Shown here piece after piece: positions 1 to 64,000 of a stretch of 64,000 bases of DNA. The DNA is from Mesodorylaimus sp. YZB2_4. Taxonomy: Eukaryota > Nematoda > Enoplea > Dorylaimida > Dorylaimidae. Below the pieces are notes generated by a model. That model did no database searches, had not been told where the DNA came from, and saw only the letters and a list, made by a program, of their open reading frames with translations. How positions within the stretch are numbered: position 1 is the first letter of the stretch; each line of letters starts with the position of its first letter. The stretch spans positions 62,001 to 126,000 of the forward strand of contig JASANH010001012.1 of NCBI GenBank assembly GCA_030248295.1. The letters are read 5' to 3'. A program made the translations under genes and the position numbers.

Positions 1-587
1 CGCCTTTTTGCGAGACAAATATCAAAACACTTGGCGCTGTTTGTCATCGCGAAGGCAAAACTGTCCAGGCAACTGCGTTTGGTGTGAGTACAAAGCTATA
101 CTGTGTAGGGTCCAGTAGCATAGGCCACTGTGCCAGCGTTACTGTGGCAGGCTGTGGTTACTGTGGCCACTGTGGCAGGTTAGTTTAGAGGCGGGAATTT
201 TATCAATTTATCCAAACTTTGCTGCGAGACATTCGAAACATTGCTTGTAAAGATCAGAAAAGATTTGCTAAAATGACTTCAGGCATCGACTGGATAACTC
301 GTACTTCTGGCGTACTACTGAGCACAGAAGGAAACATAAACGGCTGTCTGCAGTAACTTCGGTGGGTCAGGACATTCTATTGGTGTCATTCATTCAAAAT
401 CTAGACCCAGTTAAATCAAACTGGCGAGATTTGCCTTTAATCGTGCCAATCGTGAGATTTCCTCTTAAAAATCAGTTTTCTTTATTTACCGTTCATTAGC
501 ATTGAGAATGTATCTTTCCCGCAAACAGTTCAAACACTAAAGTTTAGATCACAAGAACCTTGGCACTTAATTAAATTTTCAAACCTC
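1..587. other. intergenic, no gene recognised
   Basis: I see no coding exon or RNA gene here. Around 110-180 there is a short local repetition of ACTGTGGC-like words, too degenerate to call a satellite. Confidence 0.5.
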
Positions 588-911
588 TCAAGCTTCTGAT
601 CCCTGATCTTCGTCTCTTGCTGTCCTTTTCGACATTTCTCCTGCATTCCTGTAGCAAGATATAATCTGGACTATGGTGTACACACAGAAAGCCAATGTTA
701 GTACGAGAATGCTGAATGCCAAGACGTCAAATGCTCGCAAGAACTGATCCATGTAAACAGCCGTGTGCCCATAGTCAGCCACATGTACAAATACATCCGA
801 GGATCGAGGATAGGCGTCGGAAGATGAGGCAAAATAATTGGTGCAAAGAAGAAATAAATGGAATATATGAATGCAGGTGGTCGAAATTAGTTTAAATGAG
901 TCCAGACGCAT
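588..911 (-). CDS. possible small membrane protein (107 aa, unrecognised)
   Basis: This is an uninterrupted reading frame of 107 residues. It begins with a basic residue followed by a hydrophobic stretch (about residues 8-30) that could be a signal peptide or first membrane segment. A short polar, Ser-rich region follows, then a second long hydrophobic segment (about residues 62-88), and a charged tail with a basic patch (KR) and acidic end. The layout suits a small one- or two-pass membrane protein. I do not recognise a family. An AT-rich stretch about 100 bp upstream on the minus strand could serve as a promoter. The frame may be one exon of a longer gene, because a GTGAGT-like donor lies upstream. 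No neighbour clarifies its role, and it could be a chance frame. Confidence 0.35.
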   Translation of the reverse strand: MRLDSFKLISTTCIHIFHLFLLCTNYFASSSDAYPRSSDVFVHVADYGHTAVYMDQFLRAFDVLAFSILVLTLAFCVYTIVQIISCYRNAGEMSKRTARDEDQGSEA

Positions 912-2587
912 GTTGATACAAAACAGAATACGAGTACTGGGAACAAGTGTTTCTGATGCAGAACCGATTCGGAATACTCACAGCTTGCCGAAATCCAATC
1001 CTAATTTATATTATATCAGGATGACCCCAAATCAATGATGCCCCAGTCACGAAGATCCCAGATTACTCCTGCTGCTCAATGCGTCCTTTGTCAAGGCATA
1101 TACCGAATAGATGTCCAACCATTTTTGGCTTCCACACGAAAAATGGTATATCGTGTCCTCGTTTGACTCAACTACATATGAAGTTTCGAAAAGGTACTTG
1201 GGCCTGTACAACTGTCCAGCGCGTCACCTTGGGTAAACAAAACGTTTTGACACCCGGCTGTACAATTTGTCACTGACCGTGAGCATGCGCAAGGTAAGCA
1301 ATGGTCGAGTGTGGGCAATAAAAAGTTCACACAAATACAAAGTTGAGCAAATGAGAAATTAGTACAGTTACTTGCCTCGTAGATCAAACGCCCTTTTGAA
1401 AAGGAGAAGGAAAGGATATAAACAATTTACGAATCGAGGTGTCTCCTGACGAAAATAATTGCTTTTGTGCTTAGTTACGGCTGTGCAATTTGTTTACTGA
1501 CCAAATCCCTCGTCTCACTAGCAGTAACGCAGACGTTGCAAATTCGTGAAACTGCAAGACGCATCGGCAGCCTACACTACGTACTGTACAGTAGCCGAGC
1601 GACAGGCTCTTCGTACCCTGTTGGTGCCAGAAATATCCCTCTGAAGATCGCATGGCAGGCTAACCTTGGGTATTGGTTCTATTGTGCTATAGCTCGCTGG
1701 ACCCCAGAGATCGAGTTCTTGTACTCCGCCAGAGTACAGTAGCTTTATGGATCAGTAAAACCGGTGTCTGATGCTCTTTAAAGCCATGAGAGACGATGTG
1801 GTTTAACTGCAGTGAACAGAGAAAGATGACAGCCTCGTTATGTTCGAACAGCACAGTATAAGATGAATGCAGTTCAACATTCCATGCCACAAACGCGGTA
1901 TTCCCTGGAAGGTTAGAATAGCGGTCCTAGATCCCAAAAACACTTTCATAAATGCGATCAGATCCAACACACACACACACACACACACACAAATAAGGGT
2001 GGTAGGTGGCTCGAGGTGGCCCTGGCAGGCAAAAAGACAAATATCCGTGCTGTAGTTCAGTGCATTACGTCCAAGCGCAGCATAGCAAGCATAGCGCAGA
2101 TAAACAGTATTTTTCAATCACACCGGGGGAACGGAGGCACATACTGTAAGCCACATTTCATCTGAATCCCTGAGCAAAGGGCAACAAGGGGGTTCTGGAC
2201 ATCAAGCACACAACACAAGTAAGCCTGCGTGCACCCAACATTTGGTAGTGCTATTGAAGGCGCAGGATATCCAAAGGGCTACAATACATAAGAGACTGTG
2301 ATTCTTTTTTCGATGATAAAAAAGGATGACAAGGGAAAATGTTGTGCTGCTCATTGTGATGCTGAAGTTGGGTAAATATAAAAATTTTGAGCGAAAGTTT
2401 GAGCAGTCTTGATATCCATCAGACTGCATTAGCTTGGACAAACTCTGATGAGCTTATGGCCATCACGTGGTCATTCAACAAGAAAAAAACGGCTCAGTGC
2501 TTTACTTTTCAACTCCAAGTGCACTGTGAGCAACGAGCACCATATTTCTCCCACACCAAGACCCTAGAGGAACAAGAAACTCCTCCT
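912..2587. other. intergenic, no gene recognised
   Basis: Several short frames overlap on both strands with no domain, signal peptide or splice pattern that I can support. The only clear feature is the CA microsatellite near 1970. Confidence 0.5.
1967..1991. repeat. (CA)n microsatellite
   Basis: About 12 uninterrupted AC dinucleotides in non-coding sequence. Confidence 0.95.
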
Positions 2588-3314
2588 TTACGCACGTTTG
2601 CATCCACCGCCCATGCCCATGCCACCACCCATACCACCTCCCATTCCGCCCATGCATCGCTTGTTCATTCTCTTCTCGGCACTGCGTCCGTTCATGCAGC
2701 GTTGTTGGCGGCTGACCTCGGCGTCGCGTTGGAAGAACATTTGTTGCTTGGCCATCTTGGCGGCACGCTCGGCCAGAGCACGCTTGCCGCAGCAGCAGCA
2801 GCACTTGCAACAACAACAGCAGCAGCAACAGCAGCAACAACAACAACAGCAACAGCAACAGCAGCAGCAGCAACAGCACTTGCAGCAGCAACAGCAGCCA
2901 CGCTTCGTCCGGGCCATGCGCTTGTCCGTGCTCGGCTCGAAGTCGGCGCTGTCGGCGCGTCCCACCAACTGCAGCTCACGCTTGCCACTCATGCATCGCT
3001 TGCTGCGTTCAGCCGATTCGACTTCGCGTTGGATGCGTCCCCAGCCGCCGCCCATACCGCCCATGCCCATGTGATGGTCACCACCACCACCACAGCTGCA
3101 TCGCTTGGCGCGGGACATGTCCTTGGTTTCGACCTCTGAAAAACAGTGCCGTTTAAATCTTTTGACACTTAATGTTACCAGACCCACAGTAACCGTAAGC
3201 ATGATCATGACTATACTTCTTACCCTTAGTTTCATCCTGTTCAGTTGGTCGGCCGAATGCCACAGCAGCCACAGCCAGGCCGAAGAAGACGATGAAGAGC
3301 TTGGTAGAAACCAT
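2588..3314 (-). CDS. secreted poly-cysteine peptide precursor, copy A (212 aa, two exons)
   Basis: Two exons: 3314-3224 and 3135-2588, split by an 88-bp GT-AG phase-1 intron with acceptor TTTTTCAG. Exon 1 gives a 30-residue leader with a hydrophobic signal peptide, probably cleaved just before RPTEQ. Exon 2 is cut by many Lys-Arg sites. Residues 43-77 start Cys-Ser-Cys and contain a Gly/Met/His stretch (DHHMGMGGMGGG). Residues 78-83 are CMSGKR, and 84-103 are an acidic peptide. Residues 110-149 are Gly-Cys5-Lys-Cys24-Lys-Cys5-Gly-Lys-Arg. A basic Gln-rich peptide follows (150-186), then a Gly/Met peptide bounded by Cys (191-209), and KRA. Gly-Lys-Arg after the poly-Cys core is an amidation signal in known peptide precursors. 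Translated length and exon layout equal copy B. Antisense and shifted frames read as poly-Gln, poly-Ala and poly-Leu but lack the signal peptide. Function is unknown. Secretion and processing are inferred. Confidence 0.85.
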
Positions 3315-3403
3315 ATCGCTGCTGAGTGAGTGGGTTCTGAGGAGAGAAGGGCTTATTGATGGAAGATGCAAAAAGGTGATATCACCCTGATTTTGTTTCT
3401 TGC

Positions 3404-3411
3404 CTTATATA
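3404..3411 (-). promoter_or_regulatory. TATA box of poly-Cys copy A
   Basis: TATATAAG on the minus strand, about 90 bp before the ATG. The same box followed by GC lies at the same distance before copy B. Confidence 0.7.
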
Positions 3412-5394
3412 TGAAAAATTTTCATGACGCCTGTCATGTTTTTATGTCAGCTTTTCTTTATGCAAATAGCCTTTTCCCGGCCGTGCACGATTTAATGCTA
3501 TTGAATGTTTGATTTTTCGTTGAGGTATAATTTGAGCTTGCGATGCGCGTGATATTGACTAGAGGTCGTGTGGAAAAGCATATGGCATATTTTCATGGTC
3601 CGATCTTGCAACGAAAGGTGAAGAGAATGTCCATGTTTGTAACGAGATTCCTCGCAAAATAATTAAAAAACTGGACCGTCAAAACGGAACCAACTTCATT
3701 TTATCTTCCGCTTCGAGCTATTAGCACCCGCAATCGATGCCCGATAGAAGCTGAGATTACATCACACAGGGTCACCACCCCTGCCCCTGGCTCAAAAGCC
3801 AGATTTTTAATTAAATATCAGCAAAATTCTCTGATTATCTTGTCTTACGGTGTCTCATTTTTGTTGATGTCCTTAAATTACTCCACATTAAGATTGGCCG
3901 TCATGCTGGCACGAAAGATTGTTAGTTACGCATTTATAAAAAACCCTTTCACTATCAAAGCTGCACTACAGGGAATGTCATAAACGTGGTTAGATATGGA
4001 TTTCGCGACACGACAGTGCTTTTTTACATTCCACTGTTCAGTCTGATCAAAAATGCGCTTATTTGAGTGTCCTCTACTTTTTTAAGACGGTTATGTCGAA
4101 TGTTTTTTAAACATTTTTCTGCGCACTCTGTCGCTCAAGCACTTTTTCAGGCAATTTTGCACCAAAATTGAAAATGGCATTTTCGTGTAGATGCACTCGG
4201 TCTCCGCTCGATATGGCAGCTGTTTAGATGCAACAATCGCAGCAGCCACCATGGATCGAGTCAATGTAGCGTAGCAACTGTTGCAGTGCTTAGGATTGTG
4301 TCTTAGTAAAACTGATGTAGTTTTTTGTTGGGTCAAATTGTGCAGGACAAATGACACTACGTTTTTTCGATAATTGATTTATAGAGCTATGAAGCGTTAG
4401 CTAATCTAAGGACTAGCAGAAGTCAAGATAATCCTTTGTGCTTTTTCCAGAATTTTTATGCGTGGATTGCAGTAGTTCAAGTTTTTTCGCCATTTTCGCT
4501 ATACTCATGGGGAATATTTAGGTAGTATTCAAATTACATGCAGTAAGCGCCTTTTTTGCATTTTCAAATTTGCTCTGCTAGCTGATGCACATAATTTCTG
4601 CGATCGAAAATTCTAGCGTCTAAGATATAGGCGACTTGCACAATAATCTAAAATTTGCTTCGTAGGCTAATACAATTCGATGGTTTCAACGCCGATCATA
4701 AAGTAGGCTCTTCGATGATTCGAACGAAACATCCAAATTATTATCATTATCGCACTCGATATATGATTGTGACAAATATGTTGCTGTTTTAAATATCTTC
4801 CTGATTTGAATTATCGTTTAAGTTGCTTTTTATCAGCTCAACAATAAATGCAAACATTTTATTTAAGATCACGTGATACAGAGTACTGTGATAGGAGTAT
4901 TGTTGTTAGTAGCAGAAACAGAAACTATAACCTGGCCTGAAAGATTACTGTTCAATTATCTCTGGTACATGCATTTTTGCGAAATATTTTTAGGGTGTAA
5001 AAAATTTGGTAGTTCACTTGCTATATGAATTATGGCGATGTCAGAGAAACAGGCTGCTTTATGCTTCATGACTTCTCTAGATAGACCCAACCTGCAGAAT
5101 CAAAATTGATGACCTATCATATAAGCAGTCTTCGAATTAGAATTATGACTTTGATTGTAAATTCCGGTGTCCTCCACGAAAGTCCCTGCCAAGAAGGAGT
5201 GCATCCTTACCTCGTAACGTTACATGTATTCTAGCATTCTCGTGGGCGCTGCTGGTTGTAATCATTGGGTTATCTGCTGGTTTCTTTGGTTTGAGCGGTT
5301 TGAATTAGATCGTAGAGTCTGCGCAGGGGTTGCCTTGTTAAAAGCGTGAACGAGAGTAGGCTTTTAGTTTTGCACTATCAAATTCATTTATTCT
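3412..5394. other. intergenic, no gene recognised
   Basis: AT-rich unique sequence. I find no supported exon, RNA gene or clear repeat. Confidence 0.5.
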
Positions 5395-5450
5395 TTATTC
5401 CTTGATCATACACTTGACAGTGCACTCGAGGACCAAGAAACACGAATTTG
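5395..5450 (-). repeat. truncated tail of tRNA-derived SINE
   Basis: It matches the tail (GCGCACTCGAGG-like core) of the fuller SINE copies at 5895 and 43481, in minus orientation. The tRNA-like head is missing. Confidence 0.6.
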
Positions 5451-5894
5451 AAAACATAGGTCAAATAAACGTCATATTACGCGAAATTATGCCTAAGTTC
5501 TAATTTAAGTGCGAAACCATGACTAAGTTATCATCAAAGCAGGCAGAATTTTTCCTCCCCTTGATTAAATCTAATAGCACTTCTTCTGATCAGTTATTTC
5601 CGCTTCTGTTTTCGCTTAGTTTTGGCATTCGACTTCATTAATCAGAATGCAGCTTTTCGTGCTTTAAAACCAGTAACTATAACTGAAACTGGCTTATTTC
5701 AAAACTGTTTCAAAACTGGATACGAATAGTCTGTAAGGGGGAATAGGTAACTAGTTATGACTACTATGCAAATAAATAAGCTTGCCTTTGACCTACGAGT
5801 GGGCCTCGCACAACATTCTGTGCTTGATATGCAGGAACCCGCTTTTACTGTCTCGTTTGTGTGTTTACTTCGTTGCACTGTTGGTTTGTCGATT

Positions 5895-6070
5895 GGTACT
5901 TTTCCAGGTCATGTCATACTTCATCCGTAGTCAAGCACTATACAGCGCACTCGAGGGCTAAGGAGCACATACTTGACAGTTATTTTTACTTAGGCGAGAG
6001 TCGAACCCCCTCTAAGTGCGCATCCAGCGTGAGAGACAGACGCCTTAACCGCCAGGCAGCGTTTTAAGGC
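5895..6070 (-). repeat. tRNA-derived SINE
   Basis: On the minus strand a tRNA-like head carries an A-box-like word (GCCTGGCGGTTAAGGCG), a segment CTCTCACGCTG, and a B box (GGTTCGACTCTCG). It is followed by a non-tRNA tail containing CCCTCGAGTGCGC and ending in a TGACATGAC repeat. It is clearly homologous to the copy at 43481-43650. Differences in the stems make a functional tRNA unlikely. Confidence 0.8.
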
Positions 6071-7347
6071 GGTCGTCGGTCGTTCGGTGTCAGGCCTGTG
6101 AGTAAACTTGTGGTGCGATGGAGTAATAAACGACTTACAAGACTAGTGGTCTTATAAGTCAATACATGGTCTTTTCTTCAGGGCACAAAGGCATGGACGT
6201 TTATTAACTATTAACATATTAACTATTGGGACCATATTGCGAAAAGACCTAATCCAATGAGCAGCCAACACTATGACAGGTGCTAATAACTATGTTTTAA
6301 TAAGGCACTTCTAAATTAATCCTTGAACTAAGAAAGGGAACTAATCTGTCGTATTATCGACAGAACATGATATTGTGAAAAGGTCGTTTTGTTGAGGATA
6401 TTTGTCCAGGACATTAAAAATGGCAACTTACGTTATATCCACGGACATTTTGTTCAGGACATGTAGTTGTTGATCTAAATTCTGTTCCCCTCGTCTCTGC
6501 AGTATTAACAGCAAAAAAATATAAATTGAAGATCTCTAAAAATTTATTGACGCATCGCATTATATAAGTCTACGCTTGATGGTAATAACGGTCAGTGACC
6601 AGCATGCAGTTGAGCATATGCTGGTTAGCTGCCATTGGAAAACGTATGGCGTGAGGTGATGCGACGTTTTGCGCAAGAGGAACAAGTTTAGCTGGAATGG
6701 TCCGCGGAAAACGTACCTACAGTACTGTTTGGCTTTGCTCATCCTGGTATTGAACCAAATACTTGGCAGCGCCTGAACACGGTTTTCTCATGTCGAAGCA
6801 CTTTATTTTTACGCGAAGAAGGCAGGAACTACTTGTTACCCTCTCGCCACTCATGATCAGATGCTGAAGCGGTACCTGCTACAGCAGTGGCTCGTATCAG
6901 TAGCAGTAGCACTCGGACAGGAGGTCCAGCTTGAGAGCCTATGGTCTCAATATCTATAATCTATGGACAGTCAGTATGTATCTCCCCTTTGTGGCTGGTA
7001 TCTCATAATCATAAATCATCATAATCATATTTTACTAAGTACCCAAGCACGTATGCAATATGGGGGCACGAGACAAGATAAAAATAAAATACAAAAAAAC
7101 ATAAAGTTGAAAGGAACATCAAAAAGTCATCCTAAGAATGTGATTGTGAAAAGAATCGTGAGAAGAAAAAGCACAACTCTCAGGAACGCTATTCCAAAGG
7201 AGATCGCAGAACGAATAAAGCATTGTAGATAAGATTCAAAAAAGTGCCTCGGTACAATCAAATGGTGCTCTTCGCACGCACGACTACTGGCACGTAAGTC
7301 AGTTTTGTGCACAAAACGACGGTTTCCAAAATCATGCAAACCATGAT
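6071..7347. other. intergenic, no gene recognised
   Basis: Short frames only. None has a recognisable domain or splice structure. Confidence 0.45.
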
Positions 7348-7967
7348 AAAACAGGGCCCCGTCATGTCACTTATTTTTACAAAAGAGCGTACTGCACCGA
7401 ACGAATAACTCGGAAAAAAATTTATATTATAGTGAGTGAGTAGGTACGAATACGAGGAGATTGGGACCCTATTTTAAAGAGTGATATTGATCATTTAGAA
7501 AGGGCAAACCAGTATGCGGTTAGAATATTTTTGAATGATCTCACTTCTTCGTACGAAACTGCTTTGGAGAGGGCTGGTTGGTCCTATCTACAGTATACGT
7601 TCGGAGAAAACGAATCAACCTGTGTCAATAAACTGTAAATTATAACAATAAACAATAAACTGGATACTGTAAACTGTGTTAAATAATTGACATAGTTTGA
7701 TTCTTTTTCTCCGAACGTATAGATAGGACCAACCAGCCCTTTCCAAAGCAGTTTCGTACGAAGACGTGAGATCATTCAAAAATATTCTAACCGCATACTG
7801 GTTTGCCCTTTCTAAATGATCAATATCACTCTTCAAAATAGGGTCCCAATCTCCTAGTACTCGTACCTACTCACACACTAATATAATTTTTTCTTTTCTT
7901 TTCCGAGTTATTCGCTATGTGCTGTACGCTCTTTTGTAAAAATAAGTGACAGGACGGGGCCCTGTTT
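7348..7967. pseudogene. foldback of a non-LTR retrotransposon reverse-transcriptase tail
   Basis: Two arms of about 265 bp (7348-7612 and about 7700-7967) are inverted copies around a spacer of about 85 bp. Both arms translate to the end of a LINE-type polymerase ORF. The plus strand of the left arm reads GDWDPILKSDIDHLERA, then a FLNDLTSSYE-type motif and a Leu-Tyr-Val-Arg-Arg-like end. This matches the conserved segment following the palm/thumb in Jockey/CR1-like elements. No catalytic YxDD region is present, so these are dead fragments. Small differences between the arms show that the inversion is not brand new. Confidence 0.7.
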
Positions 7968-8534
7968 AGTTTAAAGTATAAAGCAGATATTTTTGGTTTT
8001 TTACTAGCTGTATGTGCACATAATGTAATACATAGACGTGTGCTCGAAGATAAATCTCACAATATTTTTTTACGGGATATAGAGTATATACATTTTGCTC
8101 CTCATTGTAAATTATTATGACGGTGGTGGGGCCAGGTTCGACAAAACCAGGATCCAAACCAGAGTAGGTTGCTATTTTTATCGAACAAGGACTGAACATG
8201 AATCAAAATAAACCACAGTTTTCTTGCCGCTAGCAAGGCTAGACCAGACGTTTGCGCAAAGCTTAACAACTTATTCGATTGTAATGTACATAGATCGAGA
8301 TACACCCAAGATAATTCCTTGTTTATAAATCTCCTTTGACCAGAAGCTTTTTTAACTAAGAGCTTTTCTAATTTTGCACTGCCAGTCGGTTGAAACGACA
8401 CAAGGCACGCGGACGCGGGTTGGTCCTGGTTCGGTCCTTTTTTAGAATTTTTATGGTTTGGGCCCCGCGCGCCACATTTTCCCGCGTGACTTTCAACCCG
8501 ATTTGCCTAGTAATAGCTCTCCAGCAGTCATGAC
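7968..8534. other. intergenic, no gene recognised
   Basis: Open frames exist on the minus strand but show no conserved motif that I can name. Confidence 0.4.
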
Positions 8535-8960
8535 ATGATAGGCCGTGAGGTGACCAGCTCCCATGGCAGCTTCCCTCTGTGTGTCTCCTCTAGGAACCCC
8601 TCCCGACAAGGGCATCCTGTGCCAACACCAGCGTCCCATGATGATACTGGGCGAGAAGGGAGGGACCTTTCCGACTGGTGTTCGAGGACCAGTTTCCTGA
8701 TTCTATTCTATTTCGCCACTGGCGGTACTCGGTGAGTCGCCCAGAGCCAGGCACGTGAAGTGTGTGCAAGGTCACTTACTAGATCGCTGTCGAAGTTTCC
8801 TCTCTCACGATCAGAACGGGCATACAAAACTGCCATCCTCAGCCAGAACAGAAGAGCGGCCTCCTGGTCATGGTGGCTGGCCAAAGCAATGCAGGACCAA
8901 CGCCTAACCAACTGAGCCACCGAGGCTTTTCCTGGTGCGGTCTTAGCTCGGTTCGGCCGG
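8535..8960 (-). repeat. dispersed SINE-like repeat, copy 1
   Basis: On the minus strand it begins with GCCTCGGTGGCTCAGTTGG, resembling a tRNA A-box region. It shares long blocks with 56415-57400: TGGCTCTGGGCGA, AAACTGGTCCTCGAACACCAG-like, GTCACCTCACGGCCT and CATGACTGCT. The two copies define an element of at least 430 bp. No coding capacity is evident. Confidence 0.7.
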
Positions 8961-9235
8961 CCCGGTGTTCGGTCGAGGCTGCGATAAGAGCACAATAAGA
9001 TAGAATAAAAATGATTTCCAAAAAAGCTGCTTTGGATTAATACTAAAAGCTGATAGTAGTTAAAAAGTCTATGAATTCTAAAAATTAGGCCATATACGGA
9101 GAAGGTTTTTTTTAAAATTCTCTCTTTCTCTTAATTAAAACTTTTTCGATGAGTATTAGAGGATGAGTAGGAACATCATTTCCCAGTGCTGCCTTAGCAG
9201 GCCATTCGTAAAGGTGACCATAAAGAGATATCCTC

Positions 9236-10285
9236 ATGTATAATATAACGAGTTGCGGCTTTTCTGACACAACTATTTCTGTAATCAGTAATTTTTATTT
9301 TATCAGTTTTTCTATTATCCTACCAGTTTACATAAGTTTCGGTCTGTTGTTTAATTGCCTACTTTTTGTGGCATTCGTCAAACAAACTAAAAGCGAAGGA
9401 AATTATGCTTATCAACTGATTGTGATCGGCAGTAGAACATTTCAAAATATTACCTTCGGGGTTTACTTGGTAAGTGCATACTGGTTATCGGGTATGTATG
9501 AAGAACAAGCTGATTGGTTTATGAAAAATTATTGTCTCATGTTTTTTGGTGTTAAAATGTGTTTATTCCTTTACTTTTTCTCTCTTTATAACTCATTGTT
9601 TGTCTCGATTGCAGCAGTAGCTGATCGTGTATTCGCATTATGGAAACCATTTATATATAAAAATATAAACCACAGTTTCCATAGGAAATTAGCAATATTA
9701 TTCAGCACAGTTATATCTTTCGGTTTATGTTTAGATTATTGTTTTTATTATGAAATAAATACTCAAACGAGTTGGTATACTGTAGGTACAAACAGAAATT
9801 ATATAAGTGGCATAACATCTAAAATTCTTAAAGATATTCGAACACCAGTTCGATTGACATCAGTTGTATCCCTGATTATATTAAATGTGGTTATGGTATT
9901 TGGGTATAACCGCCGTGTGAAAAACTTGCTGAAAATGTCATCGCTTACTAATAACGATGGTCGCGCTGATGCCAAGAAAGAAGCTAATAGAGAATTGCTT
10001 TTTTTAACCATTTGTCAATGCTGTTTAACTTGTTTCGATCAAATTCCCAATTCCATCATGGATGTATTGGCTCATCTGTCAGAATTTTGGTCTCGATGTG
10101 GTTTAGTGCTGGCACCAATTTCGAATGGATCGATAATGATATCGGACACTTTGGAATGTCTGGTCGTCGTGATGGTGAACAAAAAAATGAGGAAAAAAGT
10201 TATAGGATTATTATGTTGTGGAAATTTGTGTTATAGAGGTGAGAATGCCGCCAGTAGTCGGGTAGCTCCATTGCCAAACAGATAA
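9236..10285 (+). CDS. intronless rhodopsin-like G-protein-coupled receptor (349 aa)
   Basis: A single open exon encodes a seven-pass receptor. Hydrophobic segments lie at about residues 22-48, 59-83, 98-129, 151-171, 195-223, 252-275 and 282-312. The end of TM3 reads AVADRVFALW, a DRY variant (DRV at 130-132). TM6 contains LLFLTICQCC with a downstream Pro. TM7 lacks a canonical NPxxY and instead reads SNGSIMISDTLE. The N-terminus has an Asn-Ile-Thr glycosylation site at residue 3, and the cytoplasmic tail has paired cysteines (about 337-338) that could be palmitoylated. The length is normal for the class. The ligand is unknown; peptide receptors of the FMRFamide-receptor-like group are a reasonable guess. 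The coding sequence is more AT-rich than the papilin or poly-Cys exons. No adjacent gene suggests co-regulation. Confidence 0.8.
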   Translation: MYNITSCGFSDTTISVISNFYFISFSIILPVYISFGLLFNCLLFVAFVKQTKSEGNYAYQLIVIGSRTFQNITFGVYLVSAYWLSGMYEEQADWFMKNYCLMFFGVKMCLFLYFFSLYNSLFVSIAAVADRVFALWKPFIYKNINHSFHRKLAILFSTVISFGLCLDYCFYYEINTQTSWYTVGTNRNYISGITSKILKDIRTPVRLTSVVSLIILNVVMVFGYNRRVKNLLKMSSLTNNDGRADAKKEANRELLFLTICQCCLTCFDQIPNSIMDVLAHLSEFWSRCGLVLAPISNGSIMISDTLECLVVVMVNKKMRKKVIGLLCCGNLCYRGENAASSRVAPLPNR

Positions 10286-10870
10286 ATTTTGGTTGACAAG
10301 AGATGTATCCTCTTGGGGCAAAAAATTCAAATGTAGTGCTTTTTGAGTATTTATACTTTTTTCAGAGATTATATGGACAATTTGCATGAGCCCGTGTTTT
10401 TGAGTTAGTGGAATTGGCTTGGTATACAGTGTGCGAACCTTTAGCTTTTATGTGCATCTATTGTGTGGTGGCTATGTATCACTTTGTACGTTGACTTGTG
10501 ACCACTGTGAATCTTATCGTTGTGATGATGAGTTTAATTGTAGACTGACTAGAAAATGCCAGTTCGAAAAATTTTATCTCACCTTGCAGATTGTTATTCG
10601 TGAGTATCGTCTCTCATGTGCTAAACCAAATATGTGACCACCATTATATTTGTATTTTCTGGCTGCCCTAGTCCATCGAGCAATGTGTGCGGCATGAAGG
10701 CGTGTCTCTTTCGACAGCAAGACGAAGATTTTTGTCTCTCGCGACTCATTTTTCATCTGAAGAACCATGATTAAGCCAAAAATAAAATTGTCCCTACACA
10801 TATGAAAAATTTGTGTCCCGGACACGTTTGATGCCTCATACATGGAAATGCAGACAGCGCTACCCTTCCC
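10286..10870. other. intergenic, no gene recognised
   Basis: Downstream of the receptor. No exon or repeat that I can support. Confidence 0.45.
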
Positions 10871-10983
10871 CAAATACAGTAACCTTACGATGTGATGTTC
10901 AGGCACTTTTTAGCGTGATTTGTTTCTTGATCAACTGTGTCAAATCGCATCGCCGCATATTTTAGGCCTGTCGTCAGCGATCT
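10871..10983 (+). repeat. dispersed direct repeat, unit 1
   Basis: It begins CAAATACAGTAACCTTACGA and is about 90% identical to 11557-11667. The core AGGCACTTTTTAGCGTGATT is the same in both. Confidence 0.85.
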
Positions 10984-11556
10984 CAATGAAGGGCTTGTCG
11001 GTCTTGCCGGGGTGGGGGCGGCCCTTACGCTACAGGCACAGACAAGCACTCACTACTGATGAGCCCACAGTCCATAAGCCTTATAGGTTTCTCGATGGGT
11101 CATTTTATGCATTGCTCGCGACCTGACCGTAATGAGCAGTTGCGTCAAACGGGGCTTATTTTCCGTGCAGTATTATATCTTTCGAAACTTCTAGAAAAAT
11201 AAGATTCATAAGGTGCTTATATGATTAACCGAGCCGCGCGTGAGAGGAATGCCTTGAAGGTCTTAGAAAACTAGGCCTACGACTTAGAAAAAAGTCTCGA
11301 ACGTGAGCCTAGTTCGGTGCGCAGTGATGGGTAGGAATACCTGCACGCGTACGTGGTATCACCCCTGCGCAGTCCCGATCGAAACGGACACCAATAAGGA
11401 TAACCCTTTACTGGGCCAACGGGCGGACACCTCTAGTAGACGGAGAGGCCTGAAGGGCACCTACGTGACTGGTCCTAGAACCAGTTAGGATTAGGTCCAA
11501 GCTCGCTCTACCTCAAGAGAGGTCGAGCGCAGGAAGCATATTTGTTACAGACTTGT

Positions 11557-11667
11557 CAAATACAGTAGCCTTGCGATGTGACGTTCAGGCACTTTTTAGC
11601 GTGATTTGTTTCTTGATCAACAGTGTCAAATCGCATCGCCGCATATTTTTCCTGGCCTCAGCGATCT
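11557..11667 (+). repeat. dispersed direct repeat, unit 2
   Basis: Second unit of the pair starting at 10871, with the same orientation and a few substitutions. The identity of the parent element is unknown. Confidence 0.85.
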
Positions 11668-12017
11668 ATGAAGTCTCACTGCACTGTTCTGTGCATGGGC
11701 TAGAATATTCCCACCCAAAGGAATCGCCCCTATAATTCACGTAGCCGTATCTAATGTAAGTCTCAAACTCACAATCAGTTCACAAACGCAACTCATTCAC
11801 AAACTTCTAGCTGCCTCCTTGTTTCTTCTGACCGCAGCAGAGCTGCATTTCGTTGGTTTTGATATCTCGCTTGCATACTGTACGTAGTGAATGCACGATT
11901 GACATTTTTAAACGCAATGTTACTTGCACCATGTAAAAAATAAGGAATCAGTTTTTCTCAAATATGTAAGTCAACTATGCAAATGTCCACTTTTTGCTGA
12001 CTGACTTTGTGTGGAGG

Positions 12018-12650
12018 TTATGGTTGGTAAAAATACTTGATTTAAATGCGTATGCGTATACGCAGTCCCTTCAATGCATTTGCATATGGCGTAATGCGTA
12101 ATACGCGAATTGCGTCGTCCAAAATGTCATAAATGGTCACAAATTCTGATGGCGCCAGGTTTACTATACATAGCAAAATCAGGATACGTACAAAGTTTTA
12201 AAATCCTGTGATGATGGCGCTTTGACAAAGTTAGAAAAAGCCAGATACTGATTGGTAAGAAAGATTCTTTAGCTAACGTTTTTTAAATTTTTGCCGAATT
12301 TTAGGGCAACAGCTGCCGAGCTAAAACGCTGGTAAAATATTGATTTTTTTTTTGTTGCGACCATTAAGGAGAAGATCTAAAAAGTGCAAGTTCGAATTCT
12401 GCGGCATTATTTGACCTCTTGTCGGCGTGCATCTGCTAATTTGATTTGTGGAAAGAAATTCGCAGTGATTTTTAACTTAGCTCAAGCTGCTTATATCAAT
12501 GTACGCATTGTATGTACAGTATTGCGTACAAGCAAGTTTGTGTATGAGTATATGAGTTCATCAGGTGGAATGCGTACGAGTAGACGCATTAAAATTTCAA
12601 TGCTTATACGAAACTTTGCGTATGCTTATTTTGTACGCAACCAACTGTAG
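12018..12650. mobile_element. TIR-like element with TGCGTA-array ends
   Basis: The left end (12046-12115) is a run of ATGCGTATGCGTATACGC-type words. The right end (12500-12645) carries the same GCGTAC/TACGCA words in the opposite sense. GTTGGT lies near both outer edges. It has no intact ORF. I infer a non-autonomous DNA transposon, but the boundaries are approximate and no target duplication is clear. Confidence 0.45.
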
Positions 12651-12694
12651 TGCGCCCATAGGAACTCTCCTACGCGAACACTATTCCACCCGCC

Positions 12695-12960
12695 CTAGAC
12701 GAAGTCCTTTTGTCTAGGAAACTGGGACAGCGGGATAGCGGGATAGTAGGATAGGCAGATATACCAATCGGCCTTTCTAAATGAAACGTGCATTTTTCTG
12801 TAAAAAAGCAGAATCATGCATTGAAAACAGTTGTATATGAACACCGAGTAGCCAAGCTCTCTGACAGCCTACTCAAATGTGTTGCCAAATTGAGAAGATG
12901 CGCAGTAAAGACCACTTTGATGTCTATATACGAATTGCAAGGTCCTAACAGTTATTATTC
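12695..12960 (+). repeat. dispersed repeat, copy 1
   Basis: It shares blocks with 13495-13680, including GTGCATTTTTCT and GAGTAGCCAAGCTCTCTGAC (one mismatch). Non-coding. Confidence 0.6.
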
Positions 12961-13494
12961 TAAAGTGTTACGTGCGATATCGCGCAAACCATAATGCTTT
13001 CATGAGTCTAGCTAGTCAGTCGAATGACGACTTTGGTTACCTACGTACTGTATGAAAAAGTCAAATGTTATTGAAGGCTTTCATTACGGATGATGATGAG
13101 GGAACCGCCAGCTCTAAGATCATGCCACCACATGGAGTGGAGACAGCTACGCGCGTCGTTATTTTCTTCTGCTCACAATAAGTTGAAGACCAAGTCACTG
13201 TCAGAAAAGACGACACAAAAATGCACATTAAAACCTCTAGGGTTGCAGTGTATAATTTTATGTGAATGTTGCAAAACAAACCAGTGTATCGCGGAAAGAG
13301 GTGCTGGGAGCCCAGTAGCGGGCGATGGCCGTTGATCGCTACTCACTACCCCACTTTTCACTACATATTTCCTTCTGACTGCCACATGGAAGTGCCCACT
13401 CTAATTTCTGATTGAAGCAAAACTGGGTCAACAACTGCATCTGCTTTGATCGCCAGCCACCCAATACAAATAGATTTTAGCCTGGAAAAAATTT

Positions 13495-13835
13495 AACTAA
13501 ACTATCCCGACTGTCCCAATAATGGATTGGTAGACGTACTGGCCGACCTCTCTAAACGCAAGGTGCATTTTTCTATGGGAAGAAGAATCGTGCATATTGG
13601 AAGCAGATGTATATGGCGTCATGCAGCACCTAGTAGCCAGGCTCTCTGACATCTACCAAAAGGCGGGAGATAGTCGAGACCGAAGTCTCTAGGCAACAAA
13701 CTCCGACCAGAGTAGGGCAAGTATCGCGAATATACGTGCCCTAGAAACACAACCGAAGAGGTTGATGTCCCAGCCAGGGGAGCGTATCGATTACTCCCAA
13801 CCGCCAGGGATGCTGGTTACAAGGTGTGCTTCCAG
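13495..13835 (+). repeat. dispersed repeat, copy 2
   Basis: The 5' half matches 12695-12960. The 3' half (13655-13830) matches 16440-16660 in blocks such as GTATCGATTACTC and CCCAGCCAGGGGAG. This joins two fragments of one larger repeat. Confidence 0.6.
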
Positions 13836-14037
13836 ATAATTCTATCGGCGATTGATGGCACAGTGGAACCTGAGCTTGTTGACGGCACAATTATACAACT
13901 TGATTTCGCTTTGAGTACAGTATATTTCGAGAACACGCTTGATACAAACCGCAAGCTAGACTCACAGGAAAACGACACTCCACCGTCTGACCTTCAGAAT
14001 CTTCTACTAGACTTTCACACTCTCACTATACACCGCT

Positions 14038-14937
14038 CACGGCCGGATCGGTTCTATATGATTCGGTTCTCGGTTCTTTCGGTTTCGGTTCTAAGCCTTT
14101 CGGTTCGTTTCAATTTTTCGGTTCGAGAGCACTGGGTTTTTCCAGTGCAATTTAGCCTCAGCTTAGACCATTATCTGTGATATTTAACCTTCACAAAAGA
14201 TGCTGCATAGCAAATCGCCATCATAGAAATTCAAGCAAGCCACATTTTACGCTGAATAATTGTATGAATTCTGATCATCAGTACGTTTGCGCGCAAGCAC
14301 ACCTTTATTGCCTATAGGCTGGGGTTTGAATCGAGCGAGCTAAGTTTTACCAGGTCTGCAACGCAATAATGCCCCAGATGCAGGTTCAGATTGCCCTAAA
14401 ACTCAACTTCCCAAAAAAAGGCAAAGAAGGCCCTTTGAAAAAAAACCGCTTCCCAGACACCGAACAATATTCTAAGCGAGCCATTATGGCGCATTTGAAT
14501 GCCATAACAGTATTCAAAGGCGAAAAAAACTTCCAATGCTTCCGGGAGATCATTAAAAACACCCTTTGAATCAACGGCATTGGCGAGAGAGCTAAGACAA
14601 AGTGCCAATATCTAAAGATGCCCCACAAATGCCCTGGAAATCTCAGATTACCCTAGAAGTGTCCTGCTCGAAAAAGTGCCCTGACAGCTTACAATTTCCC
14701 CAGATTTAGCCGATTGCCCTGCACCTGGCGGCAACATTGCGGCCAGTGATCCGCTGCCTGTGTGTTGCTAGTGTGGGGGAAAGGCTTGTGTATACATTGC
14801 TCCAGGGTTGCGCGACACCAGCTGCTTGGTGCGCCGTGGAGCCGAAATTTCCATTCGATTCGGTGCACCGAACCGAAATTTTGGTTCCACCTCTTTCGGT
14901 TCGGCTCGGTTCCAGGAACCGAACCGATCCGCCCGTG
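14038..14937. mobile_element. TIR element with GGTTCGG-array ends
   Basis: The left end starts CACGGCCGGATCGGTTC and the right end, on the minus strand, starts CACGGGCGGATCGGTTC. Both continue into irregular GGTTCGG/GGTTCTG arrays (14040-14130 and 14865-14937). Near 14583 the plus strand translates to GERAKTKCQYLKMP. This resembles ERANAKCHNIKTP in the Myb/SANT-like ORF at 26105-26374, suggesting a decayed transposon protein. An 8-bp target duplication is not clean. Confidence 0.6.
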
Positions 14938-15066
14938 ATAAACCGCCACCATGCCCAGCCTATCATGTCATCACAATTTGACTGGCGGGCGCCCCTCCAT
15001 GTTCTCATTGTCAGCCCACGTTCGCGACAATGCTGCAATGCAAAGCAATCCGCTGAAGCCGCCCCA

Positions 15067-15824
15067 GAATTTCTAAAGAAATCTGTTACCAGACAATTAA
15101 TAGGTTAGCCCAGCCACCCTACTCTGAAACAAATGCAAGGCAAACGAGGTAGGCTGGGCTCCCTCGGCGGCACATGCTTGAGTGGGTTATACTTATCTGG
15201 GTGCGATATATCTACGTTTATGTTACTTCAGGGCGAGGCTCACAATCGTACTCCCACACTCACCAATAATGCATGCCTCTGTGATGCACTCGGTGCATCG
15301 TGAAGTCATGGGGTCGATTCCCTCCGGGATTTTATTCTTTCTGTTTTTCACTAAAGCTAGTACAAACATGAGTATACTTATTCGTATTTTGAATCAAGTT
15401 CGGAAGCTTGTAGTTTTGGAATACGATCTTTTTCTATTACCTCGAACTTACTTGGCAAACTGTGAGGACTTGCTGCAGTAACGAATACTGTATGTCTGGC
15501 ACCTACCCAGTGACACTAGAGCAGGAAGTTCAGCTTCTGTTGAGCTAGCATGCTAATAACTTAGGCGTACAACCTTCTGCAATAGAACTAAAGACCGTCG
15601 GTTCTTGTGTTGTCATCTCTCTATTGCCTGAATGAAGTGGCTGAGGCAGGGGACGCCCTGTTACACATTTTATTTGTGACAGTGTGGCAATTCTGTTTGA
15701 TCACAATTTTTCTACAAATTCCGCCGATGGAGCCCAGCCAACCTCGCTTGCCTTCCACTTGTTTAGAGTAGAGTGGCTGGGCTAACCTTTTCGTTGTCTG
15801 ATAAATTTTTTAGAAATAATAGTA
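15067..15824. mobile_element. long-TIR MITE
   Basis: Inverted ends of about 110 bp: the left arm includes GGTTAGCCCAGCCACCCTAC (15104 onward) and the right arm gives the same words on the minus strand (to about 15790). Inner TIR words GGCTGGGCTCC occur on both sides. A tRNA B-box-like word (GGGTCGATTCCC, about 15312) lies inside, possibly a nested SINE. No transposase is visible. A third loose match of the TIR lies near 15970. Confidence 0.65.
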
Positions 15825-16265
15825 CTTTTTAGCACCCATATTTGGGCTAGGAATTCAGAATAGATAAAAAAATTCGTCGTCTGGTCCATCCCGAGCTGAC
15901 GCAAATCTCGTACAAAGAAGGTTGCCACGTTATGCTCTGTTACTGTGGCCTACTGCGCATAAGTTCAAGAGTGGCTGGGCTAAAAGGCAACTATTCTGGC
16001 TTTTGGCAGGGGTTTTCACACTCCATTGCAGGTTGTGCTGGTGCCGTAATGTGCCGGTTGTGCCAGCAAAAAAATTAACATCTGAGATATTTTCAGGTGT
16101 CAAACGGGCTCAATTTCCGCAACAAATATTCTTTGCTACAGAGAATGTGCCCTGGCCGAGTGTGCACTGACCGAGCGCGCCGTGCGTCGCAAGATGACCA
16201 ATCGACAGTTAAGTGCCAAACATCTTTGCTGTCAACGTGGACCCTTGGGCAACCCATGGACTATC

Positions 16266-16311
16266 TTGAGTGCACTTTTCGTGTGATTAATCACACGAAA
16301 AGTGCACTCAA
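16266..16311. repeat. 46-bp perfect palindrome
   Basis: Perfect inverted symmetry centred between 16288 and 16289, around GTGTGATTAATCACAC. It extends imperfectly to about 64 bp (16257-16320). It may be a foldback relic or a protein-binding dyad. Confidence 0.95.
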
Positions 16312-16439
16312 CACAGTCCAGCCCATGAGTACGTAGGATATACTGTACTGAATATACTGCAATCTTTGGTAGTTGACAGAGAAGATGTGGGCCTCTTAAC
16401 TGCCGATTTGTCATTCTGCTCACGTGTTAGAACATTTGA

Positions 16440-16660
16440 CACTTCCTAACTGTCGGAATAGTGTAAACAAGCCTGGCAGGCGTAAGAGGGAGATGGCCGA
16501 CCGATATCGGCGGGACAAAAAACTCCGACTGGAGCAGGCAAGTCTTGCGAGTATAACTACTGCTGAAACATCAACCCGAGAGGTTGACGCCTCCCAGCCA
16601 GGGGAGAGTATCGATTACTCTCTCCCACTCGCCATGGCCTGCCAGGCATGAGGGTTACAA
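16440..16660 (+). repeat. dispersed repeat, copy 3
   Basis: Homologous to the 3' half of the repeat at 13495-13835. The best block is CCCAGCCAGGGGAGAGTATC. Confidence 0.6.
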
Positions 16661-17022
16661 GAGCATCCCATGAATTGACGGGTACAAGATTTTTACTACC
16701 CGAGTCGAAGTTCATTGATACTAAGAATGAGAACAGGTGGGCCTCAATAGGCTGTGAGCAAAATACGCTGTACATATGGGCTGCCATCTTCTCATGGGAC
16801 ACGAATGCTATTGCTGCCGGCTGGTCAACACAACGGACGCTGTACAAGGCTGATGGAACGCGATAGATCTTCAAACATGCGCTGTATTTCCACATCACGC
16901 CACCAGGCGACAGTGCTATATCGACACATACATACAAACAACTAACCATGAACCATTCAACAGCCAAAGCCTAAAATTCAAACCTCCCATTTCCTAGACC
17001 GTTCAAAACCACAAATGTATGC

Positions 17023-17762
17023 TTATGCACGTTTGCATCCACCACCCATGCCTCCGTGTCCTCCCATATCACCACCACCGCAGCGCTTGTTCATTCTCTT
17101 CTCGGCACTGCGTCCGTTCATGCAGCGTTGTTGGCGGCTGACCTCGGCGTCGCGTTGGAAGAACATTTGTTGCTTGGCGATCTTGGCGGCACGCTCGGCT
17201 AGAGCACGCTTGCCGCAGCAGCAGCAGCACTTGCAACAACAGCAGCAGCAGCAACAGCAGCAACAACAACAACAACAACAGCAACAGCAGCAGCAGCAAC
17301 AGCACTTGCAGCAGCAGCAGCAGCCACGCTTGGTCCGGGCCATGCGCTTGTCCGTGCTCGGCTCGAAGTCGGCGCTGTCGGCGCGTCCGACCAACTGCAG
17401 CTCACGCTTGCCCCAGCCGCCGCCGCCGCCGCCGCATCGCTTGTTCATGTGGATGGATTCGACTTCGCGTTGGATGCGTCCCCAGCCACCCATGTCACCA
17501 CCACCACCGCCGCAGCTGCAACGCTTGGCGCGATCAACATCCCTCGTTCCGACATTGACTGCCAACGGGATTTCATTCACTTCACCTACACAGCAGAAAA
17601 ATCAAGATTTCGCAAGCTACGGCGATTACTTTCCATTTTACCTTCATTTTGGGGCTGGAGAGGGAATTGGAGTACTTGTTGTTCTAGCTCAGAGGGACGA
17701 GCCAAGGCAGCCGAAACAACAGCCAAGCAGACGAATGCAATCAGAGCTTTGACTGAGGCCAT
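17023..17762 (-). CDS. secreted poly-cysteine peptide precursor, copy D (227 aa, two exons)
   Basis: Exons 17762-17642 and 17585-17023, with a 56-bp phase-1 intron ending TGTGTAG. The leader (starting MASVKALIAFVCLAVV) is a clear signal peptide, followed by RPSELEQQ and a longer propeptide than in copy A. Exon 2 has the family order, but the first peptides belong to the Gly/Trp subtype. The Cys-Ser-Cys peptide lacks His-His and reads GGDMGGWG, and the next is Cys-Gly6-Trp-Gly-Lys-Arg, a candidate Trp-amide. The core is Gly-Cys5-Lys-Cys24-Lys-Cys5-Gly-Lys-Arg. The last peptide is CGGGDMGGHGGMGGGC, then KRA. Like copy C it has AKIAK where the other subtype has AKMAK. It is divergently paired with copy B, with 647 bp between start codons. 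Function is unknown. Confidence 0.85.
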
Positions 17763-17848
17763 TCCTTGGTGCTTTCTGTATACTGGAGTTAGAGGCTGTT
17801 TACTGAGCAGATGAAACCTGAACTGATGATCTGCCATTTGAAGAAATC

Positions 17849-17857
17849 CTTTTTATA
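17849..17857 (-). promoter_or_regulatory. TATA box of poly-Cys copy D
   Basis: TATAAAAAG on the minus strand, about 90 bp before the ATG. The word is the same as in copy C. Confidence 0.7.
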
Positions 17858-18307
17858 TGACCACTGGTGGACGAAATCGTGATTGGACAACAGATCGTAT
17901 GCCATTTTCAAATAAGCTGCTCCAGACTGGACGCTGATTCATGTCCGGACTGTCGTGATCCCAAACACGAACAGGCAGCAATGGGAGCATAGAAAACAAA
18001 CGTCGAGGGTGCCAATTCACGCTCCGTCTATTCCATGACATTCACCAGCTGGCAGCATGCTGGTATTGGCATGCAATGACTGAGGTGTTAGGAAAGCGAC
18101 GATTTCTAGCTTACAATTAGGCATGCAAACAAGGAAAACAGGTAATAATTTCACAGATACTATTTATTTAAACGACCATATTGCCGAATGAAAATGGAAA
18201 AATATCAAACACCTGAATTTCTGTTAATTTACTGAGTCACGCAACGCGTCAGATAAACCATGACAATCTTCGTTTACACAAAAAATACAGCCAGCAAAAA
18301 TTTCTGG

Positions 18308-18315
18308 TATATAAG
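18308..18315 (+). promoter_or_regulatory. TATA box of poly-Cys copy B
   Basis: TATATAAGGC, 95 bp before the ATG. Confidence 0.7.
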
Positions 18316-18409
18316 GCATCAATAAAGAAGAACCATCATCGCATTTTGCACTTCTCACTTGCCTCCACTTCCTCTTCCGAGCCCAAGCAGCTGTCGCTTT
18401 TTTAAAACA

Positions 18410-19104
18410 ATGGCTTCAACCAAGATTTTAATTGCTTTTTTCTGCTTGGCTATGGTCGCTGCAGCATACGGCCGTCCAACGGAACAAGAAGAAACCAAGG
18501 GTAAAATTTTCATGTTTTGCGAAGTGCAGGTTATTTACTGTCTATTTTCTTCTCAGAGGTCGAAACCAAGGACATGTCCCGCGCCAAGCGATGCAGCTGT
18601 GGTGGTGGTGATGACCATCACATGGGCATGGGCGGTATGGGCGGCGGCTGGGGACGCATCCAACGCGAAGTCGAATCGGCCGAACGCAGCAAGCGATGCA
18701 TGAGTGGCAAGCGTGAGCTGCAGCTGGTGGGACGCGCCGACAGCGCCGACTTTGAGCCGAGCACGGACAAGCGCATGGCCCGGACGAAGCGTGGCTGCTG
18801 CTGCTGCTGCAAGTGCTGTTGCTGCTGCTGCTGTTGCTGTTGCTGTTGTTGTTGTTGCTGCTGTTGCTGCTGCTGCTGTTGTTGCAAGTGCTGCTGCTGC
18901 TGCGGCAAGCGTGCTCTGGCCGAGCGTGCCGCCAAGATGGCCAAGCAACAAATGTTCTTCCAACGCGACGCCGAGGTCAGCCGCCAACAACGCTGCATGA
19001 ACGGACGTAGTGCCGAGAAGAGAATGAACAAGCGATGCATGGGCGGAATGGGAGGTGGTATGGGTGGAGGCATGGGCATGGGCGGTGGATGCAAACGTGC
19101 CTAG
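18410..19104 (+). CDS. secreted poly-cysteine peptide precursor, copy B (212 aa, two exons)
   Basis: Exons 18410-18500 and 18557-19104, joined by a 56-bp phase-1 intron (donor GGTAAAAT, acceptor TTCTCAG). The signal peptide is followed by GRPTEQEETK. Exon 2 encodes the His/Met subtype: Cys-Ser-Cys, then DDHHMGMGGMGGG, CMSGKR, an acidic 20-mer ending in DKR, MARTKR, the Gly-Cys5-Lys-Cys24-Lys-Cys5-Gly-Lys-Arg core, a basic Gln/Met peptide, and a Cys-bounded Gly/Met peptide. Length and exon sizes equal copy A (91 and 548 nt coding). The cysteine codons are a mixture of TGC and TGT whose order differs from the other copies. This is the clearest family member for a gene model, because TATA box, start, splice sites and stop all lie close together. 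Confidence 0.87.
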
Positions 19105-20450
19105 ACGTTTGCCTTCTGATTGTGAGAGGAGATATTTATGTTACGTCGGATTGGATAACGTTATTCGCACAGTAGTGTAGAATGAATAGAAGTTTCATAA
19201 ATTTTTGTCATCGCTTTTATGCACACGAAAATTTGAACAATGCTGCAGTGGGCATTGTCTGTTTGCCTGTACTAAGGATTAAACCAAACGCACGATCAGA
19301 GCATATATCGCGCTTCGCTCATGACTGACTATGAGAAGATGTTTCGAGGCAGCACTTCAGATTTCGTAAAAAAAACAGACAATTCGAGGAGACGAGCTAT
19401 GGAGCAAGGTCGTATGATTTTTTAATTTTGCGATGTGATGCGCTGACGATAAGACCTAAAGCTGGAACCCTGAAACGTGTCTGTTTTCTCTCGGTTGGCC
19501 ATCATGTAACGTTTGATTTGAAAATATAGTGACTTCTGTCGCTTAAAGACGCCTCGTTTTTGTCGCATCACAGCATACTGTGACGTAGGAAATCCGTTAG
19601 ACTTGACCGTCCATTGCGCCACATTTTTTTAATCTGTTGGTAGTGAGCTGATAGTGAGTTTTACTTTATGCACTTGTTGGTAACTCGGGCTTCTCACTCT
19701 AATTATAAGCTCCCGGTAGGGGTCAATCAAAATTGTTCAAGAATCCATCACTTACTGGCCCCTACTTTTGGGCCATGGTTTCAAGGTAACTCCCATCGTC
19801 CAAAACGTGCATTGTACAGTACAGTATAGAGAACACAGAAATTGATAAATTTTGTCTCTATACGTACTTTTATTCAAAACATAGCCGTGGGAAGAATGGT
19901 CTGGGTCTATTTAGCATTTTTAGGTTTTATCAAGAATTCCATGCGGGCGCAGTAGCTTCTGTGAGTCCAGGACAAACTGAGTAGACGAGACTCCATGTCC
20001 GCATATAGAGCAGAATGAAGACAAGGCTTAAGAGAAATCCGAAAGAAATTCGCCCAGGGACCACCCAGATGTTGTCCCAGACGTTGGGGTGTTGTAGTTA
20101 GATAATCTTATAATCTTCTTGGTGCAGATAGGCTCTGATGCAGAACAAGCTTCAGATCATCTAACAATAATGCAACACTCTAAAACCCTGGACGATGGAC
20201 TAAAAAGAGACCTAGGAGCGCAAATTAGCATGGGTGGCGTGGGCAATCAGAGATGACCGAGCTCAGAATATTCCACAGTGCATCTGTTTGTTCCCCCAGC
20301 TTGCAGAAATCGCATCTCAGCTCTTACATGAAACCCACGCGATGATCTTCATGGCAGCATCCTCACGCAATTCGTGCCACCAACAGACGCAATTTGTTTG
20401 CTGTGACGATTCGGTGTTTTGTTTGCATGACTATACCCATCAGTCATGAA
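19105..20450. other. intergenic between poly-Cys copies B and C
   Basis: No exon or clear repeat. Presumably holds the 3' UTR of B and the upstream region of C. Confidence 0.5.
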
Positions 20451-20459
20451 TATAAAAAG
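20451..20459 (+). promoter_or_regulatory. TATA box of poly-Cys copy C
   Basis: TATAAAAAG, 96 bp before the ATG at 20547. Confidence 0.7.
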
Positions 20460-20546
20460 GGCGGCTGGGGAGGAAAGAGCATCATAGCATTTGTGAGCAA
20501 AGCTGCAGTCAGCCACTCCGCTTCGGCACCAGCCCGCCTTAAGAAA

Positions 20547-20996
20547 ATGTTTTTGAAAAATACTTTGGTCGCTTTATTCTGCCTTGCAGTCGCTACCGTC
20601 GTTGTTGCTCGACCAGCGGAGCAAGAAGGAATTGCTCAAAATGGTGAGGATTGTTTTGAATTTGACGGTCTCCAAAGCTATGTAACTTGTCTTACAGGAG
20701 AAGCCGTCGTCTCAGTTGAAACCAAGGATGTCGAACGTGCTAAGCGTTGCAGCTGTGGTGGTGGTGGTGGTGGTGACATGGGTGGCTGGGGACGCATCCA
20801 ACGCGAAGTCGAATCCATCCACATGAACAAGCGATGCGGCGGCGGCGGCGGCTGGGGCAAGCGTGAGCTGCAGTTGGTGGGACGCGCCGACAGCGCCGAC
20901 TTTGAGCCGAGCACGGACAAGCGCATGGCCCGGACGAAGCGTGGCTGCTGCTGCTGCTGCAAGTGCTGTTGCTGCTGCTGCTGCTGCTGCTGTTGT

Positions 20997-21028
<32 letters not shown>

Positions 21029-21245
21029 TTGTTGCAAGTGCTGCTGCTGCTGCGGCAAGCGTGCTCTGGCCGAGCGTGCCGCCAAGATCGCCAAGCAACA
21101 AATGTTCTTCCAACGCGACGCCGAGGTCAGCCGCCAACAACGCTGCATGAACGGACGCAGTGCCGAGAAGAGAATGAACAAGCGCTGTGGCGGTGGTGAT
21201 ATGGGAGGACACGGGGGTATGGGTGGTGGATGCAAACGCGCTTAA
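20547..21245 (+). CDS. secreted poly-cysteine peptide precursor, copy C (214 aa, two exons)
   Basis: By homology with the other copies, exons are 20547-20643 and 20698-21245. The 54-bp intron (donor GTGAGG, acceptor CTTACAG) is phase 1 and happens to keep an open frame, so an unspliced 232-residue product is also possible. The longer frame starting at 20394 is rejected because the TATA box at 20451 lies inside it. The signal peptide begins MFLKNTLVALFCLAVA and ends before RPAEQ. Exon 2 is of the Gly/Trp subtype, with Cys-Gly5-Trp-Gly-Lys-Arg and a C-terminal CGGGDMGGHGGMGGGC peptide. The core is again Gly-Cys5-Lys-Cys24-Lys-Cys5-Gly-Lys-Arg. A candidate polyadenylation signal AATAAA lies at 21494. 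Confidence 0.85.
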
Positions 21246-21730
21246 TAGGCAGGAGTGTATGTGATCACTTCACGCCTGGGTCATTCTTGCAAAGGCGGCA
21301 TGGTGCTGTGGTAATGTTCAATCTCTTCGAGTTGAGCATGCCAATCAGATATTTAAATTTCCTCGGTTTTATATGTTGGTTCTGGGATAGCTGGATACTT
21401 TATTTGTTTCTTGTGCGTTGAAAGCACATGGGATGGCCATGCAGGCTTCGAGGCTGGAACATATTATAACTTCGTGACCTGATTGAGCGACTGAATAAAG
21501 TTTTTCTGATTGCTTTTTACAACGTCTTTTCAAAAACTTGAGCTCATAATTAAAAACATAATAGCTCCCACTGCTGAATTGCAGAGTTGCGGCGATTGTG
21601 TATTTGCAGCCGTTTGATTCGCGCCTCATTTCACCTGTGTGGATTTCTCTGGCAGATGGTATAACATCTTGCTCACATTGATGCATATTTGTGGAATAAT
21701 ACATCCGTTAGCTATCCTGGAAGTACTGTT
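21246..21730. other. 3' flank of poly-Cys copy C
   Basis: It contains AATAAA at 21494-21499, a plausible polyadenylation signal for copy C. Nothing else supported. Confidence 0.4.
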
Positions 21731-23120
21731 GATATGGATATCCATGTCCATATCTATATCTAATCGATATCGATATCTTTTGACATATCGACACCGAGAT
21801 CATATTTATATCCATATCTACATATGTATGTATATCTATATTATATCTTTTTACGTTTAAGATATCGACAAAAAGATATGAATATTTAAGGGTTTTAGAG
21901 GTCTGAAAGTGGTTGTTTCCTGCAAAAAGAACCTGGGAAAGGTGCTAAGCGGCCATCCGTACAGGACATCAAGACCCCTAGCAGGTGGGTGCCACACGAC
22001 TGGACTGACTCCCTTTAGCTTGTCTAACGATAAGTTCCTATCAAAGCAGAGACAAAAAAATTTTTTAAATAAGCAGTAATGAATTGATGCTATTAAAACT
22101 GTGGAAATTTGCCTGGAAGATGAAACCAGAGCATGTTCAGTTAAAAAACTTCTAAACAAGGTACAAGAGAAAATAAACGATTGTTTCTGAGCTTCTGTAT
22201 TAGTCAGTTATTATGTACCAGCAGCAACCTCAACCCTCCATAATCCAAGCCACATTTACTGCTTCGTACATACAGCACTTCCCACGACTAGGACGACCAT
22301 GTCGTTTTTATGTACTGTAAGGGTAGGATGGAAATTTACTTGAAACGATGTCCTACAACTCGGAGGTCTTCTAATTGAGAAAGAGCCTCCTGCACACAAG
22401 CTACCTCGTTTTATAAAATTGTTGTTGATCTCCGCATGCAAGCTATGTATCTTACCTCTGGTCACCTTTGGGGCAGAGGTCAGCCTATATTTTTCGCTTA
22501 AAATACCAAAAGGCACTCCTTTATCGTGTTTAACTCCGTAGCTGTTTTCTCTTTCTATTCACTTATTCTAATCTGATTCTACAACCACAAGTTCTACTGT
22601 TCTTCATATATTTTCAGGAACTGCTTTAATCTTGTTTCAAACGCGCCCCTCCTCCGCCGGGCCATGACTTTCATGTTACAATTGGTCATTACGGTTTTTT
22701 CTACACCCTTACTTTTTTAATCGGAAGCTGATTAGGTCATCTGGATGCTTTTTGTATTTTCGTACAACATGAATGCTTACCTGTTGCTTGATTAAGGCGC
22801 TTTTGATTGTCAAATTGGTGCCAGCATCAGCTGTATGCAGGCATTGTGCTAACTATAAGATTCCCACTTCACATTTTGTATCTTGCAGTGCTCTGCGTAC
22901 AGTAACTCACGATCAGCCTTGATTTTGAGTTGGCTCCTTTCTGTAGATTTCTGGGGGAGTCACCTGCTGTTACCAGCCCAGGCCAGAGTCATATTATCTC
23001 ATATCGATATCTAAAATCGATATTTATCGATATAATTTCGAAGATATAGATCTGGATATCGGTATCCATATTCATATTTAATTGCCATAAGGATATCGAA
23101 ATCATATCCATATCCATATC
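21731..23120. mobile_element. element with GATATC/GGATAT-array ends
   Basis: The left end (21731-21880) and right end (22990-23120) are dense in GATATGG, GATATC and CGATAT words. The outermost words read GATATGGATATCCAT on the left and, on the minus strand, GATATGGATATGGATAT on the right. Minus-strand frames inside (about 21857-22516) have no motif that I recognise. I infer a DNA transposon remnant of about 1.4 kb. Edges and target duplication are unresolved. Confidence 0.5.
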
Positions 23121-25721
23121 TTTTCGCGGCAAGCCTATCTACTTTGGTGAACGACTGTTTGAATCACTTTTTGTACACTTGCAGCAGATAATTTCTGCAA
23201 TCTGGGCTTTGAGATATACAGTATTCTGATTCGCTACTGGAGCTGCACCCTTAATGCAGCAAACGAGCGCGTATTATGATCAATGGCGCTAATTAATGCG
23301 AAAAAAATACCCAATAGTCTGTGCCAGCAGAGGAAGCTCGCAGATGAATGTAATTAAACATCGGTGCGCGACGGGCGTGGGCGACAAATTTTGCCATCTC
23401 CCTATGCCCAGCAGGGGCTCCTTAAGAGTTCAAGGACTTCGAGCTCGAGGCTCGCATAGAATCGTATTAGCAGCATCGAAGCTACTTTATCCTTTTTTCT
23501 TCCCTGTAATAAATAATAACTGAATAAAAACCAGAAAATTTGTTCAATTTTTATTCCTTTTTTTTGAGATTTAACTCTCCTTCTATTGCATTCCCCCAGG
23601 CCAAAGCCTACCGAAGTCTGTAGCATATACGCGCGTGTAAGATGTTGCTGCATCATTATTGTCCACGCATCCCAACCCCTCCTACGTCCCTACATACCTA
23701 GCATGAGTGATGTATGTTATACTCCATTGCGATTTCTATTTAGGTCTCCAAGCTGCATTGACTGAGATTGATATACCTGCTGCTGCCCATGTTTCCCGGG
23801 AGACATGGTTAAAATGCGCATGAGATTAGAGTTGCCTTTCAAAATCGATCACAGCCTTTGCTTGTGACCCATGAAATGGTGCGCTAGGCGTCTGCCCGTT
23901 GCGAGGGCGTCTAGGTGCGTAATACCATAATTTCTAAGGCAGGTTCAGCTCCTACGCTCGTTCTCGTTATTCCGGGTCCAAAGGCCGAACCTCCGTTAGT
24001 TCCTAGCGATAGCTGATATCACGCATCACCCGATGAGGCTCGAAAGTAAAAGAGAGATGCTAACCAGGTATTGGACCAATTCGATGCACATTCGCGATCA
24101 TTCCAGATGGCTTGGCTCTTTATAATCGTGGATCATCAGGCTTTATCAATCATTGTTGGCCTGGAAAATGATAACAATTAAAACCTGGAAAAATATACAC
24201 CGCTACTAGCCCACTCTAAATCGCTAGAGAATCTAGACTTTTTCGACTATGTGCCCGCAAATCTAAATCCTCGCGAAATTTTTAGCAGTCGATTTGCATG
24301 CATTCTTGACGGTATCAGAGAATTAAAATGTTTAATAAAACGCATACTGTCTTTCAAAAAAATTAGGTCTTTGCTATGGGTTATATATGCAATACATAAC
24401 CTACTCAACTTGTATCTCACTTGTGCCCCAGGTATCAGACCCCATTGAAATATTACACCCCTTCACTTATATCTCTCACGGATTAAAGTTTTCTGCAACA
24501 TGAGTAACTATTGCACGCCATGAAATAAATTTGAAGCAGACACTTTGGACTTTGGAATGGAGGCCTACCGTGGGCACAGATATTTTCGTAGGCGAAAATA
24601 CACACCTGGCTGTTATGCTATAAGCCGCCCATAATTACCCCGCTGCCCCACTCCCTCGGGTCGGACCCCTTTGAAATCCTGAATTTCCAGGGATAACGAG
24701 GATTCACGGCAGGTCTCATTTTGCACAGTTCTCATTTTACTGCGTTGCTCCCGCTTCCTTCTCTGATTGTTCAACCCACTCATTCCCCGACATTATTATA
24801 ATAATTGAAACGATTGATCTCTTGGGGCACGAAGCAGAAAATATTGCATGTAAAAGTCATCCATCATCCTTATAACAATGATATTTGGACTTAGATTTCA
24901 TCTAGCAAACGGACTCCATTGAAAATGAGAGCAATATAGAAGCTCTGCGCATATTTATCTTTGATTGAAATTCAAATTTCACCCCTATATTTTTATTAGA
25001 CACAGCCTTTTTGATCATTTCTAGCTGAAACGCTGCCGTAGTAGGTCGATCCAGAAGATGAAGAAAATGATGAAAAGACACAGTCTTCTGGCCGTCGTGC
25101 TCCTCATTATATCCTCAGTATTTCCCGGAACTATGGCTTTTGAACCATTATTGTCGAGAAATACAGCTTTGTAAATTTTTTTTTCTAAAAATACTTGATC
25201 ACGCGATATGATCTGCTGTACTGTGGTGTGCTGACTTTTTGTGCTTTTCAGAAATGATCGATTTCGAACCAGCCATACAATCAGGCCCAGAGAGATGAAA
25301 CCAATCTTCAGCATAAAGAGTGCAGGAAGTGGAAAGATAATTGACAAATTAAGGGAGTCTGGATATCAAAGCAGAACCTTCAACAACTGCCACTTCTCGG
25401 TTGTCCAATGCGCGAGGATCCGTCGCCTAAAGAAACACAAAACAGGCGTCCCTGAAGAAAGATGATATCATGGCAGCAACTGGAACATGATGCTATGAAT
25501 AATTGCGCTGGTAACAATTCGTGGAGATTGAGGGGATGCCCTGATGACACAGCTGTGAATGGATACATGCGGGCTACATATTTCGCGCTCAACGGGCAGG
25601 GGATCCTGTAACTGAATCGATCTCAGCCATTCCGTGAGGGGAAGGCACAACAAATAGGACAAATAGGCTATCTTGGAAGGAAAGCACAAAGAGCCACATA
25701 CTTTTCGAGTTGTCGCACAGT
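23121..25721. other. intergenic, no gene recognised
   Basis: Unique-looking sequence. Frames near 25021-25347 (minus) have hydrophobic ends but no supported gene structure. Confidence 0.45.
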
Positions 25722-26768
25722 AGTGTTAGAAATGACCTCAAGGTCAAGGTCAGAATTTTGTCAAAACCCTGATTGACCGACCCTTGGTCAAAGTCAGGGT
25801 CAAAGTCAAAAAATTTTTTGGGGTCTGGTCAAGGTCAGTGTCAAAGTCAAAAAATTTTTTGGCGTCTGGTCAAGGTCAGGGTCAGGTCAGAAAGTTTTTT
25901 TAGGGGTCGGTCAGGGTCAGGGTCAGGTCAGAATTTCTTACACCCGGTCAGAGTATTCTGACAGCGAAAGAAAGTAAATTTAGTGAAATATTGGTGAAAA
26001 CATTTCAAGCTCCTGCCTTCCCGAGTAGGGATCTGGGGTGCAGTTTTACAGTTCTATCCCAAGGCATGTCCTAAATTCTGGGACAGTCCTAAGTCATTTC
26101 ACAATCAGCTTGGTATCCCACCCAAAGACACCAGGCAGTCATACAGTAAGTTTAGGGCGACCTCGACCCATGTCCTAAGACACTCCCTGGTGTCTTTACA
26201 GTATTTCCCATGCAATGTCTCTTGATCTATGGCAATTTTGAGCTGATCTTTCTGGAGCAACTTTTTGGGCGTCTTGATATTGTGGCATTTTGCGTTAGCT
26301 CTCTCGAGCCGTAAAACTGGTTCTTTTTCAGCTGAACTAAAATTCTGTCGTCCCTTTTTAACCATTGAGGCCAAAAAGAAACGACAGAATGCAATTATCT
26401 ACTTTTCCCAAAGCCGTGAAAACAGCTTTGCATATCTTTTTGAGCTTGATAAAAGTTCAGTTTCTTGGACTGCCCGTGAAATTTCACGTAATGCCAGAAA
26501 ATTGTCAGCTGTAGTGAAATTTCTTGGTAAAATTGCAAACACAGAGAAGCTTTGTTGCTGGTGCCGGTTGGTGGTGTTTGCAAAATTTTTTGTCCGATTA
26601 ATGTCAAGGTCCGAGCCAGAAAATTTACAATTCCTCGAAAGTTCACGGTCAGGTCAGAAAGTTTTTTTCGGTTCTGTCAAGGTCAAGGTCAGGTCAGAAA
26701 ATTTTTAGAAGGGTCGGTCAAGGTCAGGGTCAGGTCAGACAGTGAAAAACCCAGGTCACTGGAACACT
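25722..26768. mobile_element. element with GGTCA-array ends and Myb-like ORF
   Basis: The left end starts AGTGTTAGAAATGACCT and the right end, on the minus strand, AGTGTTCCAGTGACCT. Both continue into GGTCAAGGTCAGGGTCA arrays interrupted by AAAATTTTTT (25733-25960 and 26590-26750). Inside, 26040-26110 resembles the terminal region of the Harbinger remnant at 55660-55745 (GTCCTAAGTCATTTCACAAT in both). Either a Harbinger copy is nested in the GGTCA element, or the arrays belong to it. Confidence 0.55.
26105..26374 (-). pseudogene. Myb/SANT-like transposon protein fragment
   Basis: 89 residues beginning near KKGRQNFSSAEKE, which matches the start of Myb/SANT domains encoded by Harbinger transposons (the usual opening resembles NFS-x-x-E-K). 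The later ERANAKC and a Lys-rich stretch fit the second half. The C-terminal tryptophan region is altered and the frame ends early. No catalytic domain is adjacent, so it is probably decayed. Confidence 0.45.
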
Positions 26769-27875
26769 ATCACATAGCGGACACAGGCTTTTTGGCTGGG
26801 CTGGTCGAATCAAGTTGTGAACACGCTGGTCTGCTTCACTCCGTTATCAGTCTTGCTCGGTTTCCAGTAGAGTTAGCGGAGTAGAGTTGTAGTCTAGCCT
26901 TCTTTCTGTTGTCCCTGCGCCTTGGCTGGACAGACAATCAGGAAACAGGAAAGTGATGAAAAACGTGACCACCGAGTGGGAATCGAACCGTGAGCCAGGA
27001 CAGAAATGCTGTACACATACATAAAGTATGATATGGCAGAGCAAAGTAACATAGAAATTCCATGAATGGAATTCCTAGGGCATCGGAAACAGGGTTTCTT
27101 GCGGGGAACCTTAAATAGCTCCAAAGTCGTTACAACCTTGCAGTAGCATGTACTGAAGTTGCTACCACGCCAATTAAGTTTCAGCATGTGCGAACTCTTT
27201 TTCGATCATGCAATTCGAAAAGCTACAGAAGCTATTTCAGATGGGCTTTCTGTTAGGGTCGACCCAGGGGTTGCCAAGCTGCAATTTTTGACCCCGTTTT
27301 TTATATGAATTAGATGCACCCATTAGTTGTCATAGTGACGCAACAATGCTTTTTTGTGCACACTCGGTTTTAGGATTATCTTAAAAGTTTCTCTGAAAGT
27401 GCTTCAGCGATATTGGCCATAACTCACTAATTTTTGGGTCTTTCCTCATCAAAGACACATCAGCGCTTCGCAAATGGACGAGAAAACAAATGCTTATCAC
27501 GCAAAGTTTCTATCTTTCACCTGTCTCGAGACATTAAGCGCCAAAGTCAGGGTGCCCTCCAAACTGACGACTTTTAGACCTCCTGATCCTTTACGCTAAC
27601 TGGGAGACGGGATTTAACCAATCTTATGTATGCCTGATTCATCTAGCTTTCAGCATGACCCCCCCCCCCCATCGTCTATACTTTAGCTTTTTATTAGATA
27701 TAATATATGCGAAAAACTGCACCCACCCAACTTTAGGGAATTTTCAGAAAAATCCATTTTTGAAAATCGATCAAAGCAAATCGTAAAGTCGCACATTTAT
27801 TTTCGGAAAGAGAATGAAAAATTGCATCGATTGTTTTTTTCGGTTAAAATTCTACATATATAGTTGTGAAAATAG
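26769..27875. other. intergenic with isolated tRNA B-box-like word
   Basis: A minus-strand GGTTCGATTCCCACTCGG word at about 26970-26990 resembles a tRNA B box, without an A box at the right distance. Otherwise nothing supported. A C homopolymer lies near 27661. Confidence 0.4.
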
Positions 27876-28158
27876 AGTGCCGGAAGTAAGCACCTTTCGA
27901 ACTTCCCGCTCCGCGCGCTGCTTATGACAAGAGTGCGGTTTCAGCTGCTTCCTATGGATATCGCGAGATTATATATAATTTTTCACTTTTTCACCATATA
28001 TCGATCTAATTTTCTACTAGAGTATCTGTCTTTTGTGAAAAAGTTGGAAGTCGTATCGTAAATTTACCTATTATTTCCAGAGAAAGCAGCCTAACCCGCA
28101 CTCTTGTCATAAGCAGTGCGCGGGGTGGGAAATTTAAGCGGCGCGTACTTCTAGCACT
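27876..28158. mobile_element. 283-bp MITE with imperfect TIRs of about 80 bp
   Basis: The left arm contains GCTTATGACAAGAGTGCGG, and the same word appears on the minus strand in the right arm. The outermost bases are AGTGCCGGAAGTA and, on the other end, AGTGCTAGAAGTA. No coding capacity, and no obvious target duplication. Confidence 0.7.
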
Positions 28159-28821
28159 CGGTGATCGCTACTTTCTTCCTGTTGAAAAAACTGTTGTTTG
28201 GTGCGTCATCCAGCTTGTATATTTTGACTCAGCAGATTTCAGGAACAAAGGTGAGGATTTGCCAGCAGCAAGTAGGATGTGGCCTATGCATGTTAGTACG
28301 CTCGATTTGGGCTTATGTGAGGTGAGGCAGATTAAAATCAGATAAGCGATACGGGAATGCTGTGCAGACGCTACGTCAAGCCTGGTGTCCATAAAGTTTA
28401 ATTAAAAGCTTCAAATTTTTACAGGGCGCTCTTTGTAAAGCGCACCTGACACACATTTCTCTGTGCCCTAGTGTGACTTCTAAAAAACGCGATTGAACGA
28501 GGAATATGTGCGAGCGGTGAGGCTTGAAAAATCATTGCAATCATTCATCCTCACAGTTGCGACTCTATTAAAAGTACACTAAGGTCAAAACACTGTCGAA
28601 TCAAAACACGTCGCACTTATCCGAGTGCTGTAGTAAGTAGAGCCGGTGCACCCGAGTTCGCCTGTATATTCTGAATCAACTTATATGAGCAGTATTGAGA
28701 GGAAATATCAATCAGAAGCCAGAATCTAACGAGTTCTATGTGTTCATCTTGCTTTATTCTTCACCCATAATTTCTATCATCTACAGTAACAACAGCACCA
28801 CTACCGTTTTGCCAAAACAGG
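28159..28821. other. 3' flank of poly-Cys copy E
   Basis: No gene or repeat that I can support. Confidence 0.4.
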
Positions 28822-29609
28822 CTACGCACGTTTGCATCCACCGCCCATGCCCATGCCACCACCCATACCACCACCCATACCACCTCCCATTCCGCCCATG
28901 CACCGCTTGTTCATTCTCTTCTCGGCACTGCGTCCGTTCATGCAGCGTTGTTGGCGGCTGACCTCGGCGTCGCGTTGGAAGAACATTTGTTGCTTGGCCA
29001 TCTTTGCGGCACGCTCGGCCAGAGCACGCTTGCCGCAGCAGCAGCAGCACTTGCAACAACAACAGCAGCAGCAACAGCAGCAGCAACAACAACAGCAACA
29101 GCAGCAGCAGCAGCAGCAACAGCACTTGCAGCAGCAGCAGCAGCCACGCTTCGTCCGGGCCATGCGCTTGTCCGTGCTCGGCTCGAAGTCGGCGCTGTCG
29201 GCGCGTCCAACCAGCTGCAGCTCACGCTTGCCACTCATGCATCGCTTGTTGCGTTCGGCCGATTCCACTTCGCGTTGGATGCGTCCCCAGCCGCCGCCCA
29301 TACCGCCCATGCCCATGTGATGGTCATCACCACCACCACCACCACAGCTGCATCGCTTGGCGCGGGATACGTCCTTGGTTTGGATCGCGAGTGAGGCTTG
29401 TTCGAGAGCTGTAAATGTAAGAGGAAAGTGATTTGATGTGCTGTAAGAGGAAAGGTCATTTGCTCTGTCACCATGAGCTTACCATCATTTTGAGGAAGGG
29501 GAATTTGAAGGGCAGCATCCTGAATGATGTCATCGGTTTCTGCTGGCCGAGCTAGTGCCAATGGGGCCACAATGGCCAAGCACAAGAAACTGATCAAGCC
29601 TCTGTTCAT
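28822..29609 (-). CDS. secreted poly-cysteine peptide precursor, copy E (237 aa, two exons)
   Basis: Exons 29609-29483 and 29408-28822, with a 74-bp phase-1 intron (donor GGTAAGC, acceptor ATTTACAG). The signal peptide starts MNRGLISFLCLAIVAPLALA and is followed by RPAETDD and a Leu/Gln/Pro-rich propeptide like that of copy D. Exon 2 is of the His/Met subtype like A and B, with CMSGKR and a C-terminal peptide one Gly/Met repeat longer. The core is Gly-Cys5-Lys-Cys24-Lys-Cys5-Gly-Lys-Arg. Thus its leader resembles D and its processed region resembles A/B, a mosaic relationship. The start is the only Met ahead of the signal peptide. Confidence 0.85.
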
Positions 29610-29683
29610 TTTTGAGCAAATGGTTCAGGCTGTTTGAGGTTGAGAAGTGATGATGGTCGCTTGATTATTCTTTTTTCCCACTC

Positions 29684-29692
29684 GTTTATATA
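29684..29692 (-). promoter_or_regulatory. TATA box of poly-Cys copy E
   Basis: TATATAAAC on the minus strand, about 75-80 bp before the ATG. Confidence 0.65.
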
Positions 29693-31140
29693 CCCATAAT
29701 TCTTGATGCTGTATTTGGTCACGCGTATGATATGCGTTCATGATCACGATGTTCGTGCCTCTTTATTGAGATTTTTATGTGCGCCGAATGAAAAAATGGC
29801 CAAATCCACCTGTGCAAATAACATAAAACCACTTCGAAGCGTGTTTGGTGTTTTTGCGTGCCCCATTGATTTGTGAAAGAAAATCTGCGCACGTGACTGC
29901 AAAAACGGGCCATATTTTCCTTGCGATGTTTCAAAAAAGTGCTGCGTAAATTAGCACTTGTTACACTGGGGCTTTAGTATCAGGGTGTAGCCAAGGGTTC
30001 TTTAATACTGGGCTTTTAGAACATTCCCATTGCCCATATTCATTTTAGAGTCGAAGTTCAACCCCAAACAATCCAGGGTCGTAGCTGGAAATTTGTGTAA
30101 GCGATAGCACAACCAAATGCTGAATCAGGAATAGCATTCGTTCACCTCAAAGTGTTTTCCTAAGTCAAGTGAGTCAAGAACGCTTGCGCATCGTTCTCGG
30201 ACAGAGGTCAGTAACAGGTCCACCGATGTGCAGAGCGCTGTGAGTGCGACACATTTCCTCTACCAGCAAATAAAGCAGAGTCTATGAATTGCATCAGACT
30301 AAATTTATGTGCTGTAGAGCTCTCCCCTCGAATAGTTCCCCGTTACCAACAATCCCTCAAATAGTTTCTGGGGTAGAATGGGGGCACTTATTTTGTGGCA
30401 GTATGTGTTATGGCTACCATAAAGACCCCTTTATGATGTTTAATACGAGTAGATAAAAAAGAACATACAGCGCTCAAAGAAAAAATTCCATATTCTGCCA
30501 GGGTGTCCAGAAGCTCCCAGGCAAAACTTGCGCGCCAAACTGTAACGGGTTGGACACGGCTGGAATATGGTAACCGCTAAGTGATAAGGTGCCAGTGATG
30601 CTCAGGTACAGTGATGCTTAGGTGCCCTACCTGAAACCATAGCTTACCCTCGGGATCCATGCTAATGGCCCGAGCCTAGCGTTGGGTTGGTCCCGGTGCA
30701 GCAGGATATGCGCCCGGCCTCTCTTCTTGGCCCCCAACTGTCTGGGTCGAGGGTGCGGCCTGTCTGTTTCCTGTTATTGTGCCCATGCCAGTGTCTCGTC
30801 GTGACTGCTCGTGTGCGGCTGCTCAGTAAAGCACTTGCGGATATTGGCTTCTTGTTTTGGGTCGGGCCCAAGCCCTTACAAAACTGTGTTGACAATATTA
30901 TAATTCCCCCTCATACAGTCATAGTTGCCGCGCCTCAGACTTGCTCGAAATTACTACACTCTGTTTTTCATGGACTTATACCTATTTGAAGCTCAGTTTT
31001 TAATTCCTGTACATAGAATAAATGGCTGAAATTTGTGTTAAGAAACGGAGAAATGGAAGTATGAGCGCCCATGTTTTTCATTTATATCGAGCTATTCCTC
31101 AATTTTTTTAGCACTGACAGCAAAATAGCAGGATAGTCAT
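29693..31140. other. intergenic, no gene recognised
   Basis: No supported feature. A GC-rich block near 30660-30880 has the look of a degraded repeat, but I found no second copy. Confidence 0.4.
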
Positions 31141-31420
31141 ACAGTAGAACCCATTTCCAAAGGAGCAAAAAGACCAATAAATCACTCAAATTTCCAGCAC
31201 ATCGATGCGTGTCTCGCCTTGCGATGTGTTTTTCAGTTCCTGATGATGTCTTAAGCTAAGTCGAAATAAGAATAAATGATGTCTAATTTGAGTAATTTAT
31301 TGGTCTTTTTGTTTCTCTGGAAATGTTGCTATAAAGACGCCTCAATTTCTACAGTAGAACTCATTTGGCAAGTGCCAAATGAGTTGTACTGTAGAAACTT
31401 GCCAAATGAGTTCTACTGTA
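31141..31420. mobile_element. foldback/MITE cluster with ACAGTAGAACYCATTT ends
   Basis: ACAGTAGAACCCATTTCC occurs at 31143. 31347-31370 and 31373-31396 form a 24-bp hairpin with one mismatch (TTCTACAGTAGAACTCATTT arm). A third arm copy lies at 31398-31420. An inner inverted pair (AAAAGACCAATAAAT) lies at about 31170 and 31300. The ends resemble Tc1/mariner-type MITEs. Confidence 0.65.
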
Positions 31421-31603
31421 TCCTGCATCCTTATGGCATCCAAACAGGTGCAAGAGGCGACGATAGTCTTAGCCATATTAAGCATGCTTCGATCATGCGA
31501 GAGTACTCGTACTATAATTTTCTATACTCTTGTTTGTTGAGGCGTCACCCACAGAATGACTGTACATGAAAAAAGTAGACAACAAGAAACCGTAGTATCA
31601 TGG

Positions 31604-32386
31604 GTTGCCGTGTGTCCAAGGTTGCCGACCGTCCAGCCTTGCCGACTAATGTATAAGGCTTCGGGAAAGGTCAAATCCGCCCAAGGTTGCCGACTAATAG
31701 TAAGAGGTGCGATAGGCGCGAAATTCAAGCTGTATGAACTATGCTAACTGCATTTTGATTCGTACCTACAATTGCAAAGTCAGGCCACATGTATTCTAAA
31801 TATCGTTTTTGACAGTCAAACCCAGTTTCACTTAAAAAATTGATCCGAAATTCTGTTATTCAGAACGCTCATTCTGTTCTTCCAGTCCAGCCATATGCAT
31901 GGTTGGTCGTCCTTGGACTCTGCCTGCCCGCCAAGGGGGATATACTGATACAAATAAAAATGACTAGGCTGAGTTTGACTTTCGCAAGAGAGCATTTTGA
32001 AAGATGTCTGCGAACTGTATTCATAAATCGAACTGCCCCATAACTTGATGGGCGTCAAAAGGACGCCAGGCACCCGGGGGGGGGGGGAAAAGGAAGGGGG
32101 GGGCCCCCCCCCCAAAGCCGGGGAAAGGTATTCATCTTTCGTGAACACTTTCAGCTAAAATTCCAGAAAATTTTCAAAAAAAGACGCCGCGCCTCTGTTA
32201 CATTCTATGTGGTACAGTGCGCGCAGTTTACGATAAACTTTTATAACAGAGAATGTACTTGCGCATCATGCTTTGTTTACTGTAGATGACCATTGGTCGG
32301 CAACCTTGGACGGGTTTGACCTTACCAATATCCTTATACATAAGTCGGCAACCCTGGACGATCGGCAACCTTGGACATACGGCAAC
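31604..32386. mobile_element. 783-bp element with TIRs of about 100 bp carrying a triplicated motif
   Basis: The left TIR starts GTTGCCGTGTGTCCAAGG and the right TIR, on the minus strand, GTTGCCGTATGTCCAAGG. Each contains three spaced GGTTGCCGAC words and TGTATAAGG between them. The interior includes long G and C homopolymers (32070-32112). No transposase frame is recognised. Confidence 0.75.
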
Positions 32387-35005
32387 TAGAACATATTACA
32401 AGAGACAGAGCAGCAATGAACTGCCAACTGTCTGTTTTGCAATCACACACACGTTCTACCTATTATCCCCCCCCCCCCCCCCCGACTCCTTGCAGGAAGA
32501 AGCTCTATGAGGCCTAAGTGAGGATTTAAAGCGCAGTGCTGTATTTTCTTTGGAAATAAATATATCTCTCCGCAGAAATGACTAACACCAGATCAGTCTC
32601 AGCATTGACACTGTTATTTTACTTCAACTTTTCCTAAATACTCTTCTTGCGCCACACAGAATGGCTTTCACATGCATAGCCGTGGTTCCCCTTACACAAT
32701 TACATAAATTATTTACACATATTACACATTATACATGGTTACACAATTATTATTAAAAGAGGAGTTGACTCAAGCATAAAAACTAAAGAACAAGTGTTTT
32801 ATTCACCTCGAGTGGCAGAATTAAACACGAAAGATTTTTAAAATTATTGTCAAACCATCCGGATTTAAAAACAGTCTCAAAAGCAAATCACGGTCCTATA
32901 CACGCTGTTGCTTTAAAAACACGGTGGTAGCGTACACTAAATAGATTTCAAGCACTTCGTTCATAGCGTTTGGGGAACGTTTACGTGTCGCCAAATCCTA
33001 TTCACTTTATAATCTTCGTAAAAAACCAGAGACAGATTTGGCAGCCTCCTTTAGTGCTGCATTCAAAGCCATTTACGTGAGAGCGGAGTCCTGTCTGGCC
33101 TTCGCATTTAGTTTCCCTTCTTTTGGAATGCATATGAAAGACAATTAGGAGAACCAGTAGGAGGTGGTCATTGTCCAAGAATGATGCACAATTTGTCGTA
33201 AGCCTTGCTGGCCACTTCAGCCCTTTGGTCTGCGTACGTGCCTTGGGTTTCGTCCACGTCTGTGCAACCAGTGAGCGAGGAATTACCATTTTTGGCGAGG
33301 ATACTCCCTCTCTCCTCCTTACCCGCTGTGCCACTGTCTCATCGTGCGTACAGGTCGATCGAAGGTTGATGAATCGACCTCGCATCGAAGCCGGACTTTA
33401 CTCCTGATGACAAACCTCGGCCGTTCGGTCTTCTCGCTACGAGTTATTGGTCAGTATGCCAGAACAGACCAGTTTTTGCCGCCTATGGCCGACGGAGGGA
33501 AAGTATAGCTGGTCACGCTTGTTTTCCCAAGGCGCGCTCCACACTATTCGAATAGCTGTTTTTTGTGATTTCTCGGCCATTATTTTCGACTTTAGCGGGC
33601 TGTTAGGCCGAGATAAGCCTTGCCGAATGCCATTTGAGCATCTGTGACTTTTAGGATCAGTATCTTACATGGAGGTGCGGTTTAGGGGAAATGTTGATGC
33701 TGGTACCGCATGGCGAAGGAATGGTCCATATAGTCGAGGCGTGATAGTTGGTACCGGCCTTTGGTCAAGATGACGCACGGGCGAGGGTGCGAGCGGACAT
33801 CAATCTAAGCTTTTCCCTTGCCCTGCCTCATCATTCCTGTGACCATTTGGAAATCGAGCCGCTCATCATTCATTCCAACTCCATCCATGCCGCCAGACTT
33901 TCATATCCGCGAAAATGATGACATACGTTTGGGCGATTTATTTGATAGGCGCCGCCGCGACGACCAAACGTGCCTCGGCCTGCGGGTTTTTCCTCAATTT
34001 TTTTAAGACTGGAGCTAACATCAGAAATCAGTATTTGCTGGTTGATTAATGAAAGCGCCACACAGTGCATCTGTCCCTCGTCTGTCATCACATCTGTTCG
34101 AGCTGTTTTTATTTTCCTGATCGCCGGTGCAGATTGAATGAAAAATGGGAAATCGGAAATAGACCCGATTCAGACTTTCCTCCGTCTCCTAGTCTTGGAT
34201 CATGTCGCGCCGCGCCTAAACAGGTGTAGTCGGGGCCTTATCGTGATTGTTTTTCGCTTTTACACAGTCCGACAACCTGGCGACGCAATGCCGTTCGAGG
34301 TTTTTTGGTCTTGTTTCTCAACAAATGGGGCAGTGAGGGGAGAGAGGGCAAACAGGAAAGGAGGCGCCATGAGGGTTTTTATGGGATTTTCAACAACATA
34401 TCGGTACGTTATGTCAAGAAACGAGGTGAATGCGAGGCGGGCTTGCTAAGTCGAGTTAGTTTAGAGGAGTTTTGGTTTATGTTGGTTGTTGGAAATAGAA
34501 AAAGAAAGCCAGGTGGCGTCGTTCGGGCGAAGGGTCCTAAACCCCGCTGGGTTCGCCATCTCTTGAGACTCTTGAGCCGCGACAAAACGGCGCTAAGTCT
34601 TTCCAATAAGCATTTTAGCCTAAGAAAACTCAAACAGGGCGGGCTCTCATTTATCTTATGAGTCTTTGCTCCAGCTATCGCTGGTCGTATGGAATTTAGG
34701 TAGTTTAGAAGACGATGTTCAACAGTGTCTGCATGCTGGGCCTAAACCCTGTGCACGCGTCTCAGGTTGCAGAGGCTTTCTAGGATCGGCGACAGCCGGC
34801 TACGACGCGACCTTCGACCGAGAGTACCATCCGTCCCATAATTTGTTCGTTTTTCGAAAACGACGCCGTCGAGAGCGGCTGACCGACGACCCGTCGACGG
34901 TGCGAAAGTTCATATTTCACAACATCCGTTGCTCATTTGCTTCCACTCGCGGGTGCAAGTTCTGGCTATAGTGCCAGTGGTTTTTGGAGTTTTCGAATGC
35001 TCTGA
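32387..35005. other. upstream region of papilin, no gene recognised
   Basis: A C homopolymer at about 32467-32484. Frames at 34138-34661 are open but have no recognisable domain. The last few hundred bases probably hold the papilin promoter and 5' UTR. I see no definite TATA box. Confidence 0.4.
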
Positions 35006-38000
35006 ATGAGCAAAATGGGAAAATTAATTCGATTGCTGTTCATTGTCTGCGCAACGACGTCGATCAACGACGTGAATGGCTTCTTCTGGAGTAGCAAGAC
35101 GACGCAACAAGTCGACTTGACCAATGCGGTAAGTTCGTGGTCTGGTTTGGGTGATAGTGCAATCGTGCAGCGCACTTTTTGAGAATGCAATAACTGCTAT
35201 GTTGTGCCTATTGCTATTGCACTTTCCTCGATCAGCCTCGGAATGTGGGAACTTCGATTTCTCCCCCTGCAACGTTTTCAGCATATCCCATACTTCGACG
35301 CCATTGCTTCGCTTTGCCAACGTTCCTGCTGCAGTTTTTTATGAGGCTTTGCACCGTGGTTTGTTGAAAATATCAATCACTTCTTATGTCGAGTTGACTC
35401 ACCATGTTGACGCAGAGTTGTTTTCGCCAAGAATTCTTTTATCACTGGCGCCAATCGGTTGACAAGAATTATGCAAGGACCTGCTTCGCTTCTGTACGCT
35501 AGATTTCCAGACAGACTTGCTTTCCCCTTGCCCACATTCACCTGTTGGTCAGTTGACTAGAGGACACCGGTTTTCAGCTCGTAAATAGGATGATTGTCTG
35601 ACCGCCTTACATTAGGCCTACTTCTTTATGCCCACGATCTGCGCTGAAAAAATACCCAGCTTATGTTTTTGTTTGCCAGACCTCAGTCTTTTCTGAAGAA
35701 AACATAAGACCTATGGATCTCTTTAGATATATGGAGTAGCTTTCCCTGTTTCAAGTCGCTTCAGCTGCACTTTGATCTCCTTTTTCAGTCTTCTCTTCCT
35801 GTTTTTCCCTGCGTTTTCTTCTCAGCATTTTTCTTCTTGGCTTTGTCGGGAGCTAGTAACTCTTTTTCGATATCTCTTGTTCGCTAGAAGTTCTTTCCGC
35901 TCTCACGCCCTTCGCAAAGAAAAGTTCACCAAACACAACTAATTCATCATGCAAACATAACAAGCAAGCACAAAGCGCCAATCGCTTTTATTTAGCCAAA
36001 GAGGCCAGTCGAGACAGGCGTGTCGATACGTATTCATCGATAGGCACGCACAGCTGCGAGACCAGCAGACGGCCAGAGAACAAGCCGTCTGGGTGTTTTA
36101 CAATTCAATTAAAATATTCCCTCACTAAAAATTTCCTCAGAGTCAAATTATGGGAGATGGGAGGGATGATCAGAAATAACCGCACCTTGGCCTGACTCGA
36201 ACTTCTTTTCACTTTTCGCACACCACTCGAAGTAAGCAATGAGGAGTGATAGTAAACATGTGCCTTTGACTGAGCCTTTAGGCAACTTTGAAGGTAAGCT
36301 TACGGGTAAACTTCTCTCGCATGCATTCTCTTCAAATTCCAAACCTCGCATATGTTATGCTATTTTTATCTGAAAAGTGAAATTTTATGTCACTCAAAAA
36401 CTTTTAGCTTCTGGAATTTATGTTTACAAGTTCAGCTGTGGCCGCAACTGTTTCTGAAGTTAAGGCGGGAGAATGCTTGCTTGTTGTTGCTGGTCGTTGG
36501 TGCAGCTAAAACGGGTGCGACTGATGTCTTGATGATCAAGAGGAAGCAATTTATGCGAGTACTGAGCCATATGAAGGAGCGGTTGCTGGAAGGAGGATGC
36601 AATAACTTTTACGGAAGTTACAATAACATGAAAAAGGGTTTTCGCGGTGTCTGATTCAACTTACATTGCTGCTTGGAGGGTCGAAATAGTCGTAGAGCCA
36701 AGTTGGGAGGGAGTGCGAACGGTCAGATACGTTTGCCATGGCAAGTTACGTCACACTATTCTGCGCAGGTAATGTTGTAAAGGATGCACTTCTACTTCCT
36801 GCACTCGCGGAACATGATCTCGCCCTTGGTGATCGTCCCGTCGGTTCGATGATAAGAGGTCGCTTCGGCGTCAACTTCCGCTTCTTTTGTCCAGACTCGC
36901 ATACCCCCTCCCCAGACTGAACATATGACTCAGCTTCTCATACCTAAAGGTAATTTCAGTTTGATTTATGTCACTTTATTGAGCAAAGTTTAAAGGTGAT
37001 AAATTGGGATCTTTCTAGAATTCGTCATCGCTAAATTCCAGAATAAATTGCTCCAAGTTCTGGCCGCGTCGGCAGATGTGTCGATGTTCATCTAACTTTC
37101 CCCACGCTTAATACTCCCAACTGTTTCAGTCTCGTCAGCAAGGTTGCATCGCTGTCCGCCCGCCGTCGATTCTTGTTTACGTCTTTGATAGGCAACGAAG
37201 AGAATGTCAGAAAACCCCAAATCGACTCCTTTGACAAATGACCAACATTCGAGTACCACTTTCCGCAAACTCGAGCCAATTAGCTGGCAAGTTAGGCCCA
37301 TAAATTATGTCATATAGATGCACATTAAAAATGCAATATGCTTGGAGAATTTGAGATTGAAAATAGAGTATGAGAAAGGAATCGTCCCGGTCCTAGCGGG
37401 GCTATCTGCACATACAGCGTCTGTGACCCGCAAGAGGAACGAGGGTTACTGTGTAAAGGACTGCACTTCTACCTAACACCTACGCATACTGTAAATTTTC
37501 AATGCCTAGTGCAGAAGGGAACGAAGGGTCTAGCCCACAACCCGCTTTGTAAAGTGCATGGGACGGACTGCCATGAATACGATGTTTGGTATCACCCCTT
37601 CAAGATTATGGGCAGGATCAGGAGGGTGTGAGGGGTATTTACATATGTATACGCAATTTTCCCGCCATGTTTTGACTTATGGCCAAGACGTCGTGTCTGT
37701 CTCTACTTTTTTACAAGAAAACCTGCGATAACGGCACTTAATAGCGGTATAACTTATTTTTTTCCTCGATCCGTCATCTTAGTGGTGGGTGTAAAACATG
37801 CTTTCGCATGATACCCTAGTAAGGTATGAACCAGGCACCATTGAAAACCTTCTAGCCGACTAAGCCCAGGGGTGTCTCCATTCCTATGCCCATACATGAT
37901 GATTGTGTTATTCTGCCTCCGAAGTAAATTTGCTAACGGTACATCAGAGTGCAGAAGTCGCGACGGTGTGTTCATGTCAGCGTTTTGTGCTCTTGTCAAA

Positions 38001-41000
38001 GGCCAATGCAGGGTGTGACAAAAGTTCGGGTGCTCTGCACGCCCGCGGTCTTGGATATTTGAAGAGCTGCAGTACTTGTCGGCTGCCTCACTTTATATTA
38101 GCCGCGCTAGCGCCTCGAATTTCAGCTGTATATTAAAATCCTAGAAATCCTCAAGGTTACTTTTTCAGGAAGTCTATGAGCATCCGCTTTCTGCTGCCAC
38201 TGCCAAACGATCATCCCAAGCGCATTCGTCCGACCGTCATCGTCGTCAGGCTTATCCCGTGTTCAGTTCGTCTGGGACCGATGGCGGTCTGACCATCGAA
38301 GCACAACGCGACGCTGGTCCGTGGGGACCGTGGAATGTGCAAAAGGAATGTTCGCGCACTTGCGGTGGTGGTGTCCAAATCGAAACCCGTTCATGCTCGT
38401 AAGCATTTTTTAATGATGACCTGAACATTATTTCTGCAAAAATGCTAGTACATTATGTCAAAAAGGCATTTTCCACTTTTTTAGAGGCTCTGGCTGTATC
38501 GGTCCATCAAAACGCTACGTTTCCTGTCAGACGGATGTAAGAATAGTCTTTGACTTTTTGTGACTGTTCTGGTTGAAAAAGGAATAATTTATATTCAGCC
38601 ATGTCCTGAAGGATCGCAAGATTTTCGTCACGAACAATGCGCCAAGTTTAACGACAAACCATTGGAAGGAACATATTTCAAATGGAAGGCATATAATAAA
38701 GGCATGCAATCATTTGGGGGATTTTTTAAATTTACTTTTAAAAACCTTGGACATTTTAGGAACTAACAAATGCGAGCTGCTTTGCATACCAGAAGGCGAG
38801 AACTTTTATTACAAATGGATGGACAAGGTTATCGATGGGACGCGATGTGACACCATGTCCGACGACATTTGTGTGGAGGGGAATTGTCTGGTATGTTCAT
38901 AAGATTTTCATATTCTGGGCTCGATCAATTTGGTCACTGATCGACAGTGCATATCGATTGATTGACTGATCAACTGATACGCATTGTGATTGTGATGTGA
39001 TAGGGTGAAGTGTGATCAAAACTGTATGCTGTCAGCCTTTTCACGACTGTGACCAACCAGTCACTTGACTCTTATCAGTTACAATCGCGCAGCGCTGGTC
39101 GAATCACATTTTCTTCACTTTTGCAGCCCCTTGGTTGCGATGGAAAACTCGGTTCAACAGTGAAGCAAGACAAATGCCTCGTATGCGGTGGCGATGGCAC
39201 CGGCTGCAAAACTATGCAAGGCTTGTTTGACCACCAGAATCTGGACATTGGTTATCACAATATCATCACAGTTCCAATCGGTGCTACCTCAGTGGTCATT
39301 CAAGAACGGAGACCAACCAATAATTATTTGAGTAAGTAGAAGTAGCTCGTAATGATAGTTCGTGAAGTAATGAAGTTCGTAAACTTTTAGCACTTCGCAA
39401 CGAAAGTGGTCATTACTTTTTGAATGGAAATTGGAAAATAGATTTCCCGCAAACTTTGCAAGTGGCTGGAACATTTTTCGAATACGAGCGAACTCGTCAA
39501 AATGGCTTGTCTTTTGAGAAATTGTCGGCAAAAGGGCCTTTGACGGAGCCCATAATTGTTGGTGTAAGTGGTTCTTGGGACAACAATTTGTGTGCATGGG
39601 AGTGGCTGAACATTGTGCAGTAAGTCATGGAAGCAGTGTAAGATAGGCCAAAGGAGTAAGTACAGGGCACTGCAGTGGTTCTGTAGCAAGCTGCCAATAA
39701 ATGGTCAGCTCGTGCCTGGACCATAATCCGCGTGGTATCTTTTTTAGATTTTGCATCAAACTGAAAATACTGGCATTCAATACGAATATTCCATAAAGTT
39801 GGACGAAAACGTTCCCCATATTTACGTGGTAGACGATTGGGGCGAGTGCAGTGTCACTTGCGGACAAGGTAAGAGAAAATATTTATGATGTGCCTCTATT
39901 ACGGCACTTCAAGTCAAGTAAAGTCAACATTTTTAAGGGACTGGCCAGAAAAATTAGACATATAATCCGCCAAGATTTGAATAATATGCTGTGCTACTTC
40001 AAAGGCTCCCTAGGAAAAGAAGTTATTGTTTGAATCTAGATAAGGGAATTAAATTTTCAAAATCAATGTTTGACAAGTTTCTGAGGAATTTTTGTAACCC
40101 AGTAAGCCGAATCTAAAAATGAGTAGTGTATTTTTTCATTTACTCCCTCGAATCGCTTCAGAGATTCCTTGGAGCAGAATCAATCAAATCAAGTCGGTTT
40201 AAGCCGTGCAAGACTCTGGGTGGGAGCATATTTGAAAGGATAGGGCCCAGACGGGGCGCATAGTCAGAGGGTTGAAATTTGCGAGTAAACAAGGTACTAA
40301 TTTGAGTATTGGAACTTTGCGGGGCGGCTCTTTCAAGACTTCCAGCTACTGTACCTAATGCTCATGATCTCTTCCTCCCTGCAGGTATCCAGGAACGCAA
40401 AGCCACCTGTGTTGAAAGTCTATCGAAAGTTCCAGTGGCCGAAGAGCTGTGCGTCAATGCATCCTTGCCAGAACTGAATCGTACTTGTGCAACTGAGGAC
40501 TGCGACTCGGAATGGTTCGTCGGCGAATGGGAAGAATGCTCGGAAACGTGCGGCTCGGAAGGCCTGCAATATCGGACCTCATATTGCCACCAAGTCCGAG
40601 CTGACGGAACTCGCCTGACGGTGGACGATTCCAAGTGCTTGGCTCTGTCCGAAAGACCAGCTGTCAAGCAGACTTGCAATCGGTTCCCGTGTCCGGAATG
40701 GCTCGCTGGGCCATGGTCATCGTGCAGTAAACCGTGCGGTGACGCGGAGCAATTTCGGTCAATTACGTGTCGATCGGAGAAGGAAGGCGAAGAGGGCAAG
40801 TTGCTGGCTGACAAGGCCTGCAATGCCACTGGAAAACCAGAGGATAAGCGGGATTGCAATTTGGGACCGTGCGAGGGCCTGCGATGGGTGACCTCAGAGT
40901 GGACTTTGGTAAGTGGGTTCGGATCAAACCTATTGCATAGTGTGCGTCTTTTTGCGTGAGAATGTGATATTCTTTTTTTGTGGGAGTGGTGCAGAAGCTG

Positions 41001-44000
41001 GGGAAGTGCTCCTTTACGTCTTGTTTCTGACACCCAACCGCCAGGGCCCAGGTTGATCTTTAGCCACACTGGCAGTGCAACCCTATCTGGATGTTGTCTA
41101 TTTGAAGTTTACAGGCACACTTGCATTCACTGAACATACATAGTGCCTTGTTTCAGTGCGACCGGTGCAACGATACCACCGAAACCCGCAACGTCAGTTG
41201 CCGCGACCCCAGTGGACGACCATACCCCGACGACAAGTGCACTGGCGAACGTCCCTTGGACACGCGTGAATGCGCCACCCAACCACCGTGTCTTTACAAA
41301 TGGCACGCTTCCCAGTGGTCAGATGTAAGTGATTGCTCACATCATCTTGCTGTAAGGACTGGGCTCTTTCCACCACTCATCGCCCGCCATGAGGCCAGCT
41401 GCTTGCTCCTATGATGGCTTGTGATTCGATCCCTCCTGCAGTAGTTCATATTATCTGTCTGCTGGTCACTTTACACTCTCACCTCTTCAGTGCTCCACTG
41501 TGTGCGGCCATGGACATCAAACTCGCACCGTCTACTGCACATACGAATATCAGCGCAAGTTGCACATCATCGACGAATTCCATTGTGATCCGAGCATAAA
41601 AATGGAACACCGTCAGAACTGTACGAACGAAGCCGATTGCACAGGAACCTACTACACCACCCAGTGGACGAAGGTAAAGCAATTGCTTATCCTGTACGTA
41701 ATTTTGCATTCACTCGTATGGAGTGAATTTTTAGTGCTCGGCCGAATGTGGTGGCGGTACTCAAACTCGAACTGTCGTGTGCTTGGACTACGACTACAAG
41801 GTGCGCCCGGAACTGTGCGACGAAGTGGGCAAACCAGCTGACGCTCAGGACTGCAACACGGATCCGTGCAAACGTAAGAAATAATTGCTCGCTTTGGGAT
41901 AAGGGGAGAGGTCCAAACTGCCGCAGTGCTAGAAGAAGATAGGCAGTTTAGGATGACTTGGACGCCTCCTCAGCTTCTACCAGATGGCCAATTGGAAGTC
42001 TGGACGTTCTGATAGGTGACCGGGGGGATTTGACGTCTCCCCTTAGCTGACCTTTTATCCAGTTTTGAGATACGATCAATTTGAGTTTTTGATGAGCTTT
42101 TTCACCCTAATTAACGATGCCAGAGCTGGATTCAAACAATCTAAATCTTGTTGTTCTTTTTCCAGAATGCAACGAAACTGATTTCGGTTGTTGTCCAGAT
42201 GGAGTGACTCCGGCCACTGGCCTTTATTTGGAAGGTTGCAGCAACTGTAGTACATCGGAATTCGGTTGCTGCCCGGACAACATCACGGCTGCCTCTGGCC
42301 CTAATCTGGATAACTGCGTGTCGGAGCAGGAGATCGAAGGATCAGGTGATGGTGGCGCGTTGAATCTGACAACTATCGAGTTCAATAAAACGAAAGCCGA
42401 GTGCGAGGATTCGGAATTTGGGTGCTGTCCGGATAAGTTTACTGCAGCCATTGGACCCGACTCGGAGGGTTGCTTGTGCAATTACACAAATTCTGAGGGA
42501 GTATCTATCGAGATTCCTTGCGTCAACATCACTGTCAATGAAACTATCAAGTAAGTGTATGTTTGCGACCCCACATATTGGTCTCTAGTCAACGAGCCTG
42601 CTTTGCACTGCAGCACTTTACACTTGGCATAGACGTATGCATTAGCATAGCCTAGATTCCGTATTGTTTGCTGCCCATCCCGCCTTATGTGAGCATGCTT
42701 TGCGTACTGTAGATTCATTCCCCTGTAGGGGGCCTCGTGTTTTCTGCACACTACAGTATATTCATACGGATAGTCTAACTTATCACGGCCGTATTCTTAT
42801 TATAGCAACGATACCCTGGGTCTGTTCAATGATACTGACACCAACGAGACAGAGATCCATTGCTCGAAGACAGAGTTTGGATGTTGTCCGGATTGGTACA
42901 CTGCGGCTGCGGGACCCAACTTCCAAGATTGCCCGCAGATAGAAACTGGTAAGATGCGATTCATCTTAGTGTTGGCTCGAGAGTGTCGATTCATGAATTT
43001 GAGTAGGCAGAGAAAGGAGTCGTGGCAGTCACTTGTGTTTTTCTGCTTGTGGTGATGCTGGTCAAGATTTGCTCCTGTCCTCTGTGCGCTGAGATATGGA
43101 GGAAGGCTAGCTGGGACTCCTGCAGAGCCTCACTTCCAGAAACAGCATGATCCGGATTGACTCTACTCTGCTTCTAAAAAATCCCTTAACGCTAAGCGCT
43201 CTTTTTTATGAGTGTTTACGACACACGATCACCGGATTTCAGGAAACTGCACCGACACGAAATACGGCTGCTGTCCTGACGGACTGATTTTGGCTCGTGG
43301 CCCAGATTACAGTGGATGTGGTGATCCTGAATGCGCAGCTTCGAGATTTGGCTGCTGTAAAGACCGAAGGACTATCGCATTCGGACCGCATTACAAAGGT
43401 GAGCGTGTGGAAAAGTTCAGGTGGTAGAAAGCGAGTGAGGTTGGAAGCTGGAGTATATATATATAATATGGTTCGTGATCTAGCGGATCGTGGCCTAGCG
43501 GGATAAGGCGTCTGCCTCTCACGCTGAGTGCGCACTTAGGGGGGAGGGTTCGACTCCCGCCTGGGTAAAAAGTGATTGTCAAATATTGTGTTCCTCAGCC
43601 CTCGAGTGCGCTTGGTTATGAATAAAGTATGACTTGACATGACATGGTTTGGCGCCTCGCAGGGTTTTGATTTCCTGCGACAGATCTCAAAAGAAGCTGT
43701 AGATTGTTATGAGTGAAATTTCCTCCACAAATCTCTAGTCTTTATCTGTTTTAGGCTGCGAGCGCTCAACATTGACTTGCGAGACCAGTCCACACGGATG
43801 CTGCCCCGATGGCGAGACCACTGCTCTCGGGCCAAACGGAAAAGGTTGCCAGGAAGACTGCCGCTTGACTAAATACGGCTGTTGCCCAGATGGAGCCACG
43901 ACGGCCAAGGGTGAGTGATCAGTTTGCATCCTTCCTAAAAGTTTAGCCAAAAACCATTTTTCAGGACCTAGCAACCAAGGATGCGGCTGTGTCTACTCTC

Positions 44001-47000
44001 AATTTGGATGCTGCCCGGATGGTGTGAATTCTGCCAAGGGTCCTAATTATTACGATTGTCCACAGACGTGCGCCACTTCGTATTATGGATGCTGCCCCGA
44101 TGGCAAGACTCCCGCCAGTGGACCTAGCTTCGAGGGTTGCCCGTGCCGGTATACCAGGTTTGGGTGCTGCCCTGATGGACAGACCCCCGCCCGTGGGCCA
44201 AATAACGAAGCGTGCGATGACTGTCATTATGCAAAGTGAGAATCATGGCAATGGCGGGAGCTACAAGGGTTAGCACACGAGTAAGGGTTTCAGGTATGGA
44301 TGCTGTCAAGACGGAAAATCGAAGGCTACTGGACCCAACTATCAAGGATGCTTCCCAGTGACAACCGAAGCTCACACACAGCCCACGCCGAGACCAGGCC
44401 CCGCGTCGCCACAGCAAATCGGTGAGTTATGGACAGATGCCACTGAAATGATCGCTGACTATTCCAAGCTTATAACCTCAGGAACTTAAGCCAGTTTCAC
44501 TCCCAGACCCCCACCGCCTGTGGGTACTCAGTGGATGGCTAGTCATGTTTGATGAGGTCAGGACCTTTTGCACAAGCATAGTCGCCAGTACCTGGCCCAT
44601 TAAGGCTTGACAAGCTTAGTCTGATTAGTAAACAGGTTCTACCAAAATTTTAAATCTACACGCTCATCACTGATCAATCAGCAGGCAATCGCAGCTTGTC
44701 GACAAGTGCAGTAGCTGTTTACAAGAAGCAATTCCTCCAAGCTCGATAAGCTTGGAGTACAAATCGACCTTATCGTTAGGGCGCCTTTACTTGCTGCCCC
44801 TCACCTCACGCTTCACTAACCACACTACTCTTTACAGCCGCCTGCAGTCAACCATCTTCCATCGGCGAGGTCTGCGGTCAGTATCAGCTGAAATATTTCT
44901 ACGATACCGAAGGACACTGTCGTCCATTCTGGTACGGCGGATGCGGCGGCACTGAGAACCGATTCGACACAGAAGACGATTGCATCCGAACTTGCATTGA
45001 GCCCGAAGGAGACGGTAACTTTCCATTCTAGTACAGATACATGTAGCAGTTTAATCCGACCACTACAGTAGTTACAGTGCTCACGCATGTTCTTTCACAC
45101 AGCATCCCGACATTGGTGATGGGTATGTATGACCATATGAGGGGTATAGACGAGTTTTGCATGTTTGGTGGTGGGTTTCCACTTCCCCACACACCAACAC
45201 ACTTGTTCTCGATCGCATGTGTTTGTTAGTACACCTATCCCCGCACAGGTTTGTGCTACTTACCGAAAGTGGCCGGGCCCGATGGTTGTGGTCAGACGGT
45301 TATACGCTATTATTACGACGTCTCCTTACTTCAATGCGCCCCATTCTACTACCACTCGTGCGGTGGCAACAAGAATAACTTTGCCGACTACAATGAATGC
45401 ATGGCCAGATGTCAGCACATCACCGAAAGACCATGGGGTTTGCCAGAACCGCACAGACACACTCCTGAGCAACCACGCGAGCACGAAGGTGGTGATCAGC
45501 CGTACACATACCCGCCTGACCAATCGTACCACCACGACCAGTACCATCAGCGGCAAGAGTGGACGAATGGACAAGACGAGCTGACCACTATTGTCTACGA
45601 TGACCACAGATACCGCACCCCTTATCCAGAACCCGGTGATTACTATTTTCACGTTGATACTAACCTATATGGCGGATACACCAGATCCGGGGCTGCTAAT
45701 ATCATTCTGGGTCGCAGTACAGGCAAGAGGAAAAATAGGAAAAATACGGCAATGACGACAACTGAACTTTTTGGAACTAAAAAAATGACTCATCCTACAC
45801 CCGCTGTTTTGCCATCTTTAATTTCCTATCCTGTTGAAGGTATTTTAAATTTTTTGGGGAGATTCACCTTGAGTGACTGTCACATTGTCCTGCACTATCC
45901 ACTTTCTGAATTATCACCTTTTCCTTGCACAAATTGTTGAATCGGCTTGCGGTGACTTTTTCAGAATTCTTGGTGTTGGATATTGGTAATTATTTTTTAA
46001 TCGATTTTTCGATGTCTGATTCTCTTCGAATAATTACAGCAGATTCTGAAAAATGCATTCCAACTGTCCCTGGTTGAAATGGTCCTGCAACTTGCCCTGT
46101 CTTCAGCACAGCACATGAAACCATGGCATGTTGGGGACACTTGCACACACTCCACGTCATTGATCACATCGCGCTAACTGTGCCACTGCCTACTATTCTT
46201 CTTGCTTTTGCATTTACGGTCGTTGTTCTCAACTAATCTGTTACTTTTTCTGATTAGATCGTGATAACGAACCAGCGCCTCACGTTACCCAAGTGGACGT
46301 TTGCCAGCTAGCCCCAGACTCGGGTCCGTGTCGGGAGTTCGTCAATGTCTGGCACTATGATCGAACCACGCGTCGTTGCCTGCCCTTCTTCTATGGAGGA
46401 TGCGAAGGAAATCAAAATCGATTTTCGAGTAGAGAAGAATGCGAGCGTCGATGCGGTGTCGGTAAGTGGACGCTATCCAATGAACACAAGGAATGCACAA
46501 ATATTGACTTGCTAACTCCCAGGCGGAAAATAAGGTGGGATGAGTTTCTATACAGCCCCTCATGAATATGACCGCAAGCTTTTAAAGATGGTTTCTGTAA
46601 TCATCTGTTTATTTCCCCACAATCAAAGTAGTTTCCTGTTTCGAAAGTGGCAGGTAGACTCTTATCAGGGACCGTCTCATATAATATCTGTCTCCTTTGT
46701 TTTCAGATGTGATTACTCTCGAAGAGAGAGAAAATGAAAACGCTTGTGAATTGCCATTCGATCGTGGAAACTGCGGTGGTCGATTGGAGGCGTTCTACTA
46801 CGAGAAAGCCATGGGTGCTTGCTTACGATTTGAGTATACTGGCTGTGGTGGAAACGCTAATCGATTCAAGACGCTAGAACAGTGCGAGGCCAAGTGCGCC
46901 CAAAGGCAAAACATTGCAGGAAACGTTGTTGGTAAGACTGATCGTGAGTGCTGATTGTCAGCTGACCCAGTAAGCCAAGACCCATTTTAGGTCTAAGTGA

Positions 47001-50000
47001 TGCCTGCAGTTACCCCAAGGATGGCGGCCCATGCGATAATTACGTCGCCATGTGGTTCTACAACTCGACCGAAGGCACGTGCGCTCGATTCTATTATGGT
47101 GGCTGTCACGGAAATCCGAATCGATTCGATAGTTTGCACGAATGCACTCGCCAGTGCGCTGATAGAGTTGGTAAGATCCTTTTAGCTGTAATATGTAATT
47201 TGCTGGGTTTTTGTAATACACTTTGCGGAGGAAAAATGAAATTTTGGTTTGGAGACGGCCCCTGAATTTAAAAGGATAGATTTGGAGATGGTCCCTTTGA
47301 TGAAGCGTTCGTTCGGGATGCCGATCCCGGTCGTATCTCCCCTCCCGGACTCGATCCCGATCCCGATAAAAAATGGTCGGGATTGAATGTTGGGGAGATG
47401 TGTTTAGAAGGGGAAGGGGGGAGGAAGGGAGTGTTCCCGAAGGGTAAGCTGAAAAAACTTTGGTTAGTGATTGAACTGGTAAAGAGGAAGTGAGGGATTG
47501 TTTGCTAATTGGTGACTAATTCTAGGTCTTTTTGCTTGCATAATTTTGAATGCCATGATGAATACTGCGCAAAAAAGTTTTTGGCTCTATATTTGCTGGC
47601 TACTTGGGGCGGGTTGTAGGTTACCTACATCGAATTGAAAGTGAAAAAATAACACTCTAAAAATACCGATCCCGATCCCGAAAAAAGTGATCCCGAACGA
47701 ACGCTACTTTGATGAAATTAACCTTTTCTGCCTTTTTCATCTAAGTGGTGGGGGCTTAAATTGCCAAAGCCCAACACTTTATGGTAAAAGTAGAGTGCTC
47801 TGAAACAGACCTGCCTTCGCGTGTATCTGAGGGACCATCACCATATCAAAATTCTTTGAGCGGGCATCCTAAACCGAATTTTTCTTGAATTTGAATTTGA
47901 ATGGAATTCTTGAAATTTTCATTGATGTAATTCGATGGGTTTTTGTAATACAATTTGCGGAGGAAAAATGAACAGTATAGCGTACGTTTTCCCTTTCAGA
48001 TCCTTGCAGCCTCCCAGCAGTCCACGGTCCGTGCGGAAGCAAGGAGACTCGTTATTATTGGGACAGCAACAGTCGAATCTGCAAGGAGTTCTCATACGGC
48101 GGGTGTCTGGGCAACACAAACAATTTCCGCAGCGCAGAGCAGTGCCTTCAGCGATGCGGCCATGATTCGGGATTGCCGAACGTGCCTTTGCAACGTCCTG
48201 GCGTTATTTCTTCGTCTTTCGATCCTAGCTTACGCGCAGGCAGCCAACAGGAGTCGCCGTCCCAAAACGTCGTCCATCCCGAATTCGAAAGTAAAGCACA
48301 CTGGTTTTCTTGGATATGGTGAAAATACTTGACTTATTCGATTTAGGTGTGTGCTTGCTGCCGAAAGAAATCGGTCCTTGCAAAGCGTCCTTGCCCATGT
48401 TCTACTACGATGCCACCTCTCGCCGATGCACCTCGTTTCTATATGGCGGATGCGATGGCAATCGCAATCGATTCGGTAGTTTGGAAGGTATGAAATGTGC
48501 ACGAAAACGGGATTGGCTTTACTAATTTGAATGTAAAATTTTAGAATGCCAATCGATTTGTGAAAATTCTGAATATCATCGCGCTGGTCAAGGTCACTCG
48601 GGGCACCAAGTCCATTCGCCCTTGGCACCACCTCATTTGAACGCAGCCCATGAGGAGCACCCGACTGCTGCTACGCATGGTGGCGATCATGACGGTGAGT
48701 GTCATCCACGTCATGGTGGTTAAGCCTCGAGAGGTTCCCCTTCACCCTCGAGTGCGCAGAAGCGTTTGGTGATGTAGTAAAACATGACGCGAACATTCAC
48801 ATCAATGATAAATCTGTTCTTGTCCTTCAGATATCTGCAGCCTGCCAGCAGATTCTGGTCCGTGCACTCACGAGTCGCTGAAACGATGGTTCTTTGACGT
48901 ATCCCGTGGCGAGTGTCGCGAGTTCACGTATGGCGGATGCGTTGGAAACCACAACAACTTCCACAGCGAAGATGGTATGTAAAATTGCAGCTCACTTTAC
49001 CAGTGTCGGTATCTCCTGTTTTCTTGCAGACTGTCGTGCTTACTGCGCTCGCCACAGCAAACCATACAGCGGTGGTTTAGAGAAACCAGACCCGAGCAGT
49101 CACCACCACGCTGCTCACCATGTCGGCACCCATCAGACCACGACTGCAACGCCATTGTATACCACACCTTCGCCACGCATTCAATTCACACCCAAAGTCT
49201 ATTCCCCACCTCTGGTCCCATTGCAAAGACCAGCTTCGCAATTGCCAGACCTTTGTCGGCAGCAGAAGGATGTGGGTGCGTGCTACGGGGATATGCTGCA
49301 GTTCTACTACGACTGGGATAAGGGCAAGTGCATGGCCTTCTCGTACACTGGATGCGGAGGAAACACGAACAGATTTCAGTCGGAGGAAACTTGCGAGCGT
49401 GCTTGCGGAATGTATAGAGATCAAGGTAAGCTTTTCATGGTGCTCTCGGAAGAGTGGCATCTTGGGCATTGTTCTGTTTTACCGTGTAGTTAGCTAGACC
49501 GTAAAAACTTATCGCATTTTTTATGGCACACATGGGGCAAGGAAGCTGGCATTATTTGACACACCTCTTTCAGATGTGTGCTCCTTGCCATACGACGAAG
49601 GCCCATGCCGTGGATCTTTTTTGAAATGGCGCTACGACAAAGAAGCTGGCAAATGCCTGAAATTCGCGTATGGCGGATGCGATGGTAATGGGAATCGGTT
49701 CAGCAGCAAAGAAGAATGCGAGAGTTTGTGTCGACAGGAGACAAAGAGTGCTGTCATAAGTAAGTCGGGCGGCGTTATCCCACTCACGATCAGTGTGGGC
49801 TGAGATTTATGATGGTCATAGTCATACGACATGGTTCCACGTAGCCCCCAGGACAGTGCAGCCCGCACCTACACGTTCATGTGACAGATTTACTCGGCCA
49901 GGCTGTCGCCTTGCAAACTCAGAAATCTAATTCTAGGTGACATTTGCGATCAGCCGAGAGAAGTGGGTCCGTGTCGTGCAGCCATTGATCGTTATTATTT

Positions 50001-51613
50001 CAACAAGGTCACTGGAACATGCGAATTGTTCATTTATGGTGGATGCAGAGGAAACGATAATAATTTTGAGACCACTGAAGCTTGTGAAAAACGATGCAGC
50101 AACCGAACTAAAGGCGCAGGAAAAGCCGCCGTCGTGGTGGATGGTAAGTGCACGTTTCAAAACTGCAGGGTGGGGCGGAGGGTCTGAGATTCGTGCGGGC
50201 TTACCCTGGTGGAGGAGTGTGATTAAAGCAGGCACTGGCACGACTGACCTGTCAAATGTGGTGGCGCCACAGTGTAAAGTTCGAGTACCACATACCACCA
50301 GGCATCCCTTTTTTCAGATGTATGTTCGGTCGCTCGTGACCCTGGTCCGTGTACGGATTACATTAGTCAATGGTACTTCGATCCTCAGGACGGCGCGTGC
50401 AAGTTGTTCACGTACGGTGGCTGCCGCGGAAATGGAAATCGTTTCAATGAACGCAGTGAATGCGAGAGCCGTTGCAAAAATGTTTTGCCATCGGCTCGTT
50501 TAACCGTCAAGGACCCGAATGCCGAAGTTCCATCGTCGCAGAAGCCACCTGTCGTGCAAATGTTGTCGTTGCATAAAGGCAAGGAACAAAGCGTGCTTTT
50601 GCACTGTCAGACTGCCACCAAGCAGGAGCTGAAGGATTCAGCTGTCGGGGTTACTTGGTTCAAAGATGGGCAGCGAGTGAATGATACCGAAGATAATCGA
50701 ATCAAGGTGAGCAGATTTGTAGTGGCTTGTCTTTGGATCAGATGCTTGTCTGATTGTTGCCATTGGACTACTGCATTTATCGACGCAGACACTCTTTTAG
50801 ACATTGAGCAACGGAACTCTGAAATTCTTAACCGTGGACAGCGCGGACGCTGGAAGCTACAGTTGTTCGTTGAAGGCTTCCGGCGGCGTTGTTTCGAGAC
50901 CTCTCAGTATGCAGATCCAGAGTAAGCAGTCTGATTTTTTCGCTTTTGATCATTGAGCCGAGCCGAGCTAGCGCTTTCATGCGAATGAGTTGCTTTTGTC
51001 CGTGAATTCCAGGCGTTTGATCTTGTTTTGCTGTCCACTCAAGATTCGTACATCTTCTGTTCCTGATCTTAGGAGGGCATCTCGCGAAGAGCTTTTTTGA
51101 AATCAATTTAGGACAAAGGCCAAAATTTTAGAGCCTAAAGCACGCTGGAAAGTTTGAGTGGCATCTGACCAGGAATAAGTCATCACAGTGTCAAAGGACG
51201 AATATTTAACCATCTTATGATAGTGGTCTTATTAGGACCAACAGACCTTTGGTCACTTTGACCGCTCGTCATGGCTCAACAGTTGGTCAGACGCCGCTCA
51301 AACTGTGCTCCAGTCCCTACGATTCAGCAATTACCCGATAGCAATGCCAAAAAACACACTTCGCACGGTTCTCTTGTAGGAAGGGCCCTCCCGTGACCAG
51401 CTGCACTGCCCCTTCTACTTTACAGGCACCACAAATGGCAGTGTGCACGCCCGTCCGAACTGCACGCAGGATCTTGGCATCACAGACTGTCGCAAGGTGG
51501 TGTCTGGTGGCCTTTGCCGTCACAAGTATTACGGGCCGGCTTGCTGCCAATCATGCGCACGATCCTCGATCAGCAAGCGCGCTCTGTCCCGTCGTCGACT
51601 GAGACAGCGATAA
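35006..51613 (+). CDS. mig-6: papilin (secreted basement-membrane glycoprotein), 33 exons, about 2,258 aa
   Basis: Exons inferred from GT-AG sites and reading phase: 35006-35128, 38169-38398, 38485-38536, 38599-38701, 38760-38890, 39127-39331, 39391-39563, 39748-39868, 40385-40908, 41157-41324, 41491-41673, 41735-41873, 42166-42550, 42806-42948, 43243-43398, 43755-43910, 43965-44235, 44294-44421, 44838-45014, 45249-45635 (or 45839), 46258-46461, 46707-46931, 46991-47170, 48000-48290, 48347-48487, 48545-48694, 48831-48974, 49030-49425, 49574-49759, 49937-50143, 50318-50706, 50801-50921, 51426-51613. All phases join. The order is signal peptide, TSP1, ADAMTS-type Cys-rich/spacer, six TSP1, 12 CCPDG repeats, 12 Kunitz, one Ig, PLAC. 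That is papilin, and the CCPDG block matches nematode MIG-6. Papilins are extracellular-matrix proteins acting in basement membranes and cell migration. Intron 1 is 3 kb. Exon 20's end is uncertain. Confidence 0.92.
38169..39868 (+). other. mig-6: papilin cassette: TSP1-1, Cys-rich region and ADAMTS spacer (exons 2-8)
   Basis: Residues 42 to about 379. Exon 2 ends in the first TSP1 (WGPWNVQKECSRTCGGGVQ) and exon 3 completes it. Exons 4-6 carry the ADAMTS-like region: CPEGSQDFRHEQC, CELLCIPEGENFYYKW, VIDGTRC, CLVCGGDGTGCK. Exons 6-8 are the spacer (TVPIGATSVVIQE, HYFLNGNW, PLTEPIIVGILHQ). Exon 8 then opens TSP1-2 with WGECSVTCGQG. No metalloprotease domain is present, as expected for papilin. 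The intron after exon 4 uses a GC donor. Confidence 0.9.
40385..41873 (+). other. mig-6: papilin TSP1 repeats 2-7 (exons 9-12)
   Basis: With the start of repeat 2 in exon 8, these exons give six consecutive TSP1 repeats. Cores include WEECSETCGSEG, WSSCSKPCGD, WSDCSTVCGHGHQTRTV and WTKCSAECGGGTQTRTV. Introns 9-11 fall at the same point in three repeats (just before the CS-x-x-C motif, phase 0), a sign of exon duplication. TSP1-5 has CDRCND instead of CS-x-x-CG and so lacks the usual motif. Confidence 0.9.
42166..44421 (+). other. mig-6: papilin CCPDG-type repeats, 12 units (exons 13-18)
   Basis: Units follow the pattern aromatic-Gly-Cys-Cys-Pro-Asp-Gly-x-Thr-x-Ala-x-Gly-Pro-x-x-x-x-Cys. Exon 13 holds three, exon 14 one, exon 15 two, exon 16 two (the second ends in exon 17), exon 17 three more, and one spans exons 17/18. 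The sixth unit has CCKDR and the twelfth CCQDG. Similar repeats are called lagrin repeats in C. elegans MIG-6. Acidic linkers with N-glycosylation sites separate the early units. Exon 18 ends in a Pro/Thr-rich linker. Confidence 0.88.
43481..43650 (+). repeat. tRNA-derived SINE in papilin intron 15
   Basis: A-box-like GTGGCCTAGCGGGATAAGG, B box GGTTCGACTCCCG, then a tail with CCCTCGAGTGCGC and TGACTTGACATGACATGG. It is the fullest copy of the family also seen at 5895-6070, and the tRNA part does not close a good cloverleaf. Confidence 0.8.
47194..47240 (+). repeat. direct repeat flanking a 0.7-kb insertion, left unit
   Basis: Nearly identical to 47926-47972 (GGGTTTTTGTAATACA core, few mismatches), both inside papilin intron 23. 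Confidence 0.8.
47304..47707. mobile_element. 404-bp hAT-like MITE with GATCCC ends and 8-bp target duplication
   Basis: TIRs AGCGTTCGTTCGGGAT (left) and GTAGCGTTCGTTCGGGAT (right, minus strand), each followed by GATCCCGATCCCGA words. TTTGATGA is duplicated at 47296-47303 and 47708-47715. An 8-bp duplication is typical of hAT. It has no ORF and lies in papilin intron 23. Confidence 0.85.
47926..47972 (+). repeat. direct repeat flanking a 0.7-kb insertion, right unit
   Basis: Pair of 47194-47240, 732 bp apart. It lies just before papilin exon 24. Confidence 0.8.
48745..48795 (+). repeat. SINE tail fragment in papilin intron 26
   Basis: It contains CCCTCGAGTGCGCA followed by GTAGTAAAACATGAC, matching the tail of the SINE at 43481. 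Confidence 0.5.
50461..51613 (+). other. mig-6: papilin Ig domain and PLAC C-terminus (exons 31-33)
   Basis: The second half of exon 31 and exon 32 form one Ig domain: VLLHCQT, then VTWFKDGQRV, and GTLKFLTVDSADAGSYSC. Exon 33 encodes PLAC with six cysteines, including CRHKYYGPACCQSC, and ends in a basic tail SKRALSRRRLRQR. The acceptor at 51425 is the one that keeps the frame; a nearer AG at about 51379 would give a stop. Confidence 0.9.
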
Positions 51614-52898
51614 CAACGGAAGGTAGTCAGTCACCGGCACGAACTCTTCCTTTTCAAGACAAAAAGTTGAATGATTCGTCGTTTCAATTTCTGTGTCGTC
51701 TGTTTTGTTTGTTGTACTGTAGAATACAATTTTCTTATTTTTCTGTCCGTAGAAATAGCATTCTGCGCATATGAATGGTAGGAAAACACTTTTATGCGGT
51801 AATATTGTCATTTTGTATTTGGTTTGTTGGTTATTCTCTTTGATACTACGTTTTATGTGAACGAAAATCGTTTTGAATTTGTCATTTTATCCAATGCGCA
51901 TCTTGCCTTATCATATGCGTGCACTTTCCAAGTTTACGTGCTTGGTGCTATTGTGGTTTGCATTATTTACAATTATTCGATTATAATTTGTCAGGAACTT
52001 GATTTGGTGGACACTCTTTGCGATGCTCTTCCCAAGGTATATGCTGCCGGGAGGAGGGAGAGATATTTTTAATGGTTTCGAACTCCAATGGGGGGACAAC
52101 ATTTTCGAAATGACATGGCATGTCGCTGACGGGCCAACTGGCATATAATCTCCTGGAAGGGAGGGGGTACAATCGATAACAGGTTGTGTTTGTGCTCGAG
52201 GCTCAGACAACCTCCAGGAGTGTGTCTTCTAAATGACACACATACCTAAATACTAAAATAACATACCAAGGAAGATATTTCAAGTAGATGGATAGAGGAA
52301 GGGGGATTAAAATGTGCAAACGTTCAAACACCTTCTACATAATTCATGCAATTCACTGAATGTGCATAATACAAGTTTTTCCCCCTCACCTCCATGGCTA
52401 TTCGATGGTGCGAACAGAGCTGATATAGTAGCATATTTTTACAGTCGGTGGCCTCGGGGCACCGAAAAACTTGCACTACAGCGTGCATATTACAATCGAT
52501 TTTCGTAAAAACTTGCATTTATCCGAGCACATATAAATATTTTCCAGTTAGAACGCACTGTGTGTCATCCCAAATCATGAATCATACCTTTTGTATTGTA
52601 ATGATCCAAAGGCCGGCTGTGCTCTTCAACCATACAGTATTTGCCATTCTCTTTCATCAATGCGCTCCGTTCAGTTTACATTGTGCATACTGCCTTTTGT
52701 ATACAATAGGACACAAGACTGTACAGCATAAAAAGTTACCAGAGATCGGCTTGCAGGAGAGATATGTAGTCTCATACATCATTATCGTTGGTCATAATAT
52801 GCTGTCTGCTCACAAAAGTGTTTGCATGGCATAACACACTCATCATATTTCTGATACCTGAGTCGATACATACTCCGTTTTTTGTGAGCAAAAACTCG
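51614..52898. other. 3' flank of papilin, no further gene recognised
   Basis: AT-rich. Presumably the papilin 3' UTR and spacer. I see no clear AATAAA in the first few hundred bases. Confidence 0.4.
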
Positions 52899-53279
52899 AT
52901 GCTTCCAATTTGAGTTCGCTCAGTGCACAAGTACATGTCACTGCTACAAAGTGATTATCTACACACCTGATTCGACGAACCCAAGACCTCCACAAATTAT
53001 GTCGGGCAATAAAGGCATTCAACAGTTAGTGCTTGCCCTCTTATACTCCTGTACTCTGTTTTCACCATGCCCCTAAACAAACAAATTGTAAGGATCAGTG
53101 TGTTTTACTCTGTTTACGAACAAACCAACCTACATACAACACAGCTCTCTGTGTTCCTAGCCCACTAGCGCAGCTCTGCGCAGGTCTGGGCACGTCGAGA
53201 CAAGTTCTGACAGAAATATTCGCGCCTCCCAGCAGACAATAGTACAGCCCGTCCAGTTCACGTTTCAGTGCTGGCCTTC

Positions 53280-53287
53280 TATATAAG
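53280..53287 (+). promoter_or_regulatory. TATA box of U6 gene (Pol III type 3)
   Basis: TATATAAG, 24 bp before the U6 5' end, the spacing expected for polymerase III U6 promoters. Confidence 0.7.
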
Positions 53288-53310
53288 GCTCAACAGAGAC
53301 ACTATGTCCT

Positions 53311-53323
53311 GTCCATTCCATGG

Positions 53324-53363
<40 letters not shown>

Positions 53364-53412
53364 GGCCCCTGCGCAAGGATGACACGCAAATTCGTGAAGC
53401 GTTCCAAATTTT
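53311..53412 (+). ncRNA. U6: U6 spliceosomal snRNA, left-arm copy
   Basis: It contains the conserved ATATACTAAAATTGG, the ACAGAGA box with GATTAGCATGGCCCCTGC, and CACGCAAATTCGTGAAGCG, followed by a T6 terminator. The 5' stem-loop reads GTCCATTCCATGGAC, a self-complementary stem that differs from the vertebrate one but keeps pairing. It has the catalytic AGC triad and the U4-pairing region, so it looks functional. Confidence 0.95.
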
Positions 53413-54109
53413 TTACGATTTGTAATTTTTGTTGTAATCTCACACACATACTGACTGAGCAGGATGCGGTACTTGGTAATCCTGTCTACCAGTGACTGCA
53501 TCACCCAGACGCGCAGCCCAGACATAAAACAGGGGGTTGAAGGCTGCAGGCCACCCAGAATTTTTGAAAAAATGCTGTCAAGGTCACTTGTGTAGTTCAT
53601 CAGCCATTGAGAACAGAGCGAGTAACTTCCTGTCGATTAGCCCTGGCTAATCCAAAAAATTTTTTGCCTCTGCGTTCACTTCGAGCATAGCAATCTCCAC
53701 CCCGCCGTTAAAATAGGCAGTAGAAGCCCTAGCTTTCAAAAAATTTTCTGACTGGGTACGCCACCCGTATTTTCCGACGGCTGTCATTTTGATGCCATGG
53801 CTGTGTGCAATTTACACTGCACTGCCCATTGTTTTACTGCACGATAGAACACAGTTACAACAAGCAGGAGACTGGGTTTAAATTTTGTGGTCGCTCGCAA
53901 CGCTACATGCTCGGGGGTCATGTGTGCATACACAACTCGCAGTCAGTACAGGGCGGTGCTGCAGGGCCTGACATCAAGTTACTGATACTTGAAATCCAAC
54001 ACCAAGTAGATTACGTATGTTTTATAGCGCAAAAACCTGGTATTCTCAATAATGACCGCGAAGCGTACAGCACGCAAGTTCAGATCACTGCGACAGTGGA
54101 CGATTCAAA

Positions 54110-55066
54110 ATGCCGACAAGCACCCCATTTAATCTGACCACCCCAAATTATGTCGTCAATGAAGAAATAGAAATCATTTACTTAATGTCAGCCATCTTAC
54201 CGTTTGTGGCCACCATTTGTGATGCCTTGAGCATTATCTCATCGGCCATATCGATGCTCATATTCAATGGCCTAAAATCCAGTTCATCCGTATTCTCTCT
54301 CTTCTTCGTTCTGACCACAGCCCAGTTCCTCGCCTCTATCTCGGATACCATCGAGTACATCTTTGAAATCGTTTCGTCCCACCATTACCCTTCTTGGGCT
54401 TCTTCCTCGGCATATCTGATATACTTGTTTCAAGTATGGCTGTTGGTCTTGATTGTGGTCGAACGATGGTCAAAGCACAGGAATGTCAAGCCATGGACGA
54501 ACCTGGAAACGTGGCGCGTTATTGTTCTAACTTTTATTTGTTGCCTCGCTTCCTCCATGAGCCAATTCTTTGAGTTTTCTTTTATGAACAGTTATAGCCA
54601 GTACTATCATATTTTCTACAGGATTTTTTTCCTTTTGTTGGCGTTCTTCTTCATTCCATTCCCGATAGTCCTCGGTTTTGCTAGTTTCATCACCTTTCGT
54701 TACCTGAACAGACCATTTTCCAACTCGGAGCAATTGCGCGAACGTGCCAGAACCAAAGCCGCCTTAGTGGTGGTTGTGTGCTTTGTATTCTCCGACAGTC
54801 TGGCCTTTATAGTCTATTTCCTTTCTGTGGTTGGGCTGTCAATGAAGTGGTACGTGGTTCACATGCTGTTCATGCTGCACCTGACACTCGCTTCTGTCAA
54901 TGTTTTAATTTCTATTGCCTTTTATCTTCTCTTTTTACAAGATTACAGGCGCATGTTTTTTGGATTTTTGCACAAAGCGCTGCGTTGCTGTGGCTGTGCA
55001 AGATGTGTATCAGATCAAGGTCAGCAGGGTGGCATAGCTTATGAGAACTTGGAACAGGGGGAATAG
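54110..55066 (+). CDS. intronless rhodopsin-like GPCR, left-arm copy (318 aa)
   Basis: A single exon with seven hydrophobic segments at about residues 23-52, 61-86, 98-119, 136-156, 169-197, 217-240 and 247-275. TM3 ends VVERWSKH, an ERW variant of DRY. TM7 reads SVNVLISIAFYLLF in place of NPxxY, followed by the helix-8-like QDYRRMFFGFL and a Cys cluster (LRCCGCARC, about 291-299) suited to palmitoylation. N-glycosylation site NLT at 8. The ligand is unknown; it resembles divergent peptide receptors. The protein is identical to that in the right arm. The start codon is the first Met of the open frame. Confidence 0.82.
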   Translation: MPTSTPFNLTTPNYVVNEEIEIIYLMSAILPFVATICDALSIISSAISMLIFNGLKSSSSVFSLFFVLTTAQFLASISDTIEYIFEIVSSHHYPSWASSSAYLIYLFQVWLLVLIVVERWSKHRNVKPWTNLETWRVIVLTFICCLASSMSQFFEFSFMNSYSQYYHIFYRIFFLLLAFFFIPFPIVLGFASFITFRYLNRPFSNSEQLRERARTKAALVVVVCFVFSDSLAFIVYFLSVVGLSMKWYVVHMLFMLHLTLASVNVLISIAFYLLFLQDYRRMFFGFLHKALRCCGCARCVSDQGQQGGIAYENLEQGE

Positions 55067-55369
55067 TACATAGAGGATGTGCTGTTGTGGTGAATGCATG
55101 TTTTGCATGTTGTGGGAGTGAAAACTTGATGCCCACATTCGACGTAGCAATAAATCTGATAACGGTTTTGAGCAAAGATTGTGCAATCAGGCCTACTTAT
55201 ACTGTACATTTTTTATTACTGAACTGGCCCCGCCTTTTCGTCACCCGCAGGTTTCAGAAGCTGACCAAATGTACGACTCATGGGATGGTCACTTTTATCA
55301 TACTGGATGGTTTTTGGAGTGTCAGAGGGACGCATTTTGGTCGCATTTTCAGTCCTGGCAGGCCCTGCA

Positions 55370-55649
55370 GTATGCGTCGGATGATGGTGAAGAGCCTATT
55401 ATCAGAAATTAGTCCGTGGAACTCCCACATCTTGAAGAAGTCCAAAAATGAAACTCGTGGTGTTGGGTTTGTGAGCGGTCAACGAGCAAATGGTGTATGG
55501 AAAGTGGAGTTGATGATGTGAGCTGGCCGCGCTTCCTCGAGATGAGGGCCGACCTGGAACGAGATACAGAGGCAGCCGTCTACTAGGGCGGCCTGACTCT
55601 CTACTGACAAGCGAGGGCCGCCAAAAAGCACTGACGGACTGGGCATTCG
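55370..55649. other. inverted-repeat spacer, left part
   Basis: No supported feature. It separates the left arm from the Harbinger remnant. Confidence 0.4.
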
Positions 55650-56414
55650 AGAACAGGGGGCAGTTTCACAATCAGTTTAGGACTCGTCCTAAGACATGTC
55701 CTAGATTTTAAGGCAGTCTTAAGTCATTTCACAATCAGCTGGATGTTCTTGGGTGGGGCACTTATAGGTGTCTTAAGTTTAGGACAAGTTTAGGACTTAA
55801 GTTGTGGATCGAATTTGGGACCTAAGTGAGGAATCTGCCGATAGTGACGCAGAGCCCAAACGAAAATATATCCCTTTGAATTCCATGGATGATGAGGAAA
55901 TAATCGATGAGTATCGATTTCCGACGCATATCATTGAAGAGATCGCGGAAAAGCTACGCCCAAAATTGGAACACCAATCGAAGAAGTTCATGGCGTTATC
56001 AGCTGTGCTTCAAGTAATGATTGGGCTGAAATTCTTGGCAACAGGATATCATTTCAAAACAATGGAAGATGTCTTCCACGTTAGCGAGGCGACGGTGTGC
56101 CGAGTGGTCAATCGGGTCAATGGGCTTTATTCGCTAAGGGGCCATCCATAAAGGTCGACCGCAGCCAAGGGGGGGGAGGGGGCTAGCAAAAAGTGGTCAG
56201 GTGCGGTCGGGGAAGGGGTAGCAGCCAATGGTCGACCGCAGCAAATTTTTAAACTTTTGATGACAAAAACACCTTTTATCTTCACCAGTAGTGCGCGTTT
56301 AAACCTTTAAAACTTTTTGTCTCCTCTTCTTCTCGGTCGTTCATTCTCGACAATGCAAATTTTGGGTTCATCAGGACTCTTATTCCCAGCTGAAATGGTA
56401 TCTGATACAAAAGG

Positions 56415-57400
56415 CAAAAGTTCGGAGGCGATGGCTCAGCTGTCGTTGATCCGCCTTGCTGGCCCGCTACGTGACTGGGAGGCCGAGGTTCTATTCCGAT
56501 AAAGGACGGCAGTTTAGTAGCTCGTCGCTGGCTTTGGACGCCTGGCTCTGGGCGACACCCCTGCTACTGTCAAATGGCGGACGCCCACCCAAGGAGTAGT
56601 GAATGGGAAACTGTCCTCGAAGACCAGCCGGGTAGGTCCCTAAGCGAAGTCCAAGCCCACTCTCACCCAGTATGCCCTCGTTTGCAGGTGCTCCGGGTCC
56701 CCTCTAGGGATAGGTTGGGATCACCTTTTTCCAGGATCGGGATCAGGGCAAGCCCGATCGGGATCGGGATTTTTTGTTTGAGGTCGTACAGTTTGCAAGC
56801 ACGAAGGAGATGAGTCTATTTTCCTCACTAAAGCACACGTAAGTCATCCAGGTTTTTTAAGCCTTTTATCAGGTCGAGTTTCAGTCCTTATAAACAAGCT
56901 GAAATTGATACGTACATTCGCAATTTCGATGCACGTCCAGCAAGGTCAGCCTGGGCTAAGTAAAATCAGTGTTGCTATCATTATCGATTTGAGCCGATGC
57001 TGCTGTTGTCTCTTCATCGCTACTGCTTCATCGCAGATATGATGGATCAGAGTGTACCTAGCATGCCTATATCATAATTATATGCACAATCCCGATGCCT
57101 CAATGTCAGGATCAGGATCGGAATTGGAATCGGGATCCCAGCCTATCCCTAATCACCTCACAGCCTCGCTTTGTAGAGGCTCGGCTGGCAATCGATACTC
57201 TGCACTGCACGGAGCCGGTAGCTGGGAGCGTCACCCATCAGGGTGACGTTTCAGCCATGAACTAGGTCGGAAGACTTGGTAGGCTGCCCTGGGTTGTTGG
57301 CGTGGTGCAAAAGCTCCACCGGTCACTCCCTTTAGTAATACGGACCAAGTCGTATTACAGATTATCATATCATGACTGCTCGCCAGCTATTATGATTGGA
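56415..57400 (+). repeat. dispersed SINE-like repeat, copy 2 (interrupted)
   Basis: Homologous to the minus strand of 8535-8960. Blocks match before (CTGGCTCTGGGCGACAC, GTCCTCGAAGACCAG) and after (CACCTCACAGCCT, CATGACTGCT) the MITE at 56705-57151. Confidence 0.7.
56705..57151. mobile_element. 447-bp hAT-like MITE with GATCGGGATC ends
   Basis: TIRs TAGGGATAGGTTGGGATC and, on the minus strand, TAGGGATAGGCTGGGATC. Flanks GTCCCCTC (left) and ATCACCTC (right) fit a mutated 8-bp target duplication. The uninterrupted repeat copy near 8560 has GTCACCTCACGGCC at this point, which confirms the insertion site. Confidence 0.82.
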
Positions 57401-58243
57401 GGTCCCGTAGAGAACTGGGCCAACGCAGCCCAACCCGCAAAACTTTTTAAAAAGTAAGGGATAAAGTTATGAGAAAAGTTTGTGGAGGCTTCTACAAAAT
57501 AGAAATCCGCTCCATGAATCAAAAAAAGATTTTGCTTTGAAAGAGAGGGCACCTTGTCGAGCTCGAGAAAGCATAAGATCAAACATTTGACAAAACTGCG
57601 TTTAAAAGGGGGGGTATGGCTGAAGTGGTTGACCATTTTTGAGGGGGGGGGGGTTCGCGAGAAGTGAGTGGCATGCGGTCAGGGGGAGGGGGTCAAAAAA
57701 TCAAGATTCTGTGCGGTCGACCTTTATGGATGGGCCCAAAGGAAGAAGTACATCGTTTTTCCTTCGACATACCGCGAAACGTACGAAATGCGAGAAAATT
57801 CGCTGAAAGCGCTGGTTTCCCTGGTGCTCTTGGCTGTGTTGCACGTTGCAATCTCCAATCTGTTAAAATGTTGTTTATTTTCATGGAATGTTCCCATCTC
57901 GAACCCAATCGAGCAATACGAGGATATATATTCATGCAGGAAGGGTGCAGGACCTGCCAGGACTAAAAATGCGACCATAACCTTCTGACACTCCAAAAAC
58001 CATCCAGTATGATAAAAGTGACCATCCCATGAGTCGTACATTTGGTCAGCTTCTGAAACCTGCGGGTGACGAAAAGGCGGGGCCAGTTCAGTAATGAAAA
58101 ATGTACAGTATAAGTAGGCCTGATTGCACAATCTTTGCTCAAAACCGTTATCAGATTTATTGCTACGTCGAATGTGGGCATCAAGTTTTCACTCCCACAA
58201 CATGCAAAACATGCATTCACCACAACAGCACATCCTCTATGTA

Positions 58244-59200
58244 CTATTCCCCCTGTTCCAAGTTCTCATAAGCTATGCCACCCTGCTGACCTTGATCTGA
58301 TACACATCTTGCACAGCCACAGCAACGCAGCGCTTTGTGCAAAAATCCAAAAAACATGCGCCTGTAATCTTGTAAAAAGAGAAGATAAAAGGCAATAGAA
58401 ATTAAAACATTGACAGAAGCGAGTGTCAGGTGCAGCATGAACAGCATGTGAACCACGTACCACTTCATTGACAGCCCAACCACAGAAAGGAAATAGACTA
58501 TAAAGGCCAGACTGTCGGAGAATACAAAGCACACAACCACCACTAAGGCGGCTTTGGTTCTGGCACGTTCGCGCAATTGCTCCGAGTTGGAAAATGGTCT
58601 GTTCAGGTAACGAAAGGTGATGAAACTAGCAAAACCGAGGACTATCGGGAATGGAATGAAGAAGAACGCCAACAAAAGGAAAAAAATCCTGTAGAAAATA
58701 TGATAGTACTGGCTATAACTGTTCATAAAAGAAAACTCAAAGAATTGGCTCATGGAGGAAGCGAGGCAACAAATAAAAGTTAGAACAATAACGCGCCACG
58801 TTTCCAGGTTCGTCCATGGCTTGACATTCCTGTGCTTTGACCATCGTTCGACCACAATCAAGACCAACAGCCATACTTGAAACAAGTATATCAGATATGC
58901 CGAGGAAGAAGCCCAAGAAGGGTAATGGTGGGACGAAACGATTTCAAAGATGTACTCGATGGTATCCGAGATAGAGGCGAGGAACTGGGCTGTGGTCAGA
59001 ACGAAGAAGAGAGAGAATACGGATGAACTGGATTTTAGGCCATTGAATATGAGCATCGATATGGCCGATGAGATAATGCTCAAGGCATCACAAATGGTGG
59101 CCACAAACGGTAAGATGGCTGACATTAAGTAAATGATTTCTATTTCTTCATTGACGACATAATTTGGGGTGGTCAGATTAAATGGGGTGCTTGTCGGCAT
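58244..59200 (-). CDS. intronless rhodopsin-like GPCR, right-arm copy (318 aa)
   Basis: Its protein is identical, residue for residue, to that at 54110-55066. The two genes are divergent in the sense of being tail to tail around the spacer. Both start and stop codons are conserved, so both copies may be expressed. Identity could reflect recent duplication, arm-to-arm gene conversion, or an assembly fold-back. Confidence 0.82.
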   Translation of the reverse strand: MPTSTPFNLTTPNYVVNEEIEIIYLMSAILPFVATICDALSIISSAISMLIFNGLKSSSSVFSLFFVLTTAQFLASISDTIEYIFEIVSSHHYPSWASSSAYLIYLFQVWLLVLIVVERWSKHRNVKPWTNLETWRVIVLTFICCLASSMSQFFEFSFMNSYSQYYHIFYRIFFLLLAFFFIPFPIVLGFASFITFRYLNRPFSNSEQLRERARTKAALVVVVCFVFSDSLAFIVYFLSVVGLSMKWYVVHMLFMLHLTLASVNVLISIAFYLLFLQDYRRMFFGFLHKALRCCGCARCVSDQGQQGGIAYENLEQGE

Positions 59201-59913
59201 TTTGAATCGTCCACTGTCGCAGTGATCTGAACTTGCGTGCTGTACGCTTCGCGGTCATTATTGAGAATACCAGGTTTTTGCGCTATAAAACATACGTAAT
59301 CTACTTGGTGTTGGATTTCAAGTATCAGTAACTTGATGTCAGGCCCTGCAGCACCGCCCTGTACTGACTGCGAGTTGTGTATGCACACATGACCCCCGAG
59401 CATGTAGCGTTGCGAGCGACCACAAAATTTAAACCCAGTCTCCTGCTTGTTGTAACTGTGTTCTATCGTGCAGTAAAACAATGGGCAGTGCAGTGTAAAT
59501 TGCACACAGCCATGGCATCAAAATGACAGCCGTCGGAAAATACGGGTGGCGTACCCAGTCAGAAAATTTTTTGAAAGCTAGGGCTTCTACTGCCTATTTT
59601 AACGGCGGGGTGGAGATTGCTATGCTCGAAGTGAACGCAGAGGCAAAAAATTTTTTGGATTAGCCAGGGGTAATCGACAGGAAGTTACTCGCTCTGTTCT
59701 CAATGGCTGATGAACTACACAAGTGACCTTGACAGCATTTTTTCAAAAATTCTGGGTGGCCTGCAGCCTTCAACCCCCTGTTTTATGTCTGGGCTGCGCG
59801 TCTGGGTGATGCAGTCACTGGTCAAATGCAGTCACTGGTAGACAGGATTACCAAGTACCGCATCCTGCTCAGTCAGTATGTGTGTGAGATTACAACAAAA
59901 ATTACAAATCGTA

Positions 59914-59963
59914 AAAAATTTGGAACGCTTCACGAATTTGCGTGTCATCCTTGCGCAGGGGCC

Positions 59964-60003
<40 letters not shown>

Positions 60004-60016
60004 CCATGGAATGGAC
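59914..60016 (-). ncRNA. U6: U6 spliceosomal snRNA, right-arm copy
   Basis: The RNA sequence appears the same as the left-arm copy, with the same GTCCATTCCATGGAC 5' stem and T6 terminator. The upstream TATATAAGGC is kept, with small differences between TATA and start (CTATTTCCT here, CTATGTCCT on the left). Confidence 0.95.
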
Positions 60017-60431
60017 AGGAAATAGAGTCTCTGTTGAGCCTTATATAGAAGGCCAGCACTGAAACGTGAACTGGACGGGTTGTACTATTGTCTGCTGGGA
60101 GGCGCGAATATTCCTGTCAGAACTTGTCTCGACGTGCCCAGACCTGCGCAGAGCTGCGCTAGTGGGCTAGGAACACAGAGAGCTGTGTTGTATGTAGGTT
60201 GGTTTGTTCGTAAACAGAGTAAAACACACTGATCCTTACAATTTGTTTGTTTAGGGGCATGGTGAAAACAGAGTACAGGAGTATAAGAGGGCAAGCACTA
60301 ACTGTTGAATGCCTTTATTGACCGACATAATTTGTGGAGGTCAGAGTCTTGGGTTCGTCGAATCAGGTGTGTAGATAATCACTTTGTAGCAGTGACATGT
60401 ACTTGTGCACTGAGGGAGCCAAAATTGGAAA

Positions 60432-60940
60432 TGTGATTCCCTCATTTTTTACCGATGTTACTGAAAATCGTTGCGATTAGAGTAGTCTGCTATCCTGAGC
60501 ATCACAGTGGGAAAAAGTGCGAAGTGCGCGCAATTCACATTCCTCCAATAATTCGATTTTCGCATTTTTAAAAGGGGTATGGATCTGAGCAAAACGAAGT
60601 ATGCCAACCTTATTCCACGTGGGGACCACATATCACAGCATACTCACCTTCTTCAAGGTTACCCCCGTCCCCCGGTGCTACTATAGCTTCAAGCTGGAGG
60701 TATAGGTCCGATGCGATGGGTCAAATAAGCTTGCGATGCGGCGTTTGAGGCATCTTTTTACATTACACTTACACTTTACATTACATTCACCCAAAAGTGT
60801 CGCATCGTACGCCTATTTGACGCATCGCGTCAAACCATACTTTGGTCTCGACGACTTGACGTGGAGCTTGCGTCGTGTCTTATCGACTCGGAGTGCAGGG
60901 TAGACGCTGTCGGGGCTGCTCAACCACAACAAATGCCGAC
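60432..60940. other. intergenic, no gene recognised
   Basis: It contains short near-repeats of TTACATTACACTT around 60760-60790. No exon. Confidence 0.4.
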
Positions 60941-61462
60941 TACAGTCGAGTCCGCTCAATATCACCGGCTCTGGACGGGAAGAAAATGTGACAATATATG
61001 GCCTGTGACTAAAACCGAAGTACTGTACACTCTAAAATGGCCAAAACTTTACTTTTATGCATGCCATTTCGTATGATTTTCATTTATTCCTAGCGTTTTT
61101 AAAGACGAAACGCTTTTTCAAAAGTTTTGTCGTCAAAGAAATCCAAATTTTGAGGATCAGTCATCAAAGCTCAAGCACAAGGTGCCGCGCCTTCATGCAA
61201 GCGTTTTCTCGAGAGAAATCCTAGTTTTTGACGATTTTGCATTTGTTTCAGACTCAAAAGAGTGGAGATGTGACTCTTTTCTCCTTCTTATTCCGCTTGG
61301 CCAAGAAATTTATGTGACAATAAGCGGACTAAGCCAAATTCAGCGTGAGAATAAGCGAACTCAATATGCACACAAAGTAAAGGGAAGAATTCGGGACTTT
61401 GAAAACCTGTGATAACCAGACTGTGACATTATCCGATGTGACTATAAGTGGACTCGACTGCA
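60941..61462. mobile_element. Tigger/pogo-like MITE
   Basis: The left end TACAGTCGAGTCCGCTCAAT and the right end, on the minus strand, GCAGTCGAGTCCACTTATAG share CAGTCGAGTCC, typical of pogo/Tigger-type TIRs. TA precedes the left TIR but is not conserved on the right. Inner frames are short and not recognised. Confidence 0.65.
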
Positions 61463-62172
61463 TTTGGTGTTGGACCATCACTTACGGTTTGGGCTGAGCG
61501 TGCTCGCTCACTGGATAAGTCGCGGTCAGTCCTTATTTGTTTACAGTAATCCTGATTTTCTTAGGTGCTTGGAACTAGTACCCAACTCAATAAAAGGTGA
61601 GGAAAGCACCCGAGGTGACATATGTCAAACGATGCAAGAAACCACACTAAATGTGTTTCTTTGGAAAGCACCCACACTCGCCATCAGCTGGGTGGGACGC
61701 ACCCCACTTAGCACATGACATTATGTCTTAAGATTTCCGACGTGTAAGCCGATTGAGGGTGATTCGCGGCACTGCAAGACATGTCGCAAGAAACTTCTCA
61801 TGCTTTTTTCTCCTCTCCAGAACAGTTTGGCGACATTCACCGGGCTATCTTCGTGAACTGTCCTCGCCTGCTTCTCAAGAGCAGGAGCAAAGATGAAACC
61901 GAACCAACAATTTGTCAAAGCGTCCTTTATAGAAGTTCAAAAGTTTACAGAGCGATATCTGGTTGCAATATGTAGGAAACACTGAAAACTCTGGGTGGCG
62001 TGAGTCTGCCGCATGTCAGGGAGCCTGAAAAACTGCTCCTCGATTCAGTTACTGCTGATAGCTCTATCCCACACCATTACAAGATTAAATCACGAAGTAG
62101 TTACAAATACCGCGGTGCCTAGATTACAGTCTCTAACTCGACAGCCTTCTTTCCAAAGTTCCAATTTCTTTT
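61463..62172. other. 3' flank of the zinc-finger gene, nothing else recognised
   Basis: Short frames on both strands without motifs. Part may be 3' UTR of the ZC3H14-type gene. Confidence 0.4.
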
Positions 62173-63656
62173 TCACCCAGAGCTCGCAATTACTTCTTCT
62201 GGCTTCTTAATTTTCGAAGTGTCTTTGCTTGCACGATCATTAGGAGCCCCTGGAACTCGAGATGCCACCCAGCGAAATTTTCCAGCGTCATTTTTCGAGA
62301 CTCCTGAACGCGATATGCTCGGAGGGCGTGGCTGAGGTGCCGAAACTGTCGGGCGATGCGAATATGCGCAATTGGATTTCGTACAGCTGGCCCCGTACAT
62401 ACAAGGCTAAAAAGATTCCAAATTAAGCATCTGGTTTAGCATCTGCGAGATGAGTGCAGATAACCTAGACTTATTCTCAATGAAGACATACTCCTTACTG
62501 CTCACACAGATCTGGGAGGTAATCGCCCCTAATGACTTCCCCAACCAGCGCCAACTTACCGCCTGGGGATGACGAAAAGGGCAACTCGTATTCATGCATC
62601 GACCACCGAATTTACAAGGAATAAAATTGCCTGAAACAAAATGACTCAGTGATAAAGTCTCTCTCAGCGTCTCGCAGACTTCTTTTACCCTGCTGTTGTA
62701 CACCCCCAGGGAACCGAGGTGGTCCTCCGTACGCCGGCACCATCGACCCAGCCGCCGCTGTCCTACTATGAACGAACGGACAACGTGGATTCTTGCAGAA
62801 GGCGTCGAATTTACAAGGCGGGTGAATGTACAGGCATTTATCGCCAAAGCGGCATTGCGGGAAGTTCCTAAAACAAAAAATTTCGTTCTGCCAAGTCAGA
62901 AATAAATATCCAAGACTTTGCTTACTTGCAATTCATTGAAGGATGTTGGTACTGGCATGCTTCGCCCAGCTGACAATTGGGCCAATATTTACATCTTTCC
63001 ATCACTTTCCCACCGCCCCTAACCATATCCATTGGTGCAGAAAACTGCCCCGAACCAGACAATGACAAGTCGTCCATAGTTCGAGGCGATCCCACTGCAC
63101 TGTCGTTACTGCCTGTCGGCGTAGTCGATGCCACAACGATATCGGACGGCTTCACAATCAGATCATCATCGTCTAACAAAGTATTCTTGTAAGAAATCGG
63201 GAGCTGCAGTCGAAATCACCTTACCTTCATCATCATCTAAAGATATCTTCACGGGATTCACAATTTGCATTCCTGGTGTTCCGCCTTGAGCCATTTGCAA
63301 GGACGTCGGTTTCGAAGATGCCGAAACCATCATCGCTTCTTCCATCAATTCATTTTCATCCACATCAACGATCAAAGTGTCCAAATCGTCGTAATATTCA
63401 TCTTCTTGCATTTTCACCGCCTTTACCTCTTCTTCTTTGACAACTACACGCTCCACGAATTTCTTATCCACGCCCGACATAGTGACCACGAAACGAGTAC
63501 TCGGTTCAGACTTCTTCTTCTCCGCTGGCGACGAATCGATGATTAACGGTTCTGATTCCAAGTCGATGACGGGCTTGGCTTGTGGAATGGCGTTCTTGAT
63601 TGACGATTCAACCGAGTGACGCAACTGAACCCGACGACTAATCGGGCGGTCCACAT
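62173..63656 (-). CDS. ZC3H14: ZC3H14/Nab2-type CCCH zinc-finger poly(A)-binding protein, 3' part
   Basis: Exons, minus strand: 63656-63225, 63172-62926, 62867-62689, 62630-62560, 62406-62173. All phases join and the stop is TGA at 62173. The first exon visible here is internal (acceptor TTTCAG at 63657), so the N-terminal part lies beyond the window. It encodes a Lys/Glu/Asp-rich linker including a VDRPISRRVQLRHSV motif. Five tandem fingers of the C-x5-C-x4-5-C-x3-H type follow: CKYWPNCQLGEACQYQH, CKNFPQCRFGDKCLYIH, CKFDAFCKNPRCPFVH, CKFGGRCMNTSCPFRH, CMYGASCTKSNCAYSH. This spacing and the KYWP opening are specific to ZC3H14/Nab2 (SUT-2 in C. elegans), nuclear proteins that bind poly(A) and control tail length and mRNA export. 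A short Ser/Pro tail follows the fifth finger. Confidence 0.93.
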
Positions 63657-64000
63657 CTGAAATTAGCATTAGTTTAGGACAAGTTCTGGGTGAAAGTACT
63701 TCACTGATACTAGTAGAATATTGTGGAGATGGCCCCTAAATAAACTTGATGTCTGTTTGTAAATGGCGAAAACGGTGATATTTTCATTTTATGAAAATGT
63801 GGTGTGATACTGAAAACTGGTAGCTCGCCTAGCCATAGGCTTGGAAGCCCTGACGGAGTACGATTTCCTAATATCTGTGCATGCAAATCGCATATGTTAA
63901 AGAATTTGCATTAAAGTATTGCCACAACAATCTTTGTAGATGACATCTATGTATCTACATATCCTAGGCTTCCCAAGGAAAAGGCCCAAGCATTTGCGGA
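63657..64000. other. intron of the zinc-finger gene, to window edge
   Basis: No exon recognised. The next upstream exon must end in phase 1 and lies beyond 64000 or is too short to see. Confidence 0.5.

Follow-up and report, generated by a model that had tools for sequence, protein, structure and literature searches.

Secreted poly-cysteine precursors predicted from a gene family of the nematode Mesodorylaimus sp. YZB2_4

The window, that is the whole 64,000-nucleotide stretch of DNA that was analysed, contains five genes in which a signal exon is joined to an exon encoding a nearly pure cysteine tract, and this Cys-dense peptide is very probably translated and under selection, since in the regions flanking the tract codon differences are mostly synonymous, stops are absent and dN/dS is low. 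In each gene the tract reads exactly C5-K-C24-K-C5 (34 cysteines in 36 residues) and lies between dibasic sites. Exon 1 provides the ATG and a hydrophobic signal sequence, exon 2 measures 548–587 nt, the intron is GT-AG, phase-1 and 54–88 nt long, and a TATAWA box is located 81–102 nt upstream of the ATG (Table 1). Five genes with a TATA box, a signal exon, one phase-1 intron and this exon 2 had been described in the initial annotation; they are present at the coordinates given there, and the span of 2588–29609 is exact when followed gene by gene from ATG to stop. All 15 runs of at least five TGY codons in the window fall inside these genes, and in 20 shuffled windows runs reached four codons at most. 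The intron of gene 4 (20644–20697) is open in frame by chance.

Table 1. Poly-Cys genes, cysteine tracts and TATA boxes in the window
Feature	Coordinates	Strand	Details
Poly-Cys gene 1 (L001)	2588..3314	-	exon 1 3224-3314, intron 3136-3223, exon 2 2588-3135; 212 aa
Gene 1 C5-K-C24-K-C5 tract	2789..2896	-	
Gene 1 TATA box	3406..3411	-	
Poly-Cys gene 2 (L013)	17023..17762	-	exon 1 17642-17762, intron 17586-17641, exon 2 17023-17585; 227 aa
Gene 2 C5-K-C24-K-C5 tract	17215..17322	-	
Gene 2 TATA box	17852..17857	-	
Poly-Cys gene 3 (L002)	18410..19104	+	exon 1 18410-18500, intron 18501-18556, exon 2 18557-19104; 212 aa
Gene 3 C5-K-C24-K-C5 tract	18796..18903	+	
Gene 3 TATA box	18308..18313	+	
Poly-Cys gene 4 (L012)	20547..21245	+	exon 1 20547-20643, intron 20644-20697, exon 2 20698-21245; 214 aa
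Gene 4 C5-K-C24-K-C5 tract	20946..21053	+	
Gene 4 TATA box	20451..20456	+	
Poly-Cys gene 5 (L004)	28822..29609	-	exon 1 29483-29609, intron 29409-29482, exon 2 28822-29408; 237 aa
Gene 5 C5-K-C24-K-C5 tract	29035..29142	-	
Gene 5 TATA box	29685..29692	-	two overlapping TATAWA matches

The family was initially thought to comprise five genes, which is too few: a search of the same 145-Mb assembly with exon 2 of gene 1 yielded 21 loci, and own-genome searches added seven remoter relatives. Twenty of the 21 loci could be modelled with the same layout as the window genes, and one has an internal stop. The models of L016+ and L018- end at the edge of the extracted DNA, and their complete exon 2 sequences are those in L017 and L019. 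Among the seven relatives, three have poly-Cys cores and four have cores that are otherwise Cys-dense ((CCDCCK)n, (CG)n or CCS/CCH-rich). The near-unbroken tract of the family holds 22 to 41 cysteines in several forms, i.e., C5KC24KC5, C5KC27, C26–C41, C5KC17KC5KC5, C6KC11KC5 and C4KC31–32KC4, along with (CCDCCK)14 ending in CCDCC, (CG)n and CCS/CCH. What these sequences conserve is Cys density; the spacing varies.

The reading frame was assessed in 17 paralogs (20 rows, less the broken copy L009 and two duplicate rows that were truncated). In the Cys frame, 92% of single-base codon differences in the pre-tract block and 79% in the post-tract block are synonymous, with no stops in either; for the antisense poly-Gln frame the shares are 77% (3 stops) and 70% (21 stops). 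Median dS is 0.82 and median dN/dS 0.067; of 136 pairs, 135 were usable, and dN/dS stays below 0.3 in every one of them. Codon evolution in the flanks favours the Cys frame over the antisense alternative, and an antisense poly-Gln gene was rejected on account of its stops and of the greater share of synonymous change under the Cys frame. In the window genes, gene conversion seems to have kept the core uniform, while signal exons, introns and flanks have strongly diverged.

A signal exon could be modelled for all 20 intact loci when phase 1 was imposed. With the phase left free, a phase-1 model was obtained in 18 of the 18 loci tested, phase 1 being the only solution in 17 of them, and 0.025 of 18 loci would be expected from shuffled upstream DNA; signal peptides were called in these 18 loci by a hydrophobicity score with a shuffle control. 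Of 19 upstream regions scanned (those of the C164 relative and of 18 of the 20 modelled genes), 18 have a TATAWA box 60–130 nt before the ATG, whereas shuffled regions gave a mean of 1.3 and a maximum of 8. The second copies L016+ and L018- were left out of both the phase-free test and the TATAWA scan. Alternative splice sites or starts were recorded for several loci, with two candidates each for L001, L011, L012, L014 and L021, four for L015 and five each for L013 and L022, and in the C46 models the start could be either of two ATGs, with several acceptors available. In the C2 relatives, signal-exon models are weak for L059 (a single ATG gives two alternatives, and the donor is doubtful) and L065 (one, with a 411-nt intron), and none was found for L066. 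In the C164 relative, signal peptide and Cys tract lie within one uninterrupted ORF.

The models have the features of prepropeptides: a signal peptide, repeated dibasic sites and Gly before a basic pair. R-x-K-R stands immediately upstream of the tract in 19 of 20 models; the C9 gene has RVWKR and, among the relatives, the three C46 ones have LTKR. G-[KR]-R follows the tract in all 20 models. Short peptides rich in Gly, Met, His or Trp are also predicted, with Cys at the start and in some cases also at the end. Of the 20 models, 14 are predicted to yield peptides of the C...GGW-G-[KR] type, and the C46 relative has four such peptides; Trp-amide type peptides were not found in the other six models, though all 20 possess the Cys tract. 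The His/Met peptides are variable and partly lost across models, and Cys is retained. The earlier proposal of secreted, dibasically processed poly-Cys precursors is well supported at the level of sequence, by the signal-exon models, by the single-ORF C164 relative and by codon evolution.

Of the three functions that can be inferred, we favour disulfide cross-linking over metal binding and signalling. We give about an even chance to the reading in which a furin-released, possibly amidated multi-thiol peptide cross-links a Gly/Cys-rich secretion in the manner of the late high-cysteine proteins of the chorion. The signal peptide would direct the precursor into the secretory pathway, where proprotein convertases are predicted to cut at the KR sites and at the furin-type R-x-K-R site before the tract. 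Cleavage would yield a Gly(-Cys)n peptide of 22–41 cysteines, with a Gly-Lys-Arg end open to amidation, together with the short Gly/Met/His/Trp peptides, which have Cys at the N terminus and sometimes at the C terminus too. By thiol/disulfide exchange the poly-Cys peptide may then bind together the Gly-rich, Cys-capped peptides and further secreted proteins, forming an insoluble material outside the cells, possibly an eggshell layer, cuticle, a hardened feeding apparatus, a plug or cement. Conservation of Cys density and not of a fold is in line with a cross-linker but not with a toxin or hormone of the disulfide-knot type. A broader claim, which falls somewhat short of an even chance, is that animals may possess a genetically encoded homopolymeric polycysteine, ribosomally made, furin-released, amidated, with up to 41 near-consecutive cysteines and acting as a covalent multi-thiol cross-linker, whose gene family preserves thiol density and neither sequence nor fold, with gene conversion keeping the cores alike.

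Several points count against cross-linking: numerous dibasic sites and potential amidation at the C terminus are commoner in bioactive peptides than in structural proteins, the Gly-Trp-GKR/GR peptides of 14 of 20 models are reminiscent of epidermal antimicrobial/NLP peptides, and the furin-type site is not universal (C9 gene, three C46 relatives). In favour of cross-linking, synthetic poly-L-cysteine of 6–11 residues cross-links lysozyme under urea or at 60°C; the low solubility of synthetic poly-Cys in water speaks against it (PMC5613652). Also in favour, secretion of cuticle collagens in Caenorhabditis elegans needs the convertase BLI-4 (PMC10538796).

How do these precursors compare with known Cys-rich proteins? 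Two C2 relatives with (CG)n tracts resemble the chorion proteins HcA and HcB, which contain Cys-Gly repeats. These late high-cysteine proteins of silkmoths cross-link an extracellular layer and, like the family described here, are secreted, multicopy and Cys-dense, with homogenisation by gene conversion proposed (PMC4639761). No sequence relationship to them was detected, as the conserved chorion central domain was not found (no Pfam chorion match in one core protein and four relatives). Unlike theirs, the Cys peptide described here lies between dibasic sites and is nearly pure in most loci. Trichinella Ts-PCHTP likewise comes from a nematode and is rich in Cys, and its signal peptide too lies in exon 1 (20 of 20 models here), yet it has two homologous Cys domains, a CxCCC[HPY] motif, a His tail and six exons (PMC2954182), whereas in the 20 models inspected here two exons encode a near-homopolymer tract of only C and K, then G[KR]R. 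Its C-terminal run of seven His is absent, and complete models end in ...CKRA, ...CKRN, ...CKRG, ...CH or similar.

An alternative that we consider unlikely is that the secreted products serve in defence or signalling. They would then correspond to the epidermal NLP/CNC peptides of C. elegans, and would comprise Gly-rich Trp-amides and a Cys-dense peptide that acts on membranes or binds microbes. The C...GGW-G-[KR] type peptides, the dibasic processing and the clustered duplicates would suit it, and the NLP/CNC peptides (nlp-29 cluster) are also Gly-rich, secreted and encoded in small genomic clusters, besides being Tyr-rich and infection-induced (PMC2453101). However, those peptides are not known to include a Cys polymer, and adaptive sequence evolution is reported for that cluster (PMC2453101), in contrast to the strong constraint found here. 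The models also show no visible Tyr-rich repeats, Trp-amide peptides are not found in every model whereas the Cys tract is, and no Pfam family scored above cut-off in the five family proteins scanned.

Secreted metal binding (zinc, copper, cadmium) by a thiolate polymer, helped by the Gly/Met/His peptides, is less probable still. The extreme thiol density, shared with metallothioneins and phytochelatins, the CCDCCK repeat, the CCH/CCS variants and the His and Met of neighbouring peptides would agree with it. Yet the secretory pathway is oxidising, the His/Met peptides vary and partly vanish while Cys stays, and the five proteins gave no match to a Pfam metallothionein profile. Metallothioneins are cytosolic, with spaced CxC motifs, whereas here a signal peptide, convertase sites and up to 41 adjacent cysteines are found. 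In favour of metal binding, a Cys-rich secretory nematode protein that binds iron, nickel and zinc is known in Ts-PCHTP (PMC2954182).

A gland secretion directed at a host, prey or mate is very unlikely: the multi-copy secreted family with TATA promoters and without a relative in the collections searched is compatible with it, but very strong purifying selection and homogenisation instead of diversification oppose it. Finally, it is highly improbable that no poly-Cys product exists and that the tract is a CAR/TGY trinucleotide repeat driven by slippage and under selection as RNA or in a different frame or strand (poly-Gln, poly-Leu). In favour of this reading, changes at the Y position of a TGY run are silent for antisense Gln and sense Leu as well, so that the tract alone cannot pick the frame; tract length differs among paralogs, and 70–77% of the differences in the flanks are synonymous in the antisense Gln frame too. 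Against it, codon evolution and stops in the flanks favour the Cys frame, and relatives place CCDCCK or CG repeats at the same KR-bracketed position with Cys density kept. The three tract folds also did not surpass those of dinucleotide shuffles (z +0.51, +1.95 and +0.74), whereby a structured RNA was rejected as well.

The poly-Cys peptide is a kind of natural peptide without a relative in the collections searched (protein, structure, phage, viral-contig and Pfam). At E ≤ 0.001, protein-database searches returned nothing for the C-terminal region (one candidate) or for the 9-row alignment A1 and the C46 relative (8000 candidates each), which is weak evidence of lineage restriction. The best hits of the PDB profile search were two chains at E 0.88. 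A known domain was rejected, as all Pfam matches were sub-threshold (GRP, 17.8 of 30 bits; YxzE, 16.7 of 40 bits), and so were a phage origin (no match in the phage collection) and a viral one (600 viral-contig stretches fitted a search pattern, none encoding a relative). To our knowledge no natural peptide almost pure in cysteine has been described, and none appeared among the matches listed in a literature search; these included Ts-PCHTP, synthetic polycysteine and one paper on non-canonical CAG-repeat translation products.

If the tract is translated, how an oxidising secretory pathway copes with 34 adjoining thiols, and whether a disulfide polymer or a metal cluster is the product, become direct questions. 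Selection of a gene family for thiol density alone would need explaining, and materials work would gain a ready-made biological cross-linker.

The assembly also contains 27 matches to genes of the TTR-52/transthyretin-like family, which we take to be nematode-typical, against none in 14 control genomes; from these genes, the animal is a nematode.

The gene layout proposed by the initial annotation is borne out in all five window genes, with coordinates recomputed from the sequence. The window spans positions 62001-126000 of contig C247. Exon 1 consists of an ATG and a hydrophobic leader (e.g., MVSTKLFIVFFGLAVAAVAFG, putatively cleaved before RPTEQ), the intron is of phase 1, GT-AG and 54-88 nt, and exon 2 contains both KR sites and a C5-K-C24-K-C5 tract, where numbers give the length of Cys runs. 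The window has 15 stretches of five or more TGY codons, every one inside the five tracts, and 20 shuffled windows never gave more than 4 in a row. The ORF between genes 1 and 2 had no Pfam match at E ≤ 0.01.

The claim of a five-gene family holds for the window only, since the family comprises at least 28 loci in the assembly (145 Mb, 1067 contigs). A six-frame search with gene 1 exon 2 gave 22 matches, which correspond to 21 loci because one locus was split over two rows; five of these loci lie in the window, the other 16 on contigs other than C247. Further queries with divergent members from contigs C118 and C9, and then with one relative from contig C2, added three loci on C46, one on C164 and three on C2; the poly-Cys core is present in 24 of the 28, the counts being lower bounds. 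One locus was omitted from modelling because of an internal TGA. A signal-peptide exon joined to exon 2 could be modelled in each of the remaining 20 loci when phase 1 was imposed; when any phase was allowed on 18 of them, the phase-1 model was found in 18/18 (other phases appeared only in the C9 gene) vs. 0.025 of 18 in shuffled upstream DNA. In the C164 relative, signal peptide and Cys tract lie inside a single uninterrupted ORF, so that their linkage is independent of predicted splicing.

Features of the window and of other contigs of the assembly
Feature	Location	Strand	Description
Poly-Cys genes 1-5	window 2588-29609		
ORF between genes 1 and 2	window 9224-10285	+	353 aa, single exon, hydrophobic; probably a multi-pass membrane protein
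Papilin-like exons	window 40306-50925	+	TSP1/ADAMTS repeats, then three separate Kunitz domains
Inverted repeat	window 52985-55329 and 57981-60342		arms of ~2.35 kb, 99-100% identical
Loci outside the window	C9, C40, C41 (two), C49 (two), C53, C58, C59, C109 (two), C118, C157, C174 (two), C196		six-frame search
Locus with internal TGA	C49:426682		
Gene pair L026	C109:231500-237000	opposite	divergent, copies near-identical
Gene pair L023	C174:80000-85500	opposite	divergent, copies near-identical; tract of 26 Cys in one copy, 41 in the other
C164 relative	L058:1415-2266		apparently intronless, CCDCCK repeats

C/T exchanges in a TGY run are silent whether it is read as Cys or Leu (sense) or as Gln (antisense), and therefore the tract by itself cannot choose the frame. 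The frame was tested on single-base codon differences in the tract flanks of 17 distinct paralogs. In the Cys frame, 92% of pre-tract and 79% of post-tract differences were synonymous and stops were absent, vs. 77% and 70% in the antisense Gln frame, with 3 and 21 stops; the remaining four frames reached 1-13%. After the tract the Cys frame outscores the antisense frame by a modest margin, so that much of the argument is borne by the stops in that block, by the signal exons and by the Cys-dense repeats that take the place of poly-Cys in relatives. Median pairwise dS was 0.82 and median dN/dS 0.067, with dN/dS below 0.3 in all 135 usable pairs (of 136), showing strong purifying selection. Tract RNA folded no better than shuffles. 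We consider it very probable that the loci are real, selected, secreted Cys-dense precursors.

The C5KC24KC5 tract occurs in 7/20 models. Six have other arrangements with at least two Lys (C5KC26KC5, C6KC25KC5, C5KC22KC5, C5KC17KC5KC5, C5KC18KC5 and C6KC11KC5), two have C5KC27, and five are pure Cys (C26, C41 and three C36). The C46 relatives carry C4KC32KC4 (two) or C4KC31KC4 (one). Between the equivalent KR sites, the C164 relative carries 14 copies of CCDCCK followed by CCDCC (60 Cys in 90 residues), and the C2 relatives are CCS/CCH-rich (64-66% Cys) or (CG)n (57-58% Cys). Since all 15 Asp codons of the C164 array are GAC, with TGC/TGT (54/6) and AAG/AAA (12/2) mixed, a recent array expansion is suggested. 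R-x-K-R immediately precedes the tract in 19/20 models (RVWKR in C9) and G-[KR]-R follows it in all 20; LTKR and GRKRRR replace these motifs in the C46 relatives. Short Gly/Met/His peptides with an N-terminal Cys flank the core, and 14/20 models include a peptide whose first residue after KR is Cys and whose end is Trp-Gly-Lys/Arg, a potential source of a Trp-amide. Upstream of the tract, the three C46 relatives (L056, L057) also repeat CGGGGGGCHRAARDAEYSRNAR in near-identical form up to four times and carry four differing C-Gly-rich-Trp-GKR units, resembling a multi-copy peptide precursor.

Exon 2 is 87-98% identical among the window genes, and this near-identity ends at the stop codon; exon 1 aligns at 56-76%, and introns and 300-nt upstream and downstream stretches at 40-61%. 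Gene 4 shares some 3′ flank (68%) with the C157 gene. The proportion of synonymous differences between window genes is 0.56-0.87 in exon 1, and the post-tract block has 0-2 differences in 24-25 synonymous sites. Between genes 1 and 2, 10/23 and 7/15 synonymous sites differ at the exon 2 ends, and 2/20, 3/12 and 1/25 in the pre-tract, tract and post-tract parts of the core. Because cores are near-identical while signal exons, introns and flanks have strongly diverged, gene conversion focused on the Cys core is likely, with selection acting at synonymous sites as the other explanation. The 19 upstream regions scanned belong to 18 of the 20 modelled genes plus the C164 relative; 18 of them have a TATAWA box 60-130 nt 5′ of the ATG, vs. 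a mean of 1.3 in mononucleotide shuffles, and the one without is that of the GC-rich C9 gene.

Secretion signal, convertase sites and selected Cys density are the steps of a possible mechanism that find support in the sequence. A G-(Cys)n peptide would be freed from the precursor, possibly amidated, and oxidative cross-linking would join Gly/Cys peptides and other proteins into insoluble material. Folded disulfide peptides are marked by fixed Cys spacing, which is absent in the family cores; Cys density persists through point change, length change and swap for other Cys-dense repeats. We give an even chance to disulfide cross-linking of extracellular material as the main role. Eggshell, cuticle, gland and defence are the candidate settings. 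Silkmoth HcA/HcB proteins, chorion cross-linkers presumed to undergo homogenisation by gene conversion (PMC4639761), offer a parallel. Others are synthetic poly-L-cysteine of 6-11 residues, reported to cross-link lysozyme in the presence of urea or at 60°C (PMC5613652), and two cuticle collagens of C. elegans, which need BLI-4, a furin-type convertase, and their own cleavage sites to be secreted (PMC10538796).

No relative was found at E ≤ 0.001 in a protein collection of uncertain nematode coverage, nor in the phages and viral contigs searched; the best match among PDB sequences had only E 0.88, and in a scan of five family proteins no Pfam family exceeded its cut-off. Among named nematode proteins Ts-PCHTP comes closest, but the family differs from it in two of its defining features. 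Four family-specific sequence stretches were absent among the matches listed by a literature search.

TTR-52/transthyretin-like genes, a family that we take to be nematode-biased, gave 27 matches in the assembly and none in 14 control genomes, which indicates a nematode. Canonical SL1 was not found in the assembly, either exact or within 2 mismatches, and the Rfam SL1 model had no match there, but matched no control either; a missing SL1 would fit, without proving, a lineage outside Chromadorea. In the dorylaimian Trichinella, SL1 was inferred solely by PCR, according to a 2006 paper (PMC1657053). Both arms of the inverted repeat in the window contain a U6 snRNA gene together with a multi-pass ORF of 336 aa, identical between the arms, which by eye appears GPCR-like.
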